NCBI GenBank assembly: GCA_964017235.1
Contig: OZ024930.1
Location: 152,644,221 to 152,708,220 of the forward strand
Reading direction: 5' to 3'
DNA: 64,000 nucleotides
Source: Sabellastarte sp. h YS-2021
Taxonomy: Eukaryota; Annelida; Polychaeta; Sabellida; Sabellidae
Shown: one piece after another, positions 1 to 64,000 of the stretch
Position numbering within the stretch: position 1 is the first letter of the stretch
Layout of the letters: every line of letters begins with the position of its first letter
The notes under the pieces: generated by a model
The model's database searches: none
What the model was told of the DNA's origin: nothing
The model's input: only the letters and a program-made list of their open reading frames with translations
Program-made: the position numbers and the translations under genes

Positions 1-178
1 AACCCAGATAATTGTACCATTGACAGTTCTGATGAATCCATGGACAGTGACACTGAAAAAGATTTATCATTAGTTTATAACTACTTAATTTGTATCCACC
101 AAATTGTTCTAAAAGTGACAAAAATGCCATTCGCAAAAGAGCAAAGCAGTTTGAACTGAGGGACAATATTTTATACTG
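1..178 (+). pseudogene. Upstream coding remnant of integrase gene
   Basis: The plus strand carries two overlapping coding stretches in different frames. Frame 1 from base 1 gives an acidic S/D/E-rich stretch ending near VYNYL. From about 81 another frame gives NAIRKRAKQFELRDNILYC. A basic (I/R)R(K/R)RAKxF...LYY block just before the HHCC zinc-binding domain is usual in Gypsy/Ginger-type integrases, so this is probably the N-terminal neighbour of the integrase at 628. The frame change near 85-95 implies an indel or an unrecognised splice. The window edge cuts off the rest. I infer a decayed gene rather than a working one. Confidence 0.5.
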
Positions 179-263
179 TGTAGTGTGTACATTCTAAAGA
201 TATTTCTGGCAAAAAAAGTATACAGACAAGTGATTTTGTCCAAAGAAAAACAGCAAAAAGTCA

Positions 264-631
264 TCACTGAAAATTATTAATTTGTCGAAATGGTGCCTAA
301 AACAACAAGTTTCCAAATTGGCTAATTTAAATGCCATTTTCTTGTTTGATGATAGCCAAATGTTGATAACTTATTACTCAGATTAGCTGAAAACTGATGA
401 TAAGAAAAATAGTGCACTTAAGCTTAATTTCATAAGAACTTGGCCAATAACAGGTGGACAAAATGACAAATTAATTGGACTATCAAGGTCATTTTCTTGT
501 CATAACTTTGTCCGTTAATTTGTCCAACAAGAAAATGACAAGTTAAAATTTGTCAATTGGGAAGTTTGTCGTTTTAGGCACCATTTTGACAAAGTCTTGA
601 CGAATTAATGTTTGTCAGAGGTTTTCAGTGA
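264..631. mobile_element. Small TIR element (MITE-like) in the integrase gene
   Basis: The termini TCACTGAAAA (264-273) and TTTTCAGTGA (622-631) are perfect inverted repeats. Inside them a second inverted block, AATGGTGCCTAAAAC and its complement, lies at about 290-305 and 570-585. The 368-bp element has no coding capacity. Its interior holds several TTTGTC/GACAAA motifs in both orientations. I see no clear target-site duplication. It sits between two parts of one integrase-like coding sequence, and its right end provides TTTTCAG directly before the zinc-binding segment. Confidence 0.7.
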
Positions 632-1836
632 TTGAGCAGTGTCACATGATAAATGGTGCAGATGGACATTTTGGTGTTAAGAAGACTACCTCCACAATAC
701 AGGCCAACTTTTACTGGAAGGGGCTGACAGATGACGTCAAGAAGTTTGTGAAGATGTGCCACCCTTGTCAGAGGGAAAATCCTGAGCTTTGTAAGGCACC
801 TGCACAGTTGCATCCCATACCGGTAACAGCTGCATTTTGGCATCAGGTGGGAATAGACCTTGTTGGTCCATTACAAACTTCACAGAGTGGCAATAAGTAT
901 TTGTTGACTGCTTGTTGTTATTTTACGAAGTGGACTGAGGCCATACCAATAAAGGATAAAACTGCTTCTACTGTAGCACAGGTGCTGTACAAACTTTTGT
1001 GTGAAAAAGGTGTTGCTTGTGTCTTCATTCACGATCAAGGCACTGAATTTGTAAATGTCATTAATGATGAAATGTGTGCTATGCTGAACATTGAGAAAAG
1101 AATTGCTACTGCCTACCATCCAATGACCAATGGATTAGATGAGAGATGGAATCAAACCCTGCAAACTGCTCTCAGGAAAGTCATCAAGCCAGATGTCCAA
1201 GATGATTGGGATCAACATCTGGATGTTATCCTTGCTGCCTATTGAGCCACAAGACATGAGTCAACGGGAATGTCCCCGTATTACATGGTATATCACCAAC
1301 ACCCATGCCTGCCTGTTAACATCAACAACCAAGATGACATTTCTTCAATGCCAGAGGTATCTTCCCCAGTCATACATACTAAAGAGACATTTGAAACCTA
1401 TGCTAAGTGTATGCTGGATATACACATTAAAATTAGGGACCTAGCTGATAGTAATATAAAGAAAGCCCAAAGTCGTCAGAAGAAAAATTTTGACAAGCGA
1501 CACATGGTTCCCACCTTTGAAATTGGCAAAAAAGTTCTTCTAAAGAATATGAGTCACAAGGGTAGGATGGGAGGCAAAATGGACAGCCATTTCAGTGGCC
1601 CGTATGAGGTTATAGAGGAGGTTGGTAAAGGGGTGTACAAACTTAGGAATCCAGTGACCAACAAAATCCTGGCAAAGTCCTACAATGCCATGCGATTTAG
1701 GGAGTATTTCTCAGATGAACCACAACCACAACAAACTGAAGAAAAACGGGACCCTGAGATCATGTCACCTATTAAAAGAAAGAATGAAGATGTGCACCCA
1801 GATGAGCCAGAATTAAAAAATGGCACCTCAAGATGA
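628..1836 (+). pseudogene. Gypsy/Ginger-type integrase (one in-frame stop)
   Basis: One reading frame runs through this region, broken by a single TGA at 1243-1245. In order it shows an HHCC zinc-binding segment (H...GGHFGVKKT-like, then CHPCQ), an rve/RNase H-fold catalytic core (VDLVGP-like strand carrying GIDLVGP, DQGTEF, then an E-bearing helix at DERWNQTLQ), a segment like AY(x)ATRHESTGMSPYY, and a C-terminal GPY motif (SGPYEVIEEVGKGVYKLRN). Integrases of Ty3/Gypsy elements, Ginger1 DNA transposons and domesticated KRBA2/GIN-like genes share this order. No reverse transcriptase or LTR is seen nearby. The stop falls in the core just before the STG-x-SPY motif. The nearby Ulp1-like exon suggests a Ginger1-type transposase or a host gene derived from one. 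Confidence 0.8.
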
Positions 1837-2537
1837 TGACTGGATCAGTGAGCTTCATTTAAAGCAGTCAGACTGTGATGATATTATTCAGGTACTACTA
1901 ATTTAACCATGTATTATCAAAATAATGTACACTAGAAATAAGTAATGAAAATATGCTATTTTAAATCTTGAATGTATGATGGTGTTATTAGTTGTATTAA
2001 TGCAAGCTGAAATAATAACTTTTAATAGAATACTAAATATCTACTTTTCTTTTCCAGGGAAATGAACTGAATGATCGGTGTATGGACGCTGCATCAGAAC
2101 TTCTAAAGAAACAATTTCCTGAGATGGAGAGCCTGCAGTCAACAGTAATAATACAGTCTCCTGAACACTGTAAAAATACTGATGTCCCTAGTGTTCAGTT
2201 AATCCACCAAGAGAGCAGACATCATTGGATAGGCAGTGCAGTGATAGATGGTGAACTACATATCTTTGACAGTATTCAATCAAAAACCAGTGGCCTTATT
2301 AGTGAGACAGTCAATGTGTTAAAGAACATCTATGGGAATATTGTTGAATACATCACAACTGATGTGACACAACAATCAGGTGTGACTGACTGTGGTGTTT
2401 TTGCTATAGCTTACATTACAGCAGTATGCCATAGACTTCATCCAGAGGACTATAGAATTTACCAAAAAACAATGAGGCAACACCTTGTGAGCTGCTTTGA
2501 GTCAGGAGAGATGCTTCCATTTCCAGGAACCAAATAA
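1820..2537 (+). CDS. Ulp1-like (C48) cysteine protease, two exons
   Basis: Exon 1 (1820-1891, ATG to CAG before GTACTA) encodes a DDDWISELHLKQSD-type segment. The intron is 1892-2057, with acceptor TTTCCAG. Exon 2 (2058-2537) continues in phase 0 with GNELND and the protease core. Counting from the methionine at 2082, the triad candidates are His48 in HHW, Asp63 in FDS and Cys104 in DCGVF, with an oxyanion Gln at 97/98. All are intact. Ulp1/SENP proteases cleave SUMO or related modifiers; the actual substrate here is unknown. The frame is +1 relative to the integrase just upstream, and an A6 run at 1815-1820 is an obvious place for a one-base slip. So this may be the C-terminal domain of an integrase-protease fusion, as in some Ginger-like elements, or a short separate gene starting at 1820. 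Confidence 0.7.
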
Positions 2538-2811
2538 AGGCAAAGAAAACCATTGATGAGGTGGAAAATTAAAAAATAAACAAATAGTATTTTCTTTTAA
2601 AAAGCAACTCTAGTTATTAATACTACTACTGAGGCTCATCTAATTGGACTATTGAGGTTTATTTAATCTGTTCATGAATGGCTCACTAACATTTCACATT
2701 CCTTTGTTCTTATTGATACACATGTATTGACAACTGTCCAATTGACTAAATAAACACACTATTGTATTGTCCCACTGTGTCTTTTTACAGAGAGGGGAAT
2801 AAATATCTAGC

Positions 2812-2961
2812 AGGGGGGTGATTATCTTGCAACCCTGTCTGCTATATTTTGACCCCCTAATCCCTCTATTGTTTGGGGGTGCAAAATATTGCTTGCAAGA
2901 TAATTACCCCCCTAAAGATCAAAGGAGGGGGTGCAAAATATAGCGGGAGTCATTATCTTGC
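2812..2961. repeat. Foldback repeat
   Basis: AGGGGGGT(G/A)ATTATCTTGCAA at 2812-2832 is repeated in inverted orientation at 2893-2913. A further ATTATCTTGCG end lies near 2950-2960, and GGGGTGCAAAATAT is repeated twice within. It is probably a small non-autonomous DNA element. It has no coding content. Confidence 0.6.
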
Positions 2962-2967
2962 GTTACA

Positions 2968-3300
2968 CCAGGAGTCCTGTATCTTTTTTGGTAACCAATC
3001 AAAACAGTCAAAACAACCACTGACCGAAGAAATTTGTCTATTATCAGAAGCGATGATGTGAACATTTCTTCATAGAAATAGATGAAAAAAGACTGAAAAG
3101 TGAGCTTATTTTATTAGATGTATCCAGCTAACAGTAACTCTCATGAGAATAGAGTATTCTTGTGAGATCTCTGTACTTTTTTGTCGAATTTTTAACTTGT
3201 CTTCTGCATTTAGTTTCACAGATGAAACAGTCAAAACAACTACCCACCGAAGAAATTTGTCTACTATCACAAGCAACGACATACTGTTATGGCCATTTTT
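2968..3300. repeat. Two-copy direct duplication
   Basis: A segment with ACAGTCAAAACAAC and CCGAAGAAATTTGTCTA occurs at about 2998-3050 and again at about 3227-3275. Similar flanking text (CTGTA-CTTTTTTG) precedes both. This is a diverged direct duplication of period about 230 bp. No gene is recognised. From 3300 to 3830 I see only A/T-rich sequence with no supported feature. Confidence 0.5.
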
Positions 3301-3828
3301 CTTTGGTCATAACACACTTTAGGGGTTGGGATCTTATTCCCATATAAGGACTGGTAATCTCATCAGTTAAGTATCCAAATTGTTATTGTAATAAACAAAC
3401 GAACCAATGATATCCAATCAGTTTATTTTTCATAGCAAAGATTATCAGGTGACAATTTTACCAAAGATAATTTTAATAATTTCACCATTTTTAGAAAAAC
3501 TCAACAAACAAAATATAACATGTGTTACTTTTAACTTTATGTATCATTTTAATCCACTTCACTCTAGATTTAATAAAGTCTTTCCAAACGAAATTATCAA
3601 ATATTCACAAGTTCACACTTCATAAATAATTTCCAAGTCCCAATGAATGAATGTTTTTCAAAGTCCAAAACAAACAAATATTTCCTAAGTATTTTCCTTC
3701 AATGTATTAAAGCTGATTCCATTTGTTGAACAAGACACCAAAGCATAAAGTTCTAGGAAGTCATAAAAGCCCTGGGAAGATATGGGTTTTATAAGAAAAT
3801 GTACATGGGGACACTTTTAGTCATAACA

Positions 3829-4010
3829 GGAGCTCACCTTAAGCATGTGTTGTTAAGGTCAGGGCACTGCCACTTATGGAGAATCAATCTGCAAGTTCTA
3901 CCACAGCACTTGCAACTAACAGGAGCCCCCCTCAACGTAATGTGTTACTGAGGTCAGAGCACTGCCCATTACAGAAAATCAATCTACAAATGCTACCTCA
4001 GCACTGGCCA
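3829..4010. repeat. Two-unit repeat of about 90 bp
   Basis: The block CAGGAGC(T/C)C...TGTGTTA(C/G)TGAGGTCAG(G/A)GCACTGCC...AATCAATCT occurs twice in direct orientation, starting near 3829 and 3918. It is diverged and non-coding. From 4010 to 4588 there is A/T-rich sequence without a recognised feature. Confidence 0.5.
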
Positions 4011-4587
4011 ACACTTGCACAAAGCTGTAGCCCTTAAAACTAATAAAAAGTCAAGTCATTAGAGCACTAGCATAAACAATATTGGGATACAGCAAAGGCC
4101 TAATTACTGCAACAATTTATCAGAGTTTTCTAATGGACACATCCACCAACAACATGTCCATTTACTGCTAGTAGAGCAAAGAGCAGTATTGGAATTAATG
4201 GATTTCTTGTAATTAACAAGCATTATTTTGCTTAGTACAGGAATTATCACACACAGGTATATTTTATTTTCTATTGTCAATTTATTTATTAACTGATAGA
4301 ATCTATTTAACTTATTTATTTTTATCATGGTCAGTAACAGAAATAGTTTTCAATCTTGTTTTGGAAATTTTGATATACTTGTACAATGTGTGAAATTTGT
4401 GTCATAACAATACATATAACCAAATAGAAATATAGATGAAAAAGATGCGAGAGTGAGTTTATTTTATTTGATGTGCTCTAGCAAGTAGACGGTCTGTTTG
4501 TCCAGAAACATTCAAAATAAGATATATTTCCATATATTTCCCTTGTTTTTCAACATATTTTAGAGGATTTACCTCAGCAGCCATAGT

Positions 4588-6195
4588 GTAATTCTAATTC
4601 TAATAGTACTTTTATAGCACTTAATCTCTGTCAAAAGGCAGTCTCTAAGGCACATCACACAAAAACATTGTTCAATCTTCATAAACCAGAGACATTGCAG
4701 GGGTCACTACCGCGAAGAAAGCAGGAGATTGGAAATTTAGAGTGGATATGCTTTTCGTAAGAGGTAAGACTTCAGCTTTGACCTAAAGGAGGCAAGTAAG
4801 TTGGCAGAGCGGACCTCGTCAGGAAGGTCATTCCAAATCATAGGTGCGTCATACGCAAAACTGAGTCCAAAATGCTTTCGAGACTTGAAAACTACCATCA
4901 GATTGACTTCGATGAGTGTTATATGTGCTATGTCTGGGTATCAGAAAGGGTTCAAAGTATTTGGGGTTACCACTGTGTAGGAACTTATGAACAAGCACAG
5001 CAGTCTTAAAGATAGAACGGTACTTAAACGGCAACCAATGTAGTGCTTTTCTAACTGGAGTGATGTGTGAATACTTGGTGGTGTTGGCCACAATTCTGGC
5101 AAGACTGTTCTGAACACATTCAAGTTTGCGCAGATCCAGAGCTGAGAGACCTCTGAACAGAGTTACAGTAATCAAGACGACTTCCGACCAGAGGATTGGC
5201 AGCCATAAGGGAAGCTTCATGTGTCAGATGTCCTCGGAGTCGCTTAAGATCCCGGACATGAGCAAAAGAAGCCTTGCAGACCTTCATAACATGTCAAGAG
5301 AATGAGAAATCTGAAACAAACCAGACACTAAGGTTCCTAACTGCATCTACTGATGATATAAGATTACCAAGTATGTAGACTGGGAAGGAGTGATTAAGTT
5401 TTTCACTCTGAGAATGAATTCAGTCTTATCAGGCTTTAGCTTAAGCTTATTTGTAGAGCGCCATCTCTTAACATCTTCTAGGCAGTGTGACAGCTTGTCA
5501 AGGGCCGAGGCAACATTTTTATATGTGAGATGCACATACAATTGTGTGTCATCAGCGTAGAACTGGAAACTATTACCAGGATGATTTTGTATGACTTTAC
5601 TCAGCAGAGTAGTATAGAGTGAAAAAAAGATTGGCCTCAGGACAGAGCCTTGAGGCACACCATACAATAACTTTTTGGCATCAGATAAAATTGACCCAAT
5701 CTTAATGCACTGAACATAGTCTAAGATTTGAACCAATCGAGGACAACCCCGCCACCACCAAAACCAGGAGCTAAGGGAATCAAGAAGCGTATCATGGTCA
5801 ATAGTATTGAACGCTGCTGATTGATCCAAGAGAACGACGGCAGTAACCTCACCTTTAGCAAAAGCCAGATGAACATCATTCTTAATTGAAAGCAATGCAG
5901 ATTCAGTTGAGTGACCTAGTTTATAGGCAGACTGCCTGACATTCTCTAGTCCGTTCAAACTGACATGGTCATTCAATTGAGAAGCAACAACACATTCAGC
6001 AAGTTTCGATATGAAGCCCAGTCCTGAAACAGGCCTGTAGTTTTTAAAGTCATTGGGTGGTAGTGATGACTTTTTAATCAATGAGGTTACAATAGCCTTC
6101 TTAAACTTGTCTGGTACAACACCTGCTGACAATGAGCAGTTAACAAGCCTGGTAATAGAGGGCAGTAGAATATCTATACATTCTTTAACATGGAT
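4588..6195 (-). mobile_element. CR1/L2-like LINE, 5'-truncated and decayed
   Basis: Read on the minus strand, 6132-5347 encodes the reverse-transcriptase core: KNYRPVSGL, SAYKLGHSTESALL, a DQSAAFNTIDH block (usually DLSAAFDTIDH), YGVPQGSVLRP and the catalytic FYADDTQLY. After frameshifts, 5220-4849 carries the family's C-terminal part (LECVQNSLARIV, KALHWLPFKYRSIFKT). The 3' UTR (GCCTTAGAG...GAGATTAAGTGCT) matches the LINE at 59893-61740. The 3' tail is a short ATTAGA-type repeat at about 4588-4605 (plus strand TTCTAATTCTAAT). The endonuclease is missing. This is a dead copy. Confidence 0.85.
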
Positions 6196-7347
6196 CTAAC
6201 AAACAAGTAATCAGTACTGTCATTGCTTTTCATATCTCTCTTCTGATTCGTCGAGTCCATGTACCATTGACCAATCAGAAACTAGCTTTCAAAATCTAAC
6301 ATTCAAGCAAGAGCAGAATTGTAACTATTGTTTTAATGTCTTGGTTATTTTCATGGATAATAATGTTCTATATGTGTGCATTATGCACTTACACCCTCTA
6401 ATATATTCAGACGGTAGTAACCATAATTTAGAAAAAAAGACCTGAAATAATTAGTTTTTCTGAAACAATAAATCAAAGAAATGGGTATTTTGCTCCCTGA
6501 ACAAACAATTTATTGAGCTTAAGATGAATTAATGATTTTGCTATTTTTATTATAAATTTGCTAACCATGAAATAGCTATAATTTCCTGTTGGATTTATTA
6601 TACTTAAAAGTTCACAAAATATGTTCGCCAGAAAGAAAATGGCAATAAATTCATGATAAATAGATCTGGTTTGTGAATATGCCACAATGTAATTGCAGTC
6701 AGGATTTTCCCTCATATGAGAAGAGCAATAAAATTTATTTTTAATAATTTGGATTATTAAATTGAACAGACGTCAAAACATCCAAATATGATCTGTTATA
6801 ATTTAATTTATGTACTGTAAAACTTTTCCAAAAATTTCATGATACAGGAATACCGCAAACTTTTATTTTGGTAGAATTTCTTGAAAAATTAACCCACTTC
6901 ATGAATCGACATAATAAGCATATATACAAAATTATAATAACAGGTAATATGTGACTGCTGTAATTTTCGAAAAGTATTTGAAACCATTTAATCAGTTTGA
7001 GTCACATGTAAATACATAATCACAATCTGTTATGGGAGTATTCTTGGTGGTTGTAACTATTTAAGTATTTGAGTATACTTCTCATTACAAGTTCATACTA
7101 CAATACATTGCTGACAGCTTTAATATAATAACTTCTAACTTCTTCTTATTAATATGAATTTGAAAATAAATTCTATCTATCTATCCAATTTTGATTACAA
7201 CTTTTCCGGGTAATGAACTGGTGTCAAGATAACACGCCCGCATAGTAACAGCCAATAATATCGCAGAGATTTCGTCATGTGACTTTCTAGGTCAAACATC
7301 GTCATGATAGTTTAAAAACCGGAAGCTCACGAAAATTATTATGGATC
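6196..7347. other. A/T-rich intergenic region upstream of FBXL14
   Basis: No coding region or recognisable repeat is supported here. The last 150 bases before the F-box gene have a higher CG content (CCGGGTAA, ACACGCCCGC, AACCGGAAGC) and would hold the 5' UTR and core promoter of the downstream gene. I cannot place a TATA box or start site with confidence. A CTAT microsatellite of about four units lies near 7172-7186. Confidence 0.5.
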
Positions 7348-8559
7348 ATGGAGGTTTTCCAAGAAAGTGGGGATATTTCGTGCTTATTCCCAGAAATTCT
7401 GACTATAATTTTCCAGCATTTGGATGTATGTGATAGAGGTAGAGCTGCACAAGTTTGCACCAAGTGGCGCGATGCAGCGTACAACAGAAGAGTATGGAAG
7501 AAGGTTGAGGCCAAATTACACTTGAGAAGATCCACTGTGGCTTTGTTTCCAAGCCTTGTAAAGCGTGGTATAGTCAGTATACGGGTGCTTAGTTTGAGGA
7601 GAGGACTGAGGGAGGTTGTCAGTGATATCAGGGGGTTAGAATCATTAAATCTGTGTGGGTGCTATAATGTTACTGATGCCTGTTTGGCAAGTGCAATAAC
7701 CTCCCCATTATTTTCATTGACTACATTGAATTTGAGTTTATGCAAAGCACTGACAGACAGCAGTATAGAGCGAATTGCAAAACTTGTGCCCAACTTAATC
7801 CATTTGGATTTAGGAGGATGTTCTTTTATCACTGCAAATGGATTGATGTTTATCGCTTGGGGGTTGAGTAAATTAAAACACTTAAATTTGCGTGGATGTA
7901 AGCTGATATCTGATCGTGGCATAGGGAATATATGTGGGCATAATGTCAATGTCACTGGTGCCAAAGGCAACTTAGGATTGGAAAACTTAGTGCTACAAGA
8001 TTGTCAGAAACTATCGGACCAAACTCTGAAGCATATCAGCACAGGTTTAAATAAACTGAAGTTGCTCAATTTGAGTTTTTGTTGCAGAATAACAGACACT
8101 GGAATACGTTACCTTGCCAAAATGTCTTCATTGAAACACCTACAACTGCGAATGTGTCAGAATATTAGTGATATTGGCATGGGTTATTTGTCTGAGGGAG
8201 GGTCACGTTTAACACACTTAGACTTGAGCTTTTGTGAGAGAATAACTGATGATACACTTGTCCACATATCACAGGGTTTATTTCAGCTCCACAGTCTTAG
8301 TGTTTGCAGCTGTACTATAAGTGATGAGGGGATAGCCAAGATGGTCCGAACATCACATGACTTGGAAATACTTAATATTGGACAATGCAGCCAAATCACT
8401 GACAATGCTATGGAATTTATTGCAGAATATTTAAAGCAGTTGAAGGTTATTGATTTATATGGTTGTTCAAAAGTTACCAAAGATGGACTTGAAAAGATAA
8501 TGCAGCTTCCACATATGCAAGATTTAAATTTAAAGTTGTGGCATCAAGCATTTTTATGA
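7348..8559 (+). CDS. FBXL14: F-box/LRR protein, FBXL14 (Ppa) orthologue
   Basis: This is an intact, intronless 403-residue frame. Residues about 10-57 form an F-box (CLFPEILTIIFQHLDV, RGRAAQVCTKWRDAAY), followed by a VEAKLHLRR linker. Residues about 95-395 are 10-11 Amn1/CC-type leucine-rich repeats with the L-x-L-x-x-C-x-x-I-T/S-D signature. The family is the substrate receptor of an SCF (Skp1-Cullin-F-box) ubiquitin ligase. Vertebrate FBXL14 and Drosophila Partner of paired target Snail-type repressors and the paired protein for degradation. Similarity covers the whole length to the last LRR (LNLKLWH). The C-terminus stops about 15 residues short of the usual length, so the usual tail is missing or lies on an exon I cannot see. 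The ATG at 7348 matches the family start; the ATG at 7341 is in another frame. The best-supported gene in the window. Confidence 0.95.
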   Translation: MEVFQESGDISCLFPEILTIIFQHLDVCDRGRAAQVCTKWRDAAYNRRVWKKVEAKLHLRRSTVALFPSLVKRGIVSIRVLSLRRGLREVVSDIRGLESLNLCGCYNVTDACLASAITSPLFSLTTLNLSLCKALTDSSIERIAKLVPNLIHLDLGGCSFITANGLMFIAWGLSKLKHLNLRGCKLISDRGIGNICGHNVNVTGAKGNLGLENLVLQDCQKLSDQTLKHISTGLNKLKLLNLSFCCRITDTGIRYLAKMSSLKHLQLRMCQNISDIGMGYLSEGGSRLTHLDLSFCERITDDTLVHISQGLFQLHSLSVCSCTISDEGIAKMVRTSHDLEILNIGQCSQITDNAMEFIAEYLKQLKVIDLYGCSKVTKDGLEKIMQLPHMQDLNLKLWHQAFL

Positions 8560-10084
8560 TGATTATGTGCAATATTGAAATTGTATATTTGTTCAAGTAC
8601 CACTTTCTTTCTGACAGGGTTTTTTAATGTGCCATATAATAATGTGCATTGGTATTGCTCTGATAATTGTTTTATTACCAGTATTGTAAAGCTATAGCCT
8701 ATAGGAATATTACTTGTATATAAAGTATAGATTTATATATATGACATGGTTCAAAATCGAATCTGGTAGAATTTCAAATTCTACCGGTAGAAAGTCCAAT
8801 TGGATTTTCTACCAGGAGAAAGTGAAATTGGACTTTCTACCAAGATAAACTTGTTGGAAGGCCCAGTTGGAGTTTCTACTGGTAGAAAGTCCAATCAAGG
8901 AGATTTGGGTATTGCCCTGGGGTCCGAAATCTAAAAGTTGGAAGATATTCCAATCTAGATGTTGAAACTCTGGATGAGGTAACTACTACAAGCTTTACAT
9001 GCTGAGACCAACTGGGCAGTCGTGACAAGCAAATGCTGCCTGAAGCATGTATGCTGACTGTATAATTGGCTAACACTGTAAGGACACTTAAATCTTAATC
9101 AGTTACTAATATCCATAGATTTCCCTTGAAAAAAATGGTGTGTTACAGTAAAAGTATTTTCTTTAATGTGCCTTTTCTTCATTTATGAAAGCTGCATCTT
9201 GCTTAAGTGACAGATTTATATGTACAGAAGGCCCACTTTTTCTGTTTCAGTTGGACTTCCTTTCAAGCTTATATCAAGTTTCTACAAAGATTATATTCAG
9301 GTACAAAGAGCAATACCTAAATCTCTGAGATTGGAATATCAACCAAGTTTACTAGGTTTTGGACCCCAGGGCAATACCCAAATCTCCTACACTGGATTTT
9401 CTACCGGTAGAAACTCATGTTGGACTTTTTACCAGTATAATTTGAAATTCTGCCAGATTGGACTTTCTACCATGACACATACATGTATATTGCTTTATAA
9501 GTGCTGGGATGCAGCATTTGGTAATAATTACTTCATGAATGCCGAGTACTTATATGAATATTGTTATCTATGTCACTGTTTAATTTCGTGTTCAGGCAAC
9601 ACCATTTATTATTAGAGCTTGTTTTGTCAGTTGCAAGTTAAATAATATTCCACGAATATACAGCAATTACAGATGTACAACACTATTTTTATGATTTTAA
9701 GTAAAGATGGATTGTAGTTCGATGCTTACAGTGTAAGCCATAATACTCTTGTGCAAAATTATACAGACTGTTGTATTACAAGCTGCAAGTCAAGCTTCTT
9801 GAAGTTCTTGTACATAAAATACACCTTGTACAATGAATAAAAGTTCCATTTGATGCTTAACATAACTTGTTAATTCAATATAGCATTAGATTATTAATGC
9901 AAATGTTGCATGGACAGTAACAGTGCAGTACGAGACAGTAGTAGATTCATATATTCATTATATTACAACAAAGACAATATGTTGTTTCTCAAAACTAATT
10001 CTTTTATGACTCCAGCTTATAGACATTAGTCAGTCCAATGTTATCCATTGTTTGGAAAGGTATTTGTTTACGACTAAGTCATTA
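8560..10084 (+). other. Probable FBXL14 3' flank or 3' UTR
   Basis: This is A/T-rich and non-coding apart from the foldback element at 8757-9462. An AATAAA signal in ATGAATAAAAG at about 9835-9840 is a possible polyadenylation site about 1.28 kb past the stop codon. Another AATAAA lies near 13793. Which is used cannot be told from sequence. Confidence 0.4.
8757..9462. mobile_element. Foldback element with long imperfect TIRs
   Basis: The left arm (about 8757-8965) begins with AATCTGGTAGAATTTCAAAT and carries several palindromic CTACCGGTAGAAA motifs. The right arm (about 9320-9462) is its inverted copy, ending AATTTGAAATTCTGCCAGATT. Both arms include GGAGATTTGGGTATTGCCCTGGGGTCC or its complement. 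The loop (8965-9320) has no transposase. It lies about 200 bp past the FBXL14 stop codon and so may be transcribed in its 3' UTR, where it could form a long hairpin. Confidence 0.75.
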
Positions 10085-10370
10085 ATTATCTCCCGCCAGC
10101 GAGTGAGTTATAGCTATTTTATGTATTTAATGTTGAATAACATAAATGAATGGCCTTTTTCTTTGTAACTGTTACAGTTACAGTGTTTTGGTTAAATATG
10201 TTGTTCCCCTACTTTTTGATGGTCTGTGTCCTGGCATATTTTCAGAGCTCTAGCTCCATAGCTAACTGAGTAATAGCTGCAATGACATTTTGCCAATAAG
10301 TAAATCACTTGTAACTTCAAAACTATTGTATTTACAGGTTGTTTGGTGAAATGTGTTGTTCAGATACTTT
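10085..10370. repeat. Satellite B monomers, left of element A1
   Basis: After TTATCTCCCGCCAGCGAG near 10087 come diverged repeats with GAGCT(C/G)TAGCTCCATAGC, CTGAGTAATAGCT and GTAAATCACTTGTAACTTCAA. The same monomers resume at 12355, so A1 was inserted into this array. Monomers of the same family recur at 43095-43960, 59230-59890 and after 61770. Confidence 0.75.
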
Positions 10371-12354
10371 TTACCCCACAGCCCTTAATGGCTGTTGGGG
10401 TATTGTTTTCACCCATGGTGTCCGGATGGTGGGGCGGGCGGGTGGGTGGGGCGGGCGGCGGGAAATAGTTTGTCCGGGCTGTATCTCAGAAACCGTAAGG
10501 TGTAGGAAGTTGATACTTGGTAGGGACATTGGTTAGGGGGTGTAGCTGTGCAACGTCATGGTCTGACCTTGATTTGACCTTTGACCTTGCCGTAGTGACC
10601 TTGAGTTTGAAAATCTTGTCCGGGCTATATCTCGGAAACTGTAAGGTGTAGGAAGTTGATACTTGAAGGGACATTGGTTAGGGGGTGTAGTTGTGCAATG
10701 TCATAGTCTGACCTTGATTTGACCTTGCCGTAGTGACCTTGACCTATAAAATCTTGTCCGGGCTATATCTCCGAAACCGTAAGGTGTAGGAAGTTGATAC
10801 TTGGTAGGGATATTGGTTAGTGGGTGTAGTTGTGCAATGTCATAGTCTGACCTTGATTTGATCTTGCCGTAGTGACCTTGACCTATAAAATCTTGTCCGG
10901 GCTATATCTCGGAAACCGTAAGGTGTAGGAAGTTGATACTTGGTAGGGATATTGGTTAGGGGGTGTAGGTGTGCAACGTCATGGTCTGACCTTGATTTGA
11001 CCTTGCCGTAGTGACCTTGACCTATAAAATGTTGTCCGGGCTATATCTCGGAAACTGTAAGGCTTGGGAAGTTGATATTTGGTAGGGACATTGGTTAGGG
11101 GGTGTAGGTGTGCAACGTCATGGTGTGACCTTGACCTATAAAATGTTGTCCGGGCTATATCTCAGAAACCGTAAGGTGTAGGAAGTTGATACGTGGTACG
11201 GATATTGGTTAGGGGGTGTAGGTGTGCAACGTCATGGTGTGACCTTGATTTGACCTGTGACCTTGCCGTAGTGGCCTTGACCTATAAAATCTTGTCCAGG
11301 CTATATCTCAGAAACCGTAAGGTGTAGGAAGTTGATACTTGGTAGGGATATTGCTTAGGGGGTGTAGGTGTGCAGCGTCATGGTCTGACCTTGATTTGAC
11401 CTTGCCGTAGTGACCTTGACCTATAAATTGTTGTCTGGACTATATCTCAGAAACCGTAAGGTGTAGGAAGTTGATACTTGGTAGGGATATTGATTAGGGG
11501 GTATAGGTGTGCAACGTCATGGTCTGACCTTGATTTGACCTTTAACCTTGCTGTAGTGACCTTGACCTATAAAATATTGTCCGGGCTTTATCTCGGAAAC
11601 TGTTAGGTGCAGGAAGTTGATATTTGGTAGAGACATTGGCTAGGGGGTGTAGGTGTGCAGCATCATGGTGTGACCTTGATTTGACCTTTGACCTTGCCAT
11701 AGTGACCTTGACCTATAAAATCGTCAGGGCTGTATCTCTGAAACCGTAAGGTGTAGGAAGTTAATACTTGGTAGGGACATTGGTTATTGGCTATAGGTGT
11801 GTATTATCATGGTGTGACCTTAATTTGACCTTTTACCTTGCCGTAGTGACCTTGACCTTTAAAATCTTGTTGCACCTTTGGGTCTGTCTTTTGATGCAGA
11901 TTAAGCAAAAGTCATATTAGAATTTATTAAGAATTTTACTTTCATAACTTCCCATTGTAAGAGATAGAATTTCATCAAGTGAGCCGCAGATTTTACTCCA
12001 ACACCACACATAAGCATTCATTAAATGTATTACCACTTCTGTATGCATGGTAATATTCAAACCATCTAAACCATAATTCGGAAATGCAGATGTATATAAA
12101 GAGTGTTGAATTTTAGTTTACTGATTAATGCTGTCATCTTGTCATTGAATTATCTTGTTTTAATACTTCGTCTTTATACGCATTATCTTTCTTTTAAACA
12201 TTATTTCTCCATTTAAACATTGTTTGGACCTTTATATAACTGACAGTGCTCTGAAAGTATCCTGAAGTTTGTACTGGTACAGTACTTCTATATCTCATTG
12301 TGTTGAAAATATTTCCCAAGGCTGTGGGGTACGGGCATCTCTGATGCTATTTTT
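10371..12354 (+). mobile_element. Satellite-bearing element A1 (Helitron-like)
   Basis: The 5' end TTACCCCACAGCCC forms a hairpin with GGCTGTTGGGGTA (to about 10402). A GGGCGGGCGGG-rich spacer follows. Then about ten tandem monomers of 136-146 bp (about 10465-11870) each contain TATCTCGGAAACCGTAAGG, GTAGGAAGTTGATACTTGG and GACCTTGATTTGACC. A unique 3' part (11870-12318) is followed by the subterminal inverted copy GGCTGTGGGGTA (12320-12331), a GCATC-TCT-GATGC stem-loop (12335-12347) and a T5 end. There is no open reading frame. Copies A2, A3 and A4 start near 40373, 29562 and 31628. The 5-T junction matches the interrupted B monomer on both sides. Confidence 0.85.
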
Positions 12355-12720
12355 GATAATCTTTATCATGGCAAATTTTTGGAGCTATAGCTCCATATCT
12401 ATCTGAGTAATAGCTACTTTGACATTTTACCAATGAGTAAATCACTTTTAACTTCAATCGATTGAATGAAGAGGTTTTAGTGAAATAAGTTGTTCACATA
12501 CTTTTTGATGATCTGACAGATCTGTGTCATGACAATTTTTTGGAGCTGTAGCTCCGTAGCTAACTAAGTAATAGCTGCTTGAGATTTGGCCTAGGAGTAA
12601 ATTACTTGTAACTTCAATACAACTGATTATAAAGTTTTCTTTTTCTGTGAAATAAGTTGTTCACCCACTTTTTTGATGATCTGTGTCACGGCAAATTTTC
12701 AGAGCTGTAGCTCGTACCCC
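12355..12720. repeat. Satellite B monomers, right of element A1
   Basis: Three monomers with GGAGCT(A/G)TAGCTCC, CTGAGTAATAGCT, GAGTAAATCACTT and GTTGTTCA(C/G) resume the array broken by A1. The array stops near 12715, where unrelated sequence begins. Confidence 0.75.
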
Positions 12721-14159
12721 ATTCTAAGGAACCCTTTTTCACTTTGCCTTTTCAAATGCTGATTTTGACATTCCATTGAAATAACCTAGTTCAACATAAG
12801 AGTAGCTGATGATACAGGTAAATTAAGCACTGTTTCATGTGTACAACTATTGTGAGCCATTTTAGATGATGCAGTCGATGTATTTTTCAGATCTGATATT
12901 TTTCGTGGACACAATTATGATACATGAATTTCCTGGAATTATATGAAGCAAGCTTACCCTTAATTCTCTTCATCGGGTTGATCAAATATGATTTGTATAA
13001 ATTTGTATTGTTAAATATTTGTTAACCAGCTTCTTGTAAATCAGGTATGCAAAATTAATGGCAGACATGCAGCTAAATCTAGTTTTGCTCTAGATTATTA
13101 CTTTTATTTATGAAGCTGTGTTTATTTTGTTATTCATTGCAGGTTATGCAACTTTGTAACATAATATTAAGTTTAATATATGTTTCAAATCTTTTCTTTT
13201 TATAATTTAGTTATTTCACTTAAAATGAAACAGAAATAGTTTTTCAGGTTCTCTCAGTGACCAAAGGTTTTTCTAGGGTTTTGTATTTAAAAGGTGGAAG
13301 AGTATATTGATTGATGTGTCTTAATATTTTCACATTTTCGACCTCATTTTCAATGTAAGTTAAACCTGTTTCAACTGATCAAGTAGGCATTGATCTGCTG
13401 GTTAGTTGGTATCACATTTGACAAACCTTAAAATATCCATTCATATTTTAGAAAACTCTTCTCAGAAGTAGATGATGTTTGGGTATTGATTTTTGGTGAA
13501 GACTATGTACTACAAGGTCCATCTCTGTAAAGGTATTGTACATATCGCAATGCTGTAACATTTATTATAGAATGTGTCAAATCCCTGTTAACATATATAT
13601 TTTTTTTTTGATACAAAAATGTAACATAGCAATTCCATGTTTTTGTAGATAATATTCCTATTATTACAGTGACTGTGCAATATATATTTGTAGCTGTAAA
13701 AAAGTTGCTTAATTTAGAGTAATTTTGCAGACATATTTTTACAATTGTCTCATAAAATAGTACTGAACAATATAAGTTACAATGTCAATTGAAATAAATT
13801 TTTATATCAACATTTTATATTTTATTGTTTGGACTTGTTTTATGAGTGATAATTAAGTGTCTCTAAAGAGCTCTTATTTGTTTTCATGGTGTTTCCCCCA
13901 ACATCTCACAACAGCTGCTGCTACATTATCACCTCCCTTGAATATCTCCCTTATGAGTGGGTGGATTCTAACCATTATTGGCAGTTCTATACCTTAGGTG
14001 AGGGAAAAGTTTTCCACATGCTTATTTTTTACCCTTATCAAGGTCACATGATCAAGTTGTACATGTACACCCACTCGTAATCGCTGCTGAGCCAAAACTG
14101 CTTACCATAGGAGGGTGTTATTTTGAATAAATGTCGGGACTATCAAAATCTCGGTGATA
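12721..14159. other. Intergenic sequence, no supported feature
   Basis: This is A/T-rich with short homopolymers. It contains one small open frame (13886-14080) with no recognisable domain, judged a chance frame. No RNA gene or clear repeat is seen. Confidence 0.4.
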
Positions 14160-14604
14160 ACAGTGTTTTTATACCAGGTAGTAATCGGAAAGCTTACATT
14201 TATCAGTCCCCCCCCCCCCCCCAATGGGTCGAACTGGGGTCGTAAAGCCGCAGATTTTGTTTGAAGTTATTTGATAAAAATTGGGTATCCGCAATACTTT
14301 TAGAGATAATTAGCATTTACTCATTTTGAGTAGGTGAATAATTAGCTACGGGTCTGAAACTTCAAGTGAAAGCTCTCCCAAAAGTAAGTGAATGGGTTAT
14401 TTGAAAAAAATTGGCTATCTGCAACACTTTTAGAGATAATTTGCATTTACTCATTTTGAGTAAGTGAGTAATTAGCTATGGGTCTGAAACTTGCCATCTG
14501 AAAGCTCTTCCAAAAGTAGGTGAATGAGTTATTTGAGAAAAATTGGCTATCTGCAATACATTTAAGAGATAATTCACATTTACTCATTTTGAGTAGGTCA
14601 GTAA
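14160..14604. repeat. Satellite F array, left part
   Basis: Tandem monomers of about 127-136 bp carry GGTCTGAAACTTC, GAAAGCTCT(T/C)CCAAAAGTAGG, TTGGCTATCTGCAATAC and TTTACTCATTTTGAGTAGG. A pure C run of about 17 at 14206-14222 precedes ATGGGTCGAACTGGGGTC, a phrase also found in a different array near 21310 and 21455. The array is split by element G at 14605-16250. Confidence 0.85.
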
Positions 14605-15412
14605 TTATATCCCCAGACGAAAGTCGGGGATATATTGGATTCAGGTCCATCGCGCCGCCGCCATAGAAATTTCCTTGTGTACGCGATAACTCAAAAACGG
14701 ATTAATATTTTTTTTTCAAACTTGGTACACATGTTAAGGATGCCCAAAGGAAGATCCCTATTTTAAGGTGACCTTAAACTCCCAATAATAAAGAACTTAT
14801 GGCCACCTTAAGGTCAGAAATTGCACTTTTGGCCACTTAGAGCCCTCTAGGTCACAAACTATGAGGCTTATCTGCCTCAAATTTTTACCTGAGAACACAT
14901 TAATATATTCTTAGTACATGTGCCGAAAATCAAGACTTTAAGTTGAGGAGAAAATTGTCTTTGAGGCCCATAAAGACCCCACTTAGGACTTTTTTCCTAT
15001 ATTTTTAACTTATTTTGCCCTATAATTTGGAAGTGGTAATTCTGATGAGTCACAAACTGCACTAGATGTAACTCTTATATGTAATCCTTGTCTGTGAAAA
15101 ATTTAAAGGCTGTAGGTTTACCTGTTAGGCCGACTTAAGATCTCAAAATTGCCCACAGAGACCCAATTTATGGACTTTTTGCCATCTTCAAGCACTGTAG
15201 CTTTCAAACTATGTCTCTCATCTAAGTGAAATAACATCTGAGAATATATCAATATGTTTTTCTTGTATGTACTCCAAAATTTAGGCCTTTAATAGACATT
15301 CCTTATTTATATATTTGATTTTATTTTAGTGATAAGATTAACTGAGCTTTTTGTATTTGATTACCCCTTTTATATTATAAGTGTTTGTTTACCATTTGTG
15401 CTGCAGCACTCC

Positions 15413-15580
15413 ATCTCTTTGTAGTCCCACCCCCCATCCCCCACCCACCTCTGGGACCTCCAGCTATTGAGTGACACTAAATAAACAAAGGTATACAGAT
15501 CTTCTGTAATAGTGAGAGAGGTGTGGAGAAGGGGAGAGAGGTGGGGTGGGTGTGGGAGGTGGTGTTTGCTTCGTTATCTA
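15413..15580. repeat. Purine/pyrimidine strand-asymmetric inverted tracts
   Basis: Within element G, a C-rich tract (CCCACCCCCCATCCCCCACC, about 15425-15450) and a downstream G-rich tract (GGTGGGGTGGGTGTGGGAGG, about 15540-15562) are roughly complementary. The G tract has four or more G-runs and could form a quadruplex. No coding content. Confidence 0.55.
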
Positions 15581-15734
15581 ATTATCTAAGACAAAGGGAG
15601 TCACAACTGAAATTGTGTCACATATTTAGGTTGCATATATATGGACCACATATATAGGAATTGAGGAAATGAATAACTGAAAAACAATGCAAATTCTAAA
15701 AATAATATAATAAAATAATAATATAAATAATATA

Positions 15735-16062
15735 TGATTTTTAAATAATATTTTATTTGTGAACAAATATAGAAACAGAGATACGCTTTTGGAATTATGA
15801 ATTTAGAATTGACATTCAATCATCAATCATTTAAATACTTTGAAAATAGGTTCAGAGTTACCCTTTGCAGGAAGATTGAAAAGTATGATGAGTTGAGTTA
15901 AAAATAATATTTTATTTGTCAACAAATATAGAAACAGATATGCTCTTTTGAGATTATTAATTTAGAATGGACATTCAATCATCAATCATTTAAATACTTT
16001 GAAAATAGGTTCAGAGTTATCATTGCAGGAAGATTGAAAATATGATCTGTTGAGTTATGTAT
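15735..16062. repeat. Two-unit tandem repeat in element G
   Basis: A unit of about 162 bp with AATAATATTTTATTTGT, ACATTCAATCATCAATCATT and AAATACTTTGAAAATAGGTT occurs twice in tandem, nearly identical. The second copy starts near 15900. Confidence 0.75.
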
Positions 16063-16250
16063 TCGACGTCTGGGGATACACCATCTTCCTTGGGAAGATA
16101 TAAACTTAGTAGATTAATGTGCTGAAGTTCATATAACTTTTCCCAATATTTATGGCATACAACAATTAAATAAAAAATTCCCGATCAAAACCTGTGGCGT
16201 GAGTGATGACCTGTCTGGGGATATGTTGGCGCCGAGTTGGCCCAATCTAG

Positions 16251-17710
16251 TTATCTATGGCTCTGAAACTTCACCATGTGAAAGCTCTTCCAAAAGTAGG
16301 TCAGTGAGTCATTTGAGAAAAATTGGCTATCTGCAATACTTTTAAGAGATAATGTGCATTTACTCATTTTGAGTAGGTGAATAATTAGCTACGGGTCTGA
16401 AACTTCACCAAGTGAAAGCTCTCCCAAAAGTAGGTGAATGAGTTATTCGAGAAAAATTGGTTATCTGCAATACTTTTAGAGATAATTCGCATTTACTCAT
16501 TTTGAGTGGGTGAGTAATTAGCTATGGGTCTGAAACTTCATCTGAAAGCTCTTCCAAAAGTAGGTGAATGAGTTATTTGAGAAAAATTGGCTCTCTGCAA
16601 TACTTTTAAGAGATAATTCGCATTTACTCATTTTGAATAGGTGAATAATTAGCTACGGGTCTGAAACTTCACCAAGTGAAAGCTCTCCCAAAAGTAGGTG
16701 AATGAGATATTTGAGAAAAATTGGCTATCTGCAATACTTTTAGAGATAATTCGCATTTACTCATTTTGAGTAGGTGAGTAGTTAGCCATGGGTCTGAAAC
16801 TTCACCATCTGAAAGCTCTTCCAAAAGTAGGTGAATGAGTTATTTGAGAATGGCTATCTGCAATACTTTTAAGAGATAATTCGCATTTACTCATTTTGAG
16901 TAGGTAATTATCTACGGGTATGAAACTTCACCATGTGAAAGCTCTCCCAAGGGGAGATGAATGAGTTATTTGATAAAAATTGGGTATCCGCAATACTTTT
17001 ACAGATAATTAGCATTTTCTGATTTTGCTCTTATGGTTTGTGAGATATTTGTGATTTTTCACATTTTCACTAAAAGTAGCAATAAAGTAGCCATTAGTGT
17101 AGACTGAGCAACAGTTGTGAAACCTCAATAGGTTACAGTTCACAAAAAAGTAGATGAAGATCACATTTGAGAGAAATTGTGTAGCTGCAATACTTTTGAA
17201 GATATAAGCAATTTACTCATTATGGTTATCATTAAAAATTGACAAAGTAGCTATTACTCACTTAGCTATGGAGATACAGTTCCAAACTACTGACCATGTT
17301 GTAGCTGTGGAGAAAGTAGCTGAACAACATATTGCAACAAAATACTCTAAATGCAATAGTTTGAGAGTTATAAGCCATATAATTATATTAGGTAAAGTGT
17401 GATTACTCACTCAAAAGTAGGCCAAAGTACACCAATCCCCTTAGCATAGGACATTGTTGTAGCACCTAGTGGGTCAAAAATTCGCTCGAAATTGCTCTAT
17501 CTCTTACGGTTTGCGAGATATTTGTGATTTTTCACATTTTCACTAAAAGTAGCAATAAAGTAGCCATTACTCACTTGTGCATTAAGCAACAGTTGTGAAA
17601 CTTCAATATGTTACAGTTCACAAAAAAATAGATGAACAACATATTTGAGAGAAATTGTGTAGCTGCAATACTTTTGAAGATATAAGCCATTTACTCATTA
17701 TAGTTATCAT
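16251..17710. repeat. Satellite F array, right part
   Basis: The F array resumes with about six monomers of 127-136 bp up to about 17030. It then passes into longer, related units containing TTTGTGATTTTTCACATTTT, ACTAAAAGTAGCAATAAAGT and TTTTGAAGATATAAGC, repeated at about 17030-17240 and 17510-17700. It is interrupted at 17711 by element C1. Confidence 0.8.
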
Positions 17711-20337
17711 TGTATCCACTGGATGCTATCTGGTGGGTACTATGGATTTGACTTCATTCCACCGCCGCCGCAGTGTGTAGAGAGATTTCACCGTTACCGC
17801 TCTAACTAAAAAAATATTATAGCTATCCTTCTCAAATTTGCAGGATATATTCATAACCATAAAATCTTGCCTGGGAATATTTTCGGCCTCATTTTGAAAA
17901 ACAAGATTGCTGCCACGGGCGTTTTTCGACTTTAAACATGGACTTTTGGTGGCCCTGTAGAGCAAAGGGTGTTATAGGTAGAGATCTCAAATTTGCAGGA
18001 TATGTTCCTCATTATAAAATCTTGATGGGAATATTTTTGGCCTCATTTTGAAAAACAAGATGGCCACCACAGGCGTTTCTTTGCAGTCATGAAACGTGCT
18101 TATATCTCCCTTATTATTGGTCCTAGAGGTTTGGGATGGTAAACCAACCTATAGGAAATCATGGCCTGGGAATCTTTTTGTGTGGTCAGATTTGACTTTG
18201 GACCCCTCCTTCAAGGTCAAATGAGGATAGCCAAATCTCAAAGTGCTTATAACTTGCTTATTATTGGTCCTAGAGGTTTGGGATGGTAAAACCAACATAT
18301 AGGAAATCATGGGCTGGGAATCTTTTTGTGTGGTCGGATTTGACCTTGGACCCCTCCTTCAAGGTCAAATGAGGATAGCCAAATCTAAAAGTGCTTATAA
18401 CTCGCTTATTATTGGTCGTAGAGGTTTGGGATGGTAAACCAACATATAGGAAATCATGGCCTGGAAATCTTTTCGTGTGGTCAGATTTGACCTTGGACCC
18501 CTCCTTCATGGTCAAACGAGAATAGCCAAACCTAAAAGTTTTTATAACTCGCTTATTATTGGTCCTAGAGGTTTGGGATGGTAAACCAACATGTAGGAAA
18601 TCATGGGCTGGGAGTCTTTTGGTGTGGTCGGATTTGACCTTGGACCCCTCCTTCAAGGTTAAATGAGGATAGCCAAATCTAAAAGTGCTTATAACTCGCT
18701 TATTATTGGTCCTAGAGGTTTGGGATGGTAAACCAACATATAGGAAATCATGGCCTGGAAATCTTTTCGTGTGGTCAGATTTGACCTTGGACCCCTCCTT
18801 CATGGTCAAACGAGGATAGCCAAACCTAAAAGTTCTTATAACTCGCTTATTATTGGTCCTAGAGGTTTGGGATGGTAAACCAACATACAGGAAATCATTG
18901 GCTGGGAATCTATTGCTGTGGTCGGATTTGACCTTGGACCCCTCCTTCAAGGTCAATCAGGACAGCCCAACTTAAAAGTGCTTATAACTCGCTTATTATT
19001 GGTCCTAGAGGTTTGGGATGGTAAACCAACATATAGGAAATCATGTGTGGTCAGGTATGACCTTGGATCCCTCCTTCAAGGTCAAACGAGCATAGCCAAA
19101 CTTAAAAGTGCTTATAACCTTCTTATTGTTGGTCGTAGAGGTTTGGGATGGTAAACCAACCTATAGGAAATCATGGGCTGGGAGTCTTTTCGTGTGATCA
19201 GATTTGACCTTGGACCCCTCCTTCAAGGTCAAACGAGGATAGCCAAACCTAAAAGTGCTTATAACTCGCTTATTATTGGTCCCAGAGGTTTGGGATGGTA
19301 AACCAACATACAGGAAATCATGGGCTGGGAATCTTTTGGTGTGATCGGATTTGACCTTGGACCCCTCCTTCAAGGTCAAACGAGGATAGCCAAACTTAAA
19401 AGTGCTTATAACTCACTTATTATCGGTCATAGAGGTTTAGGATGGTAAACCAACCTATAGGAAATCATGGGCTGGGAATCTTTTGGTGTGATCGGATTTG
19501 ACCTTGGACCCCTCCTTCAAGGTCAAACGAGGATAGCCAAACTTAAAAGTGCTTATAACTCACTTATTATTGGTCGTAGAGGTTTAGGATGGTAAACCAA
19601 CCTATAGGAAATCATGGGCTGGGAGTTTTTTGTTGTGATCGGATTTGACCTTGGACTCCTCCTTCAAGGTTAAATGAGGATAGCCAAACTTAAAAGTGCT
19701 TATAACTCGCTTATTATTGGTCCTAGAGGTTTGGGATGGTAAACCAACATACAGGAAATCATGGGCTGAGAATCTTTTGGTGTGGTTGGATTTGACCTTG
19801 GACCCCTTCTTCAAGGTCAAACGAGTATAGCCCAACTTATATGTGCTGATATCGCGCTTATTATCGGTCCTAGAGGCATGGGATGGTAAACCAACCTATA
19901 GGAAATCATGGGCTGAGAGTCTTTTGGTGTGGTCGGATTTGACCTTTGACCCCTCCTTCAACGTCATACAAGGATAGCCAAACTTAAAAGTGCCTATAAC
20001 TTGCTTATTATTGATCCTAGAGGTTTGCAATGTGAAACGAACTTATAGGAAATCATGGACTCGGAATCTTCTGATGTGGTCAGATTTGAGCTTCAGCCCC
20101 CTCCTTCAAGGTCAAATGAGGATAGCCAAACTTAAAAGGGTTTATAACTCGTTTATTATTGATCCTAGAGGTTTGCAATGTGAAACCAACTTGCAGGATA
20201 TTGTGGGCTGGGAATCTTCTGATGTCAGATTTGACCTTTGGCCCCTCCTTCAAGGTCAAACAATGGTTTACTGGCTTTGGTGAGTTGTCTTTCCGGTGGA
20301 TACAGATTTGCATCAGTTCTCTGATGCATAGGTCTAG
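17711..20337 (+). mobile_element. Satellite-bearing element C1 (Helitron-like)
   Basis: The 5' end TTGTATCCACTGGA pairs with TCTGGTGGGTA as a hairpin (about 17713-17739), followed by a CCACCGCCGCCGC spacer. Two longer units with AAATTTGCAGGATAT and CATAAAATCTTG lead into about 14 monomers of about 147 bp (18100-20275) with TATAACTCGCTTATTATTGG, TCCTAGAGGTTTGGGATGG and TTTGACCTTGGACCCCTCC. The 3' end has the subterminal inverted motif CCGGTGGATA (20293-20302), a perfect 8-bp stem-loop (TGCATCAG-TTCT-CTGATGCA, 20309-20328) and CTAG (20334-20337) followed by T. Because 147 is a multiple of 3, the array creates long spurious frames such as the minus-strand one at 18270-18956. No real gene is present. 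Confidence 0.85.
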
Positions 20338-20440
20338 TTTTATTCTGTTTCTGTTTATTCTTTTTTTTCAATTCCTTGACAGTCCATCACAAAAAATTAC
20401 TTTGAGGGAATTTCACCAAGAAGTAGCTTTTAACCAATAT

Positions 20441-21474
20441 TTTACCTCCACTAGGAGTTTATGTTTTTGTTTGCTTGTGTGTCTTTTTTGCGTGTGTGTT
20501 TAAATTACTCCAGGACTAATGATCCGATCTTTATAAAAAAATTTTGCAGGTAGGACTTGGAAGAAGTTACTAATTTTTGGGAAAGATATGCATCTTATTT
20601 TGGATTTAAAAAATTATGAATTTTCAGAGGTTCCATTTTCAATGTATTTTAATGACTTTCTACATGATATTCCTTCAGAAGTCATGAAAAAATTTTGATG
20701 TTAAATTTTTAGCAGAAAGGGGCTAGCCATGGGAAGAAGTGATTACGTTTTAGGAAAGATCCAGTTAATATTCTGGATACCAATAAACCAAACTTTTTGG
20801 AAATGCCATAATGCTGGACCTGTCTGCTCGGTGGTTTCTGGTACACTTTATTCCCATTTTATCAATTAAAATTTATAATAATGTCAGCTAGAGAGTGAGA
20901 CACACCATACTCACACAAAACTCACAAAATACCCACAAAATATTTATTCAGTGTCTGGATGTGTGTGTTCAGGTATGCATGTGTTCATTAATGGGGAGAA
21001 ATCCACTGAAAATTACATCTTTGGTTTTATTTTATTGTTTTCCTTACAATACTTTGTAACACTTGCGAGACTGGTCACATTGAGTCGAGTGTTTGCTCTG
21101 AGTGCATCTTGTTTATTATTGCTTTTAGAGCTTTTGAATATATTTGGGAGGTAATACAAAACCATATACAGGGAGTTTAGAAAGGTGGTGGGTTTTTATG
21201 TTCTTGACTTTTATCTCATTTATTATTGCTTTTAGAGCTTTTGAATATATTTGGGAGGTAATAAAAACATGTACAGGGGGTTTAGAAAACTAGTGGAGTT
21301 TTACGCACACACACACACCCAGTTGGTGAAACTGGGGACATGGTATTGCAGATTTTGTGTTTTGGCATTTCCCCCCTTTATTATTGCTTTTACAGGTTTT
21401 GTATGTATGTATTGGGAGGTAACATTTACCTTCTGGCCCCCCTTAGGAGTGCAACTGGGGTCAAAAAATGCCTA
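20441..21474 (+). mobile_element. Element I with satellite H monomers
   Basis: It begins with a hairpin TTTACCTCC-AC-TAGGAG-TTTA (20440-20462), then a T/G-rich spacer, then AATTACTCCAGGACTAATGA and AAATTTTGCAGGTAGG. Downstream (about 21080-21474) three units repeat TTTATTATTGCTTTTAGAGC and TTTGGGAGGTAATA, with a short AC microsatellite at 21308-21319. The right end is cut by the DIRS element at 21475. The start resembles the 5' ends of the other satellite-bearing elements here, but no 3' end is visible. Confidence 0.5.
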
Positions 21475-21632
21475 TTTTATTGTGCTACAATAGCTTACCA
21501 TGTGGGACTGAATGCTGTTCTCAGATGGCCGCAGGCATCATGGCCAACATCTAAGAAAAATAGACATTTGTAGTTGACCGTAGCCTCAGGTTGTCCTCTC
21601 GTGGTACACTATGCGATCTCTTCCTACTTTCT
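21475..21632. repeat. DIRS left inverted terminal repeat
   Basis: From TTTTATTGTGCTACAATAGC to CTATGCGATCTCTTCCTACT, this is the inverted, roughly 85-90 percent similar (by eye) counterpart of 27575-27761. The outermost 25 bases differ from the right tip; both tips are represented in the internal complementary region. Confidence 0.9.
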
Positions 21633-21861
21633 CATTTGCCGCGTGTTTTGGTAGCTTCTGTCACTTACACAGATATTTTCATCTATTCCTCAGCACATAT
21701 GTATTGCTGGATGTTAATTTTTGGATATTTTATTTAATATATAACATAAATTATTCTGTGAAAGTTTCGTTTCGACAGGATAAGTATTTTTTCGTATTTT
21801 GGTGTTTTTTGAGTTTCCTCGGTACAGGCTTTTTGTCATCTACATTTTATTGCATTTCAAG

Positions 21862-22104
21862 ATGTCTGCCCACCAAACGAATAAAGACAAACCAAGGTCT
21901 GCTAAGTGTCGCCACTTTTGCTTTGCGTTTGATTCACACAATTACTGCCCTACCTGTGGGGAATCTGGCAAGGGTGATGACCCCTGTGTCACGTTCGAAT
22001 CTCCCTGTAAAATCTGTGCTTCTTTCAGAAAATGCTATGTCAAAAAGCAAAAGAAAGACACTACCTCTTCTAAAGATGATGAACTCGACCTTTTAGGTGA
22101 TTAG
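21862..22104 (+). pseudogene. DIRS Gag N-terminal part
   Basis: An 80-residue frame starting MSAHQTNKDK has a cysteine/histidine-rich block (HFCFAFDSHNYCPTCGE, then PCKICASF) that could bind zinc, followed by a basic and then acidic stretch, and a stop at 22102. In DIRS-like elements a Cys-rich head starts the Gag ORF, which normally runs on for several hundred codons. Here the continuation is broken by the stop and by the 179-bp duplication downstream. Gag-like protein resumes in other frames up to about 23990 (for example LEDEKGRQELRPRG and FMLPLSSVIKDAFDKYEHDL near 23060-23170). Confidence 0.7.
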
Positions 22105-22229
22105 GACGTGGATTCCTTTACTGGATCTCATGCAGACCTTGAGAGTGCTGCAGACAACTTATTTAGCTCATCCCCACATCGTCAGTCCCTATCCTTCGAG
22201 TCACTATCTTTTGAAACGCCAGCAAACAC

Positions 22230-22587
22230 TTAACATCCATTTACAGCAGCAAATATTAGAAGCTTTTCAGTCTCTCTGAGACGAATTGACAGCTAACAAA
22301 CAAGTGGAGGTGGATCAGACCTCGGCTTCAGCTTCTAAGCCTGGACCCTCCAGTCAAACTGTAAATTTGGACCTACCCCCTCTGAGGCCGAGGCCTACCT
22401 CAGTGGACTTAACATCCATTTACAGCAGCAAATATTAGAAGCTTTTCAGTCTCTCCAAGACGAATTGACAGCTAAAAAACAAGTGGAGGTGGATCAGACC
22501 TCGGCTTCAGCTTTTAAGCCTGGACCCTCCAGTCAAACTGTAAATTTAGATCTACCCCCTCTGAGGCCTCGGCCTACCTCCGTGGAC
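22230..22587. repeat. 179-bp tandem duplication inside DIRS gag
   Basis: The block starting TTAACATCCATTTACAGCAG at 22230 recurs at 22409, with nearly identical text (GTGGAGGTGGATCAGACCTC, CCTGGACCCTCCAGTCAAAC). The period of 179 is not a multiple of three, so the duplication shifts the frame. The few differences suggest it is recent relative to the element. Confidence 0.9.
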
Positions 22588-24236
22588 TATGGTCCCGCTC
22601 TTCCTCCACGTCTCGGTGCTCATCATCATTACACATCATCATTGCGCATCAGATCAGCATTCAGGCCTTAAAAGGACTGTCACTCTCATAAAATGCTATG
22701 ATAGTGAACCAAGGTGCGCCTCGGATCAATACAATGATGAATCTGATGAACCTCGGATCTCATCTTCTAAATCCAAAAACATACTGACAAGAGTAAACAT
22801 AAGGTGAGGTCCAGATACGTGTCATCGTGAGGATCAGTCCTCTGTACCCAGACACAGGTCTTCAAAGCCCTCTGGGGCTCAGCCCTCTGGGGCTCTCTCT
22901 AATCAAGACCAACCTCAACACGATCCAGACCCCCCTTATAGGGAGTAGCTCTGTCTGACGTTCCCTCCCAATACGCTGAAGAAGTGGACACCTTCAGGTG
23001 CATTCTTTCCCTCCCTGACCCCAGGGAGTCCATGCCTAGGTCCTTCACTTCAGTCATGGGGCTGGAGGATGAGAAAGGCCGTCAGGAGCTCAGGCCAAGA
23101 GGTCCTTTCTTTATGCTCCCCCTCAGCTCAGTTATCAAAGATGCCTTTGATAAATATGAGCATGATTTGCAGGCTGCTAATTTACCTGAGGGTAAATACA
23201 TCAAACCTCCTCCTTCCACTACAAAGTGGGGTAGCCCTGTTATGAGGAGAAAATGCAGGAGTTCAGTACAGATTTTGCCAAAATCTGTGTTACTCCTAAA
23301 ACCCCTGGGGCCCCTATGGGCAAGGTTCCCCTACCAATTCTTAAAGAATTGGAATACCAAGCAAGGCAAAATATATCCACTCTCAACTTTACTGCTGCCT
23401 TTGACAAGACTTCATCTTCTTGCAATGTCACTCTTGAAAAGTGCCAACATAGCCTAAAGTCAACCTTTAAGAGGTCTCAGATCCAGAAAGGTGCCAATCC
23501 TGAGAAAGCAGCTAAACGTGGATATGAACAAGCCTGTGAATACTTAGACATATGGAATAAGACTGTTCTTATTCAACACAGAGCTCTCAAATGCCTCAGC
23601 AAATCCTTAGCACATATACTCAAGAGGGAACGATATACTATGGGTAACACCGGCTTGCTCAGGCGCGAAGCTGAAATGTCCCTTTTACAACCACATCTAG
23701 GGGAAACAAGACGCCAAGAACTCAGGAACTCACTCCTTGTTCAAGTCTCAACTTGTGAATGAGGGAGAAGACTTCCTCCTCAAAAAAGGCACCTCTAAAG
23801 ACTCAGGGTTTCGGACCCTATCAAAATTATCCCTTTTGTGGTCACAACAACAAGAAAAGAGGCACCTACAGGAAACGCCCCCCATAGGGGCAACTCCTCA
23901 CAAAACAGTAACCAATCATTTTCCTCAGGTAGGGGGAAACTGAACTTCAGAGGCTCCAGGGGTCGTTTTCGACCCCACACTTGGGGACGAGGGCATGGAA
24001 ACCCGTCCCCCCAATGACTCCTTCAAAGCCTCCCTCTTTCAGAAGAGACTGGCTCACAAACAAATGTTTGTCCAACATGTTAAACATTATCACCAATGGC
24101 TACGTACTGCCATTCATTTCAAAATCAAGTCTGGTCAGATGCCCTCTGATTCAGTCAGAATACAAGGCCCTTCAAAAAGACCAAGCTCTGGCCACTTGCA
24201 TCCAGTCTCTTCTGTCAAAAAAACGCAATAGAAAGG

Positions 24237-24900
24237 GTGGAAAATGTAAAATCTCTCGGGTTTTACAGTTGCCTGTTTCTAGTACCCAAGCCTCACCAAA
24301 GGTGGAGGCCAGTCATAGACTTAAGCAGGCTCAACACTTTTCTACACATAGAGAAGTTCAAAATGGAAACTCCAGAGTCCATCAGGGCCTCCCTGATTCC
24401 AGGGGAATGGGTATCGTCAATAGACCTTTCAGATGCTTACCTTCACATCCCCATCAACCCAAACTCAAGGAAATACCTAAGGTTTTGCCATAGGTCGCAG
24501 GTGTTCCAGTTCACCTCTCTCCCGTTCGGACTAGCCACAGCCCCCCCAAGTCTTTACAATGATTGTAAAGGAAGTGAAGCTAATGGCCCTCTCCAGAGGA
24601 CTCAGACTTCACCAATACCTGGACAACTGGCTGATCAGGTCCCAGTCTCAGGAGGAAGCCCAAGTGAACACTCAGGCAGTGGTAGACCTAACCCAGTCCT
24701 TGGGGTGGATAATAAATCAGAACTAAAACCTACTCAGGTGTTTTCGTTTGTGGGCTACGAATACCATCTAGATTCAGCCCTTGTAAAACCCACTCAAGAG
24801 AGATGGCTGAAACTTCAGGATTTGATCCTACGTCTCAAGTCAGAACATGTTTTGACTGCAAGATGTTTGATGTAACTAATTGGGTTGTTTGCCTCAACGG
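24237..24900 (+). pseudogene. DIRS reverse transcriptase
   Basis: Visible RT blocks are FLVPKPHQRWRPVIDLSRLN, a FKMETPESI segment, SSIDLSDAYLHIPI (first catalytic Asp) and FTSLPFGLATAPP. A frameshift in the C7 tract near 24541-24547 moves the reading to FTMIVKEVKLMALSRGL and the active-site box QYLDNWLI (about 24613-24636). This box normally reads YLDDWL, so the second Asp is Asn here (AAC) and a key metal ligand is lost. A second shift near 24705-24720 returns to the first frame (FSFVGYEYHLDSALV). These changes inactivate it. Confidence 0.9.
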
Positions 24901-25690
24901 AGAAAATGATCCCGGAGGGACACCTTCACATGAGGCCCTTTCAGTTTCATCTCAAACAGCACTAGAGATATCCTCAGCCGCTGGACAGTCTCCTTCCTTG
25001 GACAGAAACCATTTCTGGCCACCTAGACTGGTGGCAGAACCCCACAAACGTGATGAGAGGTGCAGACCTTCATCCCAAAGATCATAGTATCCAACTCTTT
25101 ACAGTCGCCTGTCAAAAATCAAAGTTCTACAAAGGGTCTGTGGTCAGACCGGGAAAAAAGGCTACACATAAACAATCTAGAGTTGAAGGCGGTCTCCCTG
25201 GCCCTTTGAAGCTTCAAGGACCAGTGTCAGAACCAAACAGTGCTAGTTGCAATGGACAACTCAACAGTGGTAACTTACATAAACAAGGAGGAACTCACTC
25301 AGCGGACATGTGCACTCACCTGTGGAAGATCATAACATGGTGGCATTGCTATCATATAACATTAAAAGCCAGACACATTCCAGGGTGTCTGAATGTGATG
25401 GCCGACCTGTCCAGGTCGAACCAAGTACAGTCAACAGAATGGTCACTACATCCGCAGGTGTTCAAACAGATCTGTCAAAAGTGGTTCACTCCTCATGTAG
25501 GTCTATTTGCCACTCATCTGAACCACAAACTTCCACTGTACGTGTCTCCAGTCCCAGACCCAAATGCTTGGGACATAGATGCTCTGAACTTAAACTGGAT
25601 GGGTCTCACTACCTACACTTACCCTCCAACATCTCTCCTTCACAGAGTGATCCAAAAAATCAGGCAATGGCATTCATCGTAATAGCCCCT
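24870..25690 (+). pseudogene. DIRS RNase H and linker region
   Basis: After the RT, the frame reads LIGLFASTEKMIPEGHLHMR to a TAG near 24960, then TETISGHLDWWQNPTN and ADLHPKDHSIQLFT. Next come RNase H-like text with a DNSTVVTYINKEGG-type block in a shifted frame and HIPGCLNVMADLSRS. It ends with the family-typical EWSLHPQVF, LFATHLNHKLPLYVSP and WDIDALNLNW. RNase H would remove the RNA template strand. At least two frameshifts and one stop lie in this part. Confidence 0.8.
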
Positions 25691-25899
25691 GGCTGGCCAG
25701 GGATGCCCTGCTTGTGGGACCTAGTGCAGCTCTCAACAGAGATCCCACTGTAACTTCCGGTGTCAACAGCTCTTCTCAAACAGTACCACAATTATGTGTT
25801 CCACAGCATCTCAACCTCCACATCTGGTGTCTAGGAGTGGACAGCTCCAAGAACAAGGCTTCTCTGTGAGGTGGCAGAGAGAATTGCTGCCCCTCAGAG

Positions 25900-26974
25900 G
25901 TCATTATCAAGGACCATCTACAAGTCAAAGTGGGCGCAAATTGAGAAATGGTGCAAAAGAAAATTCGGTAGATTTCTCCACTCCATCTGTGAAACGAATC
26001 TCAGACTTTTTCATGTACCTGTACCAAGATCTAAACAGGTGCCCCTCCACCATTGATGGTTACAGAATGGCCATTGTTGACACTTTGGGCCCAGTGGGCC
26101 ACCATATTGCACAAAATTCAGACCTTCACAGGTTACTCTCCAGTTTTCACAGGGATCGTCCAAAAAGTTGCAGGAATCTTCCAAAATGGAACCTTTCTGT
26201 TCTTAATGAGCTCACAAAAGCGCCCTTTGAGCCTATGAAAGACACAGACCTCAAACATCTTACTCTCAAAACTGCTTTCTTGCTAGCTTTGGCCTCCGGC
26301 AAGCGCCGCAGCGAAATTCATGCCTGGGTCGCAAACAAAGTATCTAATCTAGGCCAATGGGAAAAGGTTGCCTTGCTCCCCTTTTCAGATTTCATAGCCA
26401 AAAACCAACTAGCAAGAGAAGGTTCTCAAAGTGTGTATCTGGTGACTATTGCTGCTTTGACTACCATTGTAGATAGACAATTCAAAGAAGACAGGACCTT
26501 GTGTCTGGTGCAGGCCCTGAGGATTTGGATCGAACCAAAGAACTGAGAGGGTCTCGATCCCTCCTTTTCATCTCCTTCAAGAAAGGACACACCTCAGACA
26601 TCAGACCCACTACTCTTTCTTCTTGATTGAAACAAACCATTCTACTTTGTTATAAACAAGCAAACCAACAAGCCTTGGACTTGGTCCAAGTTAAAGCGCA
26701 TGATATTAGGGCCTTCGCGGCCTCTAAGGCCTTTTACGTTGGGGTATCGGTGGACCAAATCATGCAAGCCTGTCACTGGAAAGCTCACAACACATTTACA
26801 AATTTTTACCTAAAAGACCTTACTTGGTCAGACAACAACAACAATATGTATCTGGGACCAGTTGTGGCAGCACAACAAGTTCTAGACCCTTCCCCTCAGA
26901 CCAGTTATCCTCGGAAAAAAGGGGGGGCACATCAGCTACAACCAAGTCTTCAGGAGTCTAATCCCAGGGTCTAG
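25900..26974 (+). pseudogene. DIRS tyrosine recombinase
   Basis: An N-terminal SAM-like core-binding part (KSKWAQIEKWCKRN, FFMYLYQDLNRCPSTIDGYR) leads to the catalytic domain. The R-H-R-Y residues can be placed: Arg in LASGKRRSEIHAW, His and Arg in HDIRAFAASKAF, a second His/Trp in CHWKAHNTF, and the Tyr in FTNFYLKDL. The enzyme integrates the circular DNA. The frame shifts near 26530-26550, and a TGA interrupts the stretch just before LKQTI at about 26625, where Trp is expected. All catalytic residues survive, but the frame is broken. Confidence 0.85.
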
Positions 26975-27408
26975 GTATAAGTTTACCTCTCAGGATGTTA
27001 CAGGTAAGGTCATGTTTTATTTTTAGTTTATCAAGTATAAGGTATTAAGGATTTATCAAGGTTGTCATTAATCTCATGTTGTAATCAATGGCAAAAATTT
27101 ATGAGAATTCCAACCATAGGGCTAGGTTTTCACTCATGGATGGGCCCTAAGGGCCTTTACACTTCTTAAGTGAGCACGGCTGCACTTCTCTCCTACAATC
27201 AAACATCCTGACAGCTTTTAGAACTGTCGCTCATTCTATTCAGGTTTTTGGCTCTTTACAGGCCCGGTCTTCGGGACTGGGGCACTGTAAACGGGACTCA
27301 GACTGGTACATCTAAACATTCATTCTAATCTATTACTTCAAAATCTAAGAAAAATTGACATATCTTCAAGTCTCAGTTGTAATCCCTACACCGTGCGGTT
27401 GGAATCAG

Positions 27409-27510
27409 CATTCAGTCCCACATGGTAAGCTATTGTAGCACAATAAAATTGAATATTTTAATTACTTAAATGTAGCTTTTATAAGCTACAAGCTTACCAT
27501 GTGGGACTGA
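27409..27510. repeat. DIRS internal complementary region
   Basis: 27409-27447 is the reverse complement of the left outer tip (CATTCAGTCCCACATGGTAA to the ATTTTATTGTGC complement). 27444-27510 is the reverse complement of the right outer tip (TTGAATATTTTAATTACTTA to the CCATGTGGGACTGA end). The junction within it defines the exact element termini and the TTTT overlap. Confidence 0.92.
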
Positions 27511-27574
27511 GAAGAGTCCCACCCTGCCTCCCCACTGTATTACAGCTGAGGGGTAAGGTTTAAAAATTGCAACA

Positions 27575-27761
27575 AGAAAGTAGGAAGAGATCTCATAGTA
27601 TACCTCAGTAGGACAACCTGAGGCTATGGTCAACTATAAATGTCTATTTTTCATAGACGTTGGCCGTGATGCCTGCGGCCATCCAAGAACAGCATTCAGT
27701 CCTACATGGTAAGCTTGTAGCTTCTAAAAGCTACATTTAAGTAATTAAAATATTCAATTTT
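27575..27761. repeat. DIRS right inverted terminal repeat
   Basis: This begins AGAAAGTAGGAAGAGATCTC and ends AATTAAAATATTCAATTTT. It is inverted relative to 21475-21632, with an extended A/T-rich tip of about 40 bases not present at the left end. Confidence 0.9.
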
Positions 27762-28960
27762 GTGTTTTTGGCTTTTATCTCCTTTACCATTGGTTTTCAC
27801 ATACACACACCAGATTTCACCATTACCACTCTAACGAAAAAAAAAACACATTATAGCTAGACTTCTCAAATTTGAAGGATATATTTATAACCATAAAATC
27901 TTGCCTGGGAATATTTTTGGCCGCATTTTGAAAAGCACGATGACCACCACGGGCATTTCTATGTCAGCCCTGAAAAATGCTTATAACTCGCTTACTATTG
28001 GTCCTAGAGGTTTGCAATGTGAAACTAACCTATAGGAAATCATAAGGTAGGAATCTTCTGATGTGGTCAATTCATTTATTATTGGTCCTAGAGGTTTGGG
28101 ATGGTAAACCAACACATAGGAAATCATGGACTGGAAATCTTCTGGTGTGGTCGCATTTGACCTTGGGCCACTTCTTCAAGGTCAAATGAGGATAGCCAAA
28201 CTTATAACTCGTTTATTATTGGTCCTAGATGTTTGGGATGGTAAACCAACACATAGGAAATTATGGGCTGGGAATCTTTTGGTGGGGTCGAATTTGACCT
28301 TGGGCCCTCCTTCAAGATCAAACGAATATAGCCAAACTTAAAAGTGCTTATAACTCACTTATTATTGGTCCTAGATGTTTGGGATGGGAAACCAACCTAT
28401 GGGAAATCATGGGCTGGGAATCTTCTGGTGCAGTCAGATTTGACCTTTGGCCCCTCTTCAAGGTCAAACAAATATAGACAAACTTAAAAGTGCTTATAAC
28501 TCGCTTATTATTGGTCCTAGATGTTTGGGATGGTAAACCAACACATAGTAAATAATGGGCTGGGAATCTTTTGGTGTGGTCAGATTTGACCTTGGGCCCT
28601 CCTTCAAGGTCAAATGAATATAGCCAAACTTAAAAGTGCTTATAACTTGCTTATTATTGGTCCTAGAGTTTTGCAGTGTGAAACCAACTTTTAGGAAATC
28701 ATGGGCTGGGACTCTTCTGATGTAGTCATATTTGACCTTGGACCCTCCTTCAAGGTCAAACGAGGATAGCCAAGCTTAAAAGTGCCTATAACTCACTTAT
28801 TATTGGTCCTAGATGTTTGCAATGTGACACCAACTTACAGGAAATCATGGGCTGGGAATCTTCTGATGTGATCAGATTTGACCTTGGGCCCCACCTTCAA
28901 AGTCAAACAAGGATAGCCAAACTTAAAAGTGCTTATAACTCACTTATTGTTTTAGGTATG
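27762..28960 (+). mobile_element. Element C2, satellite C array, 5' part disrupted
   Basis: 27800-27965 matches the 5' units of element C1 (GATTTCACC, CATAAAATCTTGCCTGGGAA). About seven monomers of the C satellite with GCTTATAACTC, TTATTATTGGTCCTAGA and TCCTTCAAGGTCAAA follow. The DIRS insertion lies at its left edge, so the 5' hairpin is absent here. At about 28950 the array changes abruptly into an A-type monomer, and no C-type 3' end (CTAG stem-loop) is found. Confidence 0.75.
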
Positions 28961-29115
28961 CAACGTCAACCTTGATTTGATCTTGCCAAATTGACCTTGA
29001 AATTTTAAATCTAGACTAGGCTATAACTCAAAAACTGTAGGGTGTAGGAAGTTGATTCTTGTTGTGGACATTGGTGAGGGGGTGTAGAAGTTAAACAGCA
29101 GTGTTGATTCTAGGA
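28955..29115. repeat. Single A-type monomer fused to C array
   Basis: GGTATGCAACGTCAACCTTG, CTATAACTCAAAAACTGTAGG and TGTAGGAAGTTGATTCTTG belong to the A satellite, yet follow directly on the last C monomer. The junction lies in the ACTCACTTATT/GTTTTAGG text. 29115-29560 is unrelated A/T-rich sequence with a 30-bp duplication (GAATAATGCTTGTTGACAGTG) at 29209-29260. Confidence 0.7.
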
Positions 29116-29561
29116 TGTGTTTCTTGCGGAATCATGCAATAATTCACCTACAAACACAGATTTTCTTGGAGTCTGTGATGAAATTATAAGGCAATGCGAA
29201 ATGCATTTTGAATAATGCTTGTTGACAGTGTGGTTTTTGAATAATGCTTGTTGACAGTGGTTTCGTGATCACGAAAGAACTCAAATATATTGTGTGATCC
29301 AGGCAGTATTTAACTATATTACACCTAAAAATATAAACTGAAGCATAGTCTGGATGGTTTCTTCCAAAATGGAGGCAAGTAAAAGGACACTGAAAGTTGT
29401 CTGGATTTTAACAACAATGGGCCAAAGCCGGTGCTGATGCTACAGCCATCCACCTGTAAACATCAAATATGATGATTAAAAATTCCATTATTAGGATTTT
29501 ATTGGTCAGACTATCAAATTTTGTACAAAAGTATTTTTAAGTATACCAGTAATCTCTATTT

Positions 29562-30813
29562 TTATCCATAAGGGCTGTCAAGGTTTTGTTTTCACCCATG
29601 GTGTACGGATTGGCGGTCGGGTGTTTTGGCGGGGAAAAGTCTGTCCAGCCTGCATCTCAGAAACCGTAAGGTGTAGGAAGTTGATACATGGTAGGGACAT
29701 TGGTCAGAGGCTTGTAGATGTGTAATGTCATGGCGTGACCTTGATTTGACCTTGCTGTAGTGACCTTGACCTTTTAAATCTTGTTCAGGCTATATCTCTG
29801 AAACTGTAAGAGTGCAACCTTTATTTGACCTTTGGAATGTCATGGTCTGACCTTGATTTGACCTTGCTGTAGTGACCTTGACCTATAAAATTTTGTCTGG
29901 GCTATATCTCGGAAACTGTAAGGTGTAGCAAGTTGATATTTGGTAGGGACATTGGTTAGGGGGTGTAGTTGTGCATTGTCATGGTGTGACCTTGATTTGA
30001 CCTTTGACTTTGCCGTAGTGACCTTGGCCTATAAAATCTCGTCCGGACTATATCTCGGAAACTGTAAGGTGTAGGAAGTTGATACCTGGTAGGGATATTG
30101 GTTTGGGGGTGTAGGTGTGCAACGTCATGGTCTGACCTTGATTTGTGCTTTGACGTTGCCATAGTGACCTTGACCTATAAAATCTTGTCTGGGCTATATC
30201 TCGGAAACTGTAAGGTGTAGGAAGTTGATACTTGGTAGGGATATTGGTTAGGGGCTATGGGTGTGTATTATCATGGTGTGACCTTAATTTGACCTTGTCG
30301 TAGTCACCTTGACCTTTAAAATCTTGTTGCACCTTTGGGTCTGTCTTTTGATGCAGATTAAACAGTGTTAATTCATAGAATTTATTAAGAATTTTACTTC
30401 CATAACTTCCCATTGTAAGAGATAGAATTTCATCAAGTGAGTCACAGATTTTGCTCCAACACCAAACATAAGGATTCATTAAATGTATTACCACTTCTGT
30501 ATGCATGGTAATATTTAAAACATCTAAACCATAATTCGGATATGCAGATGTAGATAAAAAGTGTTGAACTTTAGTTTACTGATTAATGCTGTCATCTTTT
30601 TATTTAATTATCATGTTTTAATACTTCATTTTTACATGCATTTCTTTCTTTTAAACATTATTTTCTCCATATAAACATTGTTTGGAACTTTATATAACTG
30701 ACAGTGCTCTAAAAGTATCCTAAACTTTGTACTGGTACAGTACTTCTATATCTCATGGTGTTGAAAATATTTCCCTAGGCTGTGGGGTACGGGCATCTCT
30801 GATGCTATTTTTT
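29562..30813 (+). mobile_element. Satellite-bearing element A3
   Basis: The 5' end is degenerate (TCCATAAGGGCTGTCAAGG for the usual hairpin) but is followed by GTTTTCACCCATGGTGTACGG and about five A monomers. The unique 3' part (30320-30780) parallels 11870-12318 of A1. The 3' end GGCTGTGGGGTACGGGCATC, with GATGC and a T6 run, is intact. It is more diverged from A1 than A2 is. Non-coding. Confidence 0.8.
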
Positions 30814-31627
30814 CTCAAAGTTCTTCAAATTACTGAACAATTAGAGAGCATCCTTTAGATGAATCCTTTATATTACATCAAAGTGACTACATTGATCTGC
30901 ATTCCTTTACATGGACGTATTACTAAACCCTAATATAGCAAACGCTTCCACTTGAAACATAACGTATCTCTTAAGGGAATTTTTTAACATTATGTGACTT
31001 TTAAACCATGTACTAAACCTCTCTATTGTACTTGTATCTTGAACTTTGTACAAAGCTCTCGCCGGATCATATGATGATTGAGTGGTTGATGGAAAGTATT
31101 TATTTCCTCTGTGATTACAGCTATTCCAGGTGTTGTTTTGTGTGTTATTGTTTCAGAGCATACTGTATAATAATTTCCACTTTTAACAAATTTTATAGCG
31201 TAAAATTACAGTACCTATATACCTGTCATTCACAGTTCATTGCATGTGCAGGCCCTTTCGTTTGACATTCCTGGGGTTTTGGATCCTGGTTTCAGTGTTT
31301 CGGGTTCATATCTGAACCTAGGTTCTCCACTTTGTAGCCTTCCTTACGTTCAATTCTGGAGGTTAGTGGTCAGTGACTCATGGTGTTGACTCGATCCTCC
31401 CCTAAGGATTCCCATCTTACTGTTGCCCGTATCCTTCATAACACTTCATGGTTTTTTGGTATATTGGTTTCTCAGGCTAGTTTTCCTCAAATTAGCCCCA
31501 TGACCTTTTGTGTCCCTGAAGAGCAGCCAGTAATCAGACTGGAATGTATGTGCTGGGATCACCTTCTCAAGAATTTTTTTATTCATAACCTCTTTTTTAT
31601 CAATTGAATCGGGCTGATTTTTTTCTA
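30814..31627. other. Intergenic sequence, no supported feature
   Basis: No domain-bearing frame, tandem array or known repeat is recognised. Two short open frames (31026-31265, 31380-31607) look like chance. Confidence 0.4.
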
Positions 31628-32220
31628 ATTAAGGGCTGTTGGGGTATTGTTTTCACCCATGGTGTCCGGATGGTTGGGCAGGCGGGCGGCAGGAAAAAGT
31701 TTGTCCGGGCTGTATCTCAGAAACCGTAAGGTGTAGGTCGGAAGTTGATACTTTGTAGGGACATTGGTTGGGAGGTGTAGGTGTGAACATATTGGTCTGC
31801 ATCATTGTTTGACTTTTAACTTTGGATCTGCCAAAGTATGTTCACCTGCCATATTTGAGACATGTTTCTCTTATGACAAAGATATATGGATTGCTGCAAC
31901 TGATTATTATATGTGCTCTTACATAATTGGGATATTTCCATTGACAGCTATTCTCCAATTAAAAAAATTTACAGCTTCATAATTTTTAGTTTTATTTATT
32001 AATGCTCTCATTTTGCTATTAAATTGTCTTGTTTTAATACTTTATCTTTCCATACGTTTTGTTTCTCTTAGATGTTATGTTTTCTACTTAAACATTATTT
32101 GGACCTTTATATAACTTATACTGCCCTGAAAGTATCCTGATCTTTGTACTGTTTCACTACTTCTATATCTCTTGGTGTTGAAAACTATTTCCTGGGGCTG
32201 TGGGGTACAGGCAATACCAG
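31628..32220 (+). mobile_element. Satellite-bearing element A4, one monomer
   Basis: The 5' end is AATTAAGGGCTGTTGGGGTA, followed by TTTTCACCCATGGTGTCCGG and a single A monomer (to about 31790). The rest of the array is missing; unrelated internal sequence joins a diverged copy of the 3' unique part and ends at CTGTGGGGTACAGGCA (about 32215). It shows that the tandem copy number varies between copies. Confidence 0.7.
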
Positions 32221-32589
32221 GCTTAAATCAAAGGGAAATTTGTCAAAATCACGACCAAAATTAGCATAAATGCAAGAATGATAAATATAGGTTAGACCGT
32301 CCCTTTGTACACCATTGTAGAAAGCCTGAGGTTGTCAAGATGACTGGAATCAATCACACAAGGCGTCAGAAAGTTGACATGTCACATAAAGTTCATCCTG
32401 GTCAATAGCTGGCAGTTCTACATGTAACACACAAACATAAAAGAACTTGTTGCTTCATAAATGACCGTCCTGTATATTTACACTATCTTACAAGTTCAAA
32501 ACCTAAAACAGTATAAAAAACTAAAAAATAAATCAAGTAAAATAAAAATTCAAGTTCCAATTTTTAACATGTCTTCCGTTCAATGTCAA

Positions 32590-34640
32590 GTTTGAAAGTG
32601 ACTTTGCTTTGGGACAGAGAAGACTGTAAAACAGGGGCAGCCAATAGGAGGGCTGCTTACTGGTTCACTTGGCAACTGACACTGGCTTACATAATATGTA
32701 GCATTAGACTGGTACTTGAATCACTTTTAAAGTACATAGTAGCATTCTGTCTGTGGGCCAGGACTGACATCTGGGGCGCCTGGACACCCCAAGTGAAGCT
32801 CGACATAATCAACCTTACCCTGTCTGAAGGCTACCCTGCTTGGGGTTCTGATGCAAATGGACTTTTAAAATACCCGTGTGTCAAGGTCCCTCCGACACAG
32901 AAGTGGTATGGTGTTCATGCAGACAAGACAGAATTCTCCCGGCCCAGAGTGTCTTACTGGAGCAAGGATCTGGCAAAGATTAACAGTGCCTTCACCAGAC
33001 TTGTCAAACCCAGACCTGGTTTCCAGTCCTATTGCACAAGAGGATTTTAAGAAAGTCAGAGACGTCGGTCAGTGACTCAACGTTTATCTGTAATCTGCAG
33101 GCGGCTGGATTCGGCTAATGTTTGACTAGAGTACAGGACAGTATGGCTACTCAATTGAAAGTGATCCAATACAAGAAGGTGAAAGGGTATTCCGCCTCAA
33201 AGACACAGGAAGCAGCAGAGGAGCTGGCTTACGCCATTACCTTTAACCAAAGCATCACTCAAGTGATTGCTTGAACTATGCAACTTGTCAGGCTTTGTCT
33301 TCATTAATATGGCTAATGTCACTCTCCTCAGAAGGGACAGTTACCTGGATCTGTTGAAGCCAGGTGCAAACTTGACACAAAGGCAGCTCTCGGAACATCT
33401 CTCCACATGATTTTACTTTTCCCAGTTTCATTTGAAAAACTTGGGCCGCACAAGGGGCCAGCTGCAAGGTTATTAGAATCCTCAAGGAAGGCTACACCCT
33501 CCCCTTCCGGGATTTTGACCAGGTCTCCCATGATAACACAAGTGGCAATGTCAATCCTCTCAGGAACAGTTATCTGATGGAGGGATTACATGTACCTATT
33601 CAAAGGAATGCAGTTGAAAAGGTTCTCCAGGTTTCTTCAACCGAATTTTCTTGGTACCAAACCCCAACAATCAGTGGAAACCTATCTTGAATCTCAGTGC
33701 TCTGAACCAATTTTTAAAGACAGAGAAATTCAAAATGAAAATACTAGAACTGTAAGGACATCCCCCAGCCATGGGAGTGGGTAATATTCATAGACTTTAA
33801 GGACGCCTGCTTCCACATTCCAATTCAGACCCAGTCCAGGAAATACCTACATTTTCATGTTCCATGTTTCAAAGCACTACCATTTGGTCTGTCCACAGCA
33901 CCCATGGAATTCATGGTGGTGTCAAAGGAGGTCAAACTGATGGCTTTACACAAGGGTATAAAAATCCACCAGCACCTAGACGACTGGTTGGTCAGAGCCA
34001 GATCCCACCAAACCTGTCTCCAGCATACTCTAGTAGCTCTGTGTCAAGAACTAGGTTGCATTATAAACATAGAGTTATCAGAACTGGACCTCAAACAAGT
34101 TTTCAACTTCTATAGGTTACCAGTTCGACCTAAAGGAGGACCAGGTCAGACCCACCCTAGAGTGTTGGCAGACCTTAAATGCCAAGATACAGGAACTACT
34201 TTCCAAACCAACCTGTCCTGTCATGAGCTAGTCGAAAACAAGTCCACTAGGTCCACTCCATATGAGGCCAACACTGTGGCACTTGAAAAAAGTTATCCCT
34301 ATCCAACGTCACTCCACCTTCACTTAAAACAGCGGTTACAGGATGAAAATTTTCTTCAAGACCAACCATTACACCCCCTTAGTCATGCTCTGCAAATGTT
34401 TACAGATGCATGTGAGTTCACTGAGGAGGGCACACTACAACTACCTGTTCCCTTCCAGAAAGAAAGTTGCACATAAACTATCTGTAACTAAATGTGGTCT
34501 TTCTGGCTCTAAAAGAGTTCCAGGACCTCTGCTCAGACAACACCACACCGCAGTAGCATTAGAGAACACCACAATGGTTGCCTATATAAACAAGGAAGGA
34601 CGCAAGTATCAACATCTTACATCTTATGGAATTCCAAAAA
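32590..34640 (+). mobile_element. Second DIRS-type element, decayed fragment
   Basis: Scattered frames show a Gag-like part (VTLLRRDSYLDLLKPGANLT, 33315-33380), a pre-RT block (KVIRILKEGYTLPFRDFDQ, about 33465-33520), RT blocks in several frames (FLVPNPNNQWKPILNLSALN, about 33640-33710; FKDACFHIPIQT, about 33795-33830; EVKLMALHKGIKIHQHLDDW, 33928-33988) and RNase H text (ENTTMVAYINKEG, 34561-34600). The catalytic LDDW box is intact, unlike the element at 21475-27761. Frameshifts are frequent, and no recombinase or termini are found. The upstream frame at 32583-33050 may be an older Gag part but is not clearly recognisable. Confidence 0.75.
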
Positions 34641-36060
34641 TGTATTTGGAATGATGAGGTTTTGGTTACACAGATGATCTTTGGAATGATTGGAATTCCA
34701 AATACACTATTTAGTATTCCAAATAGCATATCTGAAATTCCAAATATGTATATTTCAAACTTTGAAGTTTAAATTTGGATGGCAGTTCCATGCTTTTGTA
34801 CCTTCCTCTATCCTCTCTGTTACTCTAACTTTGTCTTTTCCCTATTCCTCTCCTCCATCTCTTCAGCAATAACCCCGAGCTCAAACTGATGCACTCCCTC
34901 TTTCAGGCGTATTCTCCTTGTTTACTTTTCCTGTAAGCATCCTCATAGCATGTAAAATAAAAGAAAAGTGAAATGCTTAATCACTGTTGCACTTTACCTA
35001 AACCTAATTTACGACAATATTTTCAAAGAAGCCTAGCCGAACATGTTCTACCTCAATATCATACACCGTTCTCAAAGAAAATGTGGTATGATTCTATTCT
35101 TACATACTTCCTGCTGAGGCATGCACAGATTTTCATCAAGTTGAATCATAGAGGCCGGGAGTTCATTCAAGGTATTCTGACCCGATCAGCAGGGGTCAAA
35201 GATATGACAGGAGTGTGTCCCGACCTTCATGGTTCTAATAAGATTGCCAGAACCACACTGGAACCCTGTGCCAAAATAGTGTACTGGCAGCTATCTTTCA
35301 TCCTTGGACGCCTGCCCAAGTGGAATGCTTGGCCAGGAACCATATTTAGTCTTTCTCAAAACTCATAAACAATTATTTGTACAATTGCCAAAATTGCATC
35401 ATTGCCAGAGGACTGTGCCAAGACTTCTTGGTGATAGTCCAAATTCTTTTATATATACGTTGGAACAAACTACCAGAGACAAGGATGAAAATACGGAAAA
35501 CTAGAATGCTTTTGTGTGTTCAGAGAATGTTTAAATCATGTAAGCATACTTATTGGAATGTTGTTGTACTTTGAACTTATGTTTTTTTTGTGTTTGCTAT
35601 TAAACAGTGGAAGCTAGTACAGTGTCTTTATTCTGATCCTTAACTAAAGAGATAAATGGTCCCGGCTTTACTACAACTTGGACATATTAGGGAGGATAAT
35701 ATAGCAAGGATTCTCACCCTAATAGTTCCATTTTGTTAAATTATGACAGAGTTAGAATCAACGTCCCAACTTGGGGTCTGGGAAGCAAACCTGCCAACTT
35801 TCAAAATATCAAACATATGATATTGTCCTGAATCTTGTTGATTTTGCTGATTTTGATCTTGCTCCCCACATTCCACTATTCCCAAAATTTTTTATCCTGA
35901 CTTCAAACTTGGAAAGAGTCGGAGCCAATGTCGAGAATATGGAATGTCCACCTTAGCTGTAGAATGCTTTGTTTGTCGTGTCATGTGCTTGTCAAATTAT
36001 CTTCTGTTAAAAATGTTTGTTTCTTGGCCTCAATTTAACTCTGTACTTAAACATGATTGA
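34640..36060. other. Non-coding, short ATTCCAAAT repeats at the left
   Basis: 34640-34760 has about seven ATTCCAAAT/ATTTGGAAT motifs in both orientations, giving a small foldback. An open frame at 34973-35368 (with HVLPQYHTPFSKKMWYDSIL) has no domain I recognise; it may be a further retroelement fragment. 35640-36060 has nothing identifiable. Confidence 0.4.
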
Positions 36061-36293
36061 AGGGGCCGCAGTGGCGCAGTTACAAGATACTTACCTCCCA
36101 CATTCTTAGGTCTGTGGTTCAAACCCTGGACCTTATATGTCGGAAAGAGGGTAGTTTCTTAACAATGGTCGGCAGTTTACAGTACAGAACCTTGACCAAC
36201 TGTATGTACTGGTTTCCCCTGTCCATAAAACTACCCGTCATGACATGACAGTGTTGAAATTGATGTTAAATCCCAAATAAATAAATAAAAATT
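36061..36293 (+). mobile_element. tRNA-derived SINE, full length
   Basis: A pol III A-box-like GCAGTGGCGCAGTT near the start and a B box GGTTCAAACCC (about 36116-36126) are spaced as in a tRNA. A tRNA-unrelated body (CGGCAGTTTACAGTACAGAA, CTTGACCAACTGTATG) follows, then a tail TTAAATCCCAAATAAATAAA with ATAA repeats. The same body is at 42955-43093. Confidence 0.85.
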
Positions 36294-37243
36294 AAACATG
36301 AACAAAGCATATATTACGATGTAACCTCCAGCCTTTGAAATACAATTTTATTACCTCGTTTCCACTTTTCCAATGTTGTAGATCCTTTTGTTTTTACACA
36401 ACAATCCAGTGGTACCCTGTTGTGTTGGAATATGAAGGAATCAGAAAATATGTTCACTAAAACAAATGTGTGGATCAATGACCTATTAAGTGTCCAATAT
36501 CTAAAATTAATGGATTTTTACGAGGTTCCGAAGGGACCTTGTTAACAGTCCATTAACCAATTTAAATTACACAACTTACTCATTCTATAATTTAAGTTTA
36601 ACATCAATGTTTTTCATTTCTATCTTTATCGTATGTATTTTGTCTTTTTCATGATCAGTTTAGTTGGAATAAAAATAAAAACATTTCTTTGGAGATGCGT
36701 AAATATATATAATGAATTTATGGTCATACCCGCTGAGCGGAACAACTTCATTAATGAAAGATATTTGAGTATTTTAGCAAGAGCAAATCTCTCAGGGTAA
36801 TTTAATCCCAGTTTATATGGCAAATTTCAATTCCCCCCACTCCACCACCACCACAACCCATTCGCTTCCTTGATGCCTTGATATTTACTTGTGTTTACAA
36901 TAATTTAATTTGATGTATTTTTACAAAAAGGGGTTTTACTCTTTTGTTTCATAAACATCCAATCTATATTACAACCACAATCTTTCTCTCGCTGCATGGA
37001 AACATAATAGAAGCCTTAATGTATTATTACAATTCACACTTCACATAAACTTTTTCACAACAATTATATAGACTTTACGCAATATGTAGTCACAAGACAC
37101 ATCTTTTTGACATTAGCCTTGTCAAGTATCACTGCCAAATGGCTCACTTTATAAAAAGAATAGGTAAAACCCTCCAGATACTAAAATATCATTTTGACAA
37201 TGAATTTATTTTGTGACATTTGCAAAATAAAAAAGAATACGTT
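36294..37243. other. Intergenic A/T-rich sequence, no supported feature
   Basis: No gene, RNA gene or clear repeat is recognised. One CCACCACCACC tract lies near 36842-36853. Confidence 0.4.
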
Positions 37244-37805
37244 CCCAGTAAACATTAAAAAGGTTTTCAAAAGTTAAAACGTTTACAAAAACGTTTTTGA
37301 ACCCAGTCTTTGGGCTCACTAAATGTTTCCAAGGGATTTGTTCACATGGAACTTAGTCTTGACTGGAAACGTTTTAAACATTTATAAAATAGATTAAGAA
37401 ATGGAGATAAAACCGGAAATGTTTTTCATTCATCACAAAATGTGTACCAAAAAGTACCAAATATGCAATGCCTACCAGTAAGAACTGAATGACACAAATT
37501 GTAAGTCACTGTCTTACAATTCGAGACATAGAAATAACACTTTCATTGATGGGCAACCTAAAAGGAGGTTTAATTTGACCTCTGACCCCAATTAAGGTTA
37601 ATATTGGTAAGCAATGCTAAATATTTCAGAAAAAAATTTTATGTTCATTTGTAATGTTTTCTAACATTTGTCATTAAACATTCAATAAATGGTATACATA
37701 AGACATTTTGCAAATCTATTATTAATGGGTTTTCCACCCATTAGTTTTAACCTTTAGAAAACGTTTCCCTTCAAATGTTTGCAAACATTAGAAATGTTTA
37801 CTTGG
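37244..37805. mobile_element. AACGTTT-rich TIR element, copy 1
   Basis: It starts CCCAGTAAACATT and ends AATGTTTACTTGG, its inverted complement with one mismatch. The interior is rich in AACGTTT, AAACATT and AATGTTT motifs. No transposase is present and no target duplication is clear. Confidence 0.7.
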
Positions 37806-38003
37806 ATTTTTATTGATTAAAGTTTAAAAGGACAGCCTTTTATTAGTGAATTCTTATCATTTCAGGATTATGCTGCATAAAAGTTTCCGGCTTGTAGTTC
37901 TGAATTAATTTTAATATAAATTGGATTTATAAAATATAACAATACACCATAGCAATATTTGTTCTCATGATCTAAACTCAATGAGAAAATTATTATTATT
38001 ATT

Positions 38004-38774
38004 CCCAGTAAACATTTTTGGGCTTTGCAAACGTTTGATAGGAAACGTTTGGCAAAGCTTAAAAATGATGGGTACAAAAACCATTTATAATAGAATGTTT
38101 TAAAAATGTTTTATGTATACTGTTTATTAAACGTCTGAATATAATAATGGATCAGAGGCCAAATTCAATATCTTTATATGGTTGTTCACTAATGAAAATA
38201 TTGTTTCATGTCTAAAATTGTAAGGTAGTGGCTTAAAAATTGTGCCCCCATTTAATTCTTACTTTTAGGGATTGCATCTAGAGCCAGTTTGAGAAAGTGC
38301 TGTAAAATCCCCTATTACTGCTCACTGCCATCTTTGTTTGGACATGTTTGAAGGTGAAGGTTTAATATGCATTCTGAAAACATGGGTTTAAAAACGTTTT
38401 TGATAGAATGTTTTTAAAACATTTGATCATTAATGTTGTTTAAACATTTTATGTGTACTGTTTATCAAACATTTCATGATGAATGTTTAAAAAACATTTC
38501 CAGCATAACCTTCATTTCTTCAGCTATTTTTCAATGTTAAAAAAACGTTTCCAGTCAAACCAAACCTACCTGCTTGAGTTATTTTAGAAATGTTTAATAA
38601 ACGTTTCGAGTAAAACCATTTGCATATAGAATGTTTATAAAACGTTTTTTAAACATTACGGTGTAAATGCTTACTTGGAAACGTTTAGAAAACCATAAGA
38701 TAGGGTTTTAATAGGTTTTAACAACGTTTTGTAAACGTTTAAACAATTTTAAAATGTTTGTAATGTTAACTGGG
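38004..38774. mobile_element. AACGTTT-rich TIR element, copy 2
   Basis: It starts CCCAGTAAACATT and ends AATGTTAACTGGG, with a dense series of AAACGTTT/AAACATTT motifs (more than a dozen) between. It is about 200 bp longer than copy 1. The two copies lie in the same orientation about 200 bp apart. Confidence 0.7.
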
Positions 38775-39151
38775 TTGTTGTTATTTTTTTTGTGCAAGTC
38801 TATTAGTTTATTTCTGTTTTTAACAAACCAAACACAAGTTAACGTTAAATGTTAAAGTAAAACATTCCCAAAGATGGATGATTTAGCATGTGCATAACAG
38901 AGCCGTTGAAAGACTACCTTGTTTTGACACACAAAGTGGGGTGACAAACGAATTTCCCTCCCTTGCCTATTTTAAAACACAAACAAATATGCATTTGAGG
39001 AGATAGGCACTGGTAAATTGACAGTCGGAGGACATATTGCTTGATGTTATATGTATGAGCTTTACCCAGTTTTTATGATTTAAACAGCTGTTTACTTCCT
39101 GGTCAAACGGGGAAAGTCCCTGGGTAGTTTTGTGCATATGTATTTGTTCAA

Positions 39152-39317
39152 ATGATTATCATACAAACTTTCCAAATGAATCAGAAGGAAGATACACATT
39201 TTAACGACATCCTGGATTTTGTTTTCCAGTTTTTCAAAGATCTAACTGATGGTCTTCAGTATTATTCTGAGATCAAGGTGACAGCGTTGAAATTTCTGAT
39301 TGAACCCATACATACAG
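39152..39317 (+). CDS. Candidate orphan exon, function unknown
   Basis: The frame reads NDILDFVFQFFKDLTDGLQY, YSEIKVTALKFLIEP and IHTG, then meets a consensus donor (ACAG before GTATGT) at 39318. A strong acceptor TTTGTTTTCCAG ends at 39229, so the exon could instead be 39230-39317 or start with the ATG at 39152. The composition looks like an amphipathic helical-repeat protein. No second exon was found nearby, and I do not recognise the gene. It could be an exon of a gene whose other parts are outside the window, or a relic. Confidence 0.3.
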
Positions 39318-39572
39318 GTATGTATTTTCTTGCAGTACACATGCTCTCGATAATGCGTAAAAATAGTCAATGGTGAATGTATACCGTAGTACTTTTGTAT
39401 GCTCCGTGCATATTATCAGACTGTTTTGCTTTCATTTCCCTGAGATAAAGCATAGATTTTGATAACCTATGTGTAATATCTTATCTGCGCATTTATATTT
39501 ATCCGAAGACAAAAAAAATGTGTTTTACAATGCACATGCATGCAGTAGCACCGCGAATATTTGCCCCATTTT

Positions 39573-39600
39573 TATCTCCCCCTTCGGGGTCGGGAGATAA
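39573..39600. repeat. Hairpin resembling a 5' element end
   Basis: TTATCTCCC and GGGAGATAA form a perfect 9-bp stem around CCTTCGGGGTC. It matches the TTATCTCC-type 5' ends seen near 10087, but no array or matching 3' end follows. Confidence 0.5.
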
Positions 39601-40009
39601 TGACGTTCTCCAGAGGCCCCGGGCCTAAGTCAAGAAAATATGAGCTGGGATTAATGTATAGTGCACTATTTATTCTAAAATCTTTCTCGAGTATAACATA
39701 TATATAAAACCTCACACGAGTGCATTATGAAATAAATTTACTGACCAGTTGTGAAACTGACATGTCAAAGTAATTAATAACAAATAGGATATGCTAACAG
39801 TCATAGAGGTTGGGAGCGAACCTGGGTGGCTAGAGGACCACAAGGGAACAGCAAATAAAATACTAATGGGATATATATATTTCAGTAAGCAAAATAAACA
39901 TGAATAAACAAGTGAAAAAGTCAAAACACAGATGGTTCAGTAATGGAAAGATGGTGACCTGAAATTAAGGTCAGAAGAGGTGTAGAGGAACCCCTCCGAG
40001 AAAGAAAGG

Positions 40010-40280
40010 TCAAGTTAGGAGATTATTATGTCAAGATAATCTCCACCAAGATGCAAACATCCCATGAGGGAATGTTCTGCCAGATCTGGCAAACAACAAT
40101 GTTAACAATCTGTGCTGACAGAAGTGGAAGAATAAAAGTAACTATTGGATACCTTAATTCTGATAAGTTGGTCTGCAAGGTCAATGAAGGTCAAATTGCA
40201 TAAAAAGCGAGGAGATTATTATGTCAAAATAATCCCATCCAATCCGCAGATATCCCATAGGGAAATAAACAACAAATAAG
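40010..40280. repeat. Two-copy direct repeat
   Basis: GAGGAGATTATTATGTCAA, AATAATC and CATCCCATGAGGGAA-type text occurs at about 40016-40075 and again at about 40208-40265, separated by about 192 bp. Both copies are non-coding. Confidence 0.6.
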
Positions 40281-40372
40281 AAATTCTGTTCATTGAATAT
40301 TTTGCAAGTGTCAAATTTGACCTTTGAGCCCTGCTTCAAGGGCGAGTGGTTCATCATATTGAATGGGTTTTG
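40280..40372. repeat. C'-type satellite monomer, left of A2
   Basis: TTTTGCAAGTGTCAAATTTGACC, GCTTCAAGG and GGTTCATCAT match the monomers at 42257-42945, from which they are separated by element A2. Confidence 0.7.
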
Positions 40373-42256
40373 TTACCCCACAGCCCTTAATGGCTGTTGG
40401 GGTATTGTTTTCACCCATGGTGTCCGGATGGGCGGGCGGGCGGGCGGGTGGGGGGGCGGCGCTAAATAGTTTGTCCGGGCTGTATCTCAGAAACAGTAAG
40501 GTGTAGGAAGTTGATACTTGGTAGGGACATTGGTTAGGGGGTGTAGCTGTGCAATGTCATGGTCTGACCTTGATTTGACCTTTGACCTTGCCGTAGTGAC
40601 CTTGAGTTTGAAAATCTTGTCCGGGCTATATCTCGGAAACTGTAAGGTGTAAGAAGTTGATACTTGGTAGGGACATTGGTTAGGGGGTGTAGTTGTGCAA
40701 CGTCATAGTCTGACCTTGATTTGACCTTTGACCTTGCCGTAGTGACCTTGACCTATAAAATCTTGTCCGGGCTATATCTCGGAAACCATAAGGTGTAGGA
40801 AGTTGATACTTGGTAGGGATATTGGTTAGGGGGTGTAGGTGTGCAACATCATGGTCTGACCTTGATTTGACCTTGCCGTAGTGACCTTGACCTATAAAAT
40901 GTTGTCCGGGCTATATCTCGGAAACTGTAAGGCTTGGGAAGTTGATATTTGGTAGGGACATTGGCTAGGGGGTGTAGGTGTGCAACGTCATGGTGTGACC
41001 TTGATTTGACCTTGCCGTATTGACCTTGACCTATAAAATGTTGTCCGGGCTATATCTCAGAAACCGTAAGGTGTAGGAAGTTGATACATGGTACGGATAT
41101 TGGTTAGGGGGTGTAGGTGTGCAACGTCATGGTGTGACCTTGATTTGACCTGTGACCTTGCCGTGGTGGCCTTGACCTATAAAATCTTGTCCAGGCTATA
41201 TCTCAGAAACTGTAAGGTGTGGGAAGTTGATACTTGGTAGGGATATTGCTTAGGGGGTGTAGGTGTGCAGCGTCATGGTCTGACCTTGATTTGACCTTTG
41301 ACCTTGCCGTAGTGACCTTGACCTATAAAATGTTGTCTGGGCTATATCTCAGAAACCGTAAGGTGTAGGAAGTTGATACTTGGTAGGGATATTGATTAGG
41401 GGGTGTAGGTGTGCAACGTCATGGTCTGACCTTGATTTGACCTTTAACCTTGCTGTAGTGACCTTGACCTATAAAATATTGTCCGGGCTTTATCTCGGAA
41501 ACTGTTAGGTGCAGGAAGTTGATATTTGGTAGAGACATTGGCTAGGGGGTGTAGGTGTGCAGCATCATGGTGTGACCTTGATTTGACCTTTGACCTTGCC
41601 ATAGTGACCTTGACCTATAAAATCGTCAGGGCTGTATCTCGGAAACCGTAAGGTGTAGGAAGTTGATACTTGGTAGGGACATTGGTTATTGGCTATAGGA
41701 GTGTATTATCATGGTGTGACCTAAATTTGACCTTTTACCTTGCCGTAGTGACCTTGACCTTTAAAATCTTGTTGCACCTTTGGGTCTGTCTTTTGATGCA
41801 GATTAAGCAAAAGTCATATTAGAATTTATTAAGAATTTTACTTTCATAACTTCCCATTGTAAGAGATAGAATTTCATCAAGTGAGCCGCAGATTTTACTC
41901 CAACACCACACATAAGCATTCATTAAATGTATTACCACTTCTGTATGCATGGTAATATTCAAACCATCTAAACCATAATTCGGAAATGCAGATGTATATA
42001 AAGAGTGTTGAATTTTAGTTTACTGATTAATGCTGTCATCTTGTCATTGAATTATCTTGTTTTAATACTTCATCTTTATACGCATTATCTTTCTTTTAAA
42101 CATTATTTCTCCATTTAAACATTGTTTGGACCTTTATATAACTGACAGTGCTCTGAAAGTATCCTGAAGTTTGTACTGGTACAGTACTTCTATATCTCAT
42201 GGTGTTGAAAATATTTCCCAAGGCTGTGGGGTACGGGCATCTCTGATGCTATTTTT
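40373..42256 (+). mobile_element. Satellite-bearing element A2
   Basis: It is the same as A1 from TTACCCCACAGCCC to GATGCTATTTTT, including the hairpin, GGGCGGGCGGG spacer, about ten A monomers and unique 3' part. Long runs are identical to A1 by eye (for example the last 480 bases), and the monomer order corresponds with a few small insertions such as CTTTGACC. This suggests recent spread. It is inserted in a C'-type array. Confidence 0.88.
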
Positions 42257-42945
42257 CTCCCTTACTATTGGTTCTACCCTCTAGCACTTTAGAATGGAAA
42301 AGAAGTTGTAGAAAGTTATGGCGTTCAAATCTTTTGCAAGTGTCAAGTTTGACCTTTGACCCATCTTTAAGGTCAATTGGGGGTCATCATTCTAAAGGTC
42401 TTATATCTCCCTTATCATTGGTGACAGGGCTTGGAAATATGAAAACAACCTATAGGAAGTCATTGCCTATAAACCTTTTGCAAGTGTCAAATTTGATCCC
42501 TGCTCAATGTTAAGTGGGGTTGTCATATTAAAAACCCTCTTATTTTCCTTATTGATGGTTCTAGAGCTTCGGAATTTGAAAACAACCTATAAGAAATCAT
42601 GGCATTTGAATCTTTTGCAAGTGTGGAATTTGACCCATGACCCCTGCTTCAAGGTCAAGTGGGTCATCATCCTACAGCGGCCTTATATCTCCCTTATTAT
42701 TGGGTCAAGTGCTTCAAAATGTGAAAACAAGCTATAGAAAATCATATCCTGTGAATCTTTTGCAAGTGTCAAAATTCGACCTTTGATCCCTGCTTCAAGG
42801 TTAAGTGCAGTCATTATACTAAAAAGGCCGTTCTGTCTTATTATTGGTTCTTGAGCTTTGACATTTTGAAAAATCCTATAGAAAATCATGACCTGTGAAT
42901 CTGTAGCAAGTGTCAACTATAATCTTTGATACCTTCTTCTAGGTC
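42257..42945. repeat. C'-type satellite array, right of A2
   Basis: About four to five monomers of 140-150 bp carry CTTATATCTCCCTTATTATTGG, AACAACCTATAGGAAATCAT and CTTTTGCAAGTGTCAAATTT. They are a diverged relative of satellite C. The array ends at a SINE. Confidence 0.75.
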
Positions 42946-42954
42946 TAGCGGAGG

Positions 42955-43093
42955 GTCAATGGTGGCGCAGTGGTAACACTCGCCTCCCACTTCTGAAGTT
43001 GGTGGTTCAAACCCTGAACACTATGTGGGAAAGATGGTACTTTCTTAGGTATGGTCGGCCGTTTACAGTACAGAACCTTGACCAACTGTATGA
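42955..43093 (+). mobile_element. tRNA-derived SINE, 3'-truncated
   Basis: A-box-like GGTGGCGCAGTGGTAAC, B box GGTTCAAACCC (about 43003-43013) and body GGCCGTTTACAGTACAGAAC with CTTGACCAACTGTATG match the SINE at 36061-36293. The A-rich tail is missing, and satellite B text follows directly. Confidence 0.85.
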
Positions 43094-43094
43094 C

Positions 43095-44105
43095 TGTATT
43101 TATGAAATCCTGCACTAAATCACCTATAACTTGAAAAGTATTGCATTTAGAGCATTTTGTTAAAATACGGTATTCAGCTACATTTTGCATAACTACAACA
43201 TGGTGAGTAACTTGAGTGTCTATCCCAATAGCTAAGTGAGTAATGGCTACTTTCTGACTTTTCAGTACCTTCCATAATGAGTAAAATCACTTGTAACTTG
43301 AAAACTATTTCAGTTAGAGAATTTTATATACATATATGTGATTCAGCTATTTTTGGGTCAGCTATCACATAGTAAAATTGCAGACCCGTAGCTCATTGCA
43401 TAGCCGAGTAATAGCTACTTTGAGGTTATGACTGTTGAGTAAATCAGTTGTAACTTGAAAACTATTGCATTTAGAGAATTTTTATTAAATATGTGATTCA
43501 TCTACTTTTGAATTAGCTATAGCAGTGTAAAATTGGAGATGTGTAAGTCATTGCATAGCTGTGTAATAGCTATTCCCACATTCTCACTGTTGAGTAAATC
43601 AGTTGTAACTTGAAAACTATTACATTTAAAGTAGTTTCTATAAATATGTTGCTCACATACTTTTGAGTCAGCTATAACATAGTAAGATTGCAGATCTGTA
43701 GCTCATTGCATAGCTGAGCAATAGCTACTTTGAGGTTTATCTGTTGAGTAAATCAATTGTAACTTGAAAATTATTGCATTTACAGTGTTTCTTCAAATAC
43801 GTTATTCGCTTACTTTTGCGGGAGCTATACCATATTAAAATTGCAGCCCTGTAACTGATTGCTTAGCTGAGCAAAAGCGACTTTGAGATTCTCACTGTTG
43901 TAACTCAAAAACTATCGCATTTGCAGTATTTTTTAAGTATGTATTTAACCTACTTTTTACGCCTAAACAGCTACCTTCTTACTTTATTTCTGAATACCAT
44001 TTGCAGGGCACAATTTTTGTGTCCTTCTGTCACTTCTACTCTGAAACTCAAAACACACAGTCAGCTGACACAGAGCCCGTTTGCGGGCACTGATTGCTTG
44101 TTTAT
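43095..44105. repeat. Satellite B array with shared 3' end
   Basis: About six monomers of about 145-167 bp carry TCAGTTGTAACTTGAAAACT, ATTGCATTTAGAG and CATAGCTGAGTAATAGCTAC. They are followed by a unique end (43985-44105) with GCACAATTTTTGTGTCCTT, CAGCTGACACAGAGCCCG and GATTGCTTGTTT. The same end is at about 61900-62012, with a stem-loop conserved by compensating changes (GCCCG/CGGGC here, AGAGCC/GGCTCT there). Confidence 0.8.
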
Positions 44106-44340
44106 CATTGCACTCATAAGCAATATTTGAAGTGTTGGGCCTTGGTAGAGCTATGCACTCTCTAAGTGCCCCCTCTTTTGCATGCATTACTTTAGCTCTT
44201 ATCATAATTTTTTCAATACAGGGGAAACGTTTGTTCAAGAGATGAAAATCTTGTAGATATATTTGGAGCCCTTCCCTGAAAACACCTAGAAATGTCAGTT
44301 CACAAAGTAATACTCTAGTTATACTTGGATTTCTTTTCAG

Positions 44341-44484
44341 CAGAGTAGGTGATGAGAAAGATGAACAGGATGCACGAGTGGCTGGTTTTGATGTACATTT
44401 TTGTGGTTCATGGAGGTGCTACAGACTTTAGTCTTGCTGATCCTGGTCTTAAAATACGGTTTTCAAAATCTGGCCTTAATTACG
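44341..44484 (+). CDS. BPI/LBP exon 1 (coding from 44352)
   Basis: Encodes the signal peptide and the start of the mature protein (DPGLKIRFSKSGLNY). The donor is GTAAGG at 44485, and the exon ends in phase 1. A pyrimidine-rich acceptor directly before 44341 suggests it is the second exon of the transcript. Confidence 0.9.
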
Positions 44485-47400
44485 GTAAGGTAATCTCATT
44501 GAATGCCAGAATTTTTAAATGAAAAGATATTTTTAATGTTTTTGGATATTATTACTTTCCACTGTTCAACATTTTTTATAACTGGTACATATTAGTGGTT
44601 GGCAAAAATTGTAATTTGCAAAAAGTGGTCTATGGACAATGTAAAATTCTAGAAATGTACCTTGTTAGAAAGGTACCCTCTCCACAATGTATCTCATTAG
44701 AAAAATAACTTCTGAATAATATATCCTGCAGGATATGTAGCTTGTGAATAATGTAACGTGTTGGAAAGGTACCCTGTGAACACTATGCCCTGTTGGAAAA
44801 GTAGCTTGTAAAAAATGTACTGTGTTGGAAAAGTACTCTGTTAACAATGTACCCTTTTGGTAAAGTAGCTTGTGAACAATGTACCCAGTTGGTAAAGTAC
44901 CCTGTGAACAGTGTGCCCTGCTGGGAAAGTAACTTGTGAATAATGTTACCTATTTGAAAGGGTAAAATACATATCTAGGGAATATGGTTTTAAATTACAC
45001 TGAGAGTTTTCTTTTATTAAAGGTGTCCAATATCTTTCAATAATAGGCAGTTGTTACTCTCACTAATTATGACCACATGGATAAACCCTTTATACACATT
45101 TCAGAAGAAATCCTCTTTCTAAAAATTTTTATTTCAACTAAAATGATCATAAAAAACAAAAATGTTTACCAGAAATATAGAAAGGAAAAGTAATGATGTC
45201 AAACAAAATCTTAAAAATTACAAATTTAGGAGGAGGGGTATTATTTTAAATAGGATAATAACCTCACAAGTGTCCAATGTTTGAAAATAATGAACTGTTG
45301 ACTCTTTTCCCCTTCGAAATCTCATAAACAATCCATTTTTTCCAATGTTGGATACTTACTTCACCAAAGTAATTTTCACCTTATGATCTTACATGTTGTT
45401 TTCATTGTTGACCATCGAAATATCAACACTATAACCAAAAAACAGCCCATCAGTTAAAATATTATAGTAACAGCTATAATTATCTAAACAACTAACATTC
45501 AGCTTAACAAACTTACTTACAATCTCCTTATTTTGAGTCTTTCTTCAACTATCAATAAATAAATGAAATGTTATATGCAAACCCTCTGGGATATCCACTA
45601 AAATTTCTAAAGATAATGGGGTTTCTTAGTATTTACACTAAGAAATGTGAAGGTTGCTAGTGGTTATGAAATTTGCCCACTGGGGCTTAGCCTTTAAAAC
45701 TACTAAGAATAATCCAAATATGTGCAAGTTTTGCATCAGGGGAAACCAAAGGCCTAAAATATTCACAAAAATCCCAAATTTATTAAAATTTCCCTCAAGT
45801 CAAGGAAATAACAAGTGGCTTCCTCACTTGAAAATTTGTAATACTGTGGAGAATGGCACATTTTTCTTAAATATATTTATGTCAGGTGCTCAGACAGCTG
45901 TGAATGCATTTACCCGAAAAGTAAGTGGCATGACCCTTCCAGATGTGACAGGAGATACAAAGATTGGTGTTGTTGGAAAAATCTCCTATAGTGTGACAGG
46001 GTACGGAGTTTACTTTTTCTCTCCTCCTCACAAATACCCTTAATTGCCAAAATAGTAATAGGTTCACAATAAATTAACTTTGTGCACACAAATAGAGTAT
46101 GTTACATTTTATTTGAAAAAATTATAGTGATGTACTAACACGTTTGAAAGTAAGGTGACACAGGATAAGTTTTAACTATTATTGTGTTATAATGTCTACT
46201 GTTTTGCAAAAACATTTGCCATTTCACCATAACTTCTTCCATTTCCTTTCAAACTTTCATTGTTACTTTTGAATCAGATTAAAGTCTTTATTCAGTTAAA
46301 ATTAACATCTTCCATTTTGGAATGTGTAATGGTATTTTAGTATTTGATTCCACCTTTTTCGAAGGTTAGTTTGGAAAAAAATTATGACATATGCCACTGT
46401 TTCATAGTAATTATGGCAGTGCAGTCTGCAGAGGCCTTTATATTTTTTATCAATTTCTTCATTATTTTTTGGCTATTTAATAAAGTGTCCTTTGTCTCGT
46501 GTATTATAAATGGGGTTACTAGAAAAAGAGACTATTTCTTCTTCAAAACTCTAAAAGTATTGAATGGATTTCATACAAATTTGGTTAGCTTATAAAATTG
46601 GACTGGTAAAAATCTTGCAATACTGTGCATTTCACCCTTGACCTTCAACAAGGTGACATGACTAAAATTTCTTGAGTTTTTTTAAAGGACTTGTTGGTCG
46701 GCACTGTTGTAGTGATAACAGTGCAACTTGATGGTAAGTTTTGTAACATGAAAATCCGGGACCTGGTTGATTATGGTGGTGCGTCACATAAAATAGATTG
46801 ACTTTTATTCTCACAATTTGGATTTTGTTAAGTAAATGTAAAATGATGCTTGTCTCATCATTGGAGTGAGATAGGGCCACCGCGAGTGATTTGTAGACCC
46901 ATACCTTATAGAAGGTCACATATATGGTAAATGAGTAAAAAATGTCCTTCGTCGATTTTTGTGGCAAACATGAAATTGCCTTGATCTGGTGAACAGAGCG
47001 TGAATGATTTCAAGGGAATTTTGAACCCACTTGATATAAAAGAAAGTATGTTGAAGTAAGAGATGGATATATCCTCCCCATTTTGGTGGCCATGTTGGAT
47101 ATTTGAAAAAAAATGTAAAAACATGCTTATCTTGTAAAATTTTGTGAGACAGGGTACATTCTAGCGAACTTTGGACTCATAGGGTTTTAACTACTATATT
47201 CACCAAATTTTGGAAAATTTTGATTTTCTCACTTTTTGGTGGCCAACTTGGATCTTTGGGGAAATATGAAATTACTTTTATCTTATAAACAGGGTGAGAT
47301 AGACTGATTTAGATGGAATTTTTGACGTTCAAGGTGAAAAATAGTGCAAATATGTGAATTAAGAATAAAATCAATTTCCTTCAGGTTTTGGTGCTCCTCA

Positions 47401-50400
47401 TTAACCACTTCTCTTTGTGCAATTATTTCATTAATACAGTTATTATGTTAAAATAGTCCCCTTTGCAGTAAGTTAACATATTGCTTTATTTTCAGTGAGA
47501 GTACACATTTTATCTGTTTATAGAATCACCCTGACCTCGTTTCAAAATCCAGCAAGCACAGTAACTACAGATCCATTTGGGTGGTCACTGAAGAATATTC
47601 AGGCTAGTCTGCATGGAAACTGGAAGTACAGGAACCATGGCTGGTATGACCGTCTTTTAAAATGTAGTTGTAGCAATTATCAAGGCATCATTGGCTGAGT
47701 GGTTAACAGTTTTGGCAATTGATCAGTGGGGTCTTGCTTCTGAGGTCATGTGTTTGTATCCTGTTCATGGTAACATGTAGGATTCACTGTGTGCCTGTCT
47801 TGATGTGACATTAGTTGGTCAAAGAATTTTAAACCCCAGCTATTGCCTTGCATGGTTGGATGAAGGTCACATGTATGTTTGTCAAAACTTATGGTTTGTC
47901 AGGATGTAAGAATTGTGGCAACATTTTAACTGAATGTATAGCTTGCAGAATGTTTAAAGTTAATGAAAGCAAAATGACATTGTAATAGGCTTAAGACAAA
48001 GAACTATGATTTAAAACTGTGTGATTATACAGATGAAGAAGCTATGGCTGTACTAATTATAGTGTATTCTTTTCTATTTGTTAGCATCAGCTTCATTTTT
48101 AGTTAAGGTTTCATTGGTGTGAATTATATCCTGGAGATATATTGGCTTTGATCCGTTACTTCTGCCATGGATTTGCTTACAAATGTGACAACTCAAAAGT
48201 AGTTTGACCTGCAGCTTTCCAATTTGGTATATATAAGAAGGGGGGGGAAAGAAGCATGTTTCTTAGAAGCCTTGACCATTAATTTTAAGGTCAATGGTTA
48301 CCTTGAAAAGGTCAGGTTCGCACTTTGAAAGGGTCAGCCTTGAAAAAGTCAGGTTCACACTTTTGCTTGATCCTTGTATACTATAGCTTGTATCATGTTT
48401 TCCGCAATGTGTATGGTAAACATATATCTGTGATACACCTGCTTTTAGATGTTCATCTGACCTTTGACCTTTCCTTCAAGGCTAAACTCTCCCTTATTTT
48501 TGGGCTCCAAGGGTCTGGAATGATAACAGAAAATTGATAGGAAGTCATGGGCTGTGAATCTTTTTGGGGGATATGGTTGCATCTGTGACCCTTGTTTAAT
48601 GTCTAAGAAGGTCTTTATACCATAAAGGCCTATATTTTCATTTTTATTAGTCCTTAGGTTTTAGAATGTGAAAACAACCTGTCAAAAAATCATAGACTGT
48701 GTATCTTTTAAGAGGGTCATATTTGATCTTTAATCCCTGCTTCAGGGTCAAATAGCATGGACTTACTATAAATACCTTATAACATCCAAATTATTAAATT
48801 TGAAACAAGAGACAGTAAATCGTACCTGTGCCACTTTTCAGGCTGAGATGTACCTCACTTAGTGGAATATTATTTTTGCTTTTTCCGCCGTCCGGCGTCC
48901 CACTTGGTTTCCAGACATTTTAGGCAACAGTTCTTATCCTATCTTTACCAAATTTGGCATGCAGGTTTATTGGGTTAATAGCTTGTATGGGATTGCTTTT
49001 GGCGATGATAGCTCTATAGCTAACTGAGTAATAGCTACTTTGCTACTTTTGAGTAGCTCTTTGGTTTCCAGACATTTTAAGGAATGTTATTAAGCCTAGC
49101 TTTCTGAAATTTGGTATGGAGGTTCATTGGGTAAATAGCTTGTATGTAATTGCTTTTGGGGGGAGTTGCTTCATAGATGAGTGTGTAATTATGTCCACCC
49201 CCCTGGGGGATGGATATATTATTTTTGCTTTTTCTGCCATCCGGCGTCCGATGTCCGGCGTCACGCATGGTTTCCGCTCATTTAAAGGAAAAGTATTAGA
49301 GCTATTGTCACCAAATTTGGTATGCAGGCTTATTGGGTCAGTAGCTTGCATGGGATTGCTTTTGGCTGTTGTACCTCTTTTGCTTACCGAGTAATACTTA
49401 AGTACAGCTATTCTCAGTACCCATTGGTTTCCGTGCATTTAAGCCAAAATAATTAAAGATATTTTACTACAATTTTGAATACAAGATTGTTATGTCCATA
49501 GCTCGCTTGGTATTGCATTTGGGACTGATAGCTTTGTCAGTACATGAGTAATAGCCATTTAGGTACTTCATTGTGTATTTTCAGTACTACTTTTGAGTAA
49601 TTTGCTAATATCTCAGAAACCGTAAGAGATAGAGCGATTTCGACAGAATTTTTGACCCACAGGGTAGTAGAAAAGTATTCTATACAAAATTGAAAAAATT
49701 CAATTTTCGCCACTTTTGGCGGCCATCTTGAATTTTTGCGAAAAACGAAAAAAAATCTGAATATCTCGGTAACCGTAAGAGATAGAGCGATTTGGACAGA
49801 ATTTTTGACCCATAGGGTAGTAGGAAAGTATTCTATACAAAATTGAAAAAATTTCAATTTTCGCCACTTTTGGCGGCCATCTTGAATTTTTGCGGAAAAA
49901 CAAAAAAATGTTAATATCTTGGAAACCGTAAGAGATAGAGCGATTTCGACAGAATTTTTGACTCGCATGGTAGTGGTAGAGTATTCTATGTGCAATTGAA
50001 AAATTTCAATTTTCGCCTCTTTTAGCGGCCATCTTGGATTTTTGCGGAAAACTGAAAATGTTAATATCTCGGAAACCGCAAGAGACAGAGCGATTTCGAC
50101 AGAATTTTTTACCCGTAGGGTTGTAGCAGAGTATTCTATGTGAAATTGAAAAAATTCAATTTTCGCCACTTTTGGCGGCCATCTTGAATTTTTGCGAAAA
50201 ACAAAAAATCTTAATATCTCAGAAACCGTAAGAGATAGAGCGATTTCGACAGAATTTTTGACCCATAGGGTAGTAGCAAAGTATTCTATACAAAATTGAA
50301 AAATTTCAATTTTCACCACTTTTGGCGGCCATCTTGAATTTTTGCGGAAAAACAAAAAATGTTAATATCTTGGAAACCGTAAGAGATAGAGCGATTTCGA

Positions 50401-53400
50401 CAGAATTTTTGACCCATAGGGTAGTAGAAAAGTATTCTATACAAAATTGAAAAATTTCAATTTTCGCCACTTTTGGCGGCCATCTTGAATTTTTGCGAAA
50501 AACCAAAAAAATCTGAATATCTCGGAAACCGTAAGAGATAGAGCGATTTGGACAGAATTTTTGACCCGTAGGGTAGTAGGAAAGTATTCTATACAAAATT
50601 GAAAAATTTCAATTTTCGCCACTTTTGGCGGCCATCTTGAATTTTTGCGGAAAAACAAAAAAATCTTAATATCTCGGAAACCGGAATCGGACAGAATTTT
50701 TAACCCATATGGTAGTAGAGGAGTATTCTATGTGAATTTGAAACATTTCAATTTTCGCCACTTTTGGCAGTCATCTTGTTTCGTAGAAATTTTCAACCCT
50801 CAGGGTATCTAATCAATGTACTATTGGCAATTTTCAAAATATTTTACACTCCCCAAAAATGGCGGCCATTTTGAATTTTTCAGTTTTTGCCTAAAATGAA
50901 AAAACGCAAGTTTGCTTCTGTCTCCTTAACCGTGCGAGATAGAGCGATTTCAATGAACCCACAGGGTATCTGACCAGTGTACCCTTGGCAGTTTCAAAAA
51001 ATATTCCTCTTCCCACATATGGCAGCCATTTTGAATTTGAATTGGAAATTCGCTTCTATCTCCTTAACCATGCAAGATAGAGCGATTTCGTCAAAATTTT
51101 CTACCCAACCAATGCAAAAAGGCATGAAGCTGAAATAATTTACATGTATACTAATAAATATTTAAGCATCATTGATATATTTTACAGATGAAACAGGGCC
51201 TTGTAAGATTACTGTACAATTTTTGTAAAAGGTTGATAGGGTGGACATTACACATGATAATGTGTGTTCTTCTATGCTATTCTGTTTCTATTCATATGTT
51301 GCAGCTACAAGCAACAGGGCGTCCTATTTCTAGTTAATTAAATAAATGAGTAATTAGCTATTTTGAAAAAGGCAAATGTGCTCATATCTCCTAAACCGTG
51401 CGAGATAGAGCGATTTCGTCGAAATTTTCGACCCACAGGGTATCTAAGGAATGTACTCTTTGCAATTTTCAAAAAATTTTCCCCTCCCCAAAAATGGCGG
51501 CCATTTTGAATTTTCGAATTTTTGCCAAAAATGGCAAAACACAAATTTGCTTCTATCTCCTTAACCGTGCGAGATAGAGCGATTTCGTCGAAATTTTCAA
51601 CCCACAGGGTGTCTAAGGGATGTAATCTTTGCAATTTTCAAAAAATTTTCCCCTCCCCAAAAATGGCGGCCATTTTGAATTTTCGAATTTTTGCCAAAAA
51701 TGGCAAACAACAAATTTGCTTCTATCTCCTTAACCGTGCGAGATAGAGCGATTTCGTCGAAATTTTCGACCCACAGGGTGTCTAAGGGATGTAACCTTGC
51801 AATTTTCAAAAAATTTTCCCCTCCCCAAAAATGGCGGCCATTTTGAATTTTCGAATTTTTGCCAAAAATGGCAAAACACAAATTTGCTTCTATCTCCTTA
51901 ACCGTGCGAGATAGAGCGATTTCGTCGAAATTTTCGACCCACAGAGTATCTAAGGAATGTACTCTTTGCAATTTTCAAAAAATTTTCCCCTCCCCAAAAA
52001 TGGCGGCCATTTTGAATTTTCGAATTTTTGCCAAAAATGGCAAAACACAAATTTGCTTCTATCTCCTTAACCGTGCGAGATAGAGCGATTTCGTCGAAAT
52101 TTTCAACACACAGGGTGTCTAAGGGATGTAATCTTTGCAATTTTCAAAAAATTTTCCCCTCCCCAAAAATGGCGGCCATTTTGAATTTTCGAATTTTTGC
52201 CAAAAATGGCAAACAACAAATTTGCTTCTATCTCCTTAACCGTGCGAGATAGAGCGATTTCGTCGAAATGTTCGACCCACAGGGTATCTAAGGAATGTAC
52301 TCTTTGCAATTTTCAAAAATTTTTCCCCTCCCCAAAAATGGCGGCCATTTTGAATTTTCGAATTTTTGCCAAAAATGGCAAAACACAAATTTGCTTCTAT
52401 CTCCTTAACCGTGCGAGATAGAGCGATTTCGTCGAAATTTTCAACCCACAGGGTGTCTAAGGGATGTAATCTTTGCAATTTTCAAAAAATTTTCCCCTCC
52501 CCAAAAATGGCGGCCATTTTGAATTTTCGAATTTTTGCCAAAAATGGCAAACAACAAATTTGCTTCTATCTCCTTAACCGTGCGAGATAGAGCGATTTCG
52601 TCGAAATGTTCGACCCACAGGGTATCTAAGGAATGTACTCTTTGCAATTTTCAAAAATTTTTCCCCTCCCCAAAAATGGTGGCCATTTTGAATTTTCGAA
52701 TTTTTGCCAAAAATGGCAAAACACAAATTTGCTTCTATCTCCTTAACCGTGCGAGATAGAGCGATTTCGTCGAAATTTTCGACCCACAGGGTGTCTAAGG
52801 GATGTAACCTTGCAATTTTCAAAAAATTTTCCCCTCCCCAAAAATGGCGGCCATTTTGAATTTTCGAATTTTTGCCAAAAATGGCAAAACACAAATTTGC
52901 TTCTATCTCCTTAACCGTGCGAGATAGAGCGATTTCGTCGAAATTTTCGACCCACAGAGTATCTAAGGAATGTACTCTTTGCAATTTTCAAAAATTTTTC
53001 CCCTCCCCAAAAATGGCGGCCATTTTGAATTTTCGAATTTTTGCCAAAAATGGCAAAACACAAATTTGCTTCTATCTCCTTAACCGTGCGAGATAGAGCG
53101 ATTTCGTCGAAATTTTCGACCCACAGGGTGTCTAAGGGATGTAACCTTGCAATTTTCAAAAAATTTTCCCCTCCCCAAAAATGGCGGCCATTTTGAATTT
53201 TCGAATTTTTGCCAAAAATGGCAAAACACAAATTTGCTTCTATCTCCTTAACCGTGCGAGATAGAGCGATTTCGTCGAAATTTTCGACCCACAGAGTATC
53301 TAAGGAATGTACTCTTTGCAATTTTCAAAAAATTTTCCCCTCCCCAAAAATGGCGGCCATTTTGAATTTTCGAATTTTTGCCAAAAATGGCAAAACACAA

Positions 53401-56400
53401 ATTTGCTTCTATCTCCTTAACCGTGCGAGATAGAGCGATTTCGTCGAAATTTTCAACACACAGGGTGTCTAAGGGATGTAATCTTTGCAATTTTCAAAAA
53501 ATTTTCCCCTCCCCAAAAATGGCGGCCATTTTGAATTTTCGAATTTTTGCCAAAAATGGCAAACAACAAATTTGCTTCTATCTCCTTAACCGTGCGAGAT
53601 AGAGCGATTTCGTCGAAATGTTCGACCCACAGGGTATCTAAGGAATGTACTCTTTGCAATTTTCAAAAATTTTTCCCCTCCCCAAAAATGGCGGCCATTT
53701 TGAATTTTCGAATTTTTGCCAAAAATGGCAAACAACAAATTTGCTTCTATCTCCTTAACCGTGCGAGATAGAGCGATTTCGTCGAAATTTTCGACCCACA
53801 GGGTGTCTAAGGGATGTAACCTTGCAATTTTCAAAAAATTTTCCCTTCCCCAAAAATGGCGGCCATTTTGAATTTTCGAATTTTTGCCAAAAATGGCAAA
53901 ACACAAATTTGCTTCTATCTCCTTAACCGTGCGAGATAGAGCGATTTCGTCGAAATTTTCGACCCACAGAGTATCTAAGGAATGTACTCTTTGCAATTTT
54001 CAAAAAATTTTCCCCTCCCCAAAAATGGCGGCCATTTTGAATTTTCGAATTTTTGCCAAAAATGGCAAACAACAAATTTGCTTCTATCTCCTTAACCGTG
54101 CGAGATAGAGCGATTTCGTCGAAATTTTCGACCCGCAGGGTATCTAAGGAATGTACTCTTTGCAATTTTCAAAAATTTTTCCCCTCCCCAAAAATGGCGG
54201 CCATTTTGAATTTTCGAATTTTTGCCAAAAATGGCAAACAACAAATTTGCTTCTATCTCCTTAACCGTGCGAGATAGAGCGATTTCGTCGAAATTTTCGA
54301 CCCACAGGGTGTCTAAGGGATGTACTCTTTGCAATTTTCAAAAAATTTTCCCCTCCCCAAAAATGGCGGCCATTTTGAATTTTCGAATTTTTGCCAAAAA
54401 TGGCAAAACACAAATTTGCTTCTATCTCCTTAACCGTGCGAGATAGAGCGATTTCGTCGAAAATTTCAACCATTTTGATTTTTCGAATTTTTGCCAAAAA
54501 TAGAAAAACAGGAATTTACTTCTATCTTCTTAACCGTCAAGATTTTCGACCCAACCAATGCAAAAAGGCATGAAGCTGAAATAATTTACATCTACACTAA
54601 TAAATATTTAAGCATCATTGATATATTTTACAAATGAAACAGGGTCTTGTAAGACTACTGTACAATTTTGGCAAAAGGTTCATGGGGTGGACATTACACA
54701 TGATAATGTGTGTTCTTCTATGCTATCCTGTTTCTATTCGCATCTACTATCAATAGGGCGTCCTATTTCTAGTTGTCTTTGTATTGGGCTGCATTTTTCT
54801 CATCCTTAATTATGCTAAATCAAGTTGAATGTCCAGTTCAAATTTGAAAATCATTGCACCTTGCCATTTGTTTGTATCCAATAAACAAGACAATGCATCG
54901 AAAATACAACTTTCTGATCTTAAAAAATTGAAGATGCCATCTTATATGTACTCTCGTCGCATACAAATAAAGTAGAAATTTAAAGAAATAACTATGTATT
55001 TTCAGGGTACATGTCAGTGATAGTGGGTCATTTGATGTTCAGTTATCTGGTTGGGCCATTGGTGTCACAGTTATTGTAGGTTAGTTGATAACATGCCCAT
55101 TTTTTTGTGGGAATGAGTGTTCTTTTTAAAAATTTATAAATTTTATGAATCTTATGAGGTGAAGCAGTGAAGCCCAATGAGAGAAGAGAAGGCAAATATC
55201 TCACACTAATCAAAAGAAAGTCAACTGTATAAAGAATGCATTCTCTGTTCAAAGTACCGTATTTTTCCAAAATATGGCCCGGGCGTTAATTATTTTCAAA
55301 TGGTTATCAGACCAGGCGTTAAATTGAACCAGGCGTTCTTTTGAAGTATAAAAACAGTGTCATAAATTGTAAACAGTGTGCTTGGTACCCAGGCGTTAAT
55401 TTGAACCAGGCGTTTATTTGAACCTGGGCGTTATTTTGGAAATTTACGGTACCATTGTTTCCATCCTGATAAATTAGACATTTTGACATTCTCACTCTTC
55501 AGGGTTACACCTTTCTGTCCACATTCCAATGAGTTTAGTAAATAACTTAGATTTTATGTAAATTGGATTGAAATTCTTGCTGAAATGAAGCATTTCTCTG
55601 TAGATGACATTTTATGTTATTAATATACATTTAGAGTGTTTGAGAAGTTAACAAGTTTGGCATTAAATCACATGACTCTCATCTATGTGGTTATGAGTTT
55701 AAATCCATCTTGTTTCAACAACCAGGGATTTAGCTAGACATGTCCTACTTTGACCCTAGCTGTTGAAAGTGACATAAAACCCTAACTGTGGTCATTTTAT
55801 GTTTGTTTGAAACAGGTGTAAATAAACAACACCGCCCTACTGTTAGTGCAAACAAATGTAACTGCTATGCGGGAAGTACAAAGGTGAAATTTCATGGAGG
55901 AGCTTCGTGGCTTTATAACTTGTTTTCTAGCAAGATTGAAGACGTTCTGAAGAGGCAGCTGCAGGGAAAGGTAAACAAGCAGCAAAATATTTATTGTTAA
56001 ACCCTATTCTAATGGGATTTTGACAAGTAGAATCTTTTTTCTGAACACTATTATTATAATTATATATCTGAGATTTAAAATGCACAAATAAAATTTCAGT
56101 TTTAGATAAGCACAGGGTCATCTCAGTTTGAGAGCTTACAGCTTCAATGTTCTTGTGACCTTACAGAAAAAGATTTGGGGTTAATATAGAAGGATCTTTT
56201 TTGTAGTTGTGTGATGCAGTCAAGAAAGTGATAAATGAAAATGGAAATGCTCAACTAGCAACTATGAAAGGTACCTACTAAATTTTGTTTGATTATCTGT
56301 ACATATTGGGATGGTGGGGTTCTGTTTAGATTAGAGAAAGTTTATAAAATAGAAAAGACATTTGAGTGTATAATAGTAAAAAAAATAATAAATTTCTGAG

Positions 56401-59400
56401 ACTAAAACTGTATTTATAAAGTTGATAATTTGAAAAATAGATTTTAGATAATAGTGGTCTTAAGTATTTTGACTTACTTTGATTACAACTACAGTAGACA
56501 GTACAGAACCAGTGTTCATTGTATTATTCTCCAAGTGAAAGCTATTCCATATATAACCATACAATGTAGGTACATGTAAAAATTAACCAGAATTGGATCC
56601 AAATCCTGTGAATACATTGTATTACAGATTCTACGGTCTTATGTAATCATTGTAGCAATATTCACCACATCTCCTTGTGTATCAGTGACAAACGTCATTG
56701 CTGGTAATGTATCAAAAGGTTAATTCATGTAATATTTACCTCATATCTTTATCGACAAGGAGTTAAGCTAATACTGGTAATGTATCAAAAGATAAATTCA
56801 ATATTTTCCATATATACGTATGGTCGGGGTGTTGATATTATCTTTAATAGTTTATGAAGTGCTGATTTATTATCTTGTTTTGCATTCTTTGCATTTTATA
56901 ATAAATGTTGTTTCGTCTTTTAGTGACAGTACCTGTAGGCAAGGGTGTGGAACTAGATTATGGATTAACCAAAGCACCATCCTTTAGTATTGATTTCATG
57001 GAATCATTTCATAAGGTATGTGTGATGTATTTGTTGCATTATCTACTTCATTTAACTTACTTCACAGTTTTTACATTGAACATGTTTTAGGCCTTTTTAA
57101 AACAAGCAATGTTGATTTATAAAGTTGCCCCATATTTCGCTTTTGTGAGTTATAAGATCTAGCTGATTTTATACTTGGGCGAAGGTGGGGGGGGGTAACT
57201 CATAACTGTATGCCCTGGCCACTTAGTTGCAGTAATTTCAGGACTCCTGCAACTAATGTTCTCTGGAGAAAGATTGTTCAAGACACATTTTATAGAAGAA
57301 CAAGATAAGGTCATGGCATAAGTCAAAACACTAAAAACATTTTTGTAGCACTGAGTAGCAGCAATTAGGTGTAATTGCCAAAGGACAAAAGATATAGGTT
57401 TCCTGTAAGTATTTGAGCCAGCGCTTAGTGGAATGTTATGTCATGTTGTTCCAAAGTGACAGATTATTGCGAGTTAGAATTGTAAGTTAAACAAGATATA
57501 TCTGTATGGTGAAGTTTGATTGAGATTCTACCAATCTGTAATCTGGAATGGAGGAAATATACATGCCCACCCTATACTGGACAATTACCATGTACTTGCA
57601 CCCACATAATGAAGAGTTTGAATCCTCTCAGGCTCTAAAGTGTGAAGCCTGCTCAGTGGAATAGTGCTCATCTGCAAAGGTTTTTCAACAGGGGTATCAG
57701 TTATTTTTGATAAAAATATCATGAACTAATTGATTATTGGGTCAAATGAGAGAATACTCTATCCATGTGAGTTGTTGCAATCTGCTAAAAAAAAGTTTTA
57801 TTTTGAAAATCTTATATGAAGTAAACTTTAAAGTGCACTTTGACAGAGTTATTTTTTTTTTGTTTAAGTTGTCACACTGTAGCCTTATTGAAACTCTCTA
57901 TAACAGGGAGAGATCTATTGGACAAGTGACAAACAGGAAGCACCGTTCTCACCCCCTCCATTGCCTGAAATCACAACCAACAAGATGGTGACCTTCTGGG
58001 TATCCGAGTATGTCATCAATACATTAGGCTATGTGGATTACAAGCATCAGGCCATCCAGTACAACCTCACTAAGAATGATGTGAGTCTTCCTTTTACAAT
58101 TCAAACACGCAATATTATGATCTGCTATTGTGTCCATTTTCTTTCTTCCTCTAAAAAATGTTTCTCAGATGCTGATTTTCTTACTTTCATGACAAAACTT
58201 GTCTTATGTTGTGAAATCAAATCCTCCAATATTATTTTTGAGCACCCAAACATTTGGTTTTGTGGCCTTTAATACCAGTATGATTGGGGTTAAGGGATCT
58301 CTTGATGGAGGTTTGTGGTTGCTGTAGTACTAAAAAGTTTTTCAGCATGTTGATTCCATGAAAATTAACAGTACTTTGATTTCCAACTTTTTCTTTCCCC
58401 CATTTGACTACATTTCACCGCTGTAAAATGGGGACAAATACAGAAATTACAAGAAATATGTTAAACCTATGAAATATGTCATTCCTTGTAGAACTCAAAA
58501 CTCTGCTTTTATAAAGATATTAGTGTTAATACTAAGGTGAATGAGACAAATTGGGTTTCTTTCTTTGTAACAGATAATGTGATTTAATTTTGTTTTTTGT
58601 TTTTTTTTTCAATCATAATTTTGTGTATCCTTGTCAATTAGAATTATCTTTGTTTAAAGCATAGTTTTCCTGTCATTTAGGTGAGTGAGCTTGTTTCATC
58701 AACTTGTTTGATAACCTTGGTAATTAAGCATTCCACAAGGGACGCTTGTTTGTATACAGTAGAAATTCAGGTGCCATGATATTTCGACCAATCAGAGAAA
58801 TCACATGACCAAAAACAGTTTTAAAAGGGCTGTACTTCACCTATTTGCATGAAATTTGGTAAGTCCTTTGTTATATAGATCTCTTGTGATTTCAACAAAA
58901 AATTGTCCCCCAGGGGTATAGGTAGAGTCATGTGCCAGGTTTGGCAAAAATTATTTTCTGGCCATTTTTTGGTGGCCATCATAAATTTATGCGAAAAATG
59001 CATAAAACGCATTTATCTCAGAAACAGTGCAAGATAGCAATTTTGACAAAATTTTGGCCCACAGGGTACATGAAGAGTCATTTGTCACTGTTTGCAAAAA
59101 AGCCATCTTGAATTTTTGTGTCAAACGCTTTTATCACGGAAATGGTGCTAGATAGAGCGATGGCGACAAAATATTTGGCGCACAGGCTATATGCAGTCAT
59201 CTGGCTTTTTTTCCCCAAATTGTTTTCTCCATTATTTCTGGCCCATCTTTCAGGTTCTCACTGTTGAGTAAGTCGGTTATCACTTGAAAACTATTGCATT
59301 TAAAGTATTTTGTTTGTTAAGTTATTCAGCTACTTTTGGGTCAACTATTAGATAGTGAAATTGCAGACCTGTAGCTCATTGTATAGCTGAGAAAAAGCTA

Positions 59401-62400
59401 CTTTCAGGTTCTCACTGTTTAGTAAATCACTTGGAACTTGAAAAATATTGCATTTAGAGTATTTTTTTAAACATGGTGTCCACCCACTTTCAGGACAGAT
59501 ATAACATTATAGTAAAATTGTAGACCTGTGGCTCACTGGATAGCTGGCCAATAGTTACTTTCAGGTAGTCACTGTTGAGTAAATCACTTGTAACTTGAAA
59601 AGCATTGCATTAAGAGCATTTTGTTAAAATATGCTGTTTGGCTACTTTTTCCATAGTGATTAACTTGGGAGTCTATCCCAATAGCTAAGTGAGTAATAGT
59701 TATTTTCTGACTTTTCCGTGCCTTTCATAATGAGTGAAATCAGTTATAGCTTGAAAACTGTTGCATTAAGAGCATTTTGTTGAAATACATTGTTAGCTAC
59801 TTTTCCATTGCTACAACATGGTCAGAAGTTTGGAAATCTATCCATAGTTTAGTGAGTAATATCTACTTTCACAATTTCCAGCAGTTACTTGTCAATCAAT
59901 CAATCAATCGATCAGTTGTCCAAGTGCTTAATCTCCGTATCTACGGATTCTAAGGCACACCATCCAGTTCGTAAGGCATAAATCATCAAGACATTAGACA
60001 TGTTCCAAGTCGTACCCAGGGAGGCAATCCGGTGTTTGGTAGTTAGAAGCTATGGTGGAAATGATTTCTGAAATAGGCAGGTTTTTAGTCGACTTTTGAA
60101 ACACGAAAGATTTGGGGCACTGCAGATATCATGTGGAAGATCATTCCATAACTTCGGGGCATCATATAAGAAACTGTTGTTGAAATGGACCTTTGATTTA
60201 TGGATGGAAGCACAATAATGAGGAACCTGGAGGAACAAATTTTTGGGGTTGAAATGTCTTGTATTCACGGCAGATTTGTACAAGGAGAGATATGGTGCGA
60301 AATACTTGGGCTGGCCAGTGGTGAGGTACTTATAAACCAAAACTAGGGTTTTGAAGATAATACGTTGTCTGATGGGTAGCCAATGAAGTGTCCTCAGGGT
60401 GGATGTGATGTGAGTGTACTTTGAAGCACCAGTGACAAACTGTACAAGAGTATTTTGAACATATTGGAGCCTTGTAGCATTACGGGATGACAAACGGCGA
60501 AATAGAGAATTGCAATAATCCAAACGACTACTGACCAGAGCATTTGCAATCACCACTGATGTATCAACGGAAAGAAACCGCCTGATACGATGAAGGTCCC
60601 TGAGGCTAATAAAACAAGATTTGATGACAGAATTTACGTGATTGCTGAAACAAAACTTTGCATCAAGCAGAACACCCAAATTGCGTACAACATCTGTGGG
60701 AGAGAGACAATTACCCAGGATATTGACAGGAAATGAGTCACTGAGCCATTTGTATCTGTCTTTGGCACCAAAGACTATGAATTCTGTTTTATCAGGATTT
60801 AGCTTGAGTTTGTTTTCAGACATCCAGATCTGAATATCATTCAAACAGGATTTAAGACGGTCAAAAGACTTGAGACTATCATCAGGGGATAAGTGAATGA
60901 GCTGAGTATCGTCGGCATAAAAGTGGTATTTGACTCAAGTATATTTTCTGATGACTTTACCAAGAGGTGTTGTATAGAGGGAAAACAGAAGAGGACCTAA
61001 GACAGAACCTTGGGGGACTCCAAACTTCAATTTGAACAAATTTGAAAGACTGGAACCAATCTTGACTGACTGAAAACGATCCTGGAGGTAGGATCTAAAC
61101 CATTTTAGTGCCGATCCAGCAAAGCCAAACCTAGCTGACAAACAGGATAGGAGTGTGTCATGATCGATAGTATCGAAAGCCGCGGACAGGTCGAGTAGTA
61201 CCAGTGCTGTAGGCATGCCCTTGGACAGAGCTAAGTGAATCTCATTTTTGATGCACAACAAGGCAGTTTCTGTTGAGTGCCCCACCTTATAGGCTGACTG
61301 GAAAGTGTTACCAAGATCATCAGAATCCATGTGAGATCTAATTTGGGCAGCCACTATTTGCTCAACCAATTTTGACAAGAATCTAAGACCAGACACCGGT
61401 CGATAGCTCTTCAAGTCCTCTTTTGAAAGGGTGGACTTCTTGAGGAGAGGTGTGACAATAGCTTGTTTAAAAAGATTTGGGAAAATACCATTTTTGAGGG
61501 ACAAGTTAACCAGTTTAGTCAATGAAGGGAGAAGGATGTCTATACATTGTTTCACAATATGTGTAGGCATGGATCTAGAGAGCAAGTTTTTGAAGGGGCT
61601 TCCTTGATAAACTTGAGGACTTCGCTATCAGTGACAACTTGAAAGGAACTTGTCAGTAAATGGATTATATTATCAAAAGAATATGCAGGTACACAATTTC
61701 TTTTGAAGGTGTTGTTCATCTAATTTTTGATGAACAATAGCCTATTGAAGTTTAAAACTTGTTCCTCAAAATATAAGTGTGTAGCGACTACTTTTGTTAT
61801 GTTATAGTTGAGTAAACTGTACATATCTTGAACAACCAGAACTCTGGTAGCTTCTCAGGAAGCACCTTAACAGTTAACTTTGTACTGTACTTTTGAATAT
61901 CATTTGCAGCGCATAAGTTTTGTGTCCTTTTCTACTTTTACTTATAATCTGAAGCTCAAAACAAAAAGTGAGCTGACACAGAGCCAATTCACAGGCTCTG
62001 ATTGCTTGTTTTAAATACAACCATATGCCTCCGGTTCTGGTGGTGATACAGTTGTAATTCTAGAGTCATGTGCTTCACTTGAAGATACAAGTCGACTGAT
62101 TAATAAGCTTAAACCATTGTCAGAGGTAGCTTAAATAATGGACAAAGACATGTGACACATGGAGAAACATGATCCAGGGCAAAGTTAATAACCAAGGTAT
62201 TCTAAAGGTAGTGTCATTTTTTTAAACAAAAATTACTTGTATTCAGGTTTTTTCACTATTTTCAGTATAACAGGTTCCTTGTAAAAAGTCAGAAATTATA
62301 AAAACAATGAAAGTTTGATTATCTTTACCTTAACTCTCTTTTGGATTTAACAATAGATTTGAATTAAAGATCACCTAAGCTTGAAAATGTTTTAATTTTT

Positions 62401-63498
62401 AGTGCGAACTTCGTGAAAACCTTAAATTAAGTCACAGAAAGGGGACATTTTAATTGTTCATGGGTTTAAGTTTGTAAGCTGAAACTAAGGTGGCCTTAGC
62501 TGTACATACATCTGTGTTATGTTTTAGTCGAATCTTTGATTCAAATTTGGTATAAGTTCCTATCTGTCCTAGAATCTATTGTCTTGGCTATTATCTTCTT
62601 CTGCTAGTCTCTACTCATGAAAATATATGTGCAGTCAGTGTCAATGAAGTGTACATTTTCATAGGTGCTGATGCGTGATGTGTTTGTGTAACCAGATCCC
62701 CAGTTAAAGTGCATATATTTATTGAAGTTCTTGTCACGTGACCAATCTCTGTATTACAGTTATATCATGTCATTCAAATGTCTGTCTTTGAAAGAGTTGT
62801 TTCACAATCCACTAGCACCTCCAAGTGATCAAATGTGCTGAATGATAGGTCAGCATTGAATATTGCATATTCTATTGAAGGGTCTTGTCAAGTTAGCAGT
62901 CTTTTCTTCTCATAAGGAATTATAGAACTTACACTTATTTACCTCAAAATGGAAGCATTTCCCACTGGACACTGTGTCAGCTGACATTTTGCAGGTCACA
63001 AGTATGATACACATACTAAATTCACATCTGGAGTTTTGGGTTCAGCACTTTTGCAACTTTTATAATATCAAGTCAAATTTGGTTATTTTACCAAGCACTT
63101 TGTGAATACAAGGTCACAGCATGGATCACATGAAACTTTTGATCCTTTTAGTCAATTTTGTGACTCTATTGTGCCTTTGTTGCCTTGAACAGTTAGACTT
63201 TAGAGGAACCTTTATTATCTGACCTCTAATTATCAAAATATTAAGTTTTATGAATTTTCTAAGAAAAAAATTTAAGTGATTAAGAAAAAATAATAATCAC
63301 AATCATAAATACAAGCCACACCTGAAAGCAACATCTACATATGCATGGACACATACTTTCTTACTCAGCAAAATACCTTACTTTGACACTGATCACTGTA
63401 TGTTTATTTTTATCTCACTGTAGCTACCCCTCAAGGACCAGGGTTGGTTAAACACATCATGCTCCGGTTTCCAGTGCATCGTATTTTTTATTCCACAG
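44352..63498 (+). CDS. BPI/LBP-family protein, nine exons, 3' part outside window
   Basis: Nine exons with GT/AG borders join in one frame of 334 codons (1002 bases) without a stop. The product starts with a signal peptide (hydrophobic core WLVLMYIFVVHGG). It continues with the family's mature N-terminus (LADPGLKIRFSKSGLNYG), the whole N-terminal barrel (GWSLKNIQASLHGNWKYR, SGSFDVQLSGWAIGV, RPTVSANKCNCYAGS, SWLYNLFSSKIEDVL) and the linker into the C-terminal half (LPLKDQGWLNTSCSG). Cys162/164 and Cys201 are placed like the single conserved disulfide. BPI/LBP proteins bind lipid A of Gram-negative bacteria and are secreted or granule-stored. ATG 44352 is preceded by an in-frame TAG; ATG 44361 is an alternative. 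An acceptor TTTCTTTTCAG at 44340 implies a 5' UTR exon upstream. The last half of the C-terminal domain is beyond base 64000. Confidence 0.92.
44640..44955. repeat. 36-bp minisatellite in BPI intron 1
   Basis: About eight diverged units carry AATGTACCCTGTTGG, AAAGTA and CCTGTGAAC/GCTTGTGAAC. Units differ by several substitutions each. The rest of intron 1 (44960-45885) is A/T-rich with no recognised feature. Confidence 0.75.
45886..46000 (+). CDS. BPI/LBP exon 2
   Basis: Encodes AQTAVNAFTRKVSGMTLPDV then KIGVVGKISYSVTG, the first helix and strand of the N-terminal barrel. It starts after GTCAG and ends in phase 2 at GTACGG. Confidence 0.88.
46560..47345. repeat. Degenerate D-type satellite monomers in BPI intron 2
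   Basis: Diverged units share TTTTGGTGGCCAT(G/C)TTGGAT, AACAGGGTGAGATAGA-like and AAATTTTGG text with the D array at 49600-54540. They are about 150-170 bp apart and too decayed to show element ends. 46001-46560 is A/T-rich and unremarkable. Confidence 0.55.
47524..47643 (+). CDS. BPI/LBP exon 3
   Basis: Encodes ITLTSFQNPASTVTTDPFGW then SLKNIQASLHGNWKYR. The acceptor is TTTATAG and the donor GTATGA; it ends in phase 2. It matches the family's segment before the WKY/WKA strand. Confidence 0.85.
47690..47850 (+). mobile_element. tRNA-derived SINE-like sequence in BPI intron 3
   Basis: An A-box-like TTGGCTGAGTGGTTAAC, as in Ser/Leu-type tRNAs, starts near 47692. A weaker B-box-like TGTTTGTATCC lies near 47751. 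A body with a TTTTAAACCCC end follows. It differs from the SINE at 36061. Confidence 0.5.
48200..48845. repeat. C'-type satellite monomers in BPI intron 3
   Basis: Diverged units carry CTTTGACCTTTCCTTCAAGG, GATAGGAAGTCATGGGCTGTGAATC and AACAACCTGTC, about 140 bp apart. They lie just before the D/E element. Confidence 0.6.
49189..51333 (+). mobile_element. Nested D/E element copy
   Basis: The 5' end TTATGTCCACCCC is paired with GGGGGATGGATA as a hairpin (to about 49214). A TCCGGCGTCCGATGTCCGGC spacer, two E monomers and seven D' monomers of about 152 bp (49600-50760) with CGGAAACCGTAAGAGATAGA follow, then degraded D monomers. The 3' end is AGGGTGGACA (51238-51247), then ACAGG-GCGT-CCTAT and CTAG (51330-51333), followed by T. 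Flank GTGTAA on the left and TTAATTAAATAAATG on the right join as a plausible undisturbed E sequence. It belongs to the same family as its host element. Confidence 0.8.
51370..54545. repeat. Homogeneous 168/169-bp D satellite array
   Basis: About 18 units with TATCTCCTTAACCGTGCGAG, CGATTTCGTCGAAATTTTCG and AAAAATGGCGGCCATTTTGA follow each other with few differences. Two unit lengths exist: 169 bp (AATGTACTCTTTGCAA or GATGTAATCTTTGCAA) and 168 bp (GATGTAACCTTGCAA). Variant order is not random. The four-unit block beginning near 51766 recurs near 53110, so larger blocks have been duplicated. The many 68-136-codon frames on both strands are products of the repeat, not genes. Confidence 0.93.
55006..55079 (+). 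CDS. BPI/LBP exon 4
   Basis: Encodes VHVSDSGSFDVQLSGWAIGV and TVIVG, a pair of barrel strands. The acceptor is TATTTTCAG and the donor GTTAGT; it ends in phase 1. It is separated from exon 3 by 7.4 kb, mostly satellite-bearing elements. Confidence 0.85.
55255..55452. mobile_element. Palindromic MITE in BPI intron 4
   Basis: The termini GTACCGTATTTTTCCAAAAT and ATTTTGGAAATTTACGGTAC are inverted repeats. GGGCGTTAAT/AACCAGGCGTT motifs recur in both halves. It is 198 bp, non-coding, about 180 bp after exon 4. A second possible SINE-like stretch follows at about 55655-55785. Confidence 0.8.
55816..55970 (+). CDS. BPI/LBP exon 5
   Basis: Encodes RPTVSANKCNCYAGS, then HGGASWLYNLFSSKIED and VLKRQLQGK. 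This is the most recognisable block of the family, with the P-T-(V/I)-x-x-x-x-C and W-L-x-N-L-F-x-x-x-I-E signatures. The acceptor is GAAACAG and the donor GTAAAC; phase 0. Confidence 0.92.
56207..56270 (+). CDS. BPI/LBP exon 6
   Basis: Encodes LCDAVKKVINENGNAQLATM and K, with the second conserved cysteine. The acceptor is TTTGTAG and the donor GTACCT; it ends in phase 1. Confidence 0.88.
56271..56923. other. BPI intron 6
   Basis: A/T-rich. One short duplication (GGTAATGTATCAAAAG(G/A)TAA near 56703 and 56776) is seen. No other feature is supported. Intron 7 (57016-57906) is likewise unremarkable apart from a G10 run at 57186-57195. Confidence 0.5.
56924..57015 (+). CDS. BPI/LBP exon 7
   Basis: Encodes VTVPVGKGVELDYGLTKAPS then FSIDFMESFHK, matching the family's LPV...IDYxLVxxP segment. 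The acceptor is CTTTTAG and the donor GTATGT; phase 0. Confidence 0.9.
57907..58080 (+). CDS. BPI/LBP exon 8
   Basis: Encodes GEIYWTSDKQEAPFSPPPLP, then NKMVTFWVSEYVINTLGYV and a strand ending YNLTKND. This is the central sheet, with the proline-rich linker and the typical KMVxxxxSxYxxNTxxxV motif. The donor is GTGAGT; phase 0. An apparent frame from 57737 merely overlaps it. Confidence 0.92.
58800..59230. repeat. D-type monomers in BPI intron 8
   Basis: Two to three diverged units carry GCATGAAATTTGGTAAGTCC, TTATCTCAGAAACAGTGCAAGATAG and GGTGGCCATCATAAATTT. They run directly into B monomers, forming a mixed array. Confidence 0.7.
59230..59892. repeat. Satellite B monomers, left of LINE
   Basis: Four units carry TCTCACTGTTGAGTAAATCA, CTTGAAAACTATTGCATTTA and GACCTGTAGCTCATTG. 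The array is split at 59893 by the LINE and resumes near 61770. Confidence 0.75.
59893..61740 (-). mobile_element. CR1/L2-like LINE, nearly open frame with one stop
   Basis: On the minus strand a single frame from about 61700 to 60050 is broken only by a TGA at about 60935-60937. It encodes the RT (KSYRPVSGLRFLSKLVEQIV, SAYKVGHSTETALL, LDLSAAFDTIDHDTLL, GVPQGSVLGPLLFSLYT, then FYADDTQL after the stop, KLKLNPDKTEFIVFG) and the C-terminal domain (SRLDYCNSLF, LHWLPIRQRIIFK, PKLWNDLPHDI). The 5' part, including the endonuclease, is absent. The 3' UTR has a CCGTAGATACGG hairpin, and the tail is a TGAT microsatellite (plus strand CAATCAATCAATC at 59893-59915). It interrupts a B array in BPI intron 8, antisense to the gene. 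Confidence 0.9.
61770..62012. repeat. Satellite B array end, right of LINE
   Basis: GACTACTTTTG and GAGTAAACTGTACATATCTTG continue the B array. CATTTGCAGCGCATAAG, TTTTGTGTCCTTTT and GAGCTGACACAGAGCC to GATTGCTTGTTTT match the unique 3' end at 43985-44105. Confidence 0.7.
62013..63423. other. Rest of BPI intron 8
   Basis: A/T-rich sequence without recognised genes or repeats. A polypyrimidine stretch and CACTGTAG acceptor lead into exon 9 at 63424. 58081-58800 at the other end of the intron is similar. Confidence 0.5.
63424..63498 (+). CDS. BPI/LBP exon 9
   Basis: Encodes LPLKDQGWLNTSCSGFQCIV and FFIPQ, corresponding to the (L/I)P......LNT(T/S).....IPQ start of the C-terminal barrel. The acceptor is CACTGTAG and the donor GTAAGC; phase 0 on both sides. 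Intron 8 is 5.3 kb. Confidence 0.88.
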
Positions 63499-63534
63499 GT
63501 AAGCAATTTCTAACAGTAGCTTTTTATTCTAGAT

Positions 63535-63770
63535 ATCACATAATAATAAGGATAACACTTAATCTCCATCATACGACAAACTGTAAGGCACTAGAGCCAC
63601 AAGAGAGACAGCAGAGATATGTCAGGGAGATGGTGGAGCTATGGAGGGTAGGGTTGAAGAGGTATTGTTCAATTTGCGACTGAAACTTTGAGATTTCGCT
63701 GTTTTGATGTCCTCTGGAAGCTCATTCCACAAAGTTCAGTATACCACTAGGAGATGTAAGATACAATGAG
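63535..63770 (-). mobile_element. LINE 3' fragment next to BPI exon 9
   Basis: AACACTTAATCTCCATCATA, TAAGGCACTAGAG and CCTCTGGAAGCTCATTCCAC match the 3' UTR and the end of the coding part of the two CR1/L2-like LINEs. The tail is ATAATAATAAGG on the plus strand. It begins only about 40 bases after the exon 9 donor. 63770-64000 has no recognised feature. Confidence 0.65.
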
Positions 63771-64000
63771 CTTTGTGTAAGTAGAACTAGTAAAAGTGAA
63801 ACCAATTTTAAGATTACAACATCAGAAAAAGCAGTAATTGTAAAGGTGTTAAGTGAAAGACAAATATATGAGATGTTGTAGTTCTTACATCTGTTAGACT
63901 TACACGAGTGAGGACCATGACCATCTCTGTTATGTACCTGGGAGCATAATTATGTCTGTCATGTGACTTATCTGTAATAAAGATTTGGAGCATAATCGTG

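What the first reader, a model, noticed from the sequence alone, without database searches (positions are those of the whole stretch)
10371..54772. Four unrelated-looking satellite elements share one transposon-like plan ending in stem-loop and CTAG
Families A (10371-12354, 40373-42256), G (14605-16250), C (17711-20337) and D (49189-51333 and outer 48848-54772) have different monomers. Yet each has a 5' end TT(A/G)(TR)(T/C)CC... inside a terminal hairpin and a CG-rich spacer. Each then has an internal array (G has only a two-unit one), an inverted copy of the 5' motif 25-95 bases before the 3' end, and a short stem-loop. C, G and D end in CTAG followed by T; A ends GATGCTATTTTT. Terminal versus subterminal inverted motifs plus a 3' stem-loop are the known plan of non-autonomous Helitron/Helentron elements (HINE, DINE-1). 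The consistent TT start instead of TC, and the systematic load of satellite DNA, make this worth defining as a superfamily.
Basis: partly seen in the sequence, partly recalled or inferred. Interest (0 to 1): 0.85.

Follow-up and report, generated by a model that had tools for sequence, protein, structure and literature searches.

The report
Satellite-carrying rolling-circle transposons in a bivalve-like genome
The repeat arrays in this stretch of what looks like a clam genome ride inside short, gene-less rolling-circle transposons of a broadly known kind (Helitron2/Helentron), which seem to be an important way such arrays spread here.

Summary
The observation largely holds. Families A, G, C and inner D have matched termini: a 5' arm that folds into a hairpin, an inverted copy 23-85 bp before the 3' end, and sharp ends. 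The "outer D" 5' end fails. G sits in a satellite whose empty site is restored exactly. Fetched copies elsewhere share the ends. A scan built on the plan found a fifth family (H), whose 5' end is also in the window at 58724.

Interpretation: non-autonomous rolling-circle elements of the published Helitron2/Helentron (HINE, pearl) group; not a new superfamily. There are two terminus classes. A sits in T-runs, like HINEs. C, G, D and H run TT...CTAG and insert at A|TT (usually AA|TT), mixing Helitron and Helentron features; an oomycete "proto-Helentron" and some oyster elements already show such mixtures.

Array types are not family-specific: H carries both a D-type satellite and the satellite into which G is inserted. 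In 244 kb sampled, 42.7 of 47.1 kb of 90-500-bp arrays match arrays inside seven verified elements.

RepHel genes exist in this genome (24 Rep matches, 17 with a helicase match nearby), but no link to these termini could be tested.

The parts
10371..12354 (+). Family A copy 1 (T-run type); arrays within 10470-11870, ~139-146 bp monomer
40373..42256 (+). Family A copy 2, inserted in a C-like ~144-bp satellite (S2); array 40471-41772
29558..30812 (+). Family A copy 3; 3' end intact, 5' hairpin decayed
31617..32213 (+). Family A copy 4, decayed remnant
14605..16250 (+). Family G element TTATATCCCC...CTAG inserted in the 133-bp satellite S1; two 166-bp units inside (15735-15900, 15894-16057)
16066..16112 (+). 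Second, internal copy of the G 3' inverted repeat followed by a stem-loop (possible older 3' end)
17710..20337 (+). Family C element TTGTATCC...CTAG; array 18092-20261, 147-bp monomer
49189..51333 (+). Family D element (inner) TTATGTCC...CTAG; array 49606-50778, ~150-bp monomer
51373..54772 (+). Outer D remainder: 169-bp array 51373-54471 and a real D-type 3' end at 54772; no valid 5' end found
58724..58771 (+). 5' end of a fifth family (H), followed by D-like sequence and an S3-type satellite (about 59247-59880); 3' end not found
14265..17027 (-). 133-bp satellite S1 (14265-14607 and 16251-17027) into which G is inserted; the same satellite is the second internal array of family H
27812..28948 (+). 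C-like left segment and array without recognised ends

Best explanation
These are short non-autonomous rolling-circle transposons of the Helitron2/Helentron group that carry satellite arrays as internal cargo. Shown: fixed termini, a 5' arm that can fold into its own hairpin or pair with a 3' asymmetric inverted repeat, a (mostly weak) 3' stem-loop, CTAG (C, G, D, H) or T-run (A) 3' ends, A|TT or T-run target, no target-site duplication longer than the ambiguous TT, similar copies at unlinked places. Inferred: a RepHel protein from an autonomous relative nicks at the 5' TT, replicates the strand through the arrays, and ends after the 3' stem-loop; pairing of the 5' arm with the 3' repeat, computed to be stronger than its own hairpin in A, C, D and G, may set the end point. 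Arrays are replicated along and appear to be exchanged between families with different ends.
For: Termini and controls. G empty site: joined flanks align across the junction at 87-91% to 7 satellite places; none has a gap at the AA|TT junction, one has a 4-base gap two bases to its left; in 2 of the 7 the matched site lies within the flanks used. Copies besides the window's own: A 39 at 96-98% over at least query 1-328 of 330 (40 scored of 3632 candidates); 21 copies distinct by flank with both ends, from 28 loci (strict end patterns, 7 loci gave none, most because the locus stops before the 3' end). G 5' end 39 at 98-99% (40 of 1811), G 3' end 39 at 96% (40 of 837), D 5' part 39 at 98-99% (40 of 786). 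Structural scan with the plan: 4 elements plus 6 rows starting inside the C array in 164 kb, mean 0.7 rows in 40 shuffles; new family H at two unlinked loci. Flanks of C/G/D/H copies: A before the element in 14 of 15, AA in 11 of 15; TT after it in 13 of 13. 5' arm pairs better with the 3' repeat than with its hairpin arm in 7 of 9 elements, slightly worse in the 2 H copies (A1/A2 and G/L036 have the same ends and are not independent). Array blocks of 300 bp or more: 20 of 32 have at least one recognised end in the right orientation, 11 both; leaving out the 7 blocks of the reference elements, 13 of 25 and 5 (4 if both ends must be one family), reached by 0-3 of 1000 rotations. RepHel: 24 PF14214 matches, 17 with a PIF1 match within 7 kb downstream on the same strand, one pair in a single 2245-aa frame (pairing mine).
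Against: No autonomous element with these termini was seen. The 3' stem-loops are not exceptional except in C. TT could be a 2-bp duplication rather than element sequence. Outer D has no valid 5' end. 12 of 32 array blocks, 12 of 25 without the references, showed no recognised end. Two stricter structural scans did not pick out G, C and D. Genome-wide C copies and a large flank count are missing.
Confidence: 0.86

Rival explanations
1. Cut-and-paste miniature elements (MITE-like) that duplicate TTA or TT at insertion.
For: Five elements (G in the window and L036, inner D, H in L040 and L046) have TTA at the element start and TTA after it; the first pearl elements were published as MITEs (stated in PMC7492417).
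Against: C and the L045 G relative start TTG but are followed by TTT and TTA; of 13 right flanks 6 are TTT and 1 TTG. The third base pairs inside the hairpin (A-T in G, G-C in C and L045), so it belongs to the element. Inverted repeats are asymmetric and the CTAG end has no partner at the 5' end.
Confidence: 0.06
2. Canonical Helitron1 elements (5'-TC ... CTRR-3', A|T).
For: CTAG end, A before and T after the element, 3' stem-loop in C, G, D.
Against: Element start is TT in 13 of 15 5' ends, TC in one; a 5' hairpin and an asymmetric inverted repeat are present, which Helitron1 lacks by definition (PMC3627910, passages).
Confidence: 0.05
3. Ordinary satellite arrays with chance or hitch-hiking ends; no transposition.
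For: 12 of 32 array blocks have no recognised end; arrays can also spread by unequal exchange.
Against: Sharp ends in unrelated flanks, exact empty site, rotation and shuffle controls.
Confidence: 0.02

Closest known systems
Cg_HINE elements of Crassostrea gigas (PMC7492417, read in parts 1-4 of 7)
   Same: Subterminal inverted repeat, 5' IR, short simple-sequence spacer, satellite-like array of mostly 140-180 bp monomers, 3' inverted repeat and palindrome, T-rich target, no TSD; families with unrelated modules; some with two arrays
   Different: Cg_HINEs prefer TT in T-rich sites; here C, G, D, H end in CTAG at A|TT. Related arrays appear here in families with different ends (H and D).
Helitron2 (Bao and Jurka 2013, PMC3627910, passages)
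   Same: 8-15 bp asymmetric inverted repeats, 5' hairpin, 3' repeat upstream of a hairpin, T start
   Different: 3' repeat described about 20-30 bp from the end, here also 50 (H) and 84 (D); described algal target is after TTTT; satellites are not part of the definition
proto-Helentron-Pi of Phytophthora (PMC4067079, section 11)
   Same: 5' TT, 3' CTAG, insertion between A and T, no TSD
   Different: Autonomous, ~14 kb, oomycete
CTAG-ending oyster elements with subTIRs (PMC7992393, passages)
   Same: CTAG, mostly A|T, subTIR in 257 of 751, 5' IR in a third of those; authors suggest Helitron-Helentron intermediates
   Different: Reported with TC start; only one had a microsatellite; no satellite arrays reported in the passages seen
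Pearl elements, DTC84, MgE of bivalves (as described in PMC7492417; originals not seen)
   Same: Short satellite-like arrays as the core of HINE-like elements
   Different: Sequence not compared here

Membership tests
Helitron2 group (incl. Helentron/HINE) | Asymmetric inverted repeats of 8-15 bp, 5' one at the terminus | tested here: met
   A 12, G 12, C 9 exact (12/13), D 10, H 9
Helitron2 group (incl. Helentron/HINE) | 5' terminal hairpin involving the repeat | tested here: met
   A, G, C, inner D, H; not for outer D
Helitron2 group (incl. Helentron/HINE) | 3' repeat upstream of a 3' hairpin, ~20-30 bp from the end | tested here: inconclusive
   A, G, C 22-32 bp; H 50-51, D 84 bp; stem-loops weak by energy except C (H 3' end not folded)
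Helitron2 group (incl. Helentron/HINE) | RepHel of the Helitron2 clade in an autonomous partner | not testable with these tools
Helentron/HINE in the strict sense | Insertion in T-rich site, at least TT at both ends | tested here: met
   Family A only: 21 of 21 copies have T5 (17) or T2 (4) on the left and T4-T8 on the right
Helentron/HINE in the strict sense | T-run rather than CTAG end, for families C, G, D, H | tested here: not met
   They end CTAG in 11 of 13 3' ends, at A|TT
Helitron1 | 5'-TC start and no 5' hairpin | tested here: not met
   TT start in 13 of 15, TC in 1; hairpin present
Helitron1 | CTRR-3' end, insertion between A and T, no TSD | tested here: met
   C, G, D, H by flanks; empty site for G only, where TT stays ambiguous
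TIR/MITE (e.g. PIF/Harbinger) | Terminal inverted repeats at both ends with fixed TSD | tested here: not met
   Repeats asymmetric; TTA not constant

The most novel reading that the evidence does not exclude
A Helitron/Helentron hybrid lineage (5'-TTR hairpin ... CTAG-3', palindromic AA|TT target) is the dominant source of this genome's dispersed satellite DNA, with satellite arrays behaving as modular cargo that moves between families of unrelated ends.
Probability: 0.4. Interest if true: 0.6.

Novelty: new variant of a known kind. Interest (0 to 1): 0.42.

Why it matters
Published annotation of the hard clam, which this genome resembles in size, counts satellites (10.4-10.7%) and rolling-circle elements (4.1-4.8%) apart (PMC8905726, passages). 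Here about nine tenths of sampled array DNA is of monomer types carried inside five rolling-circle families, so the two classes may overlap widely. It also gives a defined set of young, end-matched families for testing how Helitron-type and Helentron-type termini are related and how satellites spread along chromosomes.

Tried and rejected
Three exact-pattern scans of IMG/VR (the G and A hairpins and the motif shared by A and D) gave no match. A first structural scan of the window found A1 and A2 but not G, C or D, plus 16 rows from the outer-D array; shuffles gave 1.15 rows on average (60 shuffles). A second found none of the elements: 6 rows inside the C array, one at 138619-145660 of the 164-kb piece, one in L040; shuffles 1.3 (20 shuffles). 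Bulged hairpins, short repeats or imperfect stems were the likely cause; the scan with a folding-energy cut-off replaced them and was thus the third try. Rfam: no match in the window at gathering cut-offs. Pfam on 10 window frames: reverse transcriptase, integrase, F-box/LRR, weak Ulp1; no Rep or helicase. A 3-bp TTA duplication was considered and rejected. The outer-D element as drawn was rejected. A DNA search for C copies and a pattern count of the G 3' end did not complete, so the genome-wide C copy number and a large flank count are missing. In one search I left out L001 (same DNA as the window) and 4 rows in which the other hairpin arm matched on the opposite strand.
Full report
WHAT WAS CHECKED. 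The window is G000:C4:152644221-152708220 of a 1.786-Gb genome in 647 contigs. The species is not given. The size is close to that implied for the hard clam YKG assembly (190,956,718 bp of satellites = 10.68%, so about 1.788 Gb; PMC8905726, passages), so a hard clam is likely; this is inference.

TERMINI. A, G, C and inner D each start TT(A/G) followed by an arm that folds back, and carry an inverted copy of that arm 23, 26, 33 and 85 bp before the 3' end. Random pairs of places at the same spacing match as well in 1, 3, 24 and 33 of 3000 draws. The 5' hairpins are matched by 0, 0, 2.1 and 1.8% of 660 window tiles; the 3' stem-loops are not exceptional apart from C (0.9%; G 6%, inner D 9%, A 10%, outer D 24%). 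Outer D, A copy 3 and A copy 4 have no valid 5' repeat (2818, 2796 and 2809 of 3000 null pairs as good).

EMPTY SITE AND TARGET. G lies inside the 133-bp satellite S1. Its joined flanks align at 87-91% to 7 satellite places; none shows a gap at the AA|TT junction, one has a 4-base gap two bases to its left, and in 2 of the 7 the matched site lies within the flanks used. The site GTAA|TTATCTATGG is restored with the element read as TTATATCC...CTAG. For family A copy 1, both sides carry T-runs and paralogous sites in the window carry one run. In 21 A copies distinct by flank the left run is exactly 5 T (17) or 2 T (4), the right run 4-8 T, and the base before the left run is a purine in 21 of 21 (the window copy A1, not among them, has C). 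For C, G, D and H copies in the loci fetched and the window: 15 5' ends, preceded by A in 14 and AA in 11 (TAA in 9); 13 3' ends, followed by TT in 13 (TTA 6, TTT 6, TTG 1); element starts TT in 13 of 15; ends CTAG in 11 of 13 (L001 and 4 opposite-arm rows left out; L033, a C 5' match with a decayed end, appears only). Helitron1 is described as inserting between A and T, Helentrons in TT (PMC5148889, passages).

COPIES. Besides the window's own: A 39 copies at 96-98% (40 scored of 3632 candidates); G 5' end 39 at 98-99% (40 of 1811); G 3' end 39 at 96% (40 of 837); D 39 at 98-99% (40 of 786). Only the best candidates are scored, so these are lower bounds and the best-matching part. C genome-wide did not complete. 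The high identity suggests recent spread (inference).

A PREDICTED FAMILY. A scan for A|TT start, 9-base asymmetric repeat, stable 5' hairpin and CTAG|T found, in the 164-kb contiguous piece, G, C, inner D, a 3258-bp G in L036, and 6 rows that start inside the C array; 40 shuffles of that piece gave 0.7 rows on average. In the other 36 loci, for which no shuffles were run, it found 4 rows: a new family H in L040 and L046 (different contigs), a diverged G relative in L045, and one A copy with a chance CTAG (L024). It was the third version of the scan; the first two missed these elements. H also has a 5' end in the window at 58724 and in L035, and a 3' end in L044.

ARRAYS. The L036 G copy carries a 351-bp array of 3.8 units, so G is a satellite carrier too and the window copy is a short version. 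H carries two arrays in a row: one 78% like the outer-D satellite, one 91% like S1, the satellite in which G sits. A and D monomers share an 18-base motif (0 of 200 shuffles score as high), and the C monomer is homologous to the S2 array around A copy 2. So arrays and ends do not go together one to one. In 244 kb (window, 100 kb upstream, eight 10-kb stretches elsewhere) arrays of period 90-500 make 47,133 bp; 42,692 bp match arrays inside seven structurally verified elements; leaving out every locus that holds one of the seven, 20,005 of 22,569 bp (sum mine). A match of monomer type does not by itself place an array inside an element. Of array blocks of 300 bp or more, 20 of 32 have at least one recognised end in the right orientation within 1 kb and 11 have both; rotation means 5.67 and 1.03, 0 of 1000 as high. 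Seven of the blocks belong to elements from which ends or arrays were taken as reference; without them it is 13 of 25 with an end and 5 with both (0 of 1000 rotations as high), or 4 with both from one family (3 of 1000; 1 of 1000 for any end). 12 blocks had no recognised end.

MECHANISM. Computed pairing of the 5' arm is stronger with the 3' repeat than with its own hairpin arm in 7 of 9 elements (A, C, D, G), and slightly weaker in the two H copies. In A, D and G the hairpin is bulged while the 5'-3' pairing is continuous. Between G and its L045 relative, two positions change together in both ends (A to G on the 5' arm, T to C in the 3' repeat), one of them bulged in the hairpin. This fits the published suggestion that 5'-3' pairing ends replication (PMC3627910, passages); it is inference. 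RepHel genes are in the genome: 24 Rep matches, all over cut-off, with a PIF1 match within 7 kb downstream in 17 of 24; in one case a single frame of 2245 aa holds both. No Rep or helicase was found in the 10 window frames scanned. Whether any RepHel locus has these ends is untested.

NOVELTY. The plan, the satellite cargo and the CTAG/TT mixture are each in print. I found no paper on satellite arrays in CTAG-ended families of this plan in bivalves; that rests on searches of open-licence papers, and on passages, not whole papers.

Noticed in passing
window 16066-16112: G has a second internal copy of its 3' inverted repeat plus stem-loop, as if an older 3' end had been read through to a new one.
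   Followed up: partly
L028 (G000 C7:583559-587559): Two family A copies in tandem with a 2141-bp period and about 104 bp between them, with the same flanks; one search lists three A copies in this region spaced 4128 bp. Local tandem duplication or a rolling-circle product.
   Followed up: partly
window 14265-17711 (minus strand): Order of S1 array and D-like sequence looks like a decayed family H element on the minus strand that received G in its array and C at its 5' side; no H ends found there.
   Followed up: partly
G000, PIF1 matches: 10 of the 65 listed PIF1 matches sit in frames of exactly 823 aa and none of these is near a listed Rep match: perhaps a repeated helicase-coding family of its own.
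   Followed up: no
164-kb piece 39628-41017 (L032-L033): An array block flanked by a G-like 3' end and a C-type 5' end in one orientation: possible chimeric element.
   Followed up: no
window 7291-8556 (+): 422-aa frame with F-box and leucine-rich repeats (FBXL14-like by recall), a probable host gene.
   Followed up: partly
window 601-1242 (+), 33748-34473 (+), 5350-6195 (-), 60053-60934 (-): Integrase and reverse transcriptase matches over Pfam cut-off: remnants of retroelements.
   Followed up: partly
window 42962-43096 and 36071-36211: Repeated segment (82%) next to the A2 host satellite that looks SINE-like by eye.
   Followed up: no
L002, L009-L028, 5' flanks of family A: The base before the left T-run is a purine in 21 of 21 copies, which may reflect an endonuclease preference.
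   Followed up: partly
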